This document shows, one piece after another, positions 1 to 64,000 of a stretch of DNA of 64,000 nt; the first letter of the stretch is position 1; each line of letters starts with the position of its first letter. The DNA lies in NCBI RefSeq assembly GCF_002804005.1, contig NZ_CP024965.1, positions 310,001 to 374,000 of the forward strand, in the 5' to 3' direction. The translations under genes and the position numbers were made by a program. The stretch comes from Williamsoniiplasma somnilux. Its GTDB lineage: Bacteria; Bacillota_I; Bacilli_A; Mycoplasmatales; Mycoplasmataceae. Under the pieces are notes generated by a model. It worked only from the letters and a program-made list of their open reading frames with translations, had not been told where the DNA came from and ran no database searches.

Positions 1-2063
1 GAGAGAGAAAAATTAGAGGTTACAAATCACAAGGGATGATTTGTGCTTTGAATGAAATAGGAATTAAAAATTCTTTTTTAAGCAAAAAAGAAGCTGACTC
101 AATTTACGAAATTCATTCCGCTAATATCACTAAAGATAATATAGGTAAATCAATTAATGCGATTGGTTTTGATGATTATATTTGAGATATGGATCTAACA
201 TTAGATCGTAGTGATGCTTTAGGGGCAACGCAATTAATTAAAGAAATTGCTAATTATTTTAAACTTAACATTGATTGAAATTATTTAAATCCTCAAACAG
301 TTTCATCATTTACTTCAAATGCAATATTTGAAGTTGAATCGGACTTAAATAAAGATATTAATACTTTGGCATTTCAAGAATTTTGTATTAAGAATCAAAA
401 ATTTGTTTTAGAAGCAGCAGATGATATTTGATTAAAATTAAATAATGTAAAAACTAAAGAAAATAACTTTGAAGATCTTGCAAATATTGTGGCTATTGAA
501 TCTGGTCAACCAATTATTTTAATTGATCAAACTAAAATTAGAGGTTCAATTAAATTAGAATTAAAAAATCTTGAGGGTAAAGATTTTATTTGTTTAACTA
601 ATCAAAATAAAATAATTAACATTATTGGTCAAGATATAGAACAAGAATTTAAGGTTTCTGAAACAACTGAAAAGGTTATGGGGATTTATTTAAATTTGAA
701 CACAAATTTAATGCGTAAACAACAAAAAAATTTGGATATTTCTAATACATTTACCCAAAGATTTATGAAACCACTAAATTCTAATCTTTTTGAATTTTCA
801 TCAAAAGTTTTAGTTGCAAATTTGGAAAGATATAATTTATTAACAAGCCTTTCAAGTATCTATGTTGTCATAGAAAAACCTAATACAAACAATGTCTTTA
901 AAATTTCATTAAAAAAAATTAATGATTTTTTAGGAACAAATTTAAGTAGTGAAAAAATTAAAAAATTATTTAGAACGTTAGACATTAGCATCTCTGGAAA
1001 TGATGAAGAACTTATTTTTACAGTTGATCTTAATAGAACTGATTTATATGGAAAATATGATATTTGCGAAGAAATCGCAAGACTATATGGTTATGACAAC
1101 ATCCAAGAAGTTGCTCCAACTATTATTGCCAGAGAAAATACTAAAAAAACGGAAGCAAAAATTCAAAATAAAATTTCTGACTATTTAATTGGTCTTGGAT
1201 TTAACAACACTAAAACTTATTCATTATTAGCAAAAGAAGAAGTATTGAAATGAAATCTTTTTAAACTCAAAGAACCAGTAAACTTAATGTCGCCACTATC
1301 CAAACTACACGAAACTTATCGATTATCTTTAATTAGTTCTTTGATAGAGGTTTCTGCATTTAACTCTGCAATAGACAATAAAAAAGTAAAACTTTGGGAA
1401 ACAGCAGATGTTTATACAAATGATTTACAAAGACAAAAACATTTGGCAATTTTAGTTTCTGGCGATGTTTTGAACGATAAAATGAATGATTCTTCAATTG
1501 TAAATAATTACTTCTATTTAAAAGGTGTTGCTGAAAATATTTTTTCTCAATATAAATTAGACGCAAGTAAGATTACCTATTCAGTTTTAGAAAACGTAAT
1601 TGATGAAATTCATCCTTATGTAAATGCAGAAATAAAATTTAAAGACGAAGTTTTGGGTTACATTTTTCAAGTTAATCCCAAACATGCTAACATTAAAAAA
1701 ATTAGCAAAACATTTGGGTTGGAACTTAATTTATCAATTGTTGAAAAAAATTCAGAAAAAATATATAGTGTCAAAGCTTTGTCTAAATTTCAACATTCAA
1801 CAAGAGATATCTCGTTGCTTTTAAATAATGAAATAAAATATGAAGATGTTATTAAACAGTTAACTGCGGGAGTAAATAACTTAATTAATATTAAATTAAT
1901 TGATGAATACACTGACGAAAAATTAATTAAACAAAACCAAAAATCTTTAGCTATTTCTTTTACTTTTAATAATGTTGATAAACAAATGGATGAAAAAGAT
2001 ATTACCACTGAATGAAGCAAGATTTTAAATAATGCTAATCTTAAAAGTTGAGTTGTGCGTTAA
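1..2063 (+). CDS. pheT: Phenylalanine--tRNA ligase beta subunit (5' end outside window)
   Basis: Beta chain of the cytoplasmic (alpha-beta)2 phenylalanyl-tRNA synthetase, which charges tRNA-Phe. The open frame enters from the left edge with the end of the N-terminal tRNA-binding (EMAP-like) domain (GYKSQGMICALNEIG near the edge), so roughly the first 90 residues are missing. The central B5-type region (DLNRTDLYGKYDICEEIARL) and the C-terminal anticodon-binding fold (KFQHSTRDISLLLN) are visible. Several Trp codons are TGA (for example 1251-1253 and 2013-2015), so a standard-code reading would break the gene. It ends in TAA at 2061-2063, which overlaps the ATG of the next gene. The alpha-subunit gene would be expected just upstream, outside the window. 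Confidence 0.95.
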
Positions 2064-2569
2064 TGCTACATAAAGAGTTACGTAAAAATTTTAGTCAAGA
2101 AATTAAAAAAAAATTACCAAATTTAGAAATTTACAAATCCATTAATCCACTAATTAAAAAATTTTTAAATGTAGAATTTGACATTGATCTAAAATATTTT
2201 AGTAAAATTGAAACTGTTGAAATTTTAGGAATTATTAATTTTGAGCTTTTAGCAATTGATGCACGTGATGGTCATGAATTTCATTATACAAATGAAATTG
2301 ATTGAAATGATGTTTACACTTTTAATTCTGAACTTAACGATCATGCTAACATTATTTTTGGCGATGATTTCGATATAGAAGCATATGCTATTGAACAAAT
2401 AAATATGAATATCCCTTTAAACTTAACAATTAATCATGGTATAATTTCTAAGACTGGTTCTGGATGAAGTGTAATGTCTGAGGAAGAATATCTTCAAGAT
2501 GTTGACCGTGAAGACCCAGACCCAAGATGAGAAAAATTGAACGAATTTTCAAATAAAAATAACAAATAG
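2063..2569 (+). CDS. YceD / DUF177-like protein
   Basis: About 168 residues. The ATG at 2063 shares its A with the pheT stop codon, and the gene ends 11 bp before rpmF. A YceD (DUF177) gene directly before rpmF is a widespread bacterial arrangement; the family is thought to act in large-subunit rRNA or ribosome metabolism. The sequence matches in outline: a charged N-terminus (MLHKELRKNF), a central beta-rich part (LGIINFELLAIDARDG) and a C-terminal acidic motif (DREDPDPRWEKL) typical of the 'DPR...L' ending. The family's two Cys residues are absent. Trp codons are TGA. Assignment rests on gene order plus the C-terminal motif; biochemical role is not established here. Confidence 0.75.
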
Positions 2570-2580
2570 GAGGTGTTAGT

Positions 2581-2760
2581 ATGGCTGTACCATTTAGAAA
2601 AACCAGTAAGGCTGCTAAAAACAAAAGACGTTCTCATTTAGCATTGGCTTCAGCATCAATCGTTTCATGTGCAAACTGTGGTGCTATGATCAAACCTCAC
2701 CATGTATGTAGAGAATGTGGTTTCTACAAAGGAAAAGAAATTAAAAAAGTTGAAGTTTAA
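2581..2760 (+). CDS. rpmF: 50S ribosomal protein L32
   Basis: 59 residues, preceded by a strong ribosome-binding site (AGGAGGTG at 2569-2576). The start MAVPFRKTSKAAKNKRRSH is the canonical L32 opening, and two CxxC pairs (CANC and CREC) form the zinc ribbon; the zinc-binding form is retained. The gene follows the YceD-like gene and is closed by an intrinsic terminator 13 bp downstream, so pheT-yceD-rpmF looks like one transcription unit. Confidence 0.97.
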   Translation: MAVPFRKTSKAAKNKRRSHLALASASIVSCANCGAMIKPHHVCRECGFYKGKEIKKVEV

Positions 2761-2773
2761 TTATTTTTTAAAG

Positions 2774-2807
2774 AAAAGGCAAGGATTTAACCTTGCCTTT
2801 TCTTTTT
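2774..2807 (+). terminator. Intrinsic terminator after rpmF
   Basis: An 11-bp perfect stem, AAAAGGCAAGG (2774-2784) pairing with CCTTGCCTTTT (2791-2801), six-base loop, then CTTTTT. It separates the pheT-rpmF unit from the division cluster. Confidence 0.9.
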
Positions 2808-2866
2808 GCAAAATTTAAGTCAAAAAATAGCATATTTTTAAAAATATGTAATAATAATATATATAG

Positions 2867-2890
2867 TGGGTGAAAGTGGGGAAAAGTGTC
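2867..2890 (+). promoter_or_regulatory. Tandem MraZ boxes in front of mraZ
   Basis: Direct repeats with a 10-bp period lie immediately before the mraZ start: TGGGTGAAAG (2867-2876), TGGGGAAAAG (2877-2886), TGTC (2887-2890). Repeats of this kind (GTG cores spaced by one helical turn) are the known binding sites of MraZ in other bacteria and in mycoplasmas. An AT-rich -10-like stretch (TAATAATATATATA) lies just upstream, so the boxes sit at or just after the probable transcription start and overlap the translation start region. This implies autoregulation of the division operon by its first product. The boxes are seen; regulation is inferred from the family. Confidence 0.8.
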
Positions 2891-2892
2891 AT

Positions 2893-3324
2893 ATGTTATT
2901 AGGAACTTTTGAAAATAAATTAGATGATAAATTGCGTTTGACTATCCCTTCGAAAATGCGCGGTCAATTAGGAAATGTCGTTTTTGTCTCTAAAGGATTT
3001 GAATGCAGTTTGGAAATCAGAAGTGCTGACGAATATCAAAAATGAATTGATAGTATTTTGTCTTTAGCAACAATGAGTACTAAGGCACGTTTGCTTCAAC
3101 GTGAAATTCTTGGAAATTCAGCTGAAGCAGAGATTGATTCTTCAGGAAGAATTAAAATTCCATCAAATCTACTAACTTTAGCAGGGATTGCTAAAGATGT
3201 TTTTGTTATCGGGGTTGGTTCAAGAATCGAACTCTGAGATAAGAACAAATATAATAAATATTTAGAAGCGAATAGCTCAGAGTTGGAAAAAGTAGCTGAC
3301 TTATTAAGCGGTTATGTAGGTTAA
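2893..3324 (+). CDS. mraZ: Transcriptional regulator MraZ
   Basis: 143 residues, the standard MraZ length. It carries two SpoVT-AbrB-like halves: the first around LLGTFENKLDDKLRLTIPSKMR, the second around AEAEIDSSGRIKIPSNLLTLAG, which is the usual duplicated 'D..GR..IP' motif. MraZ forms ring-shaped oligomers that bind the repeats just upstream and control the division cluster (known for the family). It is the first gene of mraZ-rsmH-ftsA-ftsZ-sepF and ends 1 bp before rsmH starts. The start is fixed by the family N-terminus. No separate Shine-Dalgarno is obvious; the GGGG of the operator may serve. Confidence 0.95.
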
Positions 3325-3325
3325 T

Positions 3326-4255
3326 ATGGAAAAGTTACATGTGCCAGTTTTATTAACAGAGTCAATTAAGCTTCTCAATATTAAACCTGGAGGCATCTAT
3401 GTAGATTGCACTTTAGGAAGAGGTGGGCACTCTAGTGAGATTTTAAAAAAGCTATCAACTGGTAAATTATTTGCAATTGACCAAGATCCTACTGCGATTA
3501 AAGAAGGAAAAGAAGTTTTAACAAAAATTTCACCTAACTTTGAAATTTTAGAAGGAAATTTTTTAAATATTTCCGCATTGTTAGCTATTAAAAATGTCTT
3601 TAAAGTTGATGGTATTTTATATGATTTAGGGGTTTCTTCGCCACAACTAGATGTTGGTGCTAGAGGTTTCAGTTATCGTTTTGATGGCCCGTTAGATATG
3701 CGCATGGATCCTATCAATAATCCATTGACAGCTGCTAAAGTTATTAATACTTATCATCCTAATGATTTGGTGAAAATTTTAAAGAATTTTGGTGATGAAA
3801 ATTTTGCTGAAAAAATAGTTGAAAATATTATTTTAAAAAGACCAATTAATACAACTTTGGAATTAGTAGATGTAATCAAATCTTCTTTGCCTCAAAAAGT
3901 TCTTAAAGCTCAAAAACATCCAGCTAAAAAAACTTTTCAAGCGCTACGAATTTTTGTCAATAATGAAATCGAAGTTTTCAAAGATTCATTGGAACAAAGT
4001 TTAGAATTGTTAAATTCAAAAGGACGCATTGTTGTTATAACTTTTCACTCTTTAGAAGAAAAAATTGTTAAGGAAACTTTTAAAAAATTAACAATTTCAC
4101 CAAGAGATACCGTGATTTCTACATTGCCTATTGAAATTGAATCAGACACTGAGTTTAAACTTGTAATTAAAAAACCTGTTCGGGCAGATAAGACAGAATT
4201 AAAGATAAATAATCGTGCACATAGCGCCAAGCTTTGAGCGATAGAAAAGAAATAG
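3326..4255 (+). CDS. rsmH: 16S rRNA (cytosine(1402)-N4)-methyltransferase
   Basis: 309 residues. RsmH (MraW) methylates N4 of C1402 in the decoding centre of 16S rRNA using S-adenosylmethionine. The N-terminus HVPVLLTESIKLL and the SAM-binding motif VDCTLGRGGHS are characteristic, followed by LYDLGVSSPQLD and VITFHSLEEKIVK. The C-terminus runs through a TGA Trp (4235-4237) to TAG at 4253-4255. It follows mraZ by a single base, as usual in division clusters. Confidence 0.96.
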
Positions 4256-4268
4256 GAGGTGAAAAATT

Positions 4269-5612
4269 ATGCAAATACTTGATAAAAGAATTTATGCAAC
4301 TTGAGAAGTTCAAAATAATAGTTACAATTTTTCTGTTATTAAATACAACGATAAAAATGACATTTTAGTTTTATACAAAGAAAGTTATAATTCTAAAAAA
4401 GATTTATTAGATGCTGAAGGCAAAATCATTGACATTAAAGCTGCCGCTAAATATCTAAATGATTTTTGTGAAAAATATGAACAATCTTATAATGGTTATA
4501 AACTTTCAAAAATTAGCATAATTCTTCCTTCAAAAAATCTTAAAATTTGCAATAAATATGAAGAAATTTTAATTGAATCTGATGTAAATATTCCAGGACA
4601 AGTGAAGAGAGAACAAATTCTTAATTTACTTAGTTTAACAAAACAAAAAGCTGTGAACAATGATTATAAAATTATTAATTCTAAGAGTATAAATTGATTT
4701 TTAGATGGCAATCTAACTAATATTGAAGGAATTTTAAAATTAAAAGGTCATAAAATTGGCTTAGATTCTAAAACTTATGAAATTGATAAAACTGTTTATA
4801 ATACGCATATTCAAGTAGTAAAAATGATTGGTAAAGAAATACTATCATTTTATTTAAATATTGAAGCTTTATATCGTAACATTGATCAAGATTTAAAAAA
4901 GAAAAGATCAATGATGATTGTCAATTGAGGTGAAAATTCAATAGAAGCAGCTTATTTTGCAAATGGTGCATTATTAGATTATAAATATATTCCTCAAGGT
5001 TTAGCTTCGGTTAGAGTGATAATCGCTAAAATTTTAAAAATCAAAGAAAATATTGCAAATAAGTATTTATACAATTTAGTTGATTTTAATTCAACTAATA
5101 TCATTGATTCAAATATTCTTTATAAATGAGATAGCGACACTAAATCGCTAAAGAAAAATACTAAAGAAAATCTTAAATTAATTATTCAAAAGCAAATTTC
5201 AGAAATTTACAATAATGCAAAATCTTTACAAAATAATAAAAAAGATCAAAATTTAATTATTTATAATTTTGGAGAAATCCGAAAAATCCCTGGTGGAGAA
5301 GCACTTTTGAAAAAAAATATTTTAGACAATGAGTTTGTTTATAGTGAAACAATTATGGGAATTAGAAATTCAATAAATATGGAAGCTCTTATTGGTTCAA
5401 CAAGGATTATGGATAATCGCAATGTTGAGAAACAAAATCGTATGATAACTTCAGTTTACACAGAAAATCATAAAACAATTAACGAAAGACTTAAAAATCA
5501 AACCTTCATTAATAAAGAGAATTACAACAAAGACAATAGTGAAAACCCTAAACTAAAACCTTTGTTTCTATTAAATGAAGGTATAATAATTGATAAAAAG
5601 GAAACAAATTAA
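4269..5612 (+). CDS. ftsA: Divergent FtsA-like cell division protein
   Basis: 447 residues, strong ribosome-binding site (AGGAGGTG, 4255-4262). Position between rsmH and ftsZ, and the layout of an actin-fold ATPase of FtsA type, support the call. The N-terminal half contains an SHS2-like insert (IIDSDVN-type region VDIPGQVKREQILN replaced here by VNIPGQVKREQILN) and the stretch GILKLKGHKIGLDSKTYEID resembles the FtsA 'P.GM.G..LE' region. The later part AAYFANGALLDYKYIPQGLA resembles the phosphate-2 region before the helix that follows. The C-terminal tail (roughly residues 370-447) is long and polar and ends KPLFLLNEGIIIDKKETN. Sequence divergence from walled relatives is strong, as expected without a peptidoglycan machinery. 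It could be called only 'FtsA/actin-like'; the ftsA symbol is by context. Confidence 0.72.
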
Positions 5613-5638
5613 AATTTGTAAATTACAAGGAGGACAAT

Positions 5639-6769
5639 ATGTCAAATCAAGAATTTAATCAAACAGCAAAAATTAAAGTAATCGGAATTGGTGGTGGTGG
5701 CAATAACGCTGTTAATCGTATGGTGAATGAAAATGTTCATGGAGTAGAATTTATTATTGCCAATACCGATGCTCAAGTTTTGGCTGCATCAAATGCTCCT
5801 AAAAAAATTATTTTAGGAGAAAAAATTTCTAAAGGTCTTGGAGCTGGAGCTAACCCTGAAGTTGGTAAACAAGCAGCTTTAGAATCAGCAGAAACAATTA
5901 AAGAAGCTTTAGAAGGAGCTGATTTAATTTTTATTGCCGCTGGAATGGGCGGGGGAACTGGGACAGGGGCTGCACCGGTAATCGCTAAAATTGCTCAAGA
6001 GTCAGGAGCATTAGTTGTTGCAATTGTTACTAAGCCGTTTAGATTTGAAGGTAAAAACCGTTCTGCCCATGCAATTGCAGGACTAGAAGAATTAAAAAAA
6101 TACGTTGATTCTGTTATTATTATTTCAAATGATAAGTTATTGGAATATATCGGAGGATTACCAATTACAGATTCTTTCAAAGAAGCTGATAACATTTTAA
6201 AACAAGGGGTCCAAACAATTACAGATTTAATTGCTGTGCCTGCAGTTATTAACTTAGATTTTGCTGATGTTCGAACAGTTATGAGTAAAAAGGGTAATGC
6301 TTTATTTGGAATCGGAATTGCTGAAGGCAAAGAAAAAGCAGTAACGGCTGCTAATAAAGCGATTTCTTCTGCATTATTAGAAGCTTCGATTCAAGGTTCA
6401 AAAGATGTGATTGTTAATGTTACTGGTGGTAAAAATATTTCATTAAATGATGCTTACGATGCAGTTGATGTTGTTCAACAAGCGGTTGGCAGTGAAGAAA
6501 CTAATATTGTGTTCGGAATTGCTATTAATGATGCATTAGAAGACGAAATTATTGTGACAGTAATTGCGACTGGTTTTGATCAAGATGATAATCACAAATA
6601 TGTTACTCCTCAATCAGGAATTGTAGAATCAACAAGACAACGCAATTTAAATCAAGCTTTAAATACTGATCTAAGTTCTTTACAAAATCGTTCAGGTGAT
6701 TTTGTAAAGAAATCTTCTGATAATGTCGAAGATGAGATTGATGATGATTTCCCAACTTTCTTAAAATAA
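5639..6769 (+). CDS. ftsZ: Cell division GTPase FtsZ
   Basis: 376 residues with no TGA. Tubulin-like GTPase that polymerises at the division site. The signature GGGTGTGAAP is at residues 104-113, the N-terminal GGGGNNAVNRM at about 18-28, and the T7 synergy loop NLDFADVRTVM at about 202-212. The variable linker after about residue 315 is polar, and the end DDDFPTFLK is a plausible conserved C-terminal peptide that binds FtsA-like and SepF partners. A good ribosome-binding site (AAGGAGG) lies before the ATG. SepF starts immediately after its stop. Confidence 0.98.
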   Translation: MSNQEFNQTAKIKVIGIGGGGNNAVNRMVNENVHGVEFIIANTDAQVLAASNAPKKIILGEKISKGLGAGANPEVGKQAALESAETIKEALEGADLIFIAAGMGGGTGTGAAPVIAKIAQESGALVVAIVTKPFRFEGKNRSAHAIAGLEELKKYVDSVIIISNDKLLEYIGGLPITDSFKEADNILKQGVQTITDLIAVPAVINLDFADVRTVMSKKGNALFGIGIAEGKEKAVTAANKAISSALLEASIQGSKDVIVNVTGGKNISLNDAYDAVDVVQQAVGSEETNIVFGIAINDALEDEIIVTVIATGFDQDDNHKYVTPQSGIVESTRQRNLNQALNTDLSSLQNRSGDFVKKSSDNVEDEIDDDFPTFLK

Positions 6770-6770
6770 G

Positions 6771-7145
6771 ATGTTCAATTTTTTAAAGAAAAATAAATTT
6801 AATGTAGATTCAGAATATAATTCTAATAACATTATTAATGATGTTGAAGAGTTAAAAACTTTCAGGGAAATCGAAGGAGATAAAAATTCTGAACCAACAT
6901 TAACAAAAACTATAACTAAAGACGTTAATCGTCGTACAACATTATTTCAACCAAATGCTTTTTCGGTTATTAAACCAATGGTCGATGAATTAATTCAACA
7001 TAAAATAATTTTAGTAGATTTATCAAAATTAAGCGAAGTTGATCGTAAACGTACAATCGATTTCTTAACAGGAGTTATGTATTCTTTAAATGGTGAATTT
7101 AGTAAAATCGAAAATAAAGTTTATAAATTTATTGTTAGAAAATAA
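6771..7145 (+). CDS. sepF: Cell division protein SepF
   Basis: 124 residues. SepF tethers FtsZ filaments to the membrane in many Gram-positive lineages. The conserved domain is the C-terminal half (about residues 45-124: TTLFQPNAFSVIKPMVDELI, then VDLSKLSEVDRKRTIDFLTG, ending in a KFIV strand). The N-terminus MFNFLKKNKFNV could form a short amphipathic membrane anchor. It begins 1 bp after ftsZ, so the two are translationally coupled. The presence of both SepF and an FtsA-like protein gives two possible FtsZ membrane anchors in this wall-less cell. Confidence 0.9.
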   Translation: MFNFLKKNKFNVDSEYNSNNIINDVEELKTFREIEGDKNSEPTLTKTITKDVNRRTTLFQPNAFSVIKPMVDELIQHKIILVDLSKLSEVDRKRTIDFLTGVMYSLNGEFSKIENKVYKFIVRK

Positions 7146-7155
7146 AGTTAAATTT

Positions 7156-7190
7156 AAAACCAATCAACATTCCGGTTGATTGGTTTTTTG
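7156..7190 (+). terminator. Intrinsic terminator after sepF
   Basis: A 13-bp stem AAAACCAATCAAC (7156-7168) pairs with GTTGATTGGTTTT (7175-7187), followed by TT. It ends the division operon. Confidence 0.92.
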
Positions 7191-7382
7191 TTTTAAATTA
7201 ATTATTTTTTTTCATTTGCTTAATTAATTAAAGATTGGCAATTGTAAAAAAACTATTGTTTAAGTGATTTTTTTGTAACAATTAATAATCTTAATTATTT
7301 TTTAAATATATTTATATCAATAAACAATCCTTCAATAAAATACTATAAGTGTTATCAAGTATATATAAATTTAAATTTTTAG

Positions 7383-7517
7383 TATAATCATATTGTAGGA
7401 GATAAAATGTTGTTTTAAAAAACACTAAATTTTATATATCTCTTTTAATTTAATATTCATTTTTATTATTTAAAAAAGTAATATGTTCTTAACATCTTGC
7501 TATTTGAAAGGAACAAA
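7383..7517 (+). promoter_or_regulatory. Promoter and structured leader of cassette A
   Basis: The gap 7191-7517 has no gene. It holds a -10 box TATAAT at 7383-7388 in the context TAGTATAAT that recurs before cassettes B, C and D; no clear -35 is visible. The leader of about 130 nt contains GGAGATA (7398-7404) able to pair with TATCTCTT (7437-7444) with two G-U pairs, matching a perfect stem in copies B and C. A second, imperfect repeat (ATGTT/AACAT) lies before the Shine-Dalgarno sequence AAAGGA (7508-7513). Confidence 0.7.
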
Positions 7518-9644
7518 ATGAAAAAGGAAAATAGTAAAGTAAGAAGTAAATTAAAATATGTTTTAATTTTACTTATTCTATTTATTACTATTGCGACAAT
7601 ATCTTTTGTGGTGCTTCAATTATCGCAAAAAAACATAAAAAATATTTCAGAAATAAAAAATGAACTTCAAACCACTTTAAATAATAAACTTAATTCCAAA
7701 TGAGATGTAAATGAACTTCAGAAAGAAGTTGACAACAAATGAGGGACTAAACAAATAACTGTAAAATTTATTTCTACCAGTGATAAAGAAAAAACAAATA
7801 ATTATGTAAATAATTATATGAATATTTTTGAACGGAAAATTCACAATGACACTTATTCATTTATAGGTAATGCTTCTAAAGAAAACAATTTTATATATAG
7901 TGGGTCAATAAATTTAATTCATAGTTATAGTGATATTAATAATAATTTGCAACCAATTACAAAAATAAACGATGACCTTCAAAAAATATTGGATGAAAAA
8001 ACAAATCAAGCTTGAACATTTAGAGAGTTGCAAGCAAGAATTAATAAAGATTATGGTGATGGTTCAATAACCGTTGAAGAGTTAGAAACAACTACTGAAA
8101 ATTTTTTTTCAAAAACGACAGAATGAAAGTTTATTGGTAATGGGACTTTAGAAAACACATTTCCATACGAAGGTTCAACTATTTTAAAACATAAATGAGA
8201 CGATAGTTTGGTTTCATTTATTGATATAACTTTAGTTGAACAAGAATTAAATGAAATACTTCAGTCTAACCATAATTCTGAATGAGATAAATGGAAATTA
8301 GAAGAAGCGATTGTTGAAAGCGGACTTGAGACAAACGGTGGAATTACTGTTGAAAAAATAAGGTCAAAAAAAACTCGTTCTTCAATTGGTGGACCTCAAC
8401 AAACCACATGAGAATTTACTGGTAATGCTAATGAAAACAATGATTTTATGTTTGAAGGTAAAATGGCTCTTGTTCATAATTGGAATGACAAAATTGACAC
8501 AACACAAGATATTTCTGACAAAGAAATAGTTAATAGACTTCAAATAATTTTAAACTTACCTGATTACAAAACTAAATCTTGAAATAAAAATAAATTAGAA
8601 CAAGCAATTGTAGATGCCAAAATTGATATTGCTGGTGGAATAACTGTTGAAGAAGTAGAAACAGTAGAAACTACTCGTTCTTCAATCGGCGGACCACATA
8701 TTACCATTTGAAAATTTATTGGTCATGGAAAAGAAAGTAATAATTGAAAATACTGAGGAACTATAAATTTAAATCATGAATGAAATAATAAAAAAGACAC
8801 AACAAAACCAATTTCTAACATTAAAGTTGAATTAAAAGCGATGGTAAATTCAACAGAATATAAAAACAAAGCTTGAATTCAAGATGATTTGCAAATGGCT
8901 GTTAACAAAAAATGAGCAGGAGCAGGAATCACTGTATCTCAAAAAAATATTTCATCAATTCATTTATTTGAAGAAAAACCACAAGTTACAACTTGAATAT
9001 TTACCGGTAATGGAACTATAAACAATAATTTACCATATAAAGATAGTGTTGAAATAATTCACAATTGAGTTGAATTAATTCCAGAAACTCAAGATATTGA
9101 ATTAATTAAAGATGAACTAACACTAATAATTAATATGGAAAAAGACAAAACTTGATCTAAAATTGAATTGCAAAGTGAAGTCGACATTACATATGGAGTT
9201 GGAGAAATAACAGTGATTGATCAGAATGAAGCAATAAAAGGTCGTTCTTCAGAAATTGTACCAATGTTTAAAACGTGAATATTTAAAGGAAACGATACAG
9301 CCGAAAACCAATTAAAATACTCCGGAGAAACATCAGCAATTCACTCTTGAACAGAAAAAATAGATACATCAATAGATATTTCAACTATTAATGATAAATT
9401 AAATATTTTAGTCAATGATGAAGCTCACAAAGATAAACCCTGAACCTTAGAAGAATTGCAAAATACTGTAAATTCAAAATTTAATGATGGAGAAATTGAG
9501 GTTCAAATTAAAATTAAAAACAGTAATTTTGTTGATAACAATGAACATGATGACACTTACGTTTTTATTGGAAAAGGTAATATTGATAACAGTTATAAAT
9601 ATAAAGGTTTAACAGAAGTAACTCATATATGAACTTTAATTTAA
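7518..9644 (+). CDS. Repeat surface-protein-like protein, short type (cassette A)
   Basis: 708 residues; I do not recognise the family. The start is the ATG 5 nt after AAAGGAAC. Residues about 14-36 (VLILLILFITIATISFVV) form one hydrophobic segment after a basic N-terminus, with no lipobox Cys: a membrane anchor with the rest probably outside. Then come seven units of about 90 residues with the pattern: helix with LQ.ILN, 'W...EL...I', 'GGITVEE', aromatic strand 'TTW.FTGNG', strand ending 'L.H.W'. The last unit stops at VTHIWTLI. Its last four units closely resemble the corresponding late units of the neighbouring 1173-residue protein (for example ESNNWKY and AVNKKW.G.GITVSQK). Almost all Trp codons are TGA. 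The protein has no Cys that I could find. Adhesin or antigen is an inference. Confidence 0.88.
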
Positions 9645-9718
9645 GAAGTGTTAAAAACATTTTGAAATAAAATAAAAAGTTTGTGCGGCGAACTTAATTT
9701 CGCAAAAAGGAGACTAAT

Positions 9719-12700
9719 ATGAAAAAAGATAAACCAATTTTTAAAAAAATGGGCTTATTATTTGTAACGGCTTTACCATTCGCTGGATCAGCAGTCTTTG
9801 CAATTAGCGCAATGAAATATAATGTAAAAAACGATTCAAAGAATATCAGTGTTCTAGAAAATACATTACAAGACATTTTAAATGAAAAAAAAGATTTTCC
9901 TTGAACTAAAACAGAACTTGAGAACAAAATTGTTCAAAAAAAACTTGATATTGATGGAGGAATATCAGTTCAAGAATTAGGATCAAAAAGAACAACAGCA
10001 AAAAATGAACGTGAAATTATTACAACTTGAAAATTCATTGGTAATGCTAAGATAACTAATCCTTACACTTATAATGATGAAATTATCATTGAACACTATC
10101 ACACAGAACCAAGAAATAGTGTTCAAAGCATTATTAAAATTCAAAAAGATTTACAAAAAGTTTTAAATAGTAATCTTGATGAATGAAATAAACAAAATTT
10201 AGAAGCTGCAATTGTTGCGGCAAATATTGACATCACCGGAGGTATTACAGTTGAAAATACTGGAACTTCATTTTTAAGATCATCACAAATTGTTTGAAAA
10301 ACAACATCATGAACCTTTATGGGTAATGGAGTTAAATACTCAGGCAAAACAACACTAAGTCATAAGTGAATAAGTAAAACTGATGCAAGCATAGAGATAG
10401 ATACTATCAAAGATAAATTGAATGATGTTGTAAATAATCGGAAAAAAACTCAATGAACGGTTGATGAATTAAAAACGGCTATTTTCTCGGCTGGAATAGA
10501 TGTTAAAGATGGTTTTGATATTGAAGATATCACACCTAAATCAGAGCAAAATCGTTTAGGTGAAGGAGGGCCTAAAACAACAATCTGAAAATTCACAGGC
10601 AAAGGTTCAGTTAATAACAATTATAAATACAAAAATTCTGTAACAATTAATCATGCATGAAATGATTTACATGATGTTTCTCAACATATTTCCCATGCTA
10701 AAGAACAAATAATTGAAATTTTAAATTCTAGAACTAATAATGCTTGAAACGAAACAGATTTATTAGAAGCATTAACTAGTTCAAAAAATCCGATTGATAT
10801 CAAAGGAGGTTTAACAGTTTCTAAGTTAGAAAATTCTAAAACTCGTTCTTGACAAGGTTCTGATCATATTGATTCATGAAAAATTATAGGAAATGGAAGA
10901 GTTGACAATGATTATAAATATAAAGGGGAATTAACTTTAAAACATGAATGAAGTGATAAATCGGATACGACACGTGAGTTAAGCGAAATTCAACCAACCA
11001 TTGAAAACATTGTTAGTGAGAGAAAAGATTCTTTATGGACTCAATATGAATTGCAAAAAATTATAGATGATTCTGGTTTAGATCCTATCAAAGGAGCAAT
11101 TATTGTTTCTAAGCAAGAAGTTTTTAATGAACGTTTGCATGAAAATTTGAGTGGTTCAGAAACTTGGGTATTTACTGCTCGAGGTAACAAAAACAATAAT
11201 TTTAAATTCAAGGGTTCAATAACTGTCGTTCATAAGTGAAGTACGACAAAAGATAAAACTAAAAGCATTTTAGAAAAAAGTTTAGATCTAAAAACTATTT
11301 TAAATTTAAGAACTAGTAGTTCTTGATCCAAAGAAGAACTAGAACAAGAAATTGTAAAAGCGGGAATTGATTCTCAGGGTGGTATTGAAGTTAAACAAAT
11401 AAATATAGATTTAAATACACGTTCTTGAGGTGGTAGTTGAGAAAAAGCATCTTGAGAATTTAGCGGTAAAGGTGATATAAGTAATGATTGAAAGTACAAT
11501 GGAAGTGTTACTTTAAATCATGAATGAGATAATAGTTATGATACCACTGTTGATATTGGCAATGTAGAATCTTTATTACAAGGAGTTTTGGATTCACGAC
11601 CAAGAAGTGCTTGAACCAAAGAGGAATTAGAGACCGAATTAGTCTCAAAAGGCATTGATGAACAAAATGGGATATTAGTAAAACAAGTGATTCCCAATAT
11701 TGAAAGTCGTTCATCAGTTGGAGCAGAAATCGAAGATACTTGAGAATTCATTGGTAACGGAAATGAATTAAATCAATATTTGTTCAATGGTAAAATTCAA
11801 TTAAGACATCAATGAAGTGATAAAATGGATACCACTGTTGATATTGCTACTATTATTAATGATTTACAAATAATTTTAAATTCTGAAGAATACAATAAAA
11901 AAACTTGAGATAAACCCACATTAGAACAAGCTATTGTGGACGCTAAAATTGATCTTGTAGGAGGAATTACTGTTGAAGAAGTTGACACAGTAAAAAATAT
12001 TCGTTCTTCAACAGGAGGACCACATATTTCTACTTGAAAATTTACTGGTCATGGAAAAGAAAGTAATAATTGAAAATACAAAGGTAGTACAGTATTAGAA
12101 CATAAATGAAATAATACAATTGATACAACAAAGCCGATTTCTGTTATTCAAGATGAGTTAAAAGCAATGGTAAATTCTGCAGAACACAAAAACAAATCTT
12201 GAACTCAAGAAGAATTACAAATGGCTGTTAACAAAAAATGAGTAGGATCTGGAATTACTGTATCTCAAAAAAACACTTCATCAACTCGTTCATTTGTTGA
12301 AACACCAAAAACCACAACTTGAATTTTTACAGGTAATGGAAATATAAATAATGATTTACCATATAATGAAAGTATTGAAATAGTTCACAATTGAATTCAA
12401 ATTACTCCAACGACTAAACACATTGAATCAATTAAAACCGAACTTGAAACAATAATTAATAAAAGAAAAGATAAAACTTGAACTAAAGTTGAATTGCAAA
12501 GTGAAATTGACAATGTATATGGTCTTGGAGAAATAACGATTATTGATTCAAGCGAAATAATTAAAGGTCGTTCTTCAGGAACTGCATCTCTTTCAAAAAA
12601 TTGAACATTTAAAGGAAATGGTACAGATGCAAATCAATTAAAATACTTCGGAGAAACTTTAGCAATTCACTCTTGAACAGAAAAAATAGATACATCAATA

Positions 12701-13240
12701 GATATTTCAACGATTAATGATAAATTAAATATTCTAGTCAATGATGAAGCACATAAAGAAAAAGCTTGAACATTAGCTGATTTGCAAAAAGCTGTTAACA
12801 CACGTTATGGCGTTGGAGAAATTGAGGTTAAAGCGAAAACTAGAAACATTCGTCTTGCTGAGAAAAAAGAACATAGAAATACTTACATTTTTATTGGAAA
12901 GGGTAATATCGGAAATAATTATAAATATAAAGGTTCAACAGAAGTAGTTCATGTTTGAAATCAAAGAATTAAGGACATTTCTATAAATTGATGAAAAGAT
13001 CAGCAAGTATTAACTATTCTTCATGGAATTTTAAATAGTAAACCATTAATTTATAAATGAACGGTAGATGCATTTCAAAAGGAAATTGAAGCAAAATTTC
13101 CACCAATGTCAGGACTTAAGGTAATTAGTGCTACGCGATCAATTGATTTTAAGGAATATATTTATATTCAAGGAATTGCCACAATGGATAATGATTTCAT
13201 TTACTATGGAGATGCACAAATTTGAAGGTATTGATTATAA
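9719..13240 (+). CDS. Repeat surface-protein-like protein, long type (cassette A)
   Basis: 1173 residues, unknown family. The ribosome-binding site is AAAAAGGAG (9705-9713). The N-terminus MKKDKPIFKKMGLLFVTALP starts a basic-plus-hydrophobic segment (about 11-32) ending SAVFAISA, which could be an uncleaved anchor or a signal peptide; there is no lipobox. It is followed by 12 units of about 90 residues, counted by their 'H.W' ends (EHYH, SHKW, NHAW, KHEW, VHKW, NHEW, RHQW, EHKW, VHNW, IHSW, VHVW and a variant last unit ending IWRYWL). Each unit probably has two helices (LQ.ILNSR; WTK.EL..AIV.A.ID) then three strands (GGITVEEV; TTW.FTG.G; YKY.GS..L.H.W). Two other copies of the same length lie downstream. 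Trp is encoded mostly by TGA. No similarity to a characterised protein is evident to me. Confidence 0.9.
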
Positions 13241-13302
13241 AACATTATAAAAATTATTAATATTTAAAACCAAATGATAATTTTGTAAATAATTAAAGAA
13301 AT

Positions 13303-13346
13303 AAAAATTGAAATTGAAAGAATTAAATCTTTCAATTTCAATTTTT
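13303..13346 (+). terminator. Intrinsic terminator of cassette A
   Basis: An 18-bp stem AAAAATTGAAATTGAAAG (13303-13320) pairs with CTTTCAATTTCAATTTTT (13329-13346). The same stem, with small changes, ends cassettes B and C. Confidence 0.88.
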
Positions 13347-13440
13347 AAAATTATTGTTTTATAACGATTTTACAACGGTGTACAGTGTCTTAATAAAAAT
13401 ATTATAAATACCATCAACAATACATAACTATAAATTTTAG

Positions 13441-13579
13441 TATAATTACATTATAAGAGAGATAAGATTATTTTTTAAAAAAATATTAATTTTTTATATA
13501 TCTCTCTTAATTTAATATTCATTTCTATTATTTAAAATAACAAAATGTTAAAAACATTTTGTTATTTGAAAGGAACAAA
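13441..13579 (+). promoter_or_regulatory. Promoter and structured leader of cassette B
   Basis: The 339-bp gap 13241-13579 holds the copy A terminator and this leader. The -10 box TATAAT is at 13441-13446. Two strong inverted repeats follow: TAAGAGAGATA (13454-13464) with TATCTCTCTTA (13499-13509), and AAATAACAAAATGTT (13535-13549) with AACATTTTGTTATTT (13553-13567), a perfect 15-bp stem with a 3-nt loop that ends directly against the Shine-Dalgarno AAAGG (13569-13573). The second stem could control ribosome access. Confidence 0.75.
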
Positions 13580-15342
13580 ATGAAAAAGGAAAATATTAAA
13601 TTAAGAAGTGAATTAAAATGTGTTTTGATTTTAATTATTTTATTGACTATTATTTTAAGAATATTTTTTGTTGTGTTTCAATTATCGCAAAGACGCAAAA
13701 AAAATATTTCAAAAATAAAAAATGATTTTCAAAACATTTTAAATAATAAATTTAATTTTAAATGAGATGTAAATGAACTTCAAAAAAAAGTTAATAACAA
13801 TTGAGAGTCCATAAAAATAACTGTAAAATTAATTTTTACTAATAATGAAGAAAAAACAAAAGACTCTGTAAATAATTACATGAGTATTTTAGAACGGCAA
13901 ATTGATAATGGCATTTATTAATTTATAGATAATGTTTTTAAAGAAAATGATTTTATATATAAGGAATCAATAAATTTAATTCATATTTATAATGATATTA
14001 ATAATAATTTGCAACTAATTACAAAAATAAAAGATAATCTTCAGAAAATGTTAATAAAAAAAATTAAACTTGAAAAAACTTGAAAATCGGAAAATTTGTA
14101 AACAAGAATTAATAAAAGTTATGTATTTTATTATTTAATAAATGTTGAAGAATTAGATATAAATACTGAATTTTTTTTCAAAAAAATAGAAATTTACTGA
14201 TAATAAAACTTTAGAAAACACATTTGCATATAAAAATTCGCCTGTTTTAAAACACAAATTAAATGAAATATTTCAATCTAATAATAACTCTTAATGAGGT
14301 AAAAATAAATTAGAGCCAAAATTGCAAATGATGGCATTTATATTATATTAGAGATAATTTTTGAAACAATAAAAACTATTCGTTCTTCAATCAGTAAGTA
14401 ACAAGTTACTATTTAAAAATTTGCTGATAATAAAAAAGTAGTGATTAAAAAAACTAAGAAACTACAACTTTAAATTATGAGTTAAATAATAAAAAAAATT
14501 TAACAAAACAATTTTTAAAATTCAAGTTGAATTAAAAGCAATAATAAATTCGGGAAAACACAAAAACAAAACTTGAATTCAAGACTTTCTAAAAATGACT
14601 ATTGACAAAAAAAGAACGAGATTTGAAATTATTGCATCTTAAAAAATTTTTTATCAATTTGTTTATTTAAAAAAACCATTAATCATGACATGAGGAGTGT
14701 TTATTGATAATGAAATTATAAACATTGATTTATCATATAAAAATAGTGTTTAAATAGTTTCCAAAAAAAATTTAATTAATTCCAAAAGCTCAAAATATTA
14801 AATTAACAAAAAATAAATTTATATTAATAATTAATATTAAACAAGATATAACTTTATTTAAAATTTAATTGCAAAGTTAGCTTGATACTACACATAAAAT
14901 TAGAGAAATAATATTTATTGATCAAAACGAAGTAATGAAATTTTGTTTTTCAGAAATTATACTACTATTCAAAACCTGAACATTTAAAGAAAACGATAAA
15001 GCCAAAAATAATTAAAATATTTCAAAAAAGCATCATCAGTTTGTCATTGAATAAAAAAACAAATAAATCAATAGATATTTTAACTATTAATGATAAATTA
15101 AACATTTTAGTCAATGATAAAAATCACAAAAATAAACCTTAAATTTTAGAAGAGTTGGAAAATACCATAAATTCAAAATTTAATGACGGAGAAATTGAGG
15201 GTCAAGTTAAAACTAAAAACAGTAATTTTGTTGATAACAATGAACATGATGATATTTGCGTTTTTATCGAAAAGGTTAATATTGAAACAGTTATAAATAT
15301 AAATGTTTAAAAGAAGTAACTCATATACGAACCTTTATTTAA
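13580..15342 (+). pseudogene. Decayed short-type repeat gene (cassette B)
   Basis: A copy of the 708-codon gene of cassette A that has lost its frame. The N-terminus is still readable (MKKENIKLRSELKCVLIL) and keeps its ribosome-binding site, but TAA at 13919-13921 stops translation after 113 codons, and many later stops follow. Several are former TGA Trp codons turned into TAA by one G-to-A change, for example 14414-14416 (TGA in copy A at 8709-8711) and 15140-15142 (TGA at 9441-9443). One repeat unit's worth of sequence is missing compared with copy A, around 14270-14340. Similarity continues to the former stop region (TAA 15340-15342). Mutations are strongly toward A+T, as expected for unselected DNA here. 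Confidence 0.9.
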
Positions 15343-15416
15343 AAAGTGTTAAAAACATTTTTAAATAAAATAAAAAGTTTGTGCGGCGAATTTAATTTCG
15401 CAAAAAGGAGATTAAT

Positions 15417-18400
15417 ATGAAAAAAAATAAACCAACTTTTAAAAAAATGGGCTTATTATTTGTAACGGCTTTACCATTTGCTGGATCAGCAGTCTTTGCA
15501 ATTAGCGCAATGAATTATAATGTAAAAAACGATTCAAAGAATATCAGTGTTCTAGAAAATACATTACAAGACATTTTAAGTGAAAAAAAAGATTTTTCTT
15601 GAACTAAAACCGAACTTGAGAACAAAATTGCTCAAAAAAAACTTGATATTGATGGTGGAATATCAGTTCAAGAATTAGGATCAAAAAGAACAACAGCAAA
15701 AAATGAACGTGAAATTATTACAACTTGAAAATTCATTGGTAATGCTAAGATAACTAATCCTTACACTTATAATGGCGAAATTATCATTGAACACTATCAC
15801 ACAGAACCAAAAATTAGTGTTCAAAGCATTATCAAAATTCAAAAAGATTTACAAAAAGTTTTAAATAGTAGTCTTGATGAATGAAATAAACAAAATTTAG
15901 AAGCTGCAATTGTTGCAGCAAATATTGATATCATTGGAGGTATTACAGTTGAAAATGCTGGAACTTCATTTTTAAGATCATCACAAATTGTTTGAAAAAC
16001 AACATCATGAACCTTTATAGGTAATGGAGTTAAATATTCAGGTAAAACAACGTTAAGTCATAAGTGAATAAGTAAAACTGATGCAAGCATTGAGATAGAT
16101 ACTATTAAAGATAAATTGGAAGACGTTGTAAATAATCGAAAAAAAACTCAATGAACGGTTGATGAATTAAAAACGGCTATTTTCTCGGCTGGAATAGATG
16201 TTAAAGATGGTTTTGATATTGAAGATATCACACCTAAATCAGAGCAAAATCGTTTGGGTGAAGGAGGTCCTAAAACAACAATCTGAAAATTCACAGGTAA
16301 AGGCTCAGTAAATAACAATTATAAATACAAAAATTCTGTAACAATCAATCATGCATGAAGTGATTTACATGATGTTTCTCAGCACATTTTTCATGCAAAA
16401 GCTCAAATAATTGAAATTTTAAATTCTAGAACTAATAATGCTTGAAATGAAACGGATTTATTAGAAGCATTAACTAGTTCAGAAAATGCAATTGATATCA
16501 AAGGAGGTTTAACGGTTACTAAATTAGAAAATCCTAAAACTCGTTCTTGACAAGGCTCTGATCATATTGATTCATGAAAATTTACAGGACATGGAAAAGC
16601 TGACAATGATTATAAATACAAAGGTGAATTAACTTTAAAGCATGAATGAAGTGATAAATTGGATACGACTCGTGAGTTAAGCGAAATTCAACCAACCATT
16701 GAAAACATTGTTAGTGAGAGAAAAGATTCTTCATGGACTCAATATGAATTACAAAAAGTTATAGATGATTCTGGTTTAGATCCTATCAAAGGAGCAATTA
16801 TTGTTTCTAAGCAAGAAACTTTTAATGAACGTTTGTATGAAAATATAAGTGATTCAGAAACTTGAGTATTTACTGCTCGAGGTAACAAAAACAATAATTT
16901 TAAATTCAATAATTCAATAACTGTTGTTCATAACTGAAGTACAACAAAAGATAAAACCAAAAGCATTTTAGAAAAAAGTTTAGACTTGCAAACTATTTTA
17001 AATTTAAGAACTAATAGCTCTTGATCTAAAGAAGAACTAGAACAAGAAATTGTAAAGGCGGGAATTGATTCTCAGGGTGGCATTGAAGTTAAACAAATAA
17101 ATATAAATTTAAATACACGTTCTTGAGGTGGGGGTTGAGAAAAAGCATCTTGAGAATTTAGCGGTAAAGGTGATATAAGTAATGATTGAAAGTACAATGG
17201 AAGTGTTACTTTAAATCATGAATGAGATAATAGTTATGATACCACTGTTGATATTGACAATGTAGAATCTTTATTACAAGGAATTTTAGATTCACGACCA
17301 AGAAGCGCTTGAACCAAAGAGGAATTAGAGACCGAATTAGTTTCAAAAGGCATTGATGAACAGAATGGGATATTAGTAAAACAAGTGATTCCCAATATTG
17401 AAAATCGTTCATCAGTTGGAGCAGAAATTGAAGATACTTGAGAATTTATCGGTAACGGAAATGAATTAAATCAATATTTGTTTAATGGTAAAATTCAATT
17501 AAAACACAAATGGAGTAATAAAATGGATACCACTGTTGACATCGCCGCTGCTATTAATGATCTACAAATAGTTTTAAATTCTGAAGAATACAATAAAAAA
17601 ACTTGAGATAAACCCACATTAGAACAAGCTATTGTGGACGCTAAAATTGATCTTGTAGGAGGAATTACTGTTGAAGAAATTGACACAGTAAAAACTATTC
17701 GTTCTTCAACAGGAGGACCACATATTTCTACTTGAAAATTTACTGGTCATGGAAAAGAAAGTAATAATTGAAAATACAAAGGCAGTACAATATTGGAACA
17801 TAAATGAAATAATAAAATTGATACAACAAAGCCGATTTCTGTTATTCAAGATGAGTTAAAAGCAATGGTAAATTCTGCAGAACACAAAAATAAACCTTGA
17901 ATTCAAGAAGAATTACAAATGGCTGTTAACAAAAAATGAGTAGGAGCTGGAATTACTGTATCTCAAAAAAGTACTCCAACAACTCGTTCATTTGTTGAAA
18001 CACCAAAAACAACAACTTGAATTTTTACAGGTAATGGAAATATAAATAATGATTTACCATATAATGAAAGTATTGAGATAGTTCACAATTGAATTCAAAT
18101 TACTCCAACGACTAAACATATTGAATCAATTAAAACCGAACTTGAAACAATAATTAATAAAAGAAAAGATAAAACTTGAACTAAAGTTGAATTGCAAAGT
18201 GAAATTGACAATGTATATGGTCTTGGAGAAATAACGATTATTGATTCAAGTGAAATAATTAAAGGTCGTTCTTCAGGAACTGCATCTCTTTCAAAAAATT
18301 GAACATTTAAAGGAAATGGTACAGATGCAAACCAATTAAAATACTTCGGAGAAACATTAGCAATTCACTCTTGAATAGAAAAAATAGATACATCAATAGA

Positions 18401-18938
18401 TATTTCAACCATTAATGATAAATTAAATATTCTAGTCAATGATGAAGCACATAAAGAAAAAGCTTGAACATTAGCTGATTTGCAAAAAGCTGTTAACACA
18501 CGTTATGGTGTTGGAGAAATTGAGGTTAAAGCGAAAACTAGAAACACTCGTCTTGCTGAGAAAAAAGAATATAAGAACACTTATATTTTTATCGGAAAGG
18601 GTAATATCGAAAACAATTATAAATATAAAGGTTCAACAGAGGTAGTTCATATTTGAAATCAAAGAGTTAAGGATATTTCTATAAATTGACCAAAAGATCA
18701 ACAAGTATGAAATATTCTTAATGCAATTTTAAATAGTAAACCATCAAGTTATAAATGGACGGCAAATGCATTTCAAAAGGAAATTGATGCAAAATTTCCA
18801 CCAATGTCAGGACTTAAGGCAATTTGAGTTCTTCGATTACCTGATTATAAAGAATATATCCATATTGAAGGAATTGCCACAATCGATAATGATTTTATCT
18901 ATTATGGAGCTGCACAGATTTGAAGAACTTGAATGTAA
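15417..18938 (+). CDS. Repeat surface-protein-like protein, long type (cassette B)
   Basis: 1173 residues, the same length as its copies at 9719 and 20616. The start is ATG after AAAAAGGAG. Same hydrophobic N-terminus and 12 units. Against copy A I count 5 differences in the first 65 residues but 23 in the last 86, so the final unit is much more diverged. Shared differences from copy A (MNYNVKN, KIAQKK, LNSSLDE, LEDVVNN) group copies B and C, while QETFNERLYEN is shared with the cassette D protein, suggesting exchange. Its upstream partner is dead, so it must be translated independently. Unknown function; probably surface exposed. Confidence 0.9.
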
Positions 18939-19011
18939 ACAATAAAAACATTATAAAAATTATTAGTGTTTAAAAATTAAATGTTAATTTCATAAATAAT
19001 TAAAGAAACAG

Positions 19012-19053
19012 AAATTGAAATTGTAAGAATTAAGTCTTGCAATTTCAATTTTT
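19012..19053 (+). terminator. Intrinsic terminator of cassette B
   Basis: Stem AAATTGAAATTGTAAG (19012-19027) pairs with CTTGCAATTTCAATTT (19036-19051), with one G-U pair, followed by T residues. Homologous to the terminators at 13303 and 24250. Confidence 0.88.
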
Positions 19054-19148
19054 AAAATCATTGTTTTTTATAAGGATTTTATACCGATGCATAATGCCTT
19101 AATAAAATATTATAAATACCGTTAACGATATATAACTATAAATTTTAG

Positions 19149-19286
19149 TATAATTACATTATAAGAGAGATAAGATTATTGTTTAAAAAAATATTAATTT
19201 TTTAAGTATCTCTCTTAATTTAATATTCATTTTTATTATTTAAAAAAGTAAAATGTTTTTAATATTTGCTTTTTGAAAGGAACAAA
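19149..19286 (+). promoter_or_regulatory. Promoter and structured leader of cassette C
   Basis: The 348-bp gap 18939-19286 holds the copy B terminator and this leader. The -10 box TATAAT is at 19149-19154. The inverted repeat TAAGAGAGATA (19162-19172) with TATCTCTCTTA (19207-19217) is perfect. The stem before the Shine-Dalgarno is kept only in part (AAAAAGTAAAAT / ATTTGCTTTTT). Confidence 0.7.
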
Positions 19287-20541
19287 ATGAAAAAGAAAAA
19301 TAATAAATTAAGAATTGAATTAAAATATGTTTTGATTTTACTTATTTTATTGTTTACTATTGTCACAATATTTTTTGTAGTTTTTCAATTATGACAAAGA
19401 TACAAAAAAAATATTTCAAAAATAAAAAATAATCTTCAAAACATTTTAAATAATAAGCCTAATTTCAAATGAGATATAAATAAACTTCAAAAAAAAGTTA
19501 ACAATAATTGAGAGTCTATACAAATAACTGTAAAATTGTTTTTCACTAGTAATGAAGAAAAACCAAATTATTTTGTAAATAATTATATGCGTATTTTTAA
19601 ACGGCAAATTTGATAAATGCCACTTATTAATTTAATAGATAATGTTTTTAAAGAAAATGATTTTATATATAATGAATCAATAAATTTAATTCATATTTAT
19701 AATGATATTAATAATAATTTGCAACTAATTACAAAAATAAACAATAATATTCAGAAAAATATAAAAACAAAACTTGAATTCAAGATGTTCTACAAATGAC
19801 TATTGACAAAAATGAACAGGAATTAAAATTATTTTATACTAAAAAATTTTTTGATTAATTTGTTTATTTGGAAAAAACCACAAATCATAACATGAGAGTT
19901 TATTGATAATGGAGCTATAAACAATGATTTACCATATAAAGATAGTGTTTAAATAATTCAAAAATGAATTAAACTCATTTTAAAAAATCAAAATATTAAA
20001 TTAACAAAAGATGAATTTATATTAATAATTAATATTAAACAAGATATAGATTTATTTAAAATTTAATTGCAAAGTTAGCTTGATACTACACATAAAATTA
20101 AAGAAATAATATTTATTGATCAAAACGAAGTAATGAAATTTCGTTTCTCAGAAATTATACTACTGTTCAAAACCTGAACATTTAAAGAAAACGATAAAGC
20201 TAAAAATAATTAAAATATTTCAAAAAAACATCATCAGTTAGTCATTGAATAAAAAAACAAATAGATCAATAGATATTTTAACTATTAATGATAATTTAAA
20301 CATTTTAGTCAATGATAAAAATCACAAAAATAAACCTTAAATTTTAGAAGAGTTAGAAAATACCGTAAATCCAAAATTTAATGATGGAAAAATTGAGGGT
20401 CAAGTTAAAACTAAAAACAGTAATCTTGTTGATAACAATGAACATGATGATATTTGCGTTTTTATCGAAAAGGTTAATATTGATAACAGTTATAAATATA
20501 AATGTTTAACAGAAGTAACTCATATATGAACCTTTATTTAA
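19287..20541 (+). pseudogene. Decayed short-type repeat gene (cassette C)
   Basis: The third copy of the short gene. The readable N-terminus is MKKKNNKLRIELKYVLILLI. An inserted base near 19610 and TAA at 19614-19616 stop it after 109 codons. A large internal deletion joins sequence equivalent to the first unit (near 19750) to sequence equivalent to 'KNKAWIQDDLQ' of copy A. The nonsense codon at 20338-20340 (former Trp TGA) is shared with copy B (15140-15142), so this inactivation came before the B/C duplication. The former stop region is at 20539-20541. Confidence 0.9.
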
Positions 20542-20615
20542 AAAGTGTTAAAAACATTTTTAAATAAAATAAAAAGTTTGTGCGACGAATTTAATTTCGC
20601 AAAAAGGAGATTAAT

Positions 20616-23600
20616 ATGAAAAAAGATAAACCAGCTTTTAAAAAAATAGGCTTATTATTTGTAACGGCTTTACCATTTGCTGGATCAACAGTTTTTGCAA
20701 TTAGTGCAATGAATTATAATGTAAAAAACAATTCAAAGAATATCAGTGTTCTAGAAAATACATTACAAGACATTTTAAATGAAAAAAAAGATTTTCCTTG
20801 AACTAAAACCGAACTTGAGAACAAAATTGCTCAAAAAAAACTTGATATTGATGGTGGAATATCAGTTCAAGAATTAGGATCAAAAAGAACATCAGCAAAA
20901 AATGAACGTGAAATTATTACAACTTGAAAATTCATTGGTAATGCTAAGATAACTAATCCTTACACTTATAATGGTGAAATTATCATTGAGCACTATCACA
21001 CAGAACCAAGAAATAGTGTTCAAAGCATTATTAAAATTCAAAAAGATTTACAAAAAGTTTTAAATAGTAGTCTTGATGAATGAAATAAACAAAATTTAGA
21101 AGCTGCAATTGTTGCAGCAAATATTGACATCATTGGAGGTATTACAGTTGAAAATAATGGAACTTCATTTTTAAGATCATCACAAATTGTTTGAAAAACA
21201 ACAGCATGAACCTTTATAGGTAATGGAGTTAAATACTCAGGCGAAACAACGTTAAGTCATAAGTGAATAAGTAAAACTGATGCAAGCATCGAGATAGATA
21301 CTATCAAAGATAAATTGGAAGACGTTGTAAATAATCGAAAAAAAACTCAATGAACGGTTGATGAATTAAAAACAGCTATTTTCTCGGCTGGAATAGATGT
21401 TAAGGATGGTTTTGATATTGAAGATATCACACCTAAATCAGGGCAAAATCGTTTGGGTGAAGGAGGGCCTAAAACAACAATCTGAAAATTTACAGGTAAA
21501 GGCTCAGTTAATAACAATTATAAATACAAAAATTCTCTAACAATTAATCATGCATGAAATGATTTATATGATGTTTCTCAGCATATCTCCCATGTTAAAG
21601 AACAAATAATTGAGATTTTAAATTCTAAAGTTGACAACGCTTGAAACGAAACAGATTTATTAGAAGCGTTAACTCGTTCAAAAAATCCGATTGATATCAA
21701 AGGAGGTTTAACAGTTTCTAAGTTAGAAAATCCTAAAACTCGTTCTTGACAAGGTTCTGATCATATTGATTCATGAAAAATTATAGGAAACGGAAAGGCT
21801 GACAATGATTATAAATATAAAGGGGAATTAACTTTAAAACATGAATGAAGTGATAAATTGAATACGACTCGCGAGTTAAGCGAAATTCAACCAACGATTG
21901 AAAAAATTGTTAGTGAGAGAAAAAATTCTTCATGGACTCAATATGAATTGCAAAAAATTATAGATAATTCCGATTTAGATCCTATCAAAGGAGCAATTAT
22001 TGTTTCTAAGCAAGAAGTTTTTAATGAACGTTTGCATGAAAATGCGAGCGGTTCAGAAACTTGGATATTTACTGCTCGAGGTAACAAAGACAATAATTTT
22101 AAATTCAATGGTTCAACAACTGTCGTTCATAACTGAAGTACAACAAAAGATAAAACCAAAAGCATTTTAGAAAAAAGTTTAGACTTGCAAACTATTTTAA
22201 ATTTAAGAACTACTAGTTCTTGATCTAAAGAAGAACTAGAACAAGAAATTGTAAAAGCGGGAATTGATTCTCAGGGTGGTATTGAAGTTAAACAAATAAA
22301 TATAAATTTAAATACACGCTCTTGAGGTGGGGGTTGAGAAAAAACATCCTGAGAATTTAGCGGTAAAGGTGATATAAGTAATGATTGAAAGTACAATGAA
22401 AGTGTTACTTTAAATCATGAATGAGATAATAGTTATGATACCACTGTTGATATTGACAATGTAGAATCTTTATTACAAGGAGTTTTAGATTCACGACCAA
22501 GAAGTGCTTGAACCAAAGAGGAATTAGAGACCGAATTAATCTCAAAAGGCATTGATGAACAGAATGGGATATTAGTAAAAAAAGTGATTCCCAATATTGA
22601 GAGTCGTTCATCAGTTGGAGCAGAAATTGAAGATACTTGAGAATTCATTGGTAACGGAAATGAACTAAATCAATATTTGTTCAATGGTAAAATTCAATTA
22701 AAACACAAATGGAGTGATAAAGTGGATACCACTGTTGATATCGCTGCTATTATTAATGATCTACAAATAGTTTTAAATTCTGAAGAATACAATAAAAAAA
22801 CTTGAGATAAACTAACATTAGAACAAGCTATTGTGGACGCTAAAATTGATATTTTAGGGGGAATTACTGTTGAAGAAGTTGACACAATAAAAAATATTCG
22901 TTCTTCAACAGGAGGGCCACATATTTCTACTTGAAAATTTACTGGTCATGGAAAAGAAAGCAATAATTGAAAATACAAAGGAAGTACAATATTAGAACAT
23001 AAATGAAATAATAAAGTTGATACAACAAAGCCGATTTCTGTTATTCAAGATGAGTTAAAGGCAATGGTAAATTCTGCAGAACACAAAAACAAACCTTGAA
23101 CTCAAGAAGAATTACAAATGGCTGTTAACAAAAAATGAGTAGGAGCTGGAATTACTGTATCTCAAAAAAACACTTCAACAACTCGTTCATTTGTTGAAAC
23201 ACCAAAAACGACAACTTGAATTTTTACAGGTAATGGAAATATAAATAATGATTTACCATATAATGAAAGTATTGAAATAATTCACAATTGAATTCAAATT
23301 ACTCCAACGACTAAACATATTGAATCAATTAAAAATGAACTTGAAACAATAATGAATAAAAGAAAAGATAAAACTTGAACTAAAGTTGAATTGCAAAGTG
23401 AAGTTGACAATGTATATGGTCTTGGAGAAATAACGATTATTGATTCAAGTGAAATAATTAAAGGTCGTTCTTCAGGAACTGCATCTCTTTCAAAAAATTG
23501 AATATTTAAAGGAAACGGTACAGATGCAAACCAATTAAAATACTTCGGAGAAACATCGGTAATTCACTCCTGAACAGAAAAAATAGATACATCAATAGAT

Positions 23601-24137
23601 ATTTCAACCATTAATGATAAATTAAATATTCTAGTCAATGATGAAGCACATAAAGAAAAAGCTTGAACATTAGCTGATTTGCAAAAAGCTGTTAACACAC
23701 GTTATGGTGTTGGAGAAATTGAGGTTAAAGCGAAAACTAGAAACACACGTCTTGCTGAGAAAAAAGAATATAAGAATACTTATATTTTTATCGGAAAGGG
23801 TAATATCGGAAACAATTATAAATATAAAGGTTCAACAGAAATTGTTCATGTTTGAAATCAAAGAATTAAGGACATTTCTATAAAATGATGAGAAGATCAA
23901 CGAGCATGAAATATTCTTAATGGAATTTTAAATAGTAAACCATTAAGCTATAGATGGACCGCAGATGCGTTTCAAAAAGAAATTGATGCAAAATTTCCAC
24001 CAATGGCAGGACTTAAGGTAACTGATGCCTATCGTTTACTTGATTTAAAAGAATGAATCTTTATTTCAGGACTTGCTACAATTGATAATGATTTTATTTA
24101 TCGTGGGGATTTATCGATTTGAAGATATTGAATGTAA
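20616..24137 (+). CDS. Repeat surface-protein-like protein, long type (cassette C)
   Basis: 1173 residues, third copy. N-terminus MKKDKPAFKKIGLLFVTALP, anchor segment about residues 11-32, then 12 units. Most units are nearly the same as in copies A and B, but the last unit (about residues 1088-1173) is again distinct, ending FIYRGDLSIWRYWM. Some stretches follow copy A rather than B (KNPIDIKG, KIIGNG, QEVFNERLHEN), so the three genes are mosaics. Trp is mainly TGA. The upstream partner is a pseudogene. Unknown function; surface protein by inference. Confidence 0.9.
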
Positions 24138-24249
24138 AACAAAAAACATTAGAAAAATTAATTTTTATTAAAAGTATAGATATTAAATTAAAAAAGTTAT
24201 TAGTGTTTTAAAAAACAAATGTTAATTTCATAAATAACTAAAATAACAA

Positions 24250-24290
24250 AAATTGAAATTGTAAGGATTAAGCCTTGCAATTTCAATTTT
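24250..24290 (+). terminator. Intrinsic terminator of cassette C
   Basis: Stem AAATTGAAATTGTAAGG (24250-24266) pairs with CCTTGCAATTTCAATTT (24273-24289), one G-U pair, followed by T. Confidence 0.88.
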
Positions 24291-24334
24291 TAAAATCATT
24301 TCTTAAATGTTTTTTCAATATTTAACAAAATAAA

Positions 24335-24361
24335 TTGGTTTTTTTTTTTTTTTTGTATAAT
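24335..24361 (+). promoter_or_regulatory. Promoter-like element with a T16 spacer
   Basis: A run of 16 T (24339-24354) ends one base before a perfect TATAAT (24356-24361). TTGGTT (24335-24340) could act as a -35 box with a 15-bp spacer made almost only of T. A change in tract length would move the -35 relative to the -10, the arrangement known for phase-variable lipoprotein promoters in mycoplasmas. A second TATAAT follows at 24437, and the gene starts at 24574. Function is inferred. Confidence 0.5.
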
Positions 24362-24436
24362 GAGTTTACATTAATACATAATGCTTTAATAAAACATTAT
24401 AAGTGTTATTATCACTTTATAAGTGTAATTTTATAG

Positions 24437-24573
24437 TATAATTATTTTTGTAGGAAATATAATAATTGCTTTTTAAAAAATAATTTCAATATTTATTTTA
24501 TTTTAATGGTTTTATTTTATTTTTCAAAAAAGCAAAACATATTTGACATCTTACTAATATGAAAGGAACAAAA
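24437..24573 (+). promoter_or_regulatory. Promoter and leader of cassette D
   Basis: The 436-bp gap 24138-24573 holds the copy C terminator, the T16 element and this leader. The -10 box TATAAT is at 24437-24442 in the same TAGTATAAT context as cassettes A-C. The first leader stem is only partly kept (AAATAT/ATATTT), and the second is weak. The Shine-Dalgarno GAAAGGAAC precedes the ATG at 24574. Confidence 0.6.
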
Positions 24574-26448
24574 ATGAGTAACGAAAACAATGAAAAAAAG
24601 AGTAAGTTTAAAGGACTTTTACTTTTACTTCTTTTATTCATACCTATCGCAACAACAACGTTTGTAGTGTTTCAATTATCACAAAGGAATATAAAAAATA
24701 TTTTAGAAATAAAAAATGAACTTCAAGAGATTTTAGATAAAAAGCTTAATCAAAAATGACAAATTGAAGAGTTACAAAAAGAAATTGATAAAAAATGAGG
24801 GACGGGACAAATAACTGTAAAATTTGTTCCTATTATTGAATATGGAAAAAATGAAGCATTTAATAATGTTTCGAATATTTCTTTTCATAAACCCTATAAT
24901 GATATCTATACATTTATTGGTAATGCTTCTAGAGAAAACGATTTTACATACAATGGATCAATAAACTTAATTCATAGTTATAGTGACATTAATGCTAAGA
25001 TAAGACCAATTTCAGATATTGAAACTTATCTCCAACGAATCTTAGATTCAAGAAAAGGTAAAGTTTGATCTAAAACCGAACTTGAACAAGAGGTTGTCAA
25101 TAGGGGATTGGATGTTAAGGGTGGAATTTTGGTTGAAGAAATTAATGTTAAAAACAATCGTTCTTCAGAGACCAAATCGCGAAACACGACTTGAAAATTT
25201 ATAGGTCAAGCCGATGATAACAACGATTTTCATTTTAATGCTTCCATTTCTCTAGAACATTCTTGAAATAACAAAATTGACACTACTGAAAATATTCGTA
25301 ATAAAACAACAATTACCAAACTTCAAAATCTTTTAGATTCTAAAAATTATAAAAATAAAACCTGAACAGCTGAACTTTTAAAAAATGAAATTGTTAAACA
25401 AGATATTGATGTTTCCCTAGAATTTGGAGGTATAACAGTTCAAGAAGTTGAAACCACTTTAGAAACTCGTTCTTTTACTGGCGGTCAAAAAGTTACAACT
25501 TGAAAATTTACTGGTCATGGAAATTTAGATAATAACGGAAGATATTATGGTAATGTGACTTTAAATCATGAATGAAATGACACAAAAGACACAACACAAG
25601 AAATTAATGTTATTAAAGATGAGTTAATTGATCTAGTAAATTCAATAGAATACAAAAATAAAAATTGAACTAAAGATGATTTACAAGATGCTATTAATGC
25701 AAAATGGGTTGGAGCTGGAATAACTGTTGAAGAAAAACTTGTTTCACAAACTCGTAGTTGGGATGAAAAACAACAAACAACTATATGAACATTTACAGGT
25801 AATGGAGATGTTACAAATCAACATCCTTATAAAAACACTGTTGACATAAAACATAATTGGGTTGAATTAATATCAACTACAAAAAATATTGAAGAAATTA
25901 AATCAGAATTAGTAAATATCTTAAACGAAAAAAAAGAAAATGCTTGATCCCAAGAAGAATTGCAAACAAAAGTTGATGAACTATATGGGACTAAAGAAAT
26001 TACAGTTATTGATCCAAATGAAAATAATGTAATCCACTATTCTATGAAAATCAAAAGTGGAAAATCTTGAATTTTCAGAGGCAATGGGGAAAAAGACAGC
26101 ACAACTAATAAGTTTAAATATTATGGTGAAGAATCAATTACTCATGAATGATTTGAAACTATATCTAACACAATAAGTGTTAAGAATTTAAAAGATGATC
26201 TACAAATATTACTTGATTCACAGTCAAATAAACAACATCCTTGAGATATACTAAAATTACAAAATGCTCTTGATAATAAATATGGAGCTAATGCAATTAT
26301 TGTAAACATTTCTCAACAAAAAATTCCAAATGAATCAGGTGATCATTATGATAAATACAAATTTACTGGTAAAAGTATAGGAATTAATGGTCATCAATAT
26401 ATTGATGAGATTGAATTAATTCATATTTGAAATCCAAGTATAAAATAA
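24574..26448 (+). CDS. Repeat surface-protein-like protein, short type (cassette D)
   Basis: 624 residues, unknown family. An in-frame ATG at 24559 lies within the ribosome-binding region, so the ATG at 24574 (after GAAAGGAAC) is chosen. N-terminus MSNENNEKKSKFKG, then a Leu-rich hydrophobic segment (about residues 14-36), no lipobox. Six units follow, ending 'LIHIWNPSIK'. It is the diverged relative of the cassette A short protein, one unit shorter. Residues around 320-450 are almost the same as a part of the next protein (shared RYYGNVTLNHEWND, TRSWDEKQQTTIWTFTGNGD). Upstream of the long-type gene, it completes a fourth cassette with both members open. Confidence 0.88.
25518..25960 (+). repeat. 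Tract nearly identical to 28875-29300
   Basis: Within the short cassette D gene, the stretch coding from RYYGNVTLNHEWND to TTKNIEEIKSEL matches 28875-29300 in the next gene almost base for base, far more than the rest of the two genes. This suggests recent conversion or duplication between neighbours. The ends are approximate. Confidence 0.75.
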
Positions 26449-26511
26449 CTTAATTTTATTTACTAAGTTAAATAATATTTAATTGATATCTTATTGAAAG
26501 GATATAAAAAA

Positions 26512-29500
26512 ATGAAAAACAACAAACCAAGTTTAAAAAAAATTGGACTACTATTTGTTGCTACTTTACCGGTTGCTGGATCGGCTGCTTTAGCAATGAG
26601 TTCGATGAATCATAATATAAAAGATGATTCAAAAAATGGTTCAAAAAGTATTGGTGATTTAAGAACTGCATTAGAAACAATTTTATCTGAACGAACAAAT
26701 AAGAAATGGTCTAAAGTCGAACTTGAAACTAAAATTACTGAACAAAAATTTGATATTGAAGGTGGAATTACAGTCCAAGAGTTAGGTTCAAAAAGAACTA
26801 CTGCTAAAAACGGTCACGAAATTATTACCACTTGAAAATTTTTAGGTAATGCCAAGGTTACAAACGCTTTTACATATAAAGGTGAAATTATTATTAAACA
26901 TTCTCGTATAGAATCTGAAAATAATACTGAAAGTATTGTTAAAATTCAAAAAGATCTTCAACAAATTTTAAATACCGAAATTAAAGAATGAAGCCAAAAT
27001 GATTTAAAGGATAAGATTGATGAAAAATTTGGAGTTGGAGAAATTACTGTTGAATTGGACAAGTCAACTTTATCTCAAAGATCAGCTAATTTCGAATGAA
27101 AAAATAGCTCATGAAAATTTATTGGAAATGGAGTTAAATTTAAAGATCAAACAACACTAAAACATCAATGAATTAATGAAATTGACGGGAGTCAAGATAT
27201 AAAGAAAATTGAATCAGAATTAACTGAAGTAATAACAAAACGTAAACATAATGAATGAACTGTTGAAACATTAAAATCAGCAATTTCTTCTGCTGGAATT
27301 GATGTAAAAGAGGGATTTAATGTTGAAAAGACTATTTCTAAAACAATTGAAACTCGTTTAGGAAATGGCGGACAACAAAAAACCACTTGAAGAATTACTG
27401 GTAATGGAAGTGTGGATAATAATTATAAATATAATGGTTCTGTGTTGATTGAACATATATGAAATAATTTAACAGATAATTCTAAACACATTTCTTATGT
27501 TAAAGAAAAAATAGTTGATGTTTTAAATTCTAAAGTTAATAACGCTTGAAACGAAACAGATTTATTAGAAGCGTTAACTAGTTCAGAAGATGCAATTGAT
27601 ATTAAAGGAGGTTTAACAGTTTCTAAGTTAGAAAATTCTAAAACTCGTTCTTGACAAGGTTCTGATCATATTGATTCATGAAAAATTATAGGAAACGGAA
27701 GAGCTGACAATGATTATAAATATAAAGGGGAATTAACTTTAAAACATGAATGAAGTGATAAATTGGATACGACTCGTGAGTTAAGCGAAATTCAACAAAC
27801 CATTGAAAACATTGTTAGTGAGAGAAAAGATTCTTCATGGACTCAACATGAATTGCAAAAAGTTATAGATGATTCTGATTTAGATCCTATCAAAGGAGCA
27901 ATTATTGTTTCTAAGCAAGAAACTTTTAATGAACGTTTGTATGAAAATGTAAGTGGTTCAGAAACTTGAGTATTTACTGCTAGAGGTACTAAATTTAATA
28001 ATTTTAAATTTAAGGGTTCAACTACAATTAAGCATACATGAAATACAACGAAAGATAATACCAAAAGTATTTTAGAAATAAGTTTACAATTACAGGATAT
28101 TCTAAATTCAAAATTTAAAAATGTTTGAACTCCAGAAGAGCTTGAACAAGAAATTGTTGCTAAAGGTATTGATTTAACTGGCGGCATTGAAGTTAAAGAA
28201 CATAATTCAGAACAAAAAACTCGTTCATGAAATGGTGGTTGAGAAAAAACTTCATTTACTTTTACGGGTAAAGGGGCAATTAACAATGACTGAAAATATA
28301 ATGAAAGTGTGACTTTAACTCAAGAATGGGATAGCAGTTATGATAGCAGTATAAACATCGAAAAAGTAAGTTACGCTTTACAGCGTATATTAGATAGACG
28401 ATCATTGCAATCTTGAACTCAAGAAGAATTACAACTCGCAATTGATGAAGCTAAAATTGATCCTGTTGGTGCAGGTGGTATTATTGTAAAACAGGTTTTA
28501 CCCGAAATAGAAACTCGTTCTTCAACTGGTGAAATAGATCAAGATATTTGAGAATTTATTGGTAACGGAAACGAAATGAATGAATTCATGTGAAATAACA
28601 AAGTTACTTTAACTCACGTATGAGATAACACAGTCGATACTACTAAAGATATTAATAACAATGAAACAATTATCGAACTTCAAAATCTTTTAGATTCTGA
28701 AAGCTATAAATATAGACCTTGAACACCACAACTTCTACAAGAAGAAATTGTTAAACGAGATATTGATGTTGCTTCAGAACTTGGAGGAATTACCGTTGAA
28801 GAAATAGAAACGGTTATAGAAACTCGCTTGTCTGAAGGAAGTCCCAAAGTTACTACTTGAATATTTATTGGTAATGGAAATTCAGATAATGACGGAAGAT
28901 ATTATGGTAATGTGACTTTAAATCATGAATGAAATGATATAAAAGACACAACACAAGAAATTAATGTTATTAAAGATGAGTTAACTATGCTAGTAAATTC
29001 GACAAAATACAAAAATAAAAAATGAATTAAAGATGATCTGCAAGATGCCGTTAATGCAAAATGGGTTGGAGCTGGAATTACTGTTGAAGAAAAACTTGTT
29101 CCACAAACTCGTAGTTGGGATGAAAAACAACAAACAACTATATGAACATTTACAGGTAATGGGGATGTTACGAATAAATACCCTTATAAAAATACTGTTG
29201 ACATAGAACATAGTTGAATTGAATTAATTCCAACCACAAAAAATATTGAAGAAATTAAATCAGAATTAGAAAATATTTTAAATGAAAGAAAAGATAATGC
29301 TTGACTTCAAACAGAATTACAAACAAAAGTTGATGAAAAATATGGAATTGGAGAAATTACAGTTATTGATTCAGATGCAGTAAAAGCTAAAAATCGTTCT
29401 TGAGGTTTAGAAAACAAAATTAAGAACTGAATATTCAAAGGTATTGGAGAAAATGAAAGCATAACAAATCCACATCTATATTACGGTGAAACAACTCTTG

Positions 29501-29811
29501 TTCACAAGTGAGAACAAAAAGCAGATACATCAATTGATATAGAGGTCATTAAAAATGAATTAAATCGTCTATTAACATCTGATGGTCATTTAAACAAAGA
29601 ATGATCAATAACAGATTTACAACGAGCCGTAGATAGAAAATATGGTGCCGGTGAAATCAAAGTTTCAAGATGAATTTCTAGAAATCGAAACATTTTAAGA
29701 GATGCGTCATTAAGTCATAGTGATAAATATACTTTTACAGGTCAAGGCAATGTTAATAACGATTATAAATATAAAAATTCAATAGACTTGCGTCATACTT
29801 ATTATAATTAA
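26512..29811 (+). CDS. Repeat surface-protein-like protein, long type (cassette D)
   Basis: 1099 residues, unknown family. The start ATG at 26512 follows GAAAGGA; an upstream in-frame TTG at 26494 lies before the ribosome-binding site and is rejected. N-terminus MKNNKPSLKKIGLLFVATLP and a hydrophobic segment to about residue 32, then 11 units ending LRHTYYN. Most of it is clearly diverged from the 1173-residue proteins, except for a block at about 27523-27990 (NNAWNETDLLEALTSS to SETWVFTAR) that is nearly identical to them, and a block at 28875-29300 nearly identical to its own upstream neighbour. It is therefore a mosaic. TGA is the main Trp codon. The gap to the upstream gene is 63 bp, consistent with one transcript. 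Confidence 0.9.
27523..27990 (+). repeat. Gene-conversion-like block shared with cassettes A-C
   Basis: About 470 bp within the cassette D long gene match the equivalent parts of the three 1173-codon genes (for example around 16430-16880 and 21625-22080) almost exactly, while sequence on both sides is much more diverged. The sharp change in similarity is what a conversion tract would leave. It shares QETFNERLYEN with copy B. Ends judged by eye. Confidence 0.8.
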
Positions 29812-30117
29812 TTAACTTAGTAATTAATTTATAAATGGTCCTAAAAACAAATATTGAATTGATATTTTTTCAAAATTGTTTTTGTTAAAAAATATTCGTG
29901 TTGGCAATGCTTGTTGGCAATTCGATACTTAGCAAAAAGAAATTGATTCTGAATTTCTTCATATTTAGATTCAAAGATTGTGAAAACATGGTAAGAAAGC
30001 AAATATGCATAAATCATTAATTAGAGTTAATGAAACAACATAAAATATATATTAATAAATTAAAGGCTTAAGGCTATAATATTTTTTTAATAAATAAAAT
30101 GAAAGGTGATTAACGTT
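29812..30117 (+). other. Gap between repeat genes, no gene seen
   Basis: 306 bp. It has a 37-codon open stretch near 29880-29990 (starting FVKKYSCWQC) without a start or ribosome-binding site, and a short direct repeat TTGGCAAT (two copies, near 29905 and 29918). It may be debris of an older gene, but I recognise nothing. TATAAT at 30075-30080 could be the -10 box of the next gene. Confidence 0.4.
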
Positions 30118-33100
30118 TTGCCAATAAAAAAATTTAAAAAAATATCTTTATTATTTTTAACAACAATTCCAATAACTTCTTCTATATTTTTGGCAACTAG
30201 TTTCAAAAGTGCTAGTAGGCAAAAAACGATTTCAAAAATAATGTCTAATAAATCAAGAATAGAACAAATTTTAAGCAGAAAAATAAATTCTGATTGAAAC
30301 GAAGAAGATTTGTTTGTAGAAATGATAAAAGCAGGTTTTTTAGAAAATCAAATTGAAAAAATTGAAAAAATTTCTTCTAAAAACAATAAAACAAACTCAA
30401 ATTTATTTAGTACTTCAAATTGAAAAATAACTTTAAATTCAAAAAATGGTGATAATAAAAACGAAATTATAAATTTAATTCATAGTTGAAATAATTCAAA
30501 TTCATTACCAGTAAACTTGTCTAATATCAGAGAAGATGTATATGCAATTCTTCTTACAAAAGTATATTCAGCTTGAAGTCAAGAAGAATTACAGTTAGCA
30601 ATTGACAAAAAATATGAAGCCAATAATATTAAAGTTGAAAAAGTTATTTCAAATAATTCATATTCATCTAATTTTGGATGAAAAAAAGATACATGAAATT
30701 TTTTAGCTATAAGTAATAAATTTGAAAGCGAAATGTCTATAGAACATGAATGATTAGAAGAAATTAAAACTTTAATTGACATTAATAAAATTAAAAATAA
30801 TTTGCAAAAAATTTTAAATACCAAAGAGAATTCTAATTGAACTGAACAAGACTTAGAAGAAACGATTGTTATTGAAGGTATTGATTTAGCAAAAGGAATA
30901 ACAGTTAAAAAAGAAAGCAATAAAAATGTAAATGGTGAAAATATTACTACTTGAATTTTTACTGGTAACGGAACTGTTAATAATAATTTTAAATATAATA
31001 AATTTACAAGATTAGAGCATCATTGAAAAGAAAAAGTATTTGAAGTTAATAATATTTATAAAATCAAAAATCAATTAGAACAAATTTTGAACAAAAGAGT
31101 CAATTCTGTTTGAACTCAAGCAGAATTGCAACTTGCAATTGATGAAGCTAAATTTGATGAAAAAGGTGCAATAATTGTTGAACTACAAGAGAAAATTTCA
31201 AATCGTTCTTGATCGATGGGATGAAAAAAATCTTTTTGGTCATTTAAAAGTATCGACAGCGAAAAAAGTAAATTTGAAGGTATTATCACTTTGGAACACG
31301 AATATTTGTCAAGTACAAATCAATTTAAAAATATAAGCATTATTGAAAATGATTTGCAAAAATTATTAAATAGTAGAACCAAAATAAATTGAACAAAAGC
31401 AGATTTAGAGCGAGAAATCGTTAGAAATAACCTAGATATTAAAGGCGGAATTACCGTTGAGAAATTGGATTATATTGAAAGTCGTTCTTGAGTTGGAGAT
31501 GATAAAACTGATTCTTGAAAAATAATAGGAAATGGAAATTTAAATAATAGTTTTTCTTATAATGAGTCAATAATTTTAATTCATAAATGAAACAACAAAT
31601 ATGAAAACACAAAAAAAATTACATCAATTAAAACATATTTGCAAAATGTTTTGGATTCAAAAACAAATAGAGCATGAACTAAAGCAACATTAGAACAAGC
31701 AATTGTGAATGCAAATATTGATGTGTCTGGAGGAGTTATTGTTGAAGAAATTGCAAACAATAGTCGTTCCTGAAGCGGTGGACTTGGCCAAACCAAATGA
31801 AATTTTACAGGTAAAGGAAGTTTAAATTCTCCTTACAAATACAAAGGTACAATTTCTTTAACACACAAATGAAACGATAAGAAAGATACTTCAATTAATA
31901 TTGAAACTATTAATAATGAAATTAGTAATTTATTAAAACTTAATGAATTAATTGAAAAAGAATGAGATTTAGTGTTGTTACAATCTAAAATTGATGAAAA
32001 ATACGGTGTTGGAGAAATTACAGTTTCTTTAGATAAAACAAATCAAAAACAAGTGGGAGAAATTATTAAAGTTTCGAATACTTATTTATTCAAAGGTAAT
32101 GGAAAAATTGATAATGTTTACAAATACAATCAGTCAACCACTTTAATTCATAATTGAGAAAAACCAGCAAAATCATTAATTTCCATTAAAACTATTGAAA
32201 CTCAACTGAAAAATATTTTAAATGAAAAGCAAGATTCTAACTGAGATATCAATGAATTACAAATGGCTATTGATGCTTTAAAATTAGATTTCGCTAAAGG
32301 AATTACTGTTGAAGTAATAAAAAATAACAAAAACACTCGTTCTTCAGAAACAATTAATGTTGAGAGACAATATAAATTTGTTGGTAACGGAACATTATTG
32401 AATGAATTTAAATATAATGAAAGTATTACATTATTACATAAATGAAACTACAAAAAAGATAATTCTCAACATATTTCTAAGATTGAAAAAGATTTACAAA
32501 AAATTTTGGATTCAAGAAAAAGTTCAGATTGAACCAAATCTGAACTTGAAGCTGAAATTGTTAAACAAAAGGTTGATGTTGAAAGAGCTATAGTTGTAGA
32601 AAATATTAAATCTAGAATTCGTTCTTCACAAACACTGAATTATAAGAGTAATTGAAATTTTATTGGTAAAGGTGATCAAACCAATAATTATAAATATAAC
32701 GAAAATATAATTCTTGTGCATTCTTGATTTAAAAAAGAAGACACAACAAGTTCAATATCTAATATTCAATCTCAATTACAAAAAATACTTGACGAGAAAA
32801 AAACTTCTGAATGAAATGTTGGTGATTTACAAAATAGAGTTGATAAAGATTATGGAAGTGGAGAAATAACCGTTGGTTCAACACGAAATATCACCCCTTA
32901 TTCATCTTCGATTAAAAATAATCAAAGTCGATTTACTTTTATAGGTAATGGATCATCTTTAAATGATTTTCAATACAATAGTTCTATTTCATTAACACAA
33001 AAATGAACAACTAAAGTAGATACTACTAAAAATATTAATGATTATTGATCACAAATTGAGAGTGCAATTAGAAGCATTAAGTTCAAAGTTAACACCTCTA

Positions 33101-33294
33101 CTGCTGAGGTTATAAACACTGTACTTTCATCACTTGGTGAAGACTCATCAGGATTAAAAATTAAAATTAGTATGAATATAGTTGGCGGAAACACGACTCA
33201 TATATATATTGAGCTTATTGGTTTAGGAAATATAAATAATAATTATAAATTTTATAATACAACAGGAACAAAAAGTTTGTACATTTTGCATTAA
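30118..33294 (+). CDS. Repeat surface-protein-like protein, divergent (TTG start)
   Basis: 1058 residues, unknown family. No ATG fits: the ribosome-binding site GAAAGGTG (30101-30108) is followed after about 10 nt by TTG (30118), giving MPIKKFKKISLLFLTTIPIT, a basic start and a hydrophobic segment of the same type as the other long proteins. A GTG at 30106 lies inside the ribosome-binding site and is less likely. About ten standard units follow, ending with L.H.W-like strands (LIHSW, IEHEW, LEHHW and so on), then a shorter atypical end (GLKIKISMNIVGG, ending SLYILH). It has no short-type partner upstream. It resembles the next gene more than cassettes A-D, especially in its first unit (IEKIEK after an 'EDL' helix). 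Confidence 0.88.
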
Positions 33295-33386
33295 TAATAT
33301 TTTTTCCAATTAAATTTTAAAATTATATTTTTTCATTAAATATTTTATGAAATATTTTTATTTGTTGAACAATAATTACAAAAATC

Positions 33387-33403
33387 AAAAAAAAAAAAAA
33401 AAA
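33387..33403 (+). repeat. Poly-A tract (A17) before the last repeat gene
   Basis: Seventeen A in the 137-bp gap 33295-33431, 28 bp before the ATG of the next gene. TTGTTGAAC lies about 25 bp upstream and could include a -35 box. Length change of the tract could affect transcription or translation initiation. Confidence 0.6.
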
Positions 33404-33431
33404 TCAAAATAAATTTTAAGGAAAAGTAAAA

Positions 33432-36400
33432 ATGAAAAATAATAAAAAAACTCTTAAACATTTAACGTTATTATTATTGGCAATGATACCACTAGTATCT
33501 TTGACCATTTTAACTTTAAGTTTTAAAGAATATTCTAAACAAAATAGTTTTTTCTTAGATGACGCACAACAAATAAAAACTGTTTTGGATGAAAAAAATT
33601 ATGATGACTGAACTGAGACAGATTTATTGAACGCACTTGTCAATGCTGGTATTTCAAAAAAAAGGATTTTAAAAATTGAAAAAATTGAAAATAGTATTTT
33701 AACCAATCAAGAAAATTTAAAAGGTAATAGTAAATGAGGAATAACTTTAAAAACAAGAATTGAAGGTGGAAATAATAAATTTATTACCTTAAATCACTCT
33801 TGAAACAAAGCAAATAATAAACACAAAAATTTATCTTATTTAAGAAAGGAAATTAATGAATTATTGCTTTCAAAAGTTTACTTCGGTTGAACAAAACAAG
33901 AATTACAAGAAAAAATTAATCAAAAATATAAAGTTAACAACATTAAAGTTGCAAAAGAAAATATGATTACAAAAAATTTTGCAAGAACGAAATGAAAGAA
34001 TAACATTTGAAAATTCACTGGAATAAGCAAAAATTTTAAAGGCGAAATCAAATTAACTCATGAATGATTAGAATACGAAAAACACTTATTAAATATTTCA
34101 ACAATTCAAAATCAACTTCAAAACATACTAAATGCAAAAACAGAAGCACAGTGAACAAAACAAGAATTAGAGAATATTATAATAAAAGAAAATTTAGATA
34201 ATTTTGGCGGAATAATTGCTGAAAAAGAACAAACAGAAATTAGTGATAACCAAATTATTACTAATTGAAAATTTATAGGTAAAGGATTAAAAGATAACAA
34301 TTTTACATATAATGGTTTTATAAAATTAAAACATTGTTTAAAAGTGCATAAACAGCAAAAATTAAACATTCGCAAATTAAGAAAAGATTTACAAATTATT
34401 TTAGACAGAAAAATTGATTCAAAATGAACCCAAAATGAATTACAAACCGCAATTGATGAAGCCAATTTTGATGTTAAAGGAAGTATTGTTGTTAAACGAA
34501 AAAATCTTGATTTTAATCGTTCATGAAAAATTGAGTGAACTTATGAATCTTGAGATTTTCAAGCTTTAGGCAATGAGAATAATAACTTTAAATACAATGG
34601 TTTAGTCACTTTAAATCACAAATTTTTTTTAAGTAATAATAATGTTAAAGATATAAAAAATATTAAAAATGATTTACAAAATATTTTAAATTCTAGAATT
34701 CATTATGCCTGAACAAATTTAGAATTAGAATCTGCAATTATAAAAAGTAATTTAGATATTAGAGGTGGCATTAAAGTTGAAAAAGCAACTTTTAAGAATT
34801 CTCGTTCTTGATTCGGTGATGAACAAATTAATCAATGAAATTTTATTGGAAAAGCCAATGATAAAAATGCTTTTAGCTATAATGGAGCAATAACTTTAAA
34901 TCACCAATGGAGCAATAAAAAAGATTCAACCAAAAATATTGCTAAGGTTAGAAAAAGATTGCAAGATCTTTTAAATTCAAGAACTAATTCTGTTTGAACA
35001 AAAACAGAATTAGAATCAGCAATTGTTGAAAAAGGTATTGATGTCATAGGCGGAATTACCGTTGAAGAAATAGCCAATAAAAACCGTGCAGCAAGTGGTG
35101 GAAAACATAAAAGTGGTTGAACATTTATTGGTAATGGATCACTACACTCACCATATAAATATAATGATTCAACATCTTTAATTCACAAATGAAATGATAA
35201 AAAAGATATTTCAATTGACATTTCAAACATTAGTGAAGAAATTAATAAATTACTTGCTTTAAACTCTTTAACTAATGATGATTGAAATTTAAATGTTTTA
35301 CAAGCCAAACTTGATAAAAAATATGGATTTGGAGAAATGACTATATCGTTGCATACAACAGAGCAAGAAAAGAATGACAAATTTATCAATATAATTAATC
35401 GATATTCTATCAAAGGAAATGGATCTATTGATAACGATTTTGAATATAAAAATTCTATAATAATATCTCATATTTGAAAAAAACCTTTTAAATATTTACT
35501 TTCAATTAAAGATTTAGCACCAGAACTTCAAGATTTAATCAATACAAAATTTGACTCTAAATGAAATATCAATGACTTACAAAAAGCTATTAATGAATTA
35601 AACTTAGATTTAAAAAATGGAATTACAGTTGTCCCGATCGAAACAATAAATAATCGTTCATGAGAAAACGTGCAAAACCAAAATAAATACAAATTTATTG
35701 GTAATGGGACCTTAAAAAATGATTTTAAATATAATGGGGAAATTATTTTGTCACAAAATTGAAGCTATTATAAAGATGTTAGTATTGACATTAATAAAAT
35801 TAATTCAAAACTTCAAGATATTTTAAATTCAAGAACTAATTCAAGTTGAACTAAATCAGAAATTGAAAATGAAATTGTTAAACATAATATTGATGTTGAA
35901 GGGGGAATATCCGTTAAAGAAGTTATGATTAAGTCACGATCATCAGCCTTTTTAAATTATAAAAAAAGTTGAGAATTCATCGCTAATGGTGATGAAAACA
36001 ATGTTTTTAAATATAAAAATAAAATAATTCTTACTCATTCATGAACTCAAAAAGAAGATACAAGCATTAATATTTCACACATTGCAAATGACTTGCAAAA
36101 ATTAATAGATGAAAAACCAACTTCTGCTTGAAGTCTTAACAATTTGCAATATAGAGTTAATAACAAATATGGCTGAAATCAAATAACTGTTCTTGAATCA
36201 AAAATAATTACTCAGTATTCTTTTGATGCTGAAATGCATAAACAAAATTTTACTTTTATCGGTAGTGGTAATATTTCTAACGACAAAAAATATAATGGAT
36301 CAATAAATTTAACCCAAACTTGATATAAAAAAACCAATACAACTCAAAGAATAACGGTTGTAAATCATGAAATACGAAATGTTGTTTTTTCAAGAAAAGA

Positions 36401-36614
36401 TATACCTTGAACTAAAAAAGAATTAGAACAAGCAATTGTGGATGCTGGTATTGATATTGCTGGTGGAATTACCGTTAAATCACATGGTTCGCAAATTGGA
36501 TGACCAGGACAACCGTCATTTACTGAATGAACAATTACTGGCAATGGTAAATTTGAAAATGCTTGAAAATACACTGGTGAACTTTTTATAAAACACTGAT
36601 GAACCAAGTATTAA
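33432..36614 (+). CDS. Repeat surface-protein-like protein, divergent (last of the array)
   Basis: 1060 residues, unknown family. ATG after TAAGGAAAAG. N-terminus MKNNKKTLKHLTLLLLAMIP with a hydrophobic segment to about residue 31, no lipobox. Eleven units follow, with ends such as LNHSW, LTHEW, LKHCL, LNHKF and IKHWW. Individual unit ends have drifted (one contains a Cys, rare in this family). Closest to the preceding gene in the first unit and in several later ones (KWNDKKD.SI.I..I..EI..LL). No short-type partner. The gene ends 46 bp before the promoter of the hydrolase gene, and I see no strong terminator between. Confidence 0.88.
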
Positions 36615-36660
36615 ATCGTTAATTGTTTTAAATTAAAATTTATATATTTATTTCTATTAG

Positions 36661-36666
36661 TATAAT
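36661..36666 (+). promoter_or_regulatory. -10 box before the hydrolase gene
   Basis: TATAAT in an AGTATAAT context, within an AT-rich gap after the repeat array and about 20 bp before the ribosome-binding site GAGGTG (36687-36692). No convincing -35. Confidence 0.55.
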
Positions 36667-36710
36667 AAAAATATATAAAAACAAATGAGGTGTTAAATAT
36701 CGAAAATTCA

Positions 36711-37664
36711 ATGTTTGCAAAAGCTATGATTTCAATGTGAAATTCTCACTTTGCAAGAACAGTTTATAAACGCGAAGATGGAAAAGATATTAAAATAAAC
36801 ATTATTGATATGTTTAATTGAAATCCAACCAATTTTGATTCTAATAAAAAAATGGGGATCAAAGAAGTTAAAAATCCAACAGCAAGTATTTTTCTTTCTT
36901 CAAAAGACAATTTAAAAATAGCTGCATCAATTTGGTTAAATCCTAAGCCAACAAAAAAATGAATAGTAGGAATTCATGGTTATAACTCTACACGTTTTGA
37001 TGTTTTGTATTTAACATGACATTACCGTGAACTTGGATATAATATTATAACTTTTGATTTTCGTAATCATGGAGCAAGTGGAATTGATATAGTTAGTTGA
37101 GGATATAAAGAAAAATGAGATTTAATGGCGGTTATTAATTGGTTAATTAAATCTTATAGCGTTCAAGAAATCGGCTTAGTCGGGACAAGCATGGGTGCAT
37201 TTACAATGAATTATTTTATATTGTCTGAACCCGAACTAATAAAAAAGGCAAATATTAAATGAGGAATCTCTGATTCTTCATACATGTCTGTTCCCGAGCT
37301 ATTAAAAAAAATGGTTTTTTCGAATGCCCCCAAAATTTTAGGTGGTTATGCTAAAGAAACTTTAAAAACAATGTTAAAAATTTACAAACAAGAATATAAT
37401 GTAGACTTAACTAGATTGGATTTTATTTCTTTAATTAAGCCAGATGATAAACATCCTCCGATTCTTTACTTGCATAATAGATATGATAGAATTACAAATT
37501 CTATGGATAGCTTTAGAATGTGTAACATCAAAAATAGTATGGAAAATTCTGAAGAAAATGAAGTAAAAATTTTTGATGGCAAACATCATACAAAAGCAAT
37601 AATCGAGGATCAAGAAATTTATAAAGAAATAACCTTAAAATTTGTTAAAAAACATCAAAAATAG
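36711..37664 (+). CDS. Alpha/beta hydrolase
   Basis: 317 residues from the first in-frame ATG. Serine hydrolase of the alpha/beta fold: oxyanion strand VGIHGYNSTRF, nucleophile elbow GTSMG (158-162, Ser160), acid YDRIT (Asp259) and a His near the end (HH 292-293 in GKHHTKA). The layout resembles family S9-like or 'YqkD/FrsA-like' hydrolases of Firmicutes and mollicutes, with an unknown ester or peptide substrate and no signal sequence. The start is uncertain. The Shine-Dalgarno GAGGTG (36687-36692) is 18 nt from this ATG but only 6 nt from an in-frame ATC (36699), so a non-AUG start adding IENS (read as M) is possible. It stands alone between the repeat array and an ABC operon. Confidence 0.85.
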
Positions 37665-37671
37665 TTTTTAT

Positions 37672-37716
37672 AAAATATCATTGATATATAATAAATATCA
37701 ATGATATTTTTTATTT
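37672..37716 (+). terminator. Intrinsic terminator after the hydrolase gene
   Basis: A perfect 16-bp stem AAAATATCATTGATAT (37672-37687) pairs with ATATCAATGATATTTT (37695-37710), followed by T-rich sequence. Confidence 0.9.
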
Positions 37717-37740
37717 TTTAAGGAAGAAGGCGTTAAAAAA

Positions 37741-39300
37741 ATGCTAGATGATAACTCAAAAATTCAACCCGTTGTAGAACTTTACAACATCACAAAGATT
37801 TTTAATAAAACCAATTGAGCGATTAAAAAAATTAGTTTAACTATTAATAGAGGCGATTGCTTGGCGATTATGGGCAATAACGGATCGGGTAAGTCTGTTT
37901 TAGGAAAATTAATTGGTAATCAAATTTCTCAAACATCAGGAACTATTGATTATTTCTTTGAAGAAGATAATATCTTTAGAGCAATTGGTTATCAAGGAAG
38001 AGAACAAACTTGACCCGGAGGTTTTACCGTTAAAGATATTTATCGATTGTATTCAACAATTTATAATGTCAGAGATCAAGAGTGGATTAATAAGCTTATG
38101 GATACTTTTGAAATACAATTTATTTTTCATAAAACTTTAAGTAAATTAAATATTATTAGTTTGCAATTATTTGCAATGTTTTTGGCAATGTTGCATAAAC
38201 CTGAGTTAGTAATAATTGATGAATTTTCAGCAACAATTGGTTTTGAAACTAGATTTAAAATAGTTAATTTATTAAAAGAATATACTAATGATGGTGGTTC
38301 GGTTGTTGTAGTTTATCCAGATGATTTTGTTCTAAATTCAATTTGCAATCGTATAATTCTTTTGAATAATGGAGAAATAGAGGAAGATTTAAAAATTAGT
38401 GAAGTTATTAATGACTTTGGTTCGACATTTGAATTTGTTAAAAAATCAGCAGAAAGAATCAAAGTTAATAAATATAAAAAGAAAATTGATCCAAATTTAA
38501 AATCATTAATAAATAAATATAACTCTTTATATACGGATCTGAATGTAAAATTCCAAAATTTAGTAATTAATGAAAGTGATTTAAAAACTAAAAATTTAGC
38601 AGTTGATATTAAAAATAATTTATATTATGTTAATTTAAGTAGAGAATTATTAATAGAAACTTTTTCAGTAAATCTTACAAGCGATTCTGTCAAAGTTGCA
38701 AAAATAAATTTCATTAAAACTAAAAAATCTCTTCAGAAACTTTTAAAAAAATTAAACACTTACAATAGCGCTTCTGCTACAAAGTTTATTAATTTACCAA
38801 TTTTCTTAAAAAGTTTAATTAATATTGATTATTTTATTGAAAATAAAATAATTCACGCCTTAGAAGGTGATGCACTTTTATCGCTTGAAGAATCAGATGA
38901 TGTGGACACTTCAATAAGCGACCGCAAAAAACTAAAATCTCTTAAGAAAAAATATATAAAAGAAGAAATGAAAATAATCAAATTAGAACGTAAAAAAAGC
39001 AAAAGACGTAAGCAATTAGAAGCTATGTCAATTGAAAAAAGAGATGAACTTAAAAATCAATTAATTAATGAACAAATTAAATATGAAAATGAAATTAATG
39101 CTACTAGTCAAGAAGCTGTTATTGATACTTTAGAAAATGATTCGAAAACCTTGAAAGAAAATTCAAGTGAATTAGAAAATAATAAAACACAGTTATTGGT
39201 GGATATTTTACAAACAAAAATTGAAGATAATGCTAATAAAATTAAGGAACTTGAAGAAATAATTGAAAAAGAAAATAATGTATCTGAGGAAATTAAATAA
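37741..39300 (+). CDS. ABC transporter ATP-binding protein with long coiled-coil tail
   Basis: 519 residues, much longer than the usual 230-300. The first ~230 residues are an ABC ATPase: Walker A GNNGSGKS (45-52), Q-loop region GYQGREQ, Walker B LVIIDE (Asp160-Glu161). The signature motif is strongly altered (LSKLNI in place of LSGGQ). The long C-terminal part is highly charged and rich in K and E, predicted to form coiled coil (about 390-515). It heads a three-gene operon: both following genes are membrane proteins starting in overlap with the preceding stop. Probably the ATPase of an exporter; the substrate cannot be told. The altered signature may mean that it acts with a second ATPase or is slow. 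Confidence 0.85.
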
Positions 39301-40346
39301 TGAAAAACACGTTCATAATTTTGGGTAGACTTTGAAAAGTTCAAGCAGTAAATTATTTTAAAGATGTTACAAATATTACATTAGGAGTCATCATGACTTC
39401 TTTAACAATGATTTGTTGAATAGCATTCAAAACAAAAGAAGGAGGTTTAATTGCTGATCCTTTTGTTTTGGCATCAGCAATGGGAATTAGTGCGATTAGT
39501 AATTCTCAATATAACTTTAATTTGACGCTAACTGATTGACGTTTTAAAGGTTTTTTTAGAACCTTTTCATCAACCCCCGTTTCTAAAACTTTGGTTTTCT
39601 TAGGTATCTTAATGTTTAATTGGTTTATCAATTTGCTTGTGGCTTTAGTTTTGTTTTCTTTGGCCATGATTTTTCAAGAACAAAGGGTTATAGTTCAATA
39701 TGTCAATTGACCAATTTTTATTTTAGGTTTTGTACTAAATGTTTTACTTTCAAATGTAATCGCTATCGCTTTAACATTTGTATGAAAACGTCGTGATGTG
39801 ATACTTGTTTTATCCTTATTGTCTTATTTTGGACCAATGTATCTTTTAGGATTAGGCTTACCATGAAATCTTTCTGGTAATGTAAAATGACTAAATGATT
39901 TTTTATATTTATGGCCTCACCGTTATACGCTTTCAATCATTCAGTCGGGTTGAATATGGGGTCATACACCTAATTTTATGTTACCGATTGCTGGAGACCC
40001 AACTCTCCCTGGAGGAGTAGAAGCCGGCTCATTATTAGCAAGAAGAGGATTAGGAATGAATGGACAATTATGAATTCCTGTTTTAGTTTCTCTCGTTTGA
40101 ATTTCAATTTTTTTAGGTTTGATATATTTAGGCGTGAAAAGAAAATTTAGTTTTGGAAGAAGAGGACTTAAAACCTATAAAGGAATTAATAAACACTTTT
40201 ACAATATTTCCTTAATTAAAAGAGCTAAATCAATAACTGAAATGGAATTAATAATTAAACAAATTAAAGAAGAAACTAACAACACAAAAGCATTAAACGA
40301 AAAAAACCTTAAAGAACCTAATAAAAAGATAGGGGGTTCTTCATAA
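39300..40346 (+). CDS. ABC transporter permease-like membrane protein
   Basis: 348 residues; the ATG overlaps the last base of the ATPase stop codon. It shows about six hydrophobic segments (for example VIMTSLTMICWIAF, TLVFLGILMFNWFI, LGFVLNVLLSNVIAIALTFV, WIPVLVSLVWISIFLG), the layout of an ABC-2 type permease. It ends in a soluble tail with LIKRAKSITEMELI, a motif also found in the tail of the next protein. Many Trp codons are TGA. Probably forms a heteromeric permease with the next gene product. No similarity to a characterised transporter that I can name. Confidence 0.78.
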
Positions 40347-41488
40347 TGTTTAATAATAATTTTAGAAAAAATTTAAATATTTTTTGCAGATTATGGGTGG
40401 TTCAAAGCCGTTATTGATCTGATAACATTATGAATTTATTTTTAGGAATAGCGGTTTCATTATATACAATGGTTTGTTGACTTTCCTTTAAAAGTGGAGA
40501 CCCATTTTTGATGGTTTCTGGAATCTCTGTTGGTATTATAAGAAATGGTTTACACATTTATCAAAAATCGTTAGTTGATTGAAGAATACACGGAACAAAT
40601 CAAAGATTAGAGACTTTGCCAATTCCTAAATATGTAAGAGCGGCTGCTACAATCACTTTTAATTTAGCAACGACATTTGGAATTGCCTTATTTATGTTTA
40701 TTATTGCAATTTTATGCTTTCCAGCTCAAAGAGATTTGCTACCACATGCTAATGGTTTGATGGTCATTAGTGGTTTTTTTATGACATGATTAGTTTCTTA
40801 TTTGATGGGAACTGTTATTTATTTATATGTTAAAAATCCTAGTGCATGTCAAATGATTGGACTTTTAATTTACACAACTTCTTTAAATTTTTTAGGTCTT
40901 GCTTTTCCAATTCAAGTAATTTTAAATAATGGTTGAACATGAATGGGTGATGTACTTTATTTATGACCTCAAAGGTTTTCCTTAAATATTCTTCAAGCGG
41001 GATTTGCGAATGTTACTCATGCTTTTGAATCAATAAAGACCGGTGAAATAACTACTTGAGTTGAAGGACAAAATTACTTGGGTATTATGAACATTGAAAA
41101 TTTCCCTTTGTTTAATAATGATGGAACCCCAGTTCTAGATAAAAATGGTTTGCAAAAAACTTTAACAGTAGATTTTGGTTTCGTTGGTAAAGCGTGAATT
41201 GCTTATTTAGGTTGAACTGGTTGAGCGATGTTTTATGGTTTAATAACAATTTATAAAACAATTAAAAATGTTATTTTTCATGAAAAAAATGAATATGGTA
41301 AATTTGCTGTTAATCAATCCACTTCCAGATATATTGTTCAAATTAAACGTGCTAAATCAAAAGAAGAAATTGAAATGATTCACCAATCGCGTATAGATGA
41401 ATTAAGGAATAAATCAAATTTAACTAAAACAATTGTAGATCAAGTGCAAAGAGAAATGCACATTAAAGAATATAAGAATAATGATTAA
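40346..41488 (+). CDS. ABC transporter permease-like membrane protein (second)
   Basis: 380 residues; the ATG overlaps the preceding stop by one base. It is a paralogue of the previous protein: both start with a short N-terminal segment and RLW.VQ, have about six membrane segments, a 'LPxPK / TPVSK' loop after the second segment, a 'LYLWP.R' motif, and a tail with IKRAKSKEEIEMI. It contains a larger soluble loop (about 235-290, near NIENFPLFNNDGTPVLD), probably outside. The last gene of the operon; ileS, with its own promoter and leader, follows. Confidence 0.78.
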
Positions 41489-41505
41489 TTTTTTTAAAAA
41501 TAAAG

Positions 41506-41511
41506 TATAAT
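41506..41511 (+). promoter_or_regulatory. -10 box of the ileS transcript
   Basis: TATAAT, 11 bp after which the transcribed T-box leader would begin. It lies directly after the stop of the second permease gene. Confidence 0.7.
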
Positions 41512-41519
41512 AATTTTAT

Positions 41520-41747
41520 TAATAGACACGTGGTTGAGAAAAGTGTTTTAGAGAGCTGTTGGGTGGTGCAAAACAGTAACAACTCTTCAACTTCATCACT
41601 ATTACTTATTTAGAAAAGAAAGAGTAATCGAGTAGAGTTCTGCGGTGGCACCGTTAAAACCATTTAGAGATGATGAATCATAATATTTAGATTCATTAAT
41701 TAGGATGGTACCGCGTTAATCGCTCCTATTTTAGGAGCGATTTTTTA
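41520..41747 (+). promoter_or_regulatory. T-box riboswitch of ileS
   Basis: Fills the gap between the permease gene and ileS. It has the T-box landmarks: AGAGAGCTG followed by GGGTGGTGCAAAAC (stem I conserved motifs), the T-box sequence AGGATGGTACCGCG (41702-41715), and a terminator stem ATCGCTCCTA (41719-41728) with TAGGAGCGAT (41732-41741) and a T6 run. Uncharged tRNA-Ile would stabilise the antiterminator and allow ileS transcription (known for the class). ATC (41595-41597) is a plausible Ile specifier codon. A second GGTGGCACCG motif lies at about 41645-41656. Confidence 0.93.
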
Positions 41748-41762
41748 TTTAAAAGGAGATTT

Positions 41763-44492
41763 ATGGGGAATAACAAATACAAAGATACTTTATTAATTGG
41801 ACAAACAACTTTTGAAATGAGAGCAGGATTAAAAGATAAAGAACCTTTAATTGAAAAGTTTTGAGAAGATAAAGCAATCTATAAACAACGATTAAAAGCA
41901 AATGAAAATAAAGAACTGTTCATGCTGCATGATGGTCCTCCTTATGCGAATGGTGATTTGCACATTGGACATGCTTTAAATAAATCTTTAAAAGATTTTA
42001 TTATTCGTTGAAAAAATTCAAATGGCTATAATGCTCCTTTTATTATGGGATGAGATACTCACGGTTTACCTATTGAAACAGCAGTTACCAAAACAGGCGT
42101 TGATCGCAAAAATATGGAGGCCGCAGAATTCAGAAAATTATGTGAAAAATATGCTTTAGAACAAGTTAAAAATCAATCACAACAATTTAAGAGATTAGGA
42201 ATGTTTACTGATTATGATATTAATTATTTAACTTTAAGACCTGATTTTGAAATTTCTGAATTAAAACTTTTTGCAAAAATGTTTAACGATGGATTGATAT
42301 ACAAAGCCTTGAAACCTATTTATTGGTCACCATCAAGTGAATCGGCATTAGCTGAATCAGAAATCGAATATGCTGATATTAAATCGCCAACAATTTTTGT
42401 TGCTTGCCAAATTACCAGAGGAAATCAATTTGTTAACATTAATGATAATTTATTAATTTGAACTACTACTCCTTGAACTATTCCTGCAAATCAATTAATC
42501 GCTGTTGGAGAAATGATGGATTACTCTTTGATTACTTCAAAAAGCGATAAACGTAAAATAGTTGTTGCTAGTTCATTGATTAAAAATGTAACTGAAACAA
42601 TTGGTTGAGAAAACCCTGAAGTATTAGCAAATTTTAAAGGTAAGGATTTAGTTAATGTTGAATACGCTCATCCATTGTATGAAACAAAAATTTCTAAAGT
42701 AGTTTTAGGACATCACGTTACTGATGAAGCGGGAACAGGACTTGTCCATATTGCTTCTGGGTTTGGTGAAGATGATTATTTAATTGCCAAAAATAATAAT
42801 TTAGAAATTTTTGCTCCAATTGATAATCAAGGTAAATTCACATCAGAAGTCATGGATGAAAATTTAGTTGGTAAATTTTATGACGATACCAACAAAGAAA
42901 TTGTTCAAAGATTAGACGCAAATCAAAAATTATTAAAATTAAAATTTGTTACTCATTCCTATCCTCATGATTGAAGAACTAAAAAACCAGTTATTTATCG
43001 TGCAACTCTTCAATGATTTGTAGGTCTAAATAAAGCTAAAGAAAAAATTTTAAATCATGTTGATGAAATTCAAACTAATCCAAAGTGAGCAAAATCTAGA
43101 TTATATCAAGTATTGGATGACCGTACTGATTGAACCATTTCTCGTCAAAGACTTTGAGGAGTACCAATATTAGGTTTTTATGATCAAGATGATAATTTAG
43201 TTTTAAATGCTGAAATTTTAGATTATACAATTAGAAAAATTGAAGAATTAGGAACAAATTCATGATTTAGTGAACCAGCTGATGTTTTTTTACCAGAAAA
43301 ATTCAAAAATAAAGATTTCAAAAAAGAAAAAGATATTTTAGATGTTTGATTTGACTCTGGTACTTCAGCAATTGCTTTAGAAGAAAGATTCCCAAATTTA
43401 AAAAGACCATTTAACGTCTATTTAGAAGGAAATGATCAATATCGCGGTTGATTTAATGCCTCAATGATTAATTCAGTTGTTTACGATGATAAGTCACCTT
43501 ACAACAATTTAATTTCTCACGGAATGACAACTGATGAAAAAGGGCGTAAAATGTCTAAATCTTTAGGCAATGGAATTAATCCAATTGAATTTGCAAATGA
43601 TTCAGGAACTGATATTTTACGTTTGTGAGTTGCTTCTACAGATTACACTGATGACCAAAAAATAGGTCCTGAAATTATTAAGCAAATTTCTGAATCTTAT
43701 CGAAAAATAAGAAATACAATGCGTTTCATTTTAGCTAACATAAATGATTTTGATGAAAACAAAAATTATCAAGAAAAATTAGAAGAAGTAGATTTATATG
43801 CTCTAAACAATTTATCTGAATTTAAAAACAAAGCCATTAGAGCTTTTGATAACTATCAATTTAATCAGGTTTACAATTTAGTAATTAATTATGTGACTAA
43901 TGATTTATCTGCTTTTTATTTAGATTTTATTAAAGATATTTTATATATTGAATCTAAAGATAATAAACGTCGTAGACAAGTTCAAACAGTTCTATTCGAA
44001 CAATTATGAGCATTGTTAGATATTTTAAGACCAATTTTAGTTCATACAGTTGAGGAAGCTTACCAATCAACGAGTGATGATAATAAAAATAAATCAGTGC
44101 ACTTATTGGATTTAAAAGATCAAGATTTTGTTCAGTCTCACGAATTTGTAAAACGTTGAGAAACAATTTTAAAATTTAAAGACGACATTAATAAATCTTT
44201 AGAAGAAGCTAAAATAGCTGGAGTTGTTACGAAAGGTTTTGAAGCAAAAATTGATGTTCAACTAAAAGATGAATTTAAATTTATTAGTGAAATCAAAAAT
44301 TTAGAACAAATTTTTATTGTCGGAGAAATTAATTTTGTATCAAAAGATTCGCAATTTATTGAACGTGAAATGTCATTTATAAAAATTTCTACAAAACAAG
44401 GTCTAAAATGTCAAAGATGCTGAGGAATATTTAGTGAATTAATTGACCAAGAAATATGCCAAAGATGTAATAATATAGTTAATAATAAATAG
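41763..44492 (+). CDS. ileS: Isoleucine--tRNA ligase
   Basis: 909 residues, class I aminoacyl-tRNA synthetase that charges tRNA-Ile. HIGH is at residues 67-70 (in GDLHIGHAL) and KMSKS at 596-600 (in [10 protein letters not shown]). The editing domain (CP1) contains TTTPWTIPANQ and [18 protein letters not shown]-terminal zinc site is kept (C883, C886 and a second CxxC about 14 residues later). The start is fixed by AAAAGGAG just upstream. Expression is set by the T-box leader. The following genes lspA and rluD-type overlap or nearly touch, so they may share this control. Confidence 0.97.
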
Positions 44493-44508
44493 AAAGAAAG
44501 GCTTAATT

Positions 44509-45219
44509 ATGTGATTAAACTTTAAAGAATGAATAAAAAGTTATGATTTTAAGTGAAAGTTTAAATTAAAAGTTATTCTACCAATAATTTTGATATTGGC
44601 AATTTTTGATTGAGTTTCAAAAGGTGTTATTGCTGCAAATATGGAACAAGGCGAGCACAAAAGTTTTATTGATGGTTTTTTAGGATTCATATACACCATT
44701 AATCCGGGAAGTGCTTATAGTATCAATGCTGACAAAGCTTGATTGGCTATTATTCTTGCTTCAGTGGTCACAATTTTATTATTGGTGTTATTAGTTTTTA
44801 TTAATGAAAAGAAAATTTTAATTGGAATAGCATTTATCTTTGCTGGATCTTTTGCCAATCTCTTAGGAAGGGCATGAGCTCCTGTTGTTGTTGGTGGTGC
44901 ATTCGCAGGTCAAGCGGGAGGAGTTGTTGACTTCTTGCATTGAGAATTTGGGTTTCTAAATTCTGAAAGTTATATTTTTAATTTAGCTGATACATGAGTT
45001 AATATAGGAATTATCATTATGCTATTAGCGATTGCTTACGATATTATAGTTTATCTTATTACTTTATTTAAAAAGAAACCAAACAGCATTGATAAAACAA
45101 CTGATGCTGTGAATTCAGAGGTTGTTTTAGAAACAGAAGTTAAAAATAATAAATTAAGCAACAATAAAAAATCGATTTCTAAAAAGTCTAAAATTGAATC
45201 TAAAAATAAGGAGAAATAA
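44509..45219 (+). CDS. lspA: Lipoprotein signal peptidase
   Basis: 236 residues, integral membrane aspartic protease that cleaves prolipoproteins before the lipidated Cys. Four hydrophobic segments; the catalytic Asp pair is seen as D141 (GGVVDFLH) and D161 (NLADTW). The conserved opening LAIFDWVSKGV is also kept. Compared with the usual ~160 residues it has a long, Lys-rich, poorly conserved C-terminal tail (from about residue 190). It follows ileS by 16 bp, as in many Gram-positive relatives, and its stop overlaps the next ATG. The lipoprotein at 51409-52389 would be a substrate; the repeat proteins lack a lipobox. Confidence 0.93.
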
Positions 45220-46148
45220 TGAACGAAAAATCAAAATTTATTGCAGAAAAAAATTCTGAAAGATTAGACAAATTATTAACAGAATTATTTAAAGATAATT
45301 TTGATTTTTCACGTTCTATGATTCAAAAATTAATTGAGCAAAATTTAGTAACTGTAAATGGTGAAATTGCTGCATCACAAAAAATGGCAATTATTGTTGG
45401 TGATATTATTGAAGTAACCATTCCTGAAGCTAAAAAAACAGAAATAACTGCTGAAAAAATTGAATTTGAAATAATATATGAAGATGCTGATATTTTAGTT
45501 ATTAATAAACCGAATGATTTAGTTGTACATCCAGGAGCTGGTAATCGTTCGGGAACTTTAGTTAACGGACTATTAGATGCGATTGAAGATTTATCTTCAA
45601 TCGGTGGAGTCGAAAGACCAGGAATAGTTCATCGTTTAGATAAGCAAACAACAGGTTTGTTAATTGTTGCTAAAAACGATAAATCTCACCGTGTAATGAG
45701 TGAAATGATTGCAAATCATGAAGTTTACAAAGAATATATAGCTTTAGTGTGAGGAAATATTGAACCAAGTAAAGGAATCATCGATGCTCCGATAGGACGT
45801 CACCCTAATGATCGTAAAAAAATGGTTGTAACAAGCAAACATTCTAAATCTGCAAAAACAAATTTTGAAGTAATTGAAAATTTTGAATATAGCAACACAG
45901 CGTTGATTAAATGTAATATCGAAACCGGAAGAACACATCAAATTAGAGTTCACTTTAATTTTATAAAACATCCAATTGTTGGTGATCCAACTTACGGGAG
46001 AATTAACGACAAGGATACTAAGTTTGGGCAATTTTTACATGCTTCAAAATTAATTTTTAATCACCCGATTACAAAAGAAAGAATGGAGTTTGAAGCGCCA
46101 ATTCCTGACGAATTTAATGATAAAATTAAAGAATTAAGAGGTAAATAA
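45219..46148 (+). CDS. RluD-family 23S rRNA pseudouridine synthase
   Basis: 309 residues. S4 RNA-binding domain at the N-terminus (about 10-60, ERLDKLLTELF then MIQKLIEQNLVTVNG), followed by the RluA/RluD catalytic domain with RPGIVHRLDKQTTGLLIVAK; catalytic Asp141. Later GRTHQIRVHF and VGDPTYG are conserved. It converts specific uridines in 23S rRNA to pseudouridine; S4 plus this domain fits RluD, and lspA-rluD is a common gene pair. A TGA Trp occurs at 45750-45752. The ATG overlaps the lspA stop. Confidence 0.93.
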
Positions 46149-46152
46149 GGTT

Positions 46153-47520
46153 ATGGATTTTTCATATAAAGAAATAAAATTAGGTTTAATTAAATATTTT
46201 GTAAAAATTGAAAAATATAAAATGATTAAATCCAAAGAAATTAATGATTTAATTTATTTTTACTCTAATGAAAATGAATATGGCTTAATTGTTTTAGCTG
46301 GTGAAAACTATACTATTAATTTAGAAAACGAAGAATTACTCAAGATTTTAGAAAAAGTCAAAATAAGTAATCATCATGCTGTAAAAATTTTAAATATTGT
46401 AATTGATAATAAACAAAATCAAGTAACACAAAATGAAAATCTTACAGTTATTAAGTGTGGCGAAGGTGAACTAAAAAATAATCTTAAAAATTTTTACGCA
46501 AGAATAAATCTTTTATCAATTAAGAAAAATTCTGATCAACCATTTTTTAAAAAAGCAACAAACATTGATAATGAAGAGGCGATTAAAGATTTACCAACTC
46601 TTGATGAAATGCGTGATGAATTTAATAAATTTCAAGTAAATTTACGTGCTAATAGATTAACAGTAACTTGATTAATAATTGCCGCGTTTGCAGCTGTCCC
46701 TTTAATTTTTGTTTTATTAACAATGAATATGGGCATTCAAAGTCTTGCTTCTTTAAACCCGAATCTTTATTCTCAATTGCAAACTCTATTAACGGGGGGG
46801 ACTAATTTTAATTTAACAATTGCTGGAGAACAGGGTTGGAGAGTTCTAACCTATGGATTTGCAACTCCAAGTTCAAACTTAATTACCAACTTGGTAATTA
46901 TCGGTATTGCTGGTTATTCTTTATTTAATGTTTCGAGGTTATCCGAAAATACAGCAGGACCGATTAAAATGTTTATAGCTTTTATTCTGGCTTATGTCTT
47001 AACGGGATTTTTTAGTTCAGTTATGTTACCGCCTTCAATTGTAACTGGAGGATTATTACCTGTTTTAGCAATCTTGATTGGAATTACAATTATGAGCGTT
47101 GCTATGGAAAAGACCCCAAAAGCGACATTTACAAGAATGAAATTAATTGGTCCAATAATAATATTAATTTTTGTTCAATTAATGTTTGGCAACAAAATGC
47201 AATTTATTGCAATTGGAGTTGGGTTTGCTTCCGGAGCTTTAATTGAAATGATAATTAAGAAGAATTTTAAAGATTTAAATTGAACACACATTTTAGCAGC
47301 AATTATTTTACTAGCAATTATAATTGTGCCAACTGTTTTTGTATGAGTTCCGCGTTATGGGACTCCAATTGACATGAATACACTAATGGCTTTAAAAGTT
47401 TATCTAGATAAAGATTTACTAAATAACGTTGATATTGCTAATAATATTATTCAAAAAATTGGTTGAGACGCTCAATTGCGTTTAGGGACCAATGGCGTTA
47501 TCAGCATTATTATTAACTAG
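46153..47520 (+). CDS. Rhomboid-like membrane protein, catalytic residues not evident
   Basis: 455 residues. A soluble N-terminal part of about 170 residues is followed by a hydrophobic domain. Its first membrane segment is LIIAAFAAVPLIFVLL; then GWRVLTYGFATPSSNLITNL resembles the rhomboid 'WR..TY.F.H....H...N' element, but the His residues are missing, and the expected GxSG nucleophile region reads SIVTGGLLPVLAIL with no Ser in the right place. If it is a rhomboid relative, it is probably an inactive one. After the membrane part comes a soluble end (about 415-455). It follows the rluD-type gene by 4 bp. A G7 run at about 46794-46800 is inside the frame. Confidence 0.6.
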
Positions 47521-47535
47521 ATAATGGGGGTTAAA

Positions 47536-48021
47536 ATGGATAAAAGAAAAAATTATTTAAAATGACAAGAATACTTCATGGCTGTTGCTCATGTATCAGC
47601 AATGCGAAGTAAAGATCCTAATACACAAGTTGGAGCTGTTGTTGTAAATTCTATCAATCAAATTGTTTCAACAGGTTATAATGGTTTTCCTCGTGGAGTT
47701 GATGATGAAGAATTTCCATGATCAAGAACTAGTGAAGATTGAAAGAAAACCAAATATCCTTATGTTGCTCATGCAGAATTAAATGCGATTGTAGCTGCTA
47801 GAAGCGATTTAACTAACTGTCATTTATATGTAAATCTTTTTCCTTGCAATGAATGTGCAAAAATAATTATCCAAGCGGGAATTTCAAAAGTTTTTTATTT
47901 AGAAGATAAATACGCTTCAACAGATAGCGTCAAAGCTTCTAAAAAAATGTTTGAATCAGCAAAAGTTGAATACAATCAACTACCAAATATTGAAATTAAA
48001 ATTGAAGTAAAAACTAAATAG
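47536..48021 (+). CDS. dCMP deaminase (ComEB type)
   Basis: 161 residues, zinc-dependent deaminase. The zinc site is complete: HAE (His79, catalytic Glu81) and PCNEC (Cys104, Cys107). The substrate region [11 protein letters not shown] is typical of dCMP deaminases such as ComEB. It makes dUMP for thymidylate synthase, which lies two genes downstream with folA, so these form a thymidylate supply group. Ribosome-binding site GGGGG precedes the ATG by about 6 nt. The stop codon is inside the terminator stem that follows. Confidence 0.92.
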
Positions 48022-48040
48022 TATTCTATTTAGTTTTTTT
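48012..48040 (+). terminator. Intrinsic terminator overlapping the deaminase stop
   Basis: AACTAAATAG (48012-48021, includes the TAG stop) pairs perfectly with CTATTTAGTT (48026-48035), four-base loop, then T5. Confidence 0.9.
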
Positions 48041-48078
48041 TCGCATAAATGTTAAAATTTAGTCATGTGAGGAATTTT

Positions 48079-48414
48079 ATGCGACAAGAATTAGGTATTG
48101 ATATTGTTAAGAATTCTAGAATCAAAATAAATTATAATTTTCTTATTAAATTTTTAACAAAAACAGAATTAAAAATGATGGAAAATTTTACTTCCAAAAA
48201 GCGTAAAAAAGAATTTGCAGCTGGTAGATGAGCTGCTAAAGAAGCTATTTTTAAAGTTCTTAAAACCACCAAAAAAATAAATTTAAATGAAATAGAATTA
48301 GGTTACGATAATAATAAATTATTAATTAAAAACAAAAATTTAAGTAACATCGTTGTGTCTTTATCTCATGAAAAAAAGTATAGTATTGCAATTGCGAGTT
48401 GAATAGGAGATTAA
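48079..48414 (+). CDS. acpS: Holo-[acyl-carrier-protein] synthase
   Basis: 111 residues. Transfers 4'-phosphopantetheine from CoA to acyl carrier protein. LGIDIV (metal-binding Asp8), the [10 protein letters not shown] block and [13 protein letters not shown] near the C-terminus are the family signatures. The ATG at 48079 follows GAGGAA at 5 nt and gives the standard N-terminus; an in-frame ATG at 48049 has no such site and is rejected. The gene ends 1 bp before thyA. Confidence 0.93.
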
Positions 48415-48415
48415 C

Positions 48416-49294
48416 ATGAAACAATATCTAGATGTATTAAAGAATGTGCTGGAAAACGGAATTAAAAAACAAGATAGAACTGGAACAGGAACTATTTCGT
48501 TATTCGCAACTCAAGCACGATATGATTTGCGTGAAGGTTTTCCGTTGGTTACAACTAAGAAGGTATTTTATAAAGGAATTTTTCATGAATTATTATGATT
48601 CATTGCAGGAGACACTAATATAAAATACCTTGTTGACAATAAAGTAAATATTTGAAATGAATGACCATATGAAGCATTTAAAAAATCTGCCGACTTTAAC
48701 AATGAATCATTGGCTGAGTTTGTTGAAAAAATTAAAACTAACATAGATTTTGCTAACAAATATGGTAATTTAGGTCCTGTTTACGGAAAACAATGAAGAA
48801 ATTTTAATGGAGTAGATCAATTAGAATGAATTATTAATGAGATTAAAAAAAATCCTTTTTCAAGACGCTTAATAGTTTCTGCATGAAATCCTACTGAAAT
48901 TGGTCAAATGGCATTACCTCCATGCCATACAATGTTTCAATTTTATGTAACTGAAAATAAAAATGGTAAGAACATTTTAAATATTCAATTATATCAACGT
49001 AGTGCTGATTTATTTTTGGGAGTGCCTTTTAATATTGCGTCATACGCATTGTTATTATTTTTGGTTGCTCAAGAATGCGATTTAATAGCTGGAGAATTTG
49101 TTCACACAACCGGAGATACTCACATTTATTTAAATCATGTTGAACAAGCTAAATTGCAATTATCAAGAACTCCTCATAAATTACCAAAAATTGCAGTTAA
49201 AAATTTTACTTCAATTTTCGATGTAAAATTTGAAGATATTGAAATTATTGATTATGAATTTGATGCTCCAATTAAAGGTGAGGTGGCTGTTTAA
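48416..49294 (+). CDS. thyA: Thymidylate synthase
   Basis: 292 residues. Methylates dUMP to dTMP with methylenetetrahydrofolate. The opening [13 protein letters not shown], the phosphate-binding RTGTGT, the active-site [10 protein letters not shown] (Cys170) and the folate/dUMP motif [18 protein letters not shown] are all present, followed by [12 protein letters not shown] strong ribosome-binding site (TAGGAG) lies in the end of acpS. Its stop overlaps the folA start. Together with the dCMP deaminase and DHFR, it forms a complete dUMP-to-dTMP module. Confidence 0.97.
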
Positions 49295-49779
49295 TGATTA
49301 AAATGATTTGAGCGCAAACTCAAAACGGAGTAATTGGAGCACAAGGAAAACTTCCTTGAAATATAAAAGAAGAAATGCAACATTTTATTCGTACCACTAA
49401 AGGCCAAGATGTGCTTATGGGTTCTAAAACTTTTGATTCAATGAATAAAAAGCCACTACCTGGAAGAACGAATTATGTATTAACTAATTCTAAAGAAAAA
49501 TATCAAGATTTAAATTTTGAAAATTTAATCATCATTAGCGACATTACTGAATTGGTTAAGAAATATACTAATAATGATCAAAACAATTTGTTTGTCATCG
49601 GGGGAAATGTTGTTTATACACTTTTTTTTCCATTCGCAAATGAGATAATAAAAACAGTTGTAAAAAATGATTATCAAGGAGATACTTTTATATCTAATTT
49701 TGATTACAAAAATTTTAAATTAGAATCAAGTGAAGATTATCCAGAATTTATCATCGAATATTGAAAAAGAGGTTATTAA
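49294..49779 (+). CDS. folA: Dihydrofolate reductase
   Basis: 161 residues. NADPH-dependent reduction of dihydrofolate, regenerating the cofactor used by ThyA. MIKMIWAQTQNGVIGAQGKL, PWNIKEEMQHF (acidic substrate-binding residue), MGSKTFDSM, PLPGRTNYVLT and FVIGGNVVY follow the family in order. The Trp codons are TGA. The ATG overlaps the thyA stop by one base, so translation is coupled. Confidence 0.95.
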
Positions 49780-49783
49780 AAAC

Positions 49784-50773
49784 ATGGAACAAAAGACAAA
49801 AATTAAAAAAGTTATTAGTGAAGAAAAAAACATTACAAAAGAAGCATCAAATGTAGTCGAAGAAAAATTAGAAATGAATGAAGTTGTGGTTAAAGGGAAG
49901 AAAAACCAAAAAGAAGAAGTTGAAAAATTTTATTTAGACCCAATTAAAATGATTTATATGTGACCAGCAGTGGCAAGAATTAAATCAAAAGCTAAAAAGA
50001 TTATTAAGAAAAATCGTAAAGTGCCAGGGACTTATAGTGAAGAATATTGCTATAACTGAGTTAAAAAAGTAGTTAATAGATTAATGTATGTTTCAAACAT
50101 CGATATTAAAGTAGAAGGAATTGAAAATTGACTAGATAAAGGAGTTGTTTTAGTTCCAAATCATCAATCAAATATTGACCCACTAGTATTATTAGCTATT
50201 AATGATTTTTCTCTACAACAACCTCTTGCTTTTATTGCTAAAAAAGAGTTATGAGAATCAAAAAGTATGAAGAATTTTGTAAGATTAATTGATTGTGTTC
50301 CTTTAGATAGAAATAATCCTCGCTCTGCTTTAGAAGCCTTTAAGGATGCAAAAGAATTAGTAGTTGATTACAAACGTAGTTTAGTGATTTTCCCAGAAGG
50401 AACAAGAAGCGGAAGTCAAGAAGTTGGTAAATTTCATTCAGCATCTTTAAAAGTAGCACAAATGGCAAATGCTCCAGTTGTACCTGTTTCAATCATTAAC
50501 TCTTATAAAGCAACTAAAGAAAATAGAGATAAAAATTCTAAACGTTTAGTTATTAAAGTAATTTTCGGAAAACCAATTATGGGCACTAAACATATTTCTT
50601 TAAAAACAGAAGATCTAACAAAAAATGTTCGTAAAGAAGTCATTGCCAATTTACAAGAATGAAAAAACAAAGAGCCATCAATGGAATTAAGAAAACCTAA
50701 AAAAGAAAAAAAGGTTGCTAAAAAATCAAAAGAAAAAAAATCACTTAAAGATTTATTTAAAATTGTTGATTAA
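49784..50773 (+). CDS. plsC: 1-acyl-sn-glycerol-3-phosphate acyltransferase
   Basis: 329 residues. Acylates lysophosphatidic acid to phosphatidic acid at the membrane. The catalytic HX4D is in NHQSNIDP (His127, Asp132) and the glycerophosphate-binding block is FPEGTRS (203-209), with VPVSI after it. It has extra charged ends: about 55 residues before and a Lys-rich tail of about 40 after the domain. CdsA, encoded further right, would use its product. The gene starts 4 bp after folA, and its stop lies in the terminator. Confidence 0.93.
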
Positions 50774-50791
50774 TCAACAATTTTTTTTATT
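50759..50791 (+). terminator. Intrinsic terminator overlapping the plsC stop
   Basis: AAATTGTTGAT (50760-50770) pairs with ATCAACAATTT (50773-50783), followed by T6; the stop TAA at 50771-50773 forms the loop. Confidence 0.88.
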
Positions 50792-50891
50792 TTATTGCTT
50801 GAAATTAAAATAAAAATAGGGCAAAATAATAGGGTGTTTTCTTAAAACGCGCAAAGCACATATAACTTAAAATTCTATGCGTGATTAACAC

Positions 50892-50967
50892 GCTGACTTA
50901 GCTCAGTTGGTAGAGCAATTGACTAGTAATCAATAGGTCGTAGGTTCGACTCCTATAGTCAGCACCA
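50892..50967 (+). tRNA. tRNA-Thr(AGT)
   Basis: 76 nt with encoded CCA. Acceptor GCTGACT pairs with AGTCAGC; anticodon stem ATTGA/TCAAT with loop CTAGTAA, anticodon AGT. First of a five-tRNA cluster. A Thr tRNA with A at position 34 is known from mycoplasmas. Confidence 0.96.
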
Positions 50968-50976
50968 TTATAATAT

Positions 50977-51060
50977 GGAAGGGTAGCGAAGTGGCTAAAC
51001 GCGGGTGGCTGTAACCCACTTCCTTTCGGTTCGGGGGTTCGAATCCCTCCCCTTCCACCA
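50977..51060 (+). tRNA. tRNA-Tyr(GTA)
   Basis: 84 nt with encoded CCA and a long variable arm, as expected for bacterial tRNA-Tyr. Acceptor GGAAGGG / CCCTTCC-type end; anticodon loop CTGTAAC, anticodon GTA. Confidence 0.96.
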
Positions 51061-51067
51061 TTTATAT

Positions 51068-51142
51068 TGGGCCATAGCCAAGCGGTAAGGCAAAGGACTT
51101 TGACTCCTTCATGCGCCGGTTCGAATCCAGCTGGCCCAGCCA
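51068..51142 (+). tRNA. tRNA-Gln(TTG)
   Basis: 75 nt with encoded CCA. Acceptor TGGGCCA / TGGCCCA; anticodon stem AAGGA/TCCTT, loop CTTTGAC, anticodon TTG. Confidence 0.96.
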
Positions 51143-51150
51143 TTTATCAT

Positions 51151-51226
<76 letters not shown>

Positions 51227-51249
51227 TTTATTTATATTTTGGTTTTAAT

Positions 51250-51338
51250 CCCCAAGTGGCGGAATCGGTAGACGCATTGGACTTAAAATCCAACGGGCTT
51301 TATATCCCGTGCCGGTTCAAGTCCGGCCTTGGGGACCA
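51250..51338 (+). tRNA. tRNA-Leu(TAA)
   Basis: 89 nt with encoded CCA and a long variable arm. Acceptor CCCCAAG / CTTGGGG; anticodon stem TTGGA/TCCAA, loop CTTAAAA, anticodon TAA. Confidence 0.96.
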
Positions 51339-51344
51339 TTTTAA

Positions 51345-51375
51345 AAATCGATCACTTTTAGGAGTGATTTTTTTA
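51345..51375 (+). terminator. Terminator of the tRNA cluster
   Basis: ATCACT (51351-51356) pairs with AGTGAT (51363-51368), extended by A/T pairs on both sides, followed by a T-rich run. Confidence 0.8.
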
Positions 51376-51398
51376 TTTTAAAATTTATTTGAATAATA

Positions 51399-51427
51399 AA
51401 AAATGCCTCTAAGCGGCATATTTTTTA
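51399..51427 (-). terminator. Terminator of the lipoprotein gene (possibly bidirectional)
   Basis: ATGCC (51403-51407) and GGCAT (51415-51419) flanked by A and T runs on both sides, so the stem could work in either direction. The stop codon of the minus-strand lipoprotein gene lies in the loop. Confidence 0.75.
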
Positions 51428-52389
51428 GAAATATTAAATTTATATGTTGTTTCTTTTAATTTTAAAGGTGGTAAATCATCATCTCATTTAGAATCTGTAT
51501 CAACTCCTGAAAAGCTGTTTGTATTATTAAAGTCCTTTGAAATAATTTTTTCACCTTTATATCCTGATTTTATAATTTCTGAAATGTTATTTTCTCAATC
51601 ATTTATTTGTTCGTTTAATAACTCTTTATTAATCGGTTCAGTAGTTTTGTAGTAATCTTTTCAACCATTAACCAGTCCTGTAAAATGACCATTTGTAAAA
51701 ATTAAAAATAAAGGACCTTTTTTAAATTGTTCTTCTATTTTTTTAATTATTTCTTCCATAGCAGTTTTTGCGTTTTGGCCTGTAGGTCCTACTGAAGTAT
51801 TATTTAAAGATTGGTATTGAACTAATATGTCTGTTTTTAAATAATCGTTTATTAATTTAGAAAAAGTGTTGCTATTTCCAAATTGTTCTCATGACTCAAG
51901 AATTAATGAATTAAAACTCAATTTTTCAGATAATGAATTATCTTTATTTTTCATCCCGTAAAGAGGTATTTTGCTTTTTTCTTTTACTTCTCCATACTTT
52001 TCTGAATTTGTATCAGTATTGATTATTGCTTCTGTTTCCATTGTCATTTGATCTTTATCAGGATTTTTTAAGGTAGCTCATCCGCTATTTGAATTATTTA
52101 ATTCCTCATTAGCCTTTTCTAAACTACTAACTTTTAGTTTAGTGTTATGTGTTAAGGCAAATTCAAAAGATTTTGAATTTGTGCTATCTTTAGCACCAAT
52201 GTACAAAATACTCGTTGCAGCTTCTTTACCAATAATTGGATTACCCTCTTCATCGAAATGCCCTCTTGTGGCATTAATGAAGTTCATAATATTATCGAAT
52301 TCAGAGTTACTAGTTCCGCAAGCGACAACACTAAAACCAGCTGTTGCGGTTAGTCCAATCACCCCTAAAATTGAAAGCATTTTTTTCAT
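51409..52389 (-). CDS. Lipoprotein of unknown function
   Basis: 326 residues, the only minus-strand gene. The N-terminus MKKMLSILGVIGLTATAGFS followed by VVACG is a clear lipoprotein signal; lipid-modified Cys24 is the probable first mature residue. A ribosome-binding site (AGGAGGAACT reading the minus strand) lies just before the ATG. The rest is polar and not recognised, ending KFNISKKYAA. TGA serves as Trp at 52078-52080 on the complement (read as TCA on the plus strand) and elsewhere. It should be processed by the LspA encoded at 44509. No relation to the repeat family is seen. Both neighbours (tRNAs and rpmG) point the other way. Confidence 0.88.
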
Positions 52390-52492
52390 AGTTCCTCCTG
52401 CAATACATTTATAAATATAATTATATAATATATTATTTGTTGGTGAAGTAAAAACTCCACTTTTGGTAGGAAAAATATATTTTTCATAAGTG

Positions 52493-52551
52493 TTGATTAT
52501 TTAGTACATCCTTGGTATTATTAGCAAGTAATGTGAAATATCTTTTCACAT
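52493..52551 (+). promoter_or_regulatory. Promoter and leader hairpin of rpmG
   Basis: TTGATT (52493-52498) and TATTAT (52516-52521) are separated by 17 bp, a good sigma-70-type promoter. Just after, ATGTGAAA (52531-52538) and TTTCACAT (52544-52551) form an 8-bp hairpin in the leader. Confidence 0.65.
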
Positions 52552-52584
52552 ATTAATGTTGTTTCCATTGAGAGGTGAAGAGAG

Positions 52585-52728
52585 ATGCGCGAAAAAATTA
52601 TTTTAAGATGTACAATATGTAAGAACGAAAACTACATCGGTAAAAACGATAAGAAAAAAGAAAAAATTGAAGCTTCAAAATATTGTGCAAATTGTAACAA
52701 GCATGAAATTCACAAACAAAAAAAATAG
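52585..52728 (+). CDS. rpmG: 50S ribosomal protein L33
   Basis: 47 residues. [20 protein letters not shown] with two CxxC pairs (CTIC and CANC), the zinc-binding form of L33. It starts after GAGAGGTGA. Its stop TAG lies within the terminator stem that follows. It is short enough to be missed by simple length filters. Confidence 0.94.
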
Positions 52729-52748
52729 TCTTAAAAGGACTATTTTTT
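52720..52748 (+). terminator. Intrinsic terminator overlapping the rpmG stop
   Basis: AAAAAATAGTC (52720-52730) pairs perfectly with GACTATTTTTT (52738-52748), seven-base loop. Confidence 0.88.
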
Positions 52749-52786
52749 ACTATAAAATATTAGCAAAGATTCAAGAGGTTAAGAAA

Positions 52787-53860
52787 ATGAATAAAATGGA
52801 CATAATCAAAAAATTGCTAGAACAAAACAAAGCTGATGCTATTATTTTACATTCTCCAGAAAATAGATATTGATTTTCACGTTTCCATTCATCGATGGGA
52901 TATTTGATTATTACTAAAAAACAAAGTTATTTATTCTTAGATGGCCGATATATAACTGCTGCTAAAAACCAAAAAGATTTGCAAAATATTGATCACATTA
53001 AACATTTTGGTAAAAGCGTTTGAGAAGAAATGAACAATGTTTTAAAAAATGAAAATATTCAAAACATTGCATTTGAATCTGATTGGATAATTTATAAACA
53101 ATATTTAGGATTTAAAAATGCGTTTATAAACCAAAAACTAATTCCTGTTGATTGTTCAGGAATGAGAATGGTTAAAGATCAATGAGAAATTGAACAAATT
53201 CAAAAAGCTTGCGACATTACTGATCAAGTTTTTCAAACAGTTTTAAAATTTGTAAAACCAGGAATAACTGAAAAAGAACTTGCACGCTTTGTTAGTGATC
53301 AATTTTTTGCTTTCGGAGCAGATAAGTTGAGTTTTGATACAATTATTGCTTCAGGAATTAATGGAAGTATGCCACACGCTGTTCCTACTGATAAAAAATT
53401 AGCATTAGGAGAGTTGATAACTTTAGATATGGGATGTTTTTACAATGGATATTGTTCAGACCAAACAAGAACTTTTGCGCTTGGAGAAATTAAAGATGCT
53501 AAGTTATTAGATATTTACAACACTGTTTTTGAAGCTCAAAGTTTGGGGATATCTTTAGTAAAAGCTGGTCAAAACGCTGGTTTCATTCACAATGAAGTTG
53601 CTAAATTTATTGCTCAAAAAGGTTATGAAGGTTATTTCGATCATGGTTTAGGTCACGGTATTGGTGTAGAAATTCATGAAGAACCTTATGAAAACGCTAT
53701 TTCAAAATCAATTTTAACTAAAAATATGACAATTACTGTAGAGCCAGGAATTTACATTCCTGGAGTTGGTGGTGTAAGAATCGAAGATGATATTTTGGTA
53801 ACTGAAAACGGTTATGAAATGTTGACTTCTTCACCAAGGAAACTGATTATTGTCAAATAA
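52787..53860 (+). CDS. Xaa-Pro aminopeptidase (M24 family)
   Basis: 357 residues. Metallopeptidase that removes N-terminal residues before proline; cytoplasmic. The C-terminal 'pita-bread' domain has all five metal ligands: Asp214 (TLDMG), Asp225 (CSDQTRTF), His290 (GLGHGIG), Glu319 (VEPGIYIPG) and Glu333 (RIEDD). The N-terminal creatinase-like domain contains NRYWFSRFHSS and LFLDGRYI. The start ATG follows AAGAGGT. It is a single-gene unit between two terminators and could be called pepP or ypdF-like. Confidence 0.93.
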
Positions 53861-53865
53861 TAATT

Positions 53866-53892
53866 AACCTACTTTTGCGGTAGGTTTTTTTA
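53866..53892 (+). terminator. Intrinsic terminator after the Xaa-Pro aminopeptidase gene
   Basis: AACCTAC (53866-53872) pairs with GTAGGTT (53880-53886), followed by T5. Confidence 0.88.
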
Positions 53893-53933
53893 TCTAAAAT
53901 TGGTAAAATATTTTTGATACAAAAGGAGAATCT

Positions 53934-54959
53934 ATGACTAAAATTAAAGTAAATGAAACTCTCCATTCTAAAAAATTTTTAAATGATTTAACAATTAGAT
54001 TAATTAGTACTTCTGTAATGTTGCTATTGTTAATAACATACGTTGGTTTATCAATTCTTTATACAGAAGGTATTAGACATAATTTACAAATTAATGTTGC
54101 TGTCCCTCATTACATCTTTGTTGTTGCTTCAATGGCATTATTAACATCTATGGTGTATGAATTAATTAGAGCGATAGGAATTAAGGAATGATATGTAGTT
54201 ATTCCAATAATTGGTATGGCATTAATTTTATTTTATTTTCCTATTTCAGGTGATTTAGATCTTTTAATTTACAAAGATTTAAAAGTGAATGAATGATATA
54301 AATGATGACAATCTTTAATTCTTGTTATATTAATTGCTTTGTCAACAATTGTTTTTACTAAATTTTCTAAAGCTGAATTTTCATATCGTAAAAGTTTAAT
54401 ATTGACAGTAGTTATGCTCTTAGTAGTTTTTGGGATGAAGGGATTTAATTATATTTCACTTTCAATGAATGGTGATATTCCCAAATACTCTTTCTCAACA
54501 GTTATTTGAATTTGAATAGTAATTATTTTAACTGATTCTTTCGCTTACTTAGGAGGAACAATGTTTGGAAAAACCAAGTTAGCTCCAAGCATCAGTCCTA
54601 AAAAATCAGTTGAAGGTGCAGTAATAGGTTCTATTGTTGCTCTGATTATAGGTTCTTTGATAGCAATACTGCCCTTTTATTTAACTGATAATGCTGCTTA
54701 TGGTCCTTTTTCTGTACCGTTTTATAATTTAAAAACAAATATTGGTGATTGAATTCCCGGAATTTTCTTGTTCTTATTAACTTTTGTTATTAGTATTTTG
54801 GCTCATGTTGGAGATTTATTTTTTAGTGCAATTAAGCGTTATGTAAATATTAAAGATTACTCTAAACTAATTCCTGGACATGGTGGAGTTCTGGATCGTT
54901 TAGACTCATTTGTTTTTGTCTTTTTCTTTATGTTTTTAATAACAATGTTTATTAAGTAG
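53934..54959 (+). CDS. cdsA: Phosphatidate cytidylyltransferase
   Basis: 341 residues, integral membrane enzyme that makes CDP-diacylglycerol from phosphatidic acid and CTP, feeding cardiolipin and phosphatidylglycerol synthesis. Multiple hydrophobic segments, and the C-terminal signature SAIKRYVNIKDYSKLIPGHG followed by GVLDRLDS is diagnostic. The DSFAYLGGTMFGKTKLAPSI element is also typical. The start follows AAAGGAGAA. PolC starts 12 bp after its stop, a common order in mollicutes. Confidence 0.95.
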
Positions 54960-54971
54960 AAGTGGAGCTTT

Positions 54972-57900
54972 ATGAAAAAAGAAATAAAAAATATATTTCA
55001 AAATTTTAATATCCAAATTGATGAGGAAGATTTGGTTTTTTTTGATGACATGGAAATTGTTGATGAATTAATAGTTTCTCAAGAAAAAAGAAAATGTTAT
55101 TTAAAATTGGCCACACCAAATTTTTTACCAATTAGATTTATAAAAATTTTGAACGAAGGTTTTGCGAATAATCAAAATTTAAAAACTAAAATAACAATTG
55201 ATGTTAAATATCAAATGTTAGATGAAGAATTAGTTCATGACTACATAGATTTTATTAAAAAATTTAAATCGCAAAAAAAAGGTGGGGCCTGAAATTTTAT
55301 TGATAATACTAAAATACATTTAAGTATTGATGAAGGAATAATCAAACTAAATGTTGATTCTAATTCTCAAAAAAATGATTTAGAAAAAGAGTTAAGTTAT
55401 TTGAAAGCAAAAATGCAACAATATGGTTTTAAAAATTTACAATACACAGTTGATGTTATTGATAGCGGCGAAGATGAATTGTTCAAAAAAGAACTGCATT
55501 ATCAACAACTATTAGAACAACAAGTTGCAATTAATAGTAAAACTGAATTGCAAGTGCAAGAAAAAAGAACTTCTTACACCCCACATCCAAACAATAATTT
55601 TAGAAGAACAACAAAAATGGATGAACCTTCTTATGAAAAATTAATAGATATTGAAGATGATGCTCAAAATATTGTTATTCATGCAATGATTATGAATTTA
55701 GAAGTTAAAAATTCTAAAACAGGAAGAAAAATTTATTCTTTTGCAGTTACTGATAATACTTCTTCTATTAAAGCTACTTATTTTGGTAAAGATCAAGGTA
55801 TGTGTTTGTTAGACCCTTTGACAGAAGACGAAAAAAATGCTGATAATGCTAAAGAAATGTTTGAAGAAAGAATTAAAGTTGGTGATTGAATCGCTTTAAA
55901 AGGAAAAACAGGTTTTAACCAATATGAAGGTGAAACCACTTTTACTGTTGATAGTTTTCAAAAAATCGAACGCAAGATTGCAACTAGAGAAGATCATGCA
56001 CCTATTAAAAGAGTTGAATTGCATAATCATACCAAAATGTCTGTTATGGATGGAGTTAGTCATGTTAAAGACTATATTAAAAGAGCAGATTCTTGAAACT
56101 GAAATGCAATTGCAATAACTGATCATACTAATGTTCAATCTTTTCCTGATGCTTTTTTAGCTATTAAAGAAGTTAATAAAAAACGTAAAGAAAAAGATCA
56201 AAATCCTTTAAAGTTAATCTATGGTTGTGAATTAACAATGCTTCTTGATGAACTTTGATATGTAAAAAACCCCAAAGGCAAAAAATTACGTGAATCGAAA
56301 TTTGTAATTTTCGACTTAGAAACAACGGGATTATCACCAGAATTTGATGAAATTATTGAATTTGGAGCTGTAATTTATGATTACAAAACCGGAAATAGAG
56401 TTAGAAAAGATATTTTAATAAAACCTAAAACTGTTTTAAAGACTTTCACAAAAGAATTAACTCATATTAGCGATGAAATGTTGGAAGATAAACCAGGCAT
56501 AGAAATTGCTTTTAAAGAAATTTATGAAATTATTAAAGATGCTATCTTAGTTGCTCACAATGCTAATTTTGACTTTAATTTTTTACAATCGTTTGCTAAA
56601 AAATTAGGTTACCCCGAGCTAACAAATACAGTAGTTGACACACTGTCAATTGCTCGTGCAATGTATCCAAAATTAAAAAACTTTAGATTAGGAACTGTTG
56701 CTAAAAAAACGGGAATTATTTATGATGAGAAAATTGCTCACCGTGCTGATTATGATGCGGATATTTTAACTGACGTTTATGAACATATGTGACATGATGC
56801 TAAAATGAATATAGAATTAAATACTGATGAAGATTGAAATAAAGTTCATGTTGAAAACAAAGCTGAAAACATGAATTTCGTAAGAACAAGAGGATTTCAC
56901 ACAACCGTTATAGCTAAAAACCAAATAGGTTTGAAAGATTTATATAAAATAATTTCTCATACACACACAGAATCGATGTTAGGTAGTCCAAAAATATTTC
57001 AAAGTAAATTAACTGAGTTCAGAAATAACGATAATATTCTTATCGGCACATCTTGTGTTAATGGTGAAATTTTTGATTTAGCAAGAACTAATACATATGA
57101 CGTATTGAAAGAAAAAATTAAGTTTTATGATTATGTGGAAATTCAACCGCTAAGTGTTTTTAAAAATTTATTACAAAATGATACATTAGATGAATTTGAA
57201 CTTAAACGTACAATCAAAATTATTATTAAAGCAGCTAAGGAAAACAACAAATTAATTGTAGCTTCTAGTGATGCTCATTATGTTGATCCTGAATTAAAAT
57301 TAATTCGTGAAATTTATATAAATGCTAAAGGTCTGGGGGGAGAAAATCACCCTTTATTCGACTTTAAAAATCGTGTTAAAGACTTTCCAGAACAACATTT
57401 AAGAACAACATCAGAAATGCTTGAAGAATTTTCGTGACTAGAAGATGAAGAATTCGTTAATGAAATAGTGATTAAAAATAGTAATTTAATTGCTGAAATG
57501 GTTGATAATGATATTCAAGCCCTTAAAACTGGTACTTATGACCCTAAAATTGATAATGTTAATGAATTATTAAGAAATAAATGTTATGAAAAAGCACATC
57601 AATTATATGGTGAATCTTTACCTAAGATTGTTTTTGATCGTCTTGAAAGAGAACTTAATTCAATAACTAAACATGGATTTGGAGTTATTTATTGAATTTC
57701 TCATAAATTAGTTGAAAAATCATTAACTGATGGTTATTTAGTAGGTTCCCGTGGTTCAGTCGGTTCTTCATTTGTTGCAACTATGTCAAGCATCACTGAG
57801 GTTAATCCTCTTAAAGCCCATTATTTATGCCCTAATTGCAAATTTTCAGATTTTGATACTGATCCACAATTTCGATGTGGCTATGATTTACCAAAAAGAA

Positions 57901-59447
57901 AATGTCCAGAATGTGATAACCCTTTAATTGGTGAAGGTCATGATATTCCTTTTGAAACTTTTTTAGGTTTTGATGGGGATAAAGTTCCAGATATCGATCT
58001 AAATTTTTCAGGAGAATACCAACCAATCGCGCACAATTTTACTAAACAAATGTTTGGGCAAAATAATGCGTTTAGAGCAGGAACAATTAGTACCGTTGCT
58101 AATAAAACAGCTTTTGGATATGTTAGAGGATATTTTGAATCTCATTTTGACTATGGTAATCAACCAAGGAAAGTCGAAATTGAAAGAATTGCTGGTTTGG
58201 CTGAAGGAGTTAAAAGAACAACTGGTCAGCACCCAGGGGGAATTATTATTCTACCTCAAGAATTTGAAATTGAAGATTTTACTCCAGTTAATTACCCAGC
58301 TGATAAACCTGATAGTACATGAAAAACCACCCATTTTGATTTTTCGTCAATTCACGATAACTTACTTAAAATGGATATTTTAGGACATGTAGATCCTACC
58401 GCTTTAAAAATGTTAAAAGATTTAACAGGAGTAGATCCAATTACAATCCCAACCAATGATGAAAAAGTTTATTCTTTATTTGGTGGATTAGATGTTTTGG
58501 GAATTAAACCTGAAGATATAAACAATGAAACAACAGGGGCTTTAGGTATTCCTGAATTTGGGACTCAATTTGTTAGATCTATGTTAAAAGAAACTAAGCC
58601 AAAAACATTTGCAGATTTAGTTCAAATTTCTGGTCTTTCGCATGGGACTGATGTATGAATCAACAATGCACAAACATTAATTTCACAAAACCTTGCATCA
58701 ATTTCTACTGTCATCGGATGTAGAGATGATATTATGGTTTATTTAATGAATATGGGACTAGAACCTGGTGATGCTTTTGCGATTATGGAATCAGTGCGTA
58801 AAGGTAAAGGTTTAAAAAATAATTGAATTAATCTTATGAAATCAAAAAATGTTCCTGATTGATATATTGATTCATGTTTAAAAATTAAATATATGTTTCC
58901 CAAAGCACATGCTACTGCTTACGTACTTATGGCTTATCGTGTAGCTTGATATAAAGTACATTATCCAATTGAATACTACACAACATACTTTACTACTAGA
59001 TCTGATTTTTTTGACTTGGAAGTAACTTTAAAAGGTTATGATGCAATTTTGCAAAAATTAAATGAACATCAAACTAAAGTGAATCAAAAAATTGCTACAG
59101 CCAAAGAAATTGGGTTAATGACAACTTATGAAGTACAATTAGAAATGTTGTCAAGAGGAATAAAGATTAAAAATATCGATTTTAACAAATCGCTTGGAAA
59201 TAAATTTTTAATTGAAATAGATGGAAAAACAGGGCAAAAAGTTATTTATCCTCCTTTTGTTGTAATTGATTCATTAGGTGAAGCCGGTCAACAATCAATT
59301 ATTAACGCAAGAAGTGTTAAGCAATTTTCTTCGCTTTCGGATTTGAAAACTCGTACTCAAGTTACTCAAACTCAATTAAAAACTTTTGAAAATTTAGGAA
59401 TTACTGATTCTTTATCTAATGATGAACAGTTAACATTTGAATTTTAA
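54972..59447 (+). CDS. polC: DNA polymerase III alpha subunit, PolC type
   Basis: 1491 residues, the replicative polymerase of low-GC Gram-positives and mollicutes with its own proofreading exonuclease. In order: N-terminal domain (1-200); OB fold (about 225-320); PHP domain start [14 protein letters not shown] (from 351); DnaQ-type exonuclease with FDLETTGL (Asp448, Glu450), later HNANFDFNF and [12 protein letters not shown] continuation; the PolC zinc module CPNC...C...CPEC (about 953-985); palm with [15 protein letters not shown]; and C-terminal DNA-binding part with [18 protein letters not shown]. Many TGA Trp codons. Starts after GTGGAGC, probably in one transcript with cdsA. Confidence 0.97.
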
Positions 59448-59508
59448 CAAGCTGAATTCATTAATTTCATTTATTGATTTATTTTTATTAGGTGTAGAAT
59501 ATATCCAA

Positions 59509-59533
59509 GAACAAACTTAGGATTTGTTCTAAG
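59509..59533 (+). promoter_or_regulatory. Leader hairpin before the first nitroreductase gene
   Basis: AGAACAAA and TTTGTTCT form an 8-bp inverted repeat with a 7-nt loop, without a T run. A promoter TTGATT-15 bp-TAGAAT lies upstream (about 59472-59498). The hairpin could be an operator or a weak terminator of polC. Confidence 0.5.
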
Positions 59534-59545
59534 AAGAGGTATTTT

Positions 59546-60211
59546 ATGAATAATCAAAAAAACAGTTATGTTTTTGAATTGGTAAGAAATAGACGTGCAA
59601 CCAAAAGAATGAAATCTGGTTTCACTATAACAGATGAGCAACTAAGATTGATCACTGAATCGATTCGTTGAACATCAATGAGTTACGGAGTATGATGTTA
59701 TCGTATTATTGTAGTTCCTAGAGGACAATTAAGAGATGAATTAGCTCCAGTTTGATATAATCAACCATCATTTATTAATTCATCACACGTTATTATTTTT
59801 TTACACGACAAAGAAAATAAAATCAGAAATAAAACAATGAATAATTCGTTTAACAAAGCAATACCAGATTCAGCAATCGAAATTAGAGATGTTATGAAAA
59901 ATGCTGTTTTAAATAACTGAGCAACCAATAATGTTAACCCTGATGAATGATCAGCTAAACAAACTTATATCGCTTTAGGGACAGCAATGATTGCAGTAGC
60001 AGATTTAGGTTTAGATTCATCTCCTTATGAAGGTTTTGATCGTAACGCAGTTGAGGCTATTTTAGAAAAACACAATCTAATAAACCGTCAAGAAGAAAGT
60101 GTATCTGTTGCAATTGGAATTGGTAAAGCTGACCTAGATGACAACATGGTTCATTTCTTTGAAAAAGAAAGAATGGATGAGGACAAATTCACAACAATTA
60201 TTAAAAAATAA
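59546..60211 (+). CDS. Nitroreductase-family protein
   Basis: 221 residues. FMN-dependent NAD(P)H oxidoreductase fold, judged by the N-terminal RNRRATKRMKSGFTITDEQL, the mid region SMSYGVWCYRIIVVP (FMN-binding 'SSS..QPW.' position, diverged), the AKQTYIALGTAMIAVADLGL helix and the glycine-rich AIGIGKAD end. Substrate unknown; such enzymes reduce quinones, nitro compounds or flavins. The ribosome-binding site AAGAGG is good. A second, different family member follows 82 bp downstream. Confidence 0.83.
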
Positions 60212-60233
60212 TAGCTTATTTTTAAGGTAGAAT

Positions 60234-60276
60234 AATATTTAGCGGATTAATTTGAATATCTGCTAAATATTTTTTA
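60234..60276 (+). terminator. Hairpin between the nitroreductase genes
   Basis: AATATTTAGCGGAT (60234-60247) pairs with ATCTGCTAAATATT (60258-60271) with one G-U pair, followed by T-rich sequence. Probably the terminator of the first gene. TAGAAT (about 60228-60233), similar to the -10 before the first gene, overlaps its edge. Confidence 0.7.
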
Positions 60277-60293
60277 TTTAAGGGAGAATTATT

Positions 60294-60953
60294 ATGTCAA
60301 AAAATATTAACGAACTAATGGTATTAAGAAGCTCGGCTAGAGCATTCGCAAAAGAGTTGATTATAAATAAGCAAGATGTTATGGACTTAATTGAAGCAGC
60401 AAGAATGGCCCCAACATCATATGGATTACAAAATTTCAAAATTATTCATTTGCCACAATCAGAATTTAGAGAGTCATTAAACTCACTTTTTTATAACCAA
60501 CTTAATTTTATTACAGCATCAGATTATTTTTTATTTGTTGCTGATAGCGGAACAAAAATTTTAAATGAAACAATTGAGAAATCTGTTGGTGATATTATGG
60601 GTGATGTTACAAGTGAAAAATCTTTAAATTTTATTAATAATATTAAAAATAGTTATGAAGTAAGATTTGGTGATAATGAACGTCTGGCTAATGAATGATC
60701 TTCAAAATCAGCATACATTGCCTCAGGAATAGTAACTGTTGCTGCAGCTGAAAAAGACATTGATACTTGTATCATGGAAGGATTTGATGGTAAAAAACTA
60801 AATGAATTATTTTGAGAAAAAAATTTAATTCAAAAAGATGAATTTATTTGTTTAGGTATGGCCCTAGGAAAAATATTTGAAGAAACTAAAAATAAAAATC
60901 ATGCTAAAAAAATTAGAAAAAAATTAGTTGACTTTTATAAAGAAGTTAAATAA
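60294..60953 (+). CDS. Nitroreductase-family protein (second)
   Basis: 219 residues. Closer to the family than its neighbour: VLRSSARAFAKELI at the N-terminus, then AARMAPTSYGLQNFKIIHLP (the classic FMN-binding region), SAYIASGIVTVAAAEKDIDT, and LGMALGK near the C-terminus. Cytoplasmic FMN oxidoreductase, substrate unknown. Strong ribosome-binding site (AAGGGAG). The low similarity to the neighbouring gene means that they are not a recent duplication. Confidence 0.87.
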
Positions 60954-60958
60954 ATTGT

Positions 60959-60994
60959 AAAAATCCAACATTAGATCAATGTTTGGATTTTTTT
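60959..60994 (+). terminator. Intrinsic terminator after the second nitroreductase gene
   Basis: AATCCAACATT (about 60962-60972) pairs with AATG-TTTGGATT (about 60978-60989) with one bulged T, followed by T6. Confidence 0.85.
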
Positions 60995-61064
60995 ATATTG
61001 TTTTTTAATATATTTTTGTATTTGTGTTATTTTTTACACTATACTTTAAAAAAAATTTGAATTA

Positions 61065-61128
61065 AATTTTCCAAAATTATTTTTTTTGTCGGAAAATTAG
61101 ACAAATAATTTATTCTCAAAATTATACT
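61065..61128 (+). promoter_or_regulatory. Inverted repeat and promoter before the PTS gene
   Basis: AATTTTCC (61065-61072) and GGAAAATT (61091-61098) form a perfect 8-bp inverted repeat separated by 18 bases. Right next to it lie TAGACA (61098-61103) and TATACT (61123-61128), a possible promoter with a 19-bp spacer. The repeat touches the -35 box and could be an operator for the regulator encoded downstream; this is inference. The rest of the 220-bp gap shows nothing else. Confidence 0.5.
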
Positions 61129-61173
61129 TTTATTGTTAAAAGGGAATAATTAAATTAGGAAAGGAATAAAAAA

Positions 61174-62712
61174 ATGAAAGAAATACAAAAAGAGTTAAAC
61201 AAAAATCTAAGTCATAAACAGCAAATGAAGTTATTTTTCTTAAATAACTTTAATGGTAAAGTTATGATGCGCAGAAGTCAAAAATTTGGTGGATGATTAA
61301 GTGCGATGATTATGCCAATCATTGGTGTAATTATTGGTTGAGGTTTATTGACTGCATTCTTTATTCCAACTGGATGAACACCAGTTGCACAAATAAATGA
61401 TTATGTAGTAGGACCGATGATTGCTTATCTAATTCCTATTTTAATAGGTTTCCATGCTGGAAAAATTGTTCACGGTAATCGTGGAGGAATTATGGCAGCC
61501 TTTGTTGTTTTCGGAGTAATAGCCGGAAACAAATATAACCCAGGTTGATGAGATGGTGCAGCTGCATCACCACAATTTTTAGGAGCAATGATCGTAGGAC
61601 CGATTGCTGCTGGAGTTTTAAAAGGTTTTGATAAACTTATTGAAGGTAAAATTAGACAAGGTTTTGAAATGCTAGTAAACAACTTTTCAATGGGTATTAT
61701 TGGAGCTGCTTTAGCATTAGGGGCTTTTTATGGAATGCCATGAGTTATTAACGGTATTTCATATTTATTTATGTTAATTGTGGGAGGACTTGTAAATAAT
61801 AATATTATTTTCCTAGCCGCAATAATTGTTGAACCTGCAAAAATCTTATTCTTAAATAATGCTATTAATCATGGAATTTTTACGACTTTAGGAATTCCAG
61901 AAGCAGCTGAAGCAGGAAAATCAATCTTATTCTTATTAGAAGCTAACCCAGGAACAGGATTGGGAATGATGTTAGCAATTATGATTTTTGATAAAAAATT
62001 AAGAGGACAAGCGGGGGGGGCTTCAATTATTCAATTCTTTGGAGGAATTCATGAAGTTTACTTCCCATTCGCATTAATGAGACCTGCATTTATAATTGCC
62101 TTAATTGGTGGAGGTCTTGTTGGAGATGCTGTCTTCCAAATTGCTGGAGCCGGACTTGTTGCCCCAGCTAGCCCAGGATCAATCATTGCCATTTTCGCAG
62201 TAGCAGGTGCCAATGGTGCTGGAAACTATGCTGCAATTGCTGGAGGTATCGCTGCTTCTTGTGTTACTTCATTAATTATTACTTCATTAATTTTTATTAT
62301 TAACAGAAAAAAATATGCAAAACAAAATCAAGAAAGTTTAAACGTAGCTAAATTACAAACGGTTAAATTAAAAGGAAAAGAATCAAAAGTAATTAAAACT
62401 GATACTGTAAAAAATGAAATCAACGAAATGCCAAAACTTATTATTTTTGCTTGTGAAGCAGGAATGGGAAGTTCAGCTATGGGAGCAGGTTTATTACGAA
62501 AGAAAATTAAAGCTGCAGGATTAGATATTGAAGTTAAAAATTATCCAATTAAGGAATTACCTACAAATGCTGAATTTGTCATTACTCAAGAAACATTAAC
62601 AAATTTAGCCAAACAAAAAGTGCCAAACGCAATTCATAGAAGTATTAGTAATTTCTTAGATAATGAGTTTTATGAAAATATTATTGTAGAATTAAAGAAA
62701 AAAGTTAAGTAA
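61174..62712 (+). CDS. mtlA: PTS mannitol-type transporter EIICB
   Basis: 512 residues. Membrane permease (IIC, about 1-345) fused to a IIB domain (about 410-512) that phosphorylates the sugar on import. [20 protein letters not shown] and the [14 protein letters not shown] motif are typical of MtlA; the IIB active-site Cys is C427 in [15 protein letters not shown]. There is no IIA domain in this chain, so a separate IIA protein is needed. A G8 run (62013-62020) lies within GQAGGAS and keeps the frame. Ribosome-binding site AAGGAA. The next gene is a PTS-linked regulator, so the two probably form a sugar operon; mannitol is inferred from the family. Confidence 0.92.
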
Positions 62713-62746
62713 ATTAAATATCAAATAAATATGGGGTAACTTAAAT

Positions 62747-64000
62747 ATGCTAACTAACGAAAGAAATGTACAAATTTTATATTTATTATTAAATATCCAA
62801 AAGGTTAATGTATTAGATCTTTCAAAATATTTAAGTGTAAGTGAAAAAACCATATTAAGATCAGTTGAAACGCTTAACAATAAGTTAAAAAAATTTAGTT
62901 GTCAAATAATGTTTGAAAAAAATGATGTTTTTTTTAAGGGTAATTCTAAAGATATTTTTAAAAAATTTTATAGTTTTGAAGAAAATGATATTTTTACAAC
63001 TTATGAACGACAAATTTATATTTTAAATTTGTTTCTTAATAAAGATTCAGAAGAAAAAATAACTTTAAATAACATAGCTTTAAATATCGATTTCCCTATT
63101 ACAACAATTAAAAAAGATATTAGTTCTTTAAATTTACGTTTAAATCAAAAAGGAGAAGAATTAATTTCTTCTAAAAATGATGGTTTAATTCTTAAACAAA
63201 TGAATGAAAGTCAAATTATTGATCTTTATTTAAATTTAATTTTGAATCAAATTATCACAAGACAAGGTAAAACAATTATTAAAAATATGTCAATTGAACC
63301 AATTTTTAATCCTTATATTTATCGTAATTTAGTTGCTAATTGAAATATCGATTTGTTTAATAAAATCTTTAATTCTTTAATTATTGTAAAAACGCAAAAG
63401 AATCTTAATAATTCAGATTATGAAATTATTTATCTAAGTCTTTATATAACTTTTTGATTAAATCATTCAAGAAATTTAAAATTAATAACCATTTTAAAAA
63501 AAAGCGAATCAATAAATTTGGATGAAATAATGGATCAAATTTACATAAAAGATAATAAAAAAATTCTTTTAAGTAATTTTTATGAAAATTTTGATAATGA
63601 CAATAATTTAGTTAATCGCATTGTATCTGAGTTAACTTTAAAGATAAATGCGTTATTTATGGATGAAGTATTTTTAAATGATGAAGCTATTTTAAATATT
63701 AAAAATCATTTATCTAGAAATATTAAAAATAATTCTTTTCAAGTTCATGATAAATTTATTAATGATTTTCATGTTCAGGGTATTGCTAATTACATAAAAG
63801 ATTTTAACGAAATTTGGCTTGTAACTAAGGAAGTTCTTGATAAATTTTTAAAACAAGAAAATGTTAATGACATTTTAACTTATGAAGTCTTTTTATATAT
63901 TATGGTTTGATTTGATGCCATGATTTATGATTATAAATTAACTATAAAAACAGTTTGCATTGGTGGCATGGGACAAAGTGCAATGATGTCACATCATATT
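62747..64000 (+). CDS. PRD-containing transcriptional regulator, MtlR/BglG type (3' end outside window)
   Basis: At least 418 residues, cut by the window end. An N-terminal helix-turn-helix (NILYLLLNI-like start, LSKYLSVSEKTILRSVETLN) and a second HTH-like segment (FPITTIKKDISSLNLRLN) are followed by a PTS regulation domain region (about 170-330, with little of the usual His signature visible) and a IIB-like part with VCIGGMGQSAM (Cys near the window end). This is the MtlR layout. It lies 34 bp behind the PTS gene; it would activate or control it according to PTS phosphorylation (known for the family). Ribosome-binding site GGGG. Confidence 0.82.

Follow-up and report, generated by a model that had tools for sequence, protein, structure and literature searches.

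An array of eight open and two decayed genes in the chromosome of Williamsoniiplasma somnilux encodes proteins built from tandem copies of an alpha/beta unit, which is a real, previously unnamed domain family. The array lies in a 64-kb window (the whole stretch of DNA analysed here, positions 310001-374000 of the source genome, a single contig of 868,413 bases) and takes up nearly half of it, from 7518 to 36611 on the plus strand, counted from the first letter of the window and read with translation table 4. We consider it fairly probable that the array proteins are anchored, outward-facing and recombining stalks with changeable tips, partly under on/off control, which would serve in host contact or in shielding of the cell. 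What is new here is the domain family; the kind of system, the variable, repeat-built surface proteins of mollicutes, is a known one, and the array is not a new type of mechanism.

Layout of the array and its repeat unit

Smaller and larger genes alternate along the array, and its features and borders are as follows:

6771-7145, plus strand: sepF, left border of the array and a conserved neighbour in relatives
7518-9641, plus strand: cassette 1 smaller gene, 708 aa, 7 units, strong N-terminal hydrophobic anchor
9719-13237, plus strand: cassette 1 larger gene, 1173 aa, 12 units, the last unit the most divergent among copies
13302-13347, plus strand: perfect 20-bp hairpin, probable terminator, 3' of the larger gene and retained in cassettes 2 and 3
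about 13580-15339, plus strand: cassette 2 smaller gene, decayed by frameshifts and an internal deletion
15417-18935, plus strand: cassette 2 larger gene, 1173 aa, 12 units
about 19308-20538, plus strand: cassette 3 smaller gene, decayed by stops, frameshifts and a deletion
20616-24134, plus strand: cassette 3 larger gene, 1173 aa, 12 units
24339-24354, plus strand: T16 homopolymer, putative contingency tract, some 220 bp 5' of the cassette 4 operon
24574-26445, plus strand: cassette 4 smaller gene, 624 aa from that start, 6 units
26512-29808, plus strand: cassette 4 larger gene, 1099 aa, 11 units, with a mosaic tract at residues ~356-505
30106-33291, plus strand: seventh gene, 1062 aa, 10 strong units and one weak C-terminal unit
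33387-33403, plus strand: A17 homopolymer, putative contingency tract, ending about 28 bp ahead of the eighth gene's start codon
33432-36611, plus strand: eighth gene, 1060 aa, 11 units
36690-37664, plus strand: alpha/beta hydrolase (abhydrolase) gene, right border of the array and a conserved neighbour in relatives

The first-pass annotation had counted eight open and two decayed genes in one array, and the table 4 reading agrees with that count; in array order, the iterated HMM assigns 7, 12, 12, 12, 6, 11, 11 and 11 units to the open genes. Cassette 1 is intact, cassette 4 is intact but diverged, cassettes 2 and 3 have kept the larger gene and carry a decayed smaller one, and the seventh and eighth genes form one more pair. 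Much of the array arose by recent tandem duplication of one two-gene cassette, so that its open genes do not represent eight separate inventions.

The HMM was grown from six units of one protein and iterated, settling at 87 columns, and nearly all unit matches in the array genes have E values of 1e-9 to 1e-28. The units average 86 residues, and consecutive units start about 95 residues apart, that is, with a linker of about 10 residues; the consensus is ISEIKNELQKILNSKKNKKWTKEELQKAIDKKKIDGKGGITVEEIESKNTRSSEGKEKKQTWKFTGNGNIENDFKYKGSITLKHKWN. Because the mean pairwise identity among units is 32%, the units within a protein are mostly not recent copies of one another. The family had been described as unrecognised, and it remains so after comparison with Pfam and NCBIfam, neither of which contains a family matching the unit (scans of array proteins with both, six of them against Pfam, gave sub-threshold noise only). 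Pfam matches to NodZ, Acb2, MBD and others in highly repetitive relatives were rejected as repeat-inflated, no single stretch passing on its own, and calmodulins retrieved by the profile from PDB sequences (E 0.05-0.2) were judged to be chance matches.

For a single unit, AlphaFold2 predicts a short strand, two helices and three strands (mean pLDDT 88.8, pTM 0.78), and for three consecutive units it predicts three such beads (mean pLDDT 85.6, pTM 0.50), the mutual arrangement of which is of low confidence. Foldseek returned no match at E 0.001 or better among PDB and viral models. VIA-align paired the single-unit model with gp25/TssE baseplate chains at Z 5.0-5.8 and with Rib domains at Z 4.3-4.9. 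For the three-unit model, tandem Rib domains were the top match (Z 5.3, rmsd 6.2, 150 aligned). All of these Z values are below the level that shows a common fold; a Z below 8 may reflect no more than a common arrangement.

The array of about 29 kb is real, but it is not the sole site of the family: further members are found in the same genome at about 60-63, 270-282, 706-707, 790-793 and 803-810 kb, and at least 89 unit copies were scored across the 868 kb. Profile searches bear out the earlier suggestion of a lineage-specific system: the unit is present in 12 of 320 genomes of the order (GTDB), all in one mollicute family and in 4 of 50 genera, and a 395-genome draw of the class gave no instance of it beyond that family. 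One genome of the same genus lacks the unit.

Anchor-like N-termini and surface context

Each of the eight array proteins starts with 4-6 Lys/Arg residues followed by one hydrophobic segment (Kyte-Doolittle 19-mer mean 1.8-3.1), outside which no segment exceeds 1.4 by the same measure. A lipobox is lacking: cysteine is absent from seven of the eight, and the only one in the remaining protein is distant from the N-terminus. The common plan proposed initially, a basic N-terminus, one hydrophobic segment, no lipobox and 6-12 units, is found in all eight. The N-terminal segments have the features of a predicted export signal and, because there is no N-terminal cysteine, the array proteins are not classed as lipoproteins. 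As no match to signal peptidase I (Peptidase_S26, a single profile) was found in the genome, the anchor is probably uncleaved; the same profile finds the enzyme in 12 of 14 control genomes. Mollicutes may have a signal peptidase activity that is unrecognised.

Elsewhere in the same genome (L013, L014 and L015), 2-4 units follow a lipobox signal peptide and precede a C-terminal DUF285 (PARCEL, PF03382) tract, and the signal peptides of two of these proteins match the NCBIfam LP_plasma and Vmc-like models above cut-off. Pfam matches to PF03382 were obtained for five paralogues and for none of the six array proteins scanned. A paralogue of the second cluster (L011:11230-14781) joins an array-type N-terminus without a lipobox to a DUF285 tip, and thus ties the array type to the surface type. 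In relatives, the unit occurs in lipobox proteins together with PARCEL tips, other repeats, C-terminal domains without known identity, or Spiralin domains. Since paralogues and relatives carry the unit in lipobox lipoproteins with PARCEL or Spiralin, the initial reading of the array as a surface protein locus is well supported, and we infer that the array proteins face outward; their role may be a host-facing one.

Among the closest known systems are the PARCEL lipoproteins of the Mycoplasma mycoides cluster and its relatives, which have been shown in that cluster to be expressed surface proteins (PMC2996958): they are repeat-built mollicute surface proteins, and the new unit precedes PARCEL tracts in the source genome. 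However, the PARCEL repeat is a 25-residue amphipathic one, whereas the new unit is an 86-residue alpha/beta domain without sequence relation to it, and the array proteins, unlike PARCEL lipoproteins, have neither PARCEL nor a lipobox. Surface-exposed repeats in an insect-associated mollicute are also known from the ScARP adhesins of Spiroplasma citri, among which ScARP3d has a repeat region that attaches to insect cells and has an implied role in entry (PMC3485318). In ScARP, the repeats are N-terminal, the membrane anchor C-terminal and the genes plasmid-borne, whereas the array proteins have an N-terminal anchor and are chromosomally encoded; tblastn against a plasmid collection, which may not include the pSci plasmids, gave no match linking the two.

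Spiralin-domain repeats (PF05215) and the new unit share large lipoproteins in two relatives. In the array proteins scanned against Pfam, PF05215 has no match, and a relation of the unit to Spiralin was rejected on profile-profile comparison (hhalign probability 0.6%). The Rib/alpha-like surface proteins of streptococci are likewise rods of tandem domains of ~80-100 residues, but they have no sequence match to the new unit, and the structural Z values of 4.3-5.3 lie in the range noted above. Rib proteins are anchored to the cell wall by sortase, and mollicutes have no wall.

Duplication, recombination and homopolymer tracts

In four relatives, sepF and the abhydrolase gene are neighbours, with ileS close downstream and no unit genes between them; the gap contains a ribonucleotide-reductase-like gene (named from its sequence) in two genomes of the same genus, and other non-unit genes or 63 bases in the other relatives examined. 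Because these four relatives keep the two genes without the array, the latter is most simply explained as an insertion or expansion in the source lineage, within a conserved sepF-abhydrolase-ileS neighbourhood. The abhydrolase and the neighbouring ABC transporter were considered as partners of the array and rejected, as relatives keep the abhydrolase, and two of them also the ABC genes, without it.

The three larger proteins of cassettes 1-3 are equally long, to the codon, and 91-92% identical. Over the whole gene, dN is 0.036-0.044 and dS 0.13-0.14 (dN/dS about 0.25-0.35), and this low ratio, together with the intact reading frames and equal lengths, means that purifying selection acts on each of the three copies. 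The larger gene of cassette 4 is about 70% identical to these genes at the nucleotide level overall, mostly 56-79%, but the segment encoding residues ~356-505 reaches 88-97%, and a similar mosaic tract is common to the smaller and larger genes of cassette 4; such tracts are sequence marks of recombination between copies. The 20-bp hairpin, of which the cassette 1 copy was folded, is kept after the larger genes of cassettes 1-3, and the cassette is therefore probably one transcription unit.

Differences among the three 1173-aa copies are concentrated in the last unit (residues 1087-1173), which has 69-74% identity and dN of 0.15-0.21, against 86-99% and 0.005-0.07 for the other units. The excess of amino-acid changes in this unit is significant for each pair (binomial p <1e-9, the pairs being interdependent), and relative to silent changes, amino-acid changes are more frequent here than in the remainder of the gene (Fisher p 0.002, 0.05 and 0.0008), with dN/dS of the last unit below 1. 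The seventh and eighth genes likewise differ most at their C-termini. Diversifying selection on the tip unit is possible on these figures. However, the last unit diverges by 15-20% at the nucleotide level and the intergenic DNA just downstream differs by 10-20% too, so the tip may simply fall outside the homogenised block, reflecting weaker homogenisation at the 3' end instead of selection.

Genome-wide, there are exactly eight A/T tracts of at least 14 bases, all of them 16-17 long. The same eight fall in the 167 kb of the source genome in which shorter runs were also counted, where there are three runs of 9, none of 10-15 and eight of 16-17. Four of the eight are located within 350 bp upstream of unit genes (p 2e-7), two of these in the array (24339 and 33387), and the other four precede genes for a DUF285 protein, a lipoprotein, a DNA cytosine methyltransferase and an ABC transporter. 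Relatives also have a separate class of 15-17 bases, with 7 of 11 tracts (one G9 included) upstream of unit genes. An isolated length class located ahead of genes for surface and modification proteins is what contingency loci look like, and it marks these tracts as putative switches; as read from one assembly, they resemble the slipped-strand switches of mollicutes. In M. capricolum, homopolymer tracts are reported to precede some PARCEL lipoprotein genes (PMC2996958). Two array genes or operons and two family genes elsewhere match the Vlp/Vmc/PARCEL-lipoprotein kind in having a tract in the 5' flank, whereas the lipobox of that kind is found only in the paralogues and relatives. With tracts before only two array genes or operons, and none before cassettes 1-3, most of the array need not be phase-variable.

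Possible roles of the array

We propose that the single, probably uncleaved hydrophobic segment would hold each array protein in the one cell membrane, with 6-12 small alpha/beta beads projecting outward as a stalk and the C-terminal unit forming the distal tip. The two-gene cassette would be transcribed from the smaller to the larger gene, ending in cassettes 1-3 at the hairpin terminator, and would have been duplicated in tandem inside a conserved housekeeping neighbourhood. Recombination would move segments between the copies, and the tip unit would diverge by drift or under selection for difference. Some family genes are probably switched by slipped-strand mispairing at the 16-17-base homopolymers, which would yield a population with varying mixtures of stalks, the likeliest use of which would be contact with the insect host or shielding of the cell.

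For adhesion of such stalks to the host, ScARP3d provides a precedent, and shielding or evasion fits as well. A specific form of the latter, in which the stalks are a variable coat or brush against phage, immune factors or protozoa and have no specific host ligand, is a possibility that we hold tentatively: many long, near-identical proteins, with no recognised catalytic or binding domain in those scanned, would suit a coat, and switching combined with a variable tip would be as useful for evasion as for adhesion, but the paralogues carry dedicated domains such as PARCEL at their C-terminal ends, an arrangement that suggests the display of a tip more than mere bulk. The two decayed copies, the mosaic tracts and the lack of an upstream tract in cassettes 1-3 could also indicate that the array is mostly a silent archive, in which expression is limited to one or a few genes and the rest, in decay, donate sequence by gene conversion. 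As a description of the array, this is unlikely, given that the three 1173-codon copies are intact, of equal length and under purifying selection each, but it is possible for some genes.

Two further readings are poorly supported. The array lies directly 3' of a division cluster, and a positive N-terminus with one hydrophobic segment and no lipobox might belong to intracellular or membrane-scaffold proteins that face the cytoplasm, perhaps linked to the neighbouring ftsZ and sepF; yet the division cluster is kept in relatives without the array, unit paralogues are lipobox lipoproteins, and basic residues ahead of the hydrophobic segment favour an N-in, C-out orientation, which makes a cytoplasmic location very improbable. 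Even less credible is an origin as prophage or plasmid cargo, for instance tail-fibre-like genes that entered behind sepF. Compared with sister genomes the array is inserted, and the unit model weakly resembles gp25-like baseplate chains (Z 5.0-5.8), but the flanking genes scanned include no integrase, relaxase or structural phage gene, a search of phage, plasmid and viral-contig collections with one family member gave no match, and family members are scattered over the chromosome.

The array gives the surface repertoire of insect-associated mollicutes one more domain, an 86-residue unit so far without a name, and connects that unit with PARCEL and Spiralin proteins. The density of the array, the unit itself and the clean separation of tract lengths are the main points of interest. 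If the switching is real, it would suggest that contingency loci for surface proteins are maintained also by mollicutes whose hosts lack adaptive immunity, a point that bears on what drives surface variation. More speculatively, and with less confidence than the stalk reading itself, the array might be a combinatorial surface-diversification locus, in which a conserved stalk, a fast-changing tip, gene conversion and 16-base switches, all based on a domain confined to one mollicute family, would allow an insect symbiont to match or evade particular hosts. Williamsoniiplasma species are reported to be prevalent associates of fireflies and to be partly host-specific (PMC13380324).

A dyad in the array and genes around it

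A conserved dyad, GTGCGGCGAA...TTTCGCAAA, was identified at window positions 9681-9715 and at the equivalent places in cassettes 2 and 3 (tandem copies of a smaller and larger gene pair), in each of the three cassettes immediately 5' of the ribosome-binding site of the larger gene, the translation of which it may affect. In two relatives of the same genus, the array site, between sepF and the abhydrolase gene, is occupied by a ribonucleotide-reductase-like gene (L037:3610-6090 and L038:9921-12437). Between mraW and ftsZ, that is, at the FtsA position, lies a gene (window 4269-5612) that has no Pfam match and shares only about 30% identity with its positional counterparts, compared with 62-75% for ftsZ.

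Homopolymer tracts elsewhere in the genome

We found putative contingency tracts at three further loci. One, at L042:3097 (genome ~402.6 kb), is a T16 run; ~34 bp downstream of it begins a gene for a DNA cytosine methyltransferase, which is adjoined by a 933-aa gene. This locus may be a phase-variable modification system. At L043:3650 (genome ~576.6 kb), ~115 bp separate an A16 tract from the ABC transporter gene (896 aa) downstream of it, and a lipoprotein-like gene comes after the transporter gene. Additionally, a T16 tract precedes the gene for a 669-aa lipobox protein (L041:2979-5081; genome ~74.5-76.6 kb), located outside the unit-bearing loci.

Spiralin-type lipoproteins in a relative

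In the relative G003 (locus L017), Spiralin-type repeats are combined with the new unit, the ~86-residue tandem repeat domain of the array, in very large lipoproteins of 1781 and 1885 aa. Such multi-Spiralin proteins outside Spiroplasma seem to merit description.

Follow-up and report, generated by a model that had tools for sequence, protein, structure and literature searches.

The window analysed here, a 64-kb stretch (64,000 nucleotides) of the Williamsoniiplasma somnilux genome, was read as Mollicute DNA with genetic code 4, in which TGA encodes Trp. Under this code, positions 9719–13240 on the forward strand, the strand of all window features described below, form a single open reading frame (ORF) of 1173 amino acids with 41 TGA-coded Trp residues; a sequence-only reading made beforehand had placed its limits exactly. 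The code 11 reading was discarded, as it yields no ORF of at least 300 aa overlapping 9719–13240. With an iterated profile, residues 38–1173 were found to be tiled almost gaplessly by 12 head-to-tail units of ~95 aa each, with unit E-values of about 2e-32 at best and 3e-12 for the last, divergent one. Units 1–11 (residues 38–1084, 9830–12970) are of the canonical ~95-aa type, and the best sister-unit match per unit within the protein amounts to about 31–46%. Unit 12 (12995–13237) forms a divergent C-terminal tip, in which R.W replaces the H.W motif, and is the fastest-evolving segment among three near-identical copies of the gene. Ahead of the units, a hydrophobic segment at about residues 11–32 (9749–9814; hydropathy 1.99 across 19 residues) represents a candidate uncleaved signal anchor. 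The protein has zero Cys and hence no lipobox Cys after the signal. Pfam and NCBIfam revealed neither a recognised head or known adhesive domain nor DUF285/TIGR02167, for which matches were obtained in paralogues only. Behind the gene, a terminator-like inverted repeat of 20 pairs was found by scan at 13302–13347. Immediately 5′ of the RBS, all three 1173-aa copies share a small inverted repeat (around GCGAA ... TTCGC; about 9688–9703, 15386–15401 and 20585–20600).

Overall, 82 units were counted with the iterated profile in eight window ORFs between 7497 and 36614 (6 to 12 units per ORF), a number approximated by the ~90 of the earlier estimate, and all eight proteins carry hydrophobic N-termini. 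The array opens with a short partner of 715 aa (7497–9644, first ATG at 7518), consisting of a strong TM segment and 7 units, the last four of which are closest to units 8–11 of the 1173-aa proteins. The second and third 1173-aa copies lie at 15417–18938 (92% aa identity to the first) and 20616–24137 (91%). Frame-broken relics of the short partner were detected by tblastn between copies 1 and 2 (13559–15339, pieces in three frames) and between copies 2 and 3 (19266–20538); the two relics are about 90% identical to each other. Further downstream follow a 629-aa short partner with a TM segment and 6 units (24559–26448), a 1105-aa protein whose 11 units are collinear with units 1–11 of the 9719–13240 protein (26494–29811), and two proteins of 1062 aa (30106–33294) and 1060 aa (33432–36614) with 11 units each, units 1–10 of the latter being collinear with those of the former and unit 11 not.

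Between the 9719–13240 protein and the 1105-aa protein all 11 of 11 units match by position, and in the 1062- and 1060-aa proteins no more than one of units 1–10 fails to pair with its positional counterpart; the unit order is therefore older than the gene duplication. In the short genes, the first units of the 715-aa and 629-aa members are closest to each other, and the last units are closest to those of the adjacent long gene (715-aa with the 1173-aa group, 629-aa with the 1105-aa gene). Gene conversion within pairs of adjacent genes would be expected to leave such a pattern. Whereas the units of the 9719–13240 protein are diverged, five near-identical consecutive units each occur in L030 (13916–16051) and G004:C1 (111563–112984), apparently a sign of recent unit amplification.

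Fold and conserved residues of the unit

AlphaFold2, supplied with an alignment of the window units only, predicted a single unit with a pLDDT of 90.1 and a pTM of 0.81, comprising helices at 6–17 and 29–38 and strands at 47–54, 65–75 and 84–95. For two adjacent units a pLDDT of 91.1 was obtained, with the helix-helix-strand-strand-strand order occurring twice. Due to the lower pTM of the pair (0.63), the prediction does not fix the mutual orientation of adjacent units, which is uncertain. The order of elements proposed from the sequence alone is reproduced in both models, and the accompanying claim of a folded domain rather than low-complexity sequence is borne out by the confident fold together with the conserved core in the alignment of all 82 units; neither disorder nor a core-less alignment was observed.

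In column counts over the 82 window units, Trp25, which starts helix 2, is the most invariant residue (81/82), followed by Leu30 (77/82), His89 (74/82), Gly71 (72/82) as well as Trp91 and Ile6 (71/82 each). Asn77 is found in 72 of the 75 units having a residue at this position. The hydrophobic pattern of the unit extends over positions 6, 9, 13, 16, 17, 30, 34, 45, 47, 69, 81 and 87. The H.W end had been described as invariant; both residues are indeed conserved, but in view of the counts for His89 and Trp91 the word is somewhat overstated. Similarly, the DTT said to follow often is a common opening of the next unit, as DTT or DTS, yet about half of the units lack it. The noted scarcity of Cys holds for the whole array, with zero in seven window proteins and one in the eighth. 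Residues 85, 87, 89 and 91 occupy every other position of strand 3 and would therefore lie on the same side as the hydrophobics that point to the core.

Foldseek searches with the one- and two-unit models gave no match at E≤0.001, either against the PDB or against viral structures. The best VIA-align scores, Z 5.6 and 4.9, were obtained for a T6SS baseplate chain (6gj1_D) and are below the level the tool calls meaningful. Among the weak structural matches, Rib entries hang together best: five of them align with Z 4.3–4.8 and rmsd 3.6–3.7 over 75–76 residues, values within the noise of the tool. A profile search of PDB sequences returned chance matches only, and Pfam and NCBIfam gave scattered weak matches without a relative of the unit. 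As the fold search revealed no solved relative, no function was transferred; the lack of a fold match is no proof that the fold is new. The domain family is real, folded and lineage-restricted, and it is unnamed in the libraries searched.

Genomic distribution and attached domains

In the 868-kb genome, about 150 units occur in 23 ORFs and fragments, located in the window and at five further loci (about 60, 270–282, 707, 792 and 803–810 kb). With about 52 kb of coding sequence, the family fills about 6% of a near-minimal genome and has no Pfam or NCBIfam entry as searched; naming it would supply an annotation for much of the 'hypothetical' protein of a Mollicutes group. The unit profile matched 12 of 60 sampled genomes of one Mollicutes family, in 4 of 12 genera, and a class-wide sample gave matches in 8 of 395 genomes, all in the same family. 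In the congener G002 the profile found no unit. A mobile origin of the units was rejected, as the profile gave no match among viral contigs, phages or plasmids. Elsewhere in the W. somnilux genome, two long proteins of strongly diverged units are encoded at L049 (2511–6254 and 6676–10464), and their C-terminal regions match no family. In another genus, a unit-bearing protein (L044, 3951–7421) carries a second, unrelated-looking tandem repeat of ~83 aa at its C-terminal side.

The array begins directly behind sepF, beside ftsZ. Across the nine genomes of the comparison, a downstream hydrolase gene stays near ftsZ, with a spacing of 29.9 kb here, compared to 3.2–4.5 kb in congeners and about 0.45–0.6 kb in other genera. 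In congeners (L053, L054 and L055), the place of the array between sepF and the hydrolase gene is taken by a gene resembling ribonucleotide reductase. Judged by this gene order, the array represents an expansion at the ftsZ–sepF locus that is specific to the lineage.

Relatives in this genome and others join lipobox or lipoprotein-type signals to the units, and in two other genera, lipoproteins of about 530 aa contain a single N-terminal unit. Signal peptidase I was not found in the genome by two models, the controls of which were positive in 12/14 and 13/14 cases. For this reason an uncleaved anchor is favoured for the non-lipoprotein members and would also apply to the protein at 9719–13240. 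At least six W. somnilux proteins carry PARCEL/DUF285 tails (PF03382, TIGR02167; PMC2996958), which belong to the same Mollicute surface proteome and are fused to units in the paralogues; unlike the unit of 95 aa, PARCEL is a 25-residue repeat of a different fold. Such tails also occur on unit proteins of other genomes. In 13 of 15 PARCEL-bearing ORFs every unit is N-terminal to the PARCEL block. The exceptions are the 2500-aa ORF of L036, in which single units and PARCEL blocks take turns, and L050, which has one unit after a DUF285 stretch. In a congener, two proteins combine units with spiralin domains (PF05215) and spiralin-type lipoprotein signals. The unit itself was rejected as a diverged spiralin domain, with an hhalign probability of <1% for three spiralin stretches of L037 and no Pfam match.

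Proposed stalk function and alternatives

On balance, we consider it probable that the unit is a stalk module, anchored in the membrane, of surface proteins that are specific to the lineage, in part phase-variable and diversifying at their C-terminal tip. The independently folded helix-helix-three-strand domain would act as a spacer in surface proteins of one Mollicutes lineage, with the chain anchored N-terminally in the membrane and presumably protruding as an elongated array from a cell that has no wall. The chain could thereby display a variable tip or head at its C-terminus for adhesion or antigenic variation, His89 and Trp91 at the end of strand 3 may determine the form of the unit or how it contacts its successor, and slipped-strand changes of homopolymer tracts may switch the expression of some copies. 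The fair confidence in this reading draws on the gapless array, the fold, anchors and heads, selection, a junction test, the tracts and stalk precedents (PMC8201768, PMC6936399). Counted against it are the missing recognised head and tract of the 9719–13240 gene and its protein as well as the deviation of L036 and L050 from the order of units followed by head.

In Rib/SHIRT-type and Periscope Protein stalks, small folded domains in tandem space a head from the cell (PMC6936399, PMC8201768); the array described here likewise consists of small folded domains that follow each other with short linkers. Unlike the Rib domain (PF08428), to which it shows no profile match up to E=1 (hmmscan, Pfam-A), the unit has two helices before the strands; in contrast to the Periscope Protein, the units of the 9719–13240 protein are diverged instead of near-identical. 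The unit proteins also differ from both in having an N-terminal membrane anchor, a C-terminal head and no sortase motif. By analogy, the unit most likely works like the Rib/SHIRT-type stalks, yet on the tests made it is no member of those families. The family offers a test of how stalked surface proteins are built in wall-less bacteria without sortase. More tentatively, the fold without solved counterpart could have become the all-round surface scaffold of one group of wall-less bacteria, with interchangeable heads (PARCEL, spiralin or divergent tip units) and some copies switched by homopolymer tracts.

The conserved His and Trp had been left as either structural or part of a binding site in the sequence-only reading. 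In the junction test, for which alignment ends were extended and gene fragments excluded, His89 was present in 92% of the units with a following unit and in 57% of those without (p 1.5e-8), and an aromatic residue at 91 in 96% versus 71% (p 9e-7). The terminal units share ancestry in part, and their counts are not phylogenetically independent; after similar units were collapsed the contrast persisted with p about 0.016 for His89 and 0.0001–0.001 for the aromatic at 91. In the W. somnilux genome alone, p was 0.007 and 0.09, respectively. Trp25, Val47, Asn77 and Tyr81 do not differ between followed and unfollowed units, and Leu30, Phe69 and Leu87 differ a little, Phe69 and Leu87 being slightly lower in unfollowed units. 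Since His89 and the aromatic at 91 drop where no unit follows and most core positions do not, and since the column counts of the 82 units revealed no further conserved His and no conserved Cys or acidic residue that would make a metal or catalytic site, we favour His89 and Trp91 as putative junction or structural residues rather than a ligand site.

These data also bear on the best of the alternatives, in which each unit is a binding domain and the array a multivalent adhesin or receptor with His89 and Trp91 in the recognition site. The conservation of His and Trp on a strand, the existence of single-unit proteins and the mutual divergence of the units, as multivalent binders can show, would fit such a function. 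However, both residues are retained mainly where a further unit follows, Tyr-x-Phe/Tyr replaces H.W in six single-unit lipoproteins, and no conserved polar cluster accompanies His89/Trp91, which makes this function unlikely.

Selection was assessed with the three 1173-aa copies, which share 91–92% identity at an overall dN/dS of 0.26–0.34. Omega amounts to 0.20–0.26 in units 1–11 compared to 0.43–0.81 in the tip unit, where dN (0.15–0.20 vs about 0.03 elsewhere) is 5–6 times higher and dS is 0.25–0.43 vs 0.12–0.14 elsewhere. By these rates the array is shown to be under purifying selection, with a faster-diverging tip. As the dS of the tip is raised as well, its divergence may in part reflect gene conversion homogenising the rest, from which the tip would be relaxed, and diversifying selection is likewise possible. 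A second alternative regards the proteins mainly as a shield or coat, comparable to the Vlp/Vsa proteins of mycoplasmas with their variable length, in which the mass of repeats hides the membrane from antibodies, phage or complement without a specific ligand. The many paralogues filling about 6% of the genome, tracts resembling those of vlp genes (PMC10502178) and the absence of the family from one congener are in accordance with a coat. Vlp-type lipoproteins of Mycoplasma hyorhinis likewise form a multi-gene surface family with tracts upstream of some members; the unit differs as a folded 95-aa domain, and the 9719–13240 gene has no tract. A pure coat would need less constraint than units 1–11 and the kept unit order display, and the tip evolves unlike the rest, so that this alternative appears doubtful. 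An intracellular role or one at the division site, suggested by the start of the array directly after sepF, is very improbable and was rejected, as a terminator-like hairpin (7156–7187) lies between sepF and the array, congeners and other genera keep ftsZ, the downstream hydrolase gene and ileS without an array there, other family genes are found at the five further loci, and all eight window proteins have the hydrophobic N-terminal segment.

With regard to the switching proposed as part of the stalk reading, the only A/T runs of ≥11 in the window are a T16 tract (24339–24354) 205 bp upstream of ORF 24559 and an A17 tract (33387–33403) 29 bp upstream of ORF 33432, both candidate phase-variation tracts in front of array genes. 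The 9719–13240 gene and its two copies have no homopolymer tract upstream. According to a first-order Markov model, the chance of one run of ≥16 in 64 kb is about 8%, so that the argument is based on the genome-wide placement rather than on run length alone. In the 868-kb genome, eight runs of ≥14 A/T occur, four of which sit 29–205 bp upstream of family genes and one beside a family cluster; the other three precede lipoprotein, cytosine methyltransferase-like and ABC transporter-like genes (named from translated starts). A rough count assuming 750 other genes gives p about 1e-5 for the enrichment at family genes. Among the family ORFs with a tract upstream are L030 13931 and L031 2017, and in two relatives a tract of the same length precedes family genes. 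Homopolymer tracts switch vlp genes in Mycoplasma hyorhinis (PMC10502178, PMC2268961), whereas the T-tract upstream of the vpma promoter in M. agalactiae was shown not to switch (PMC2268961); in view of these opposite precedents, tract switching of some family genes is put forward as a hypothesis. The tracts point towards a set of likely phase-variable genes. Runs of 15–18 nt were also observed before lipoprotein, methyltransferase-like, ABC and sugar-uptake-like genes in the genome and its relatives.
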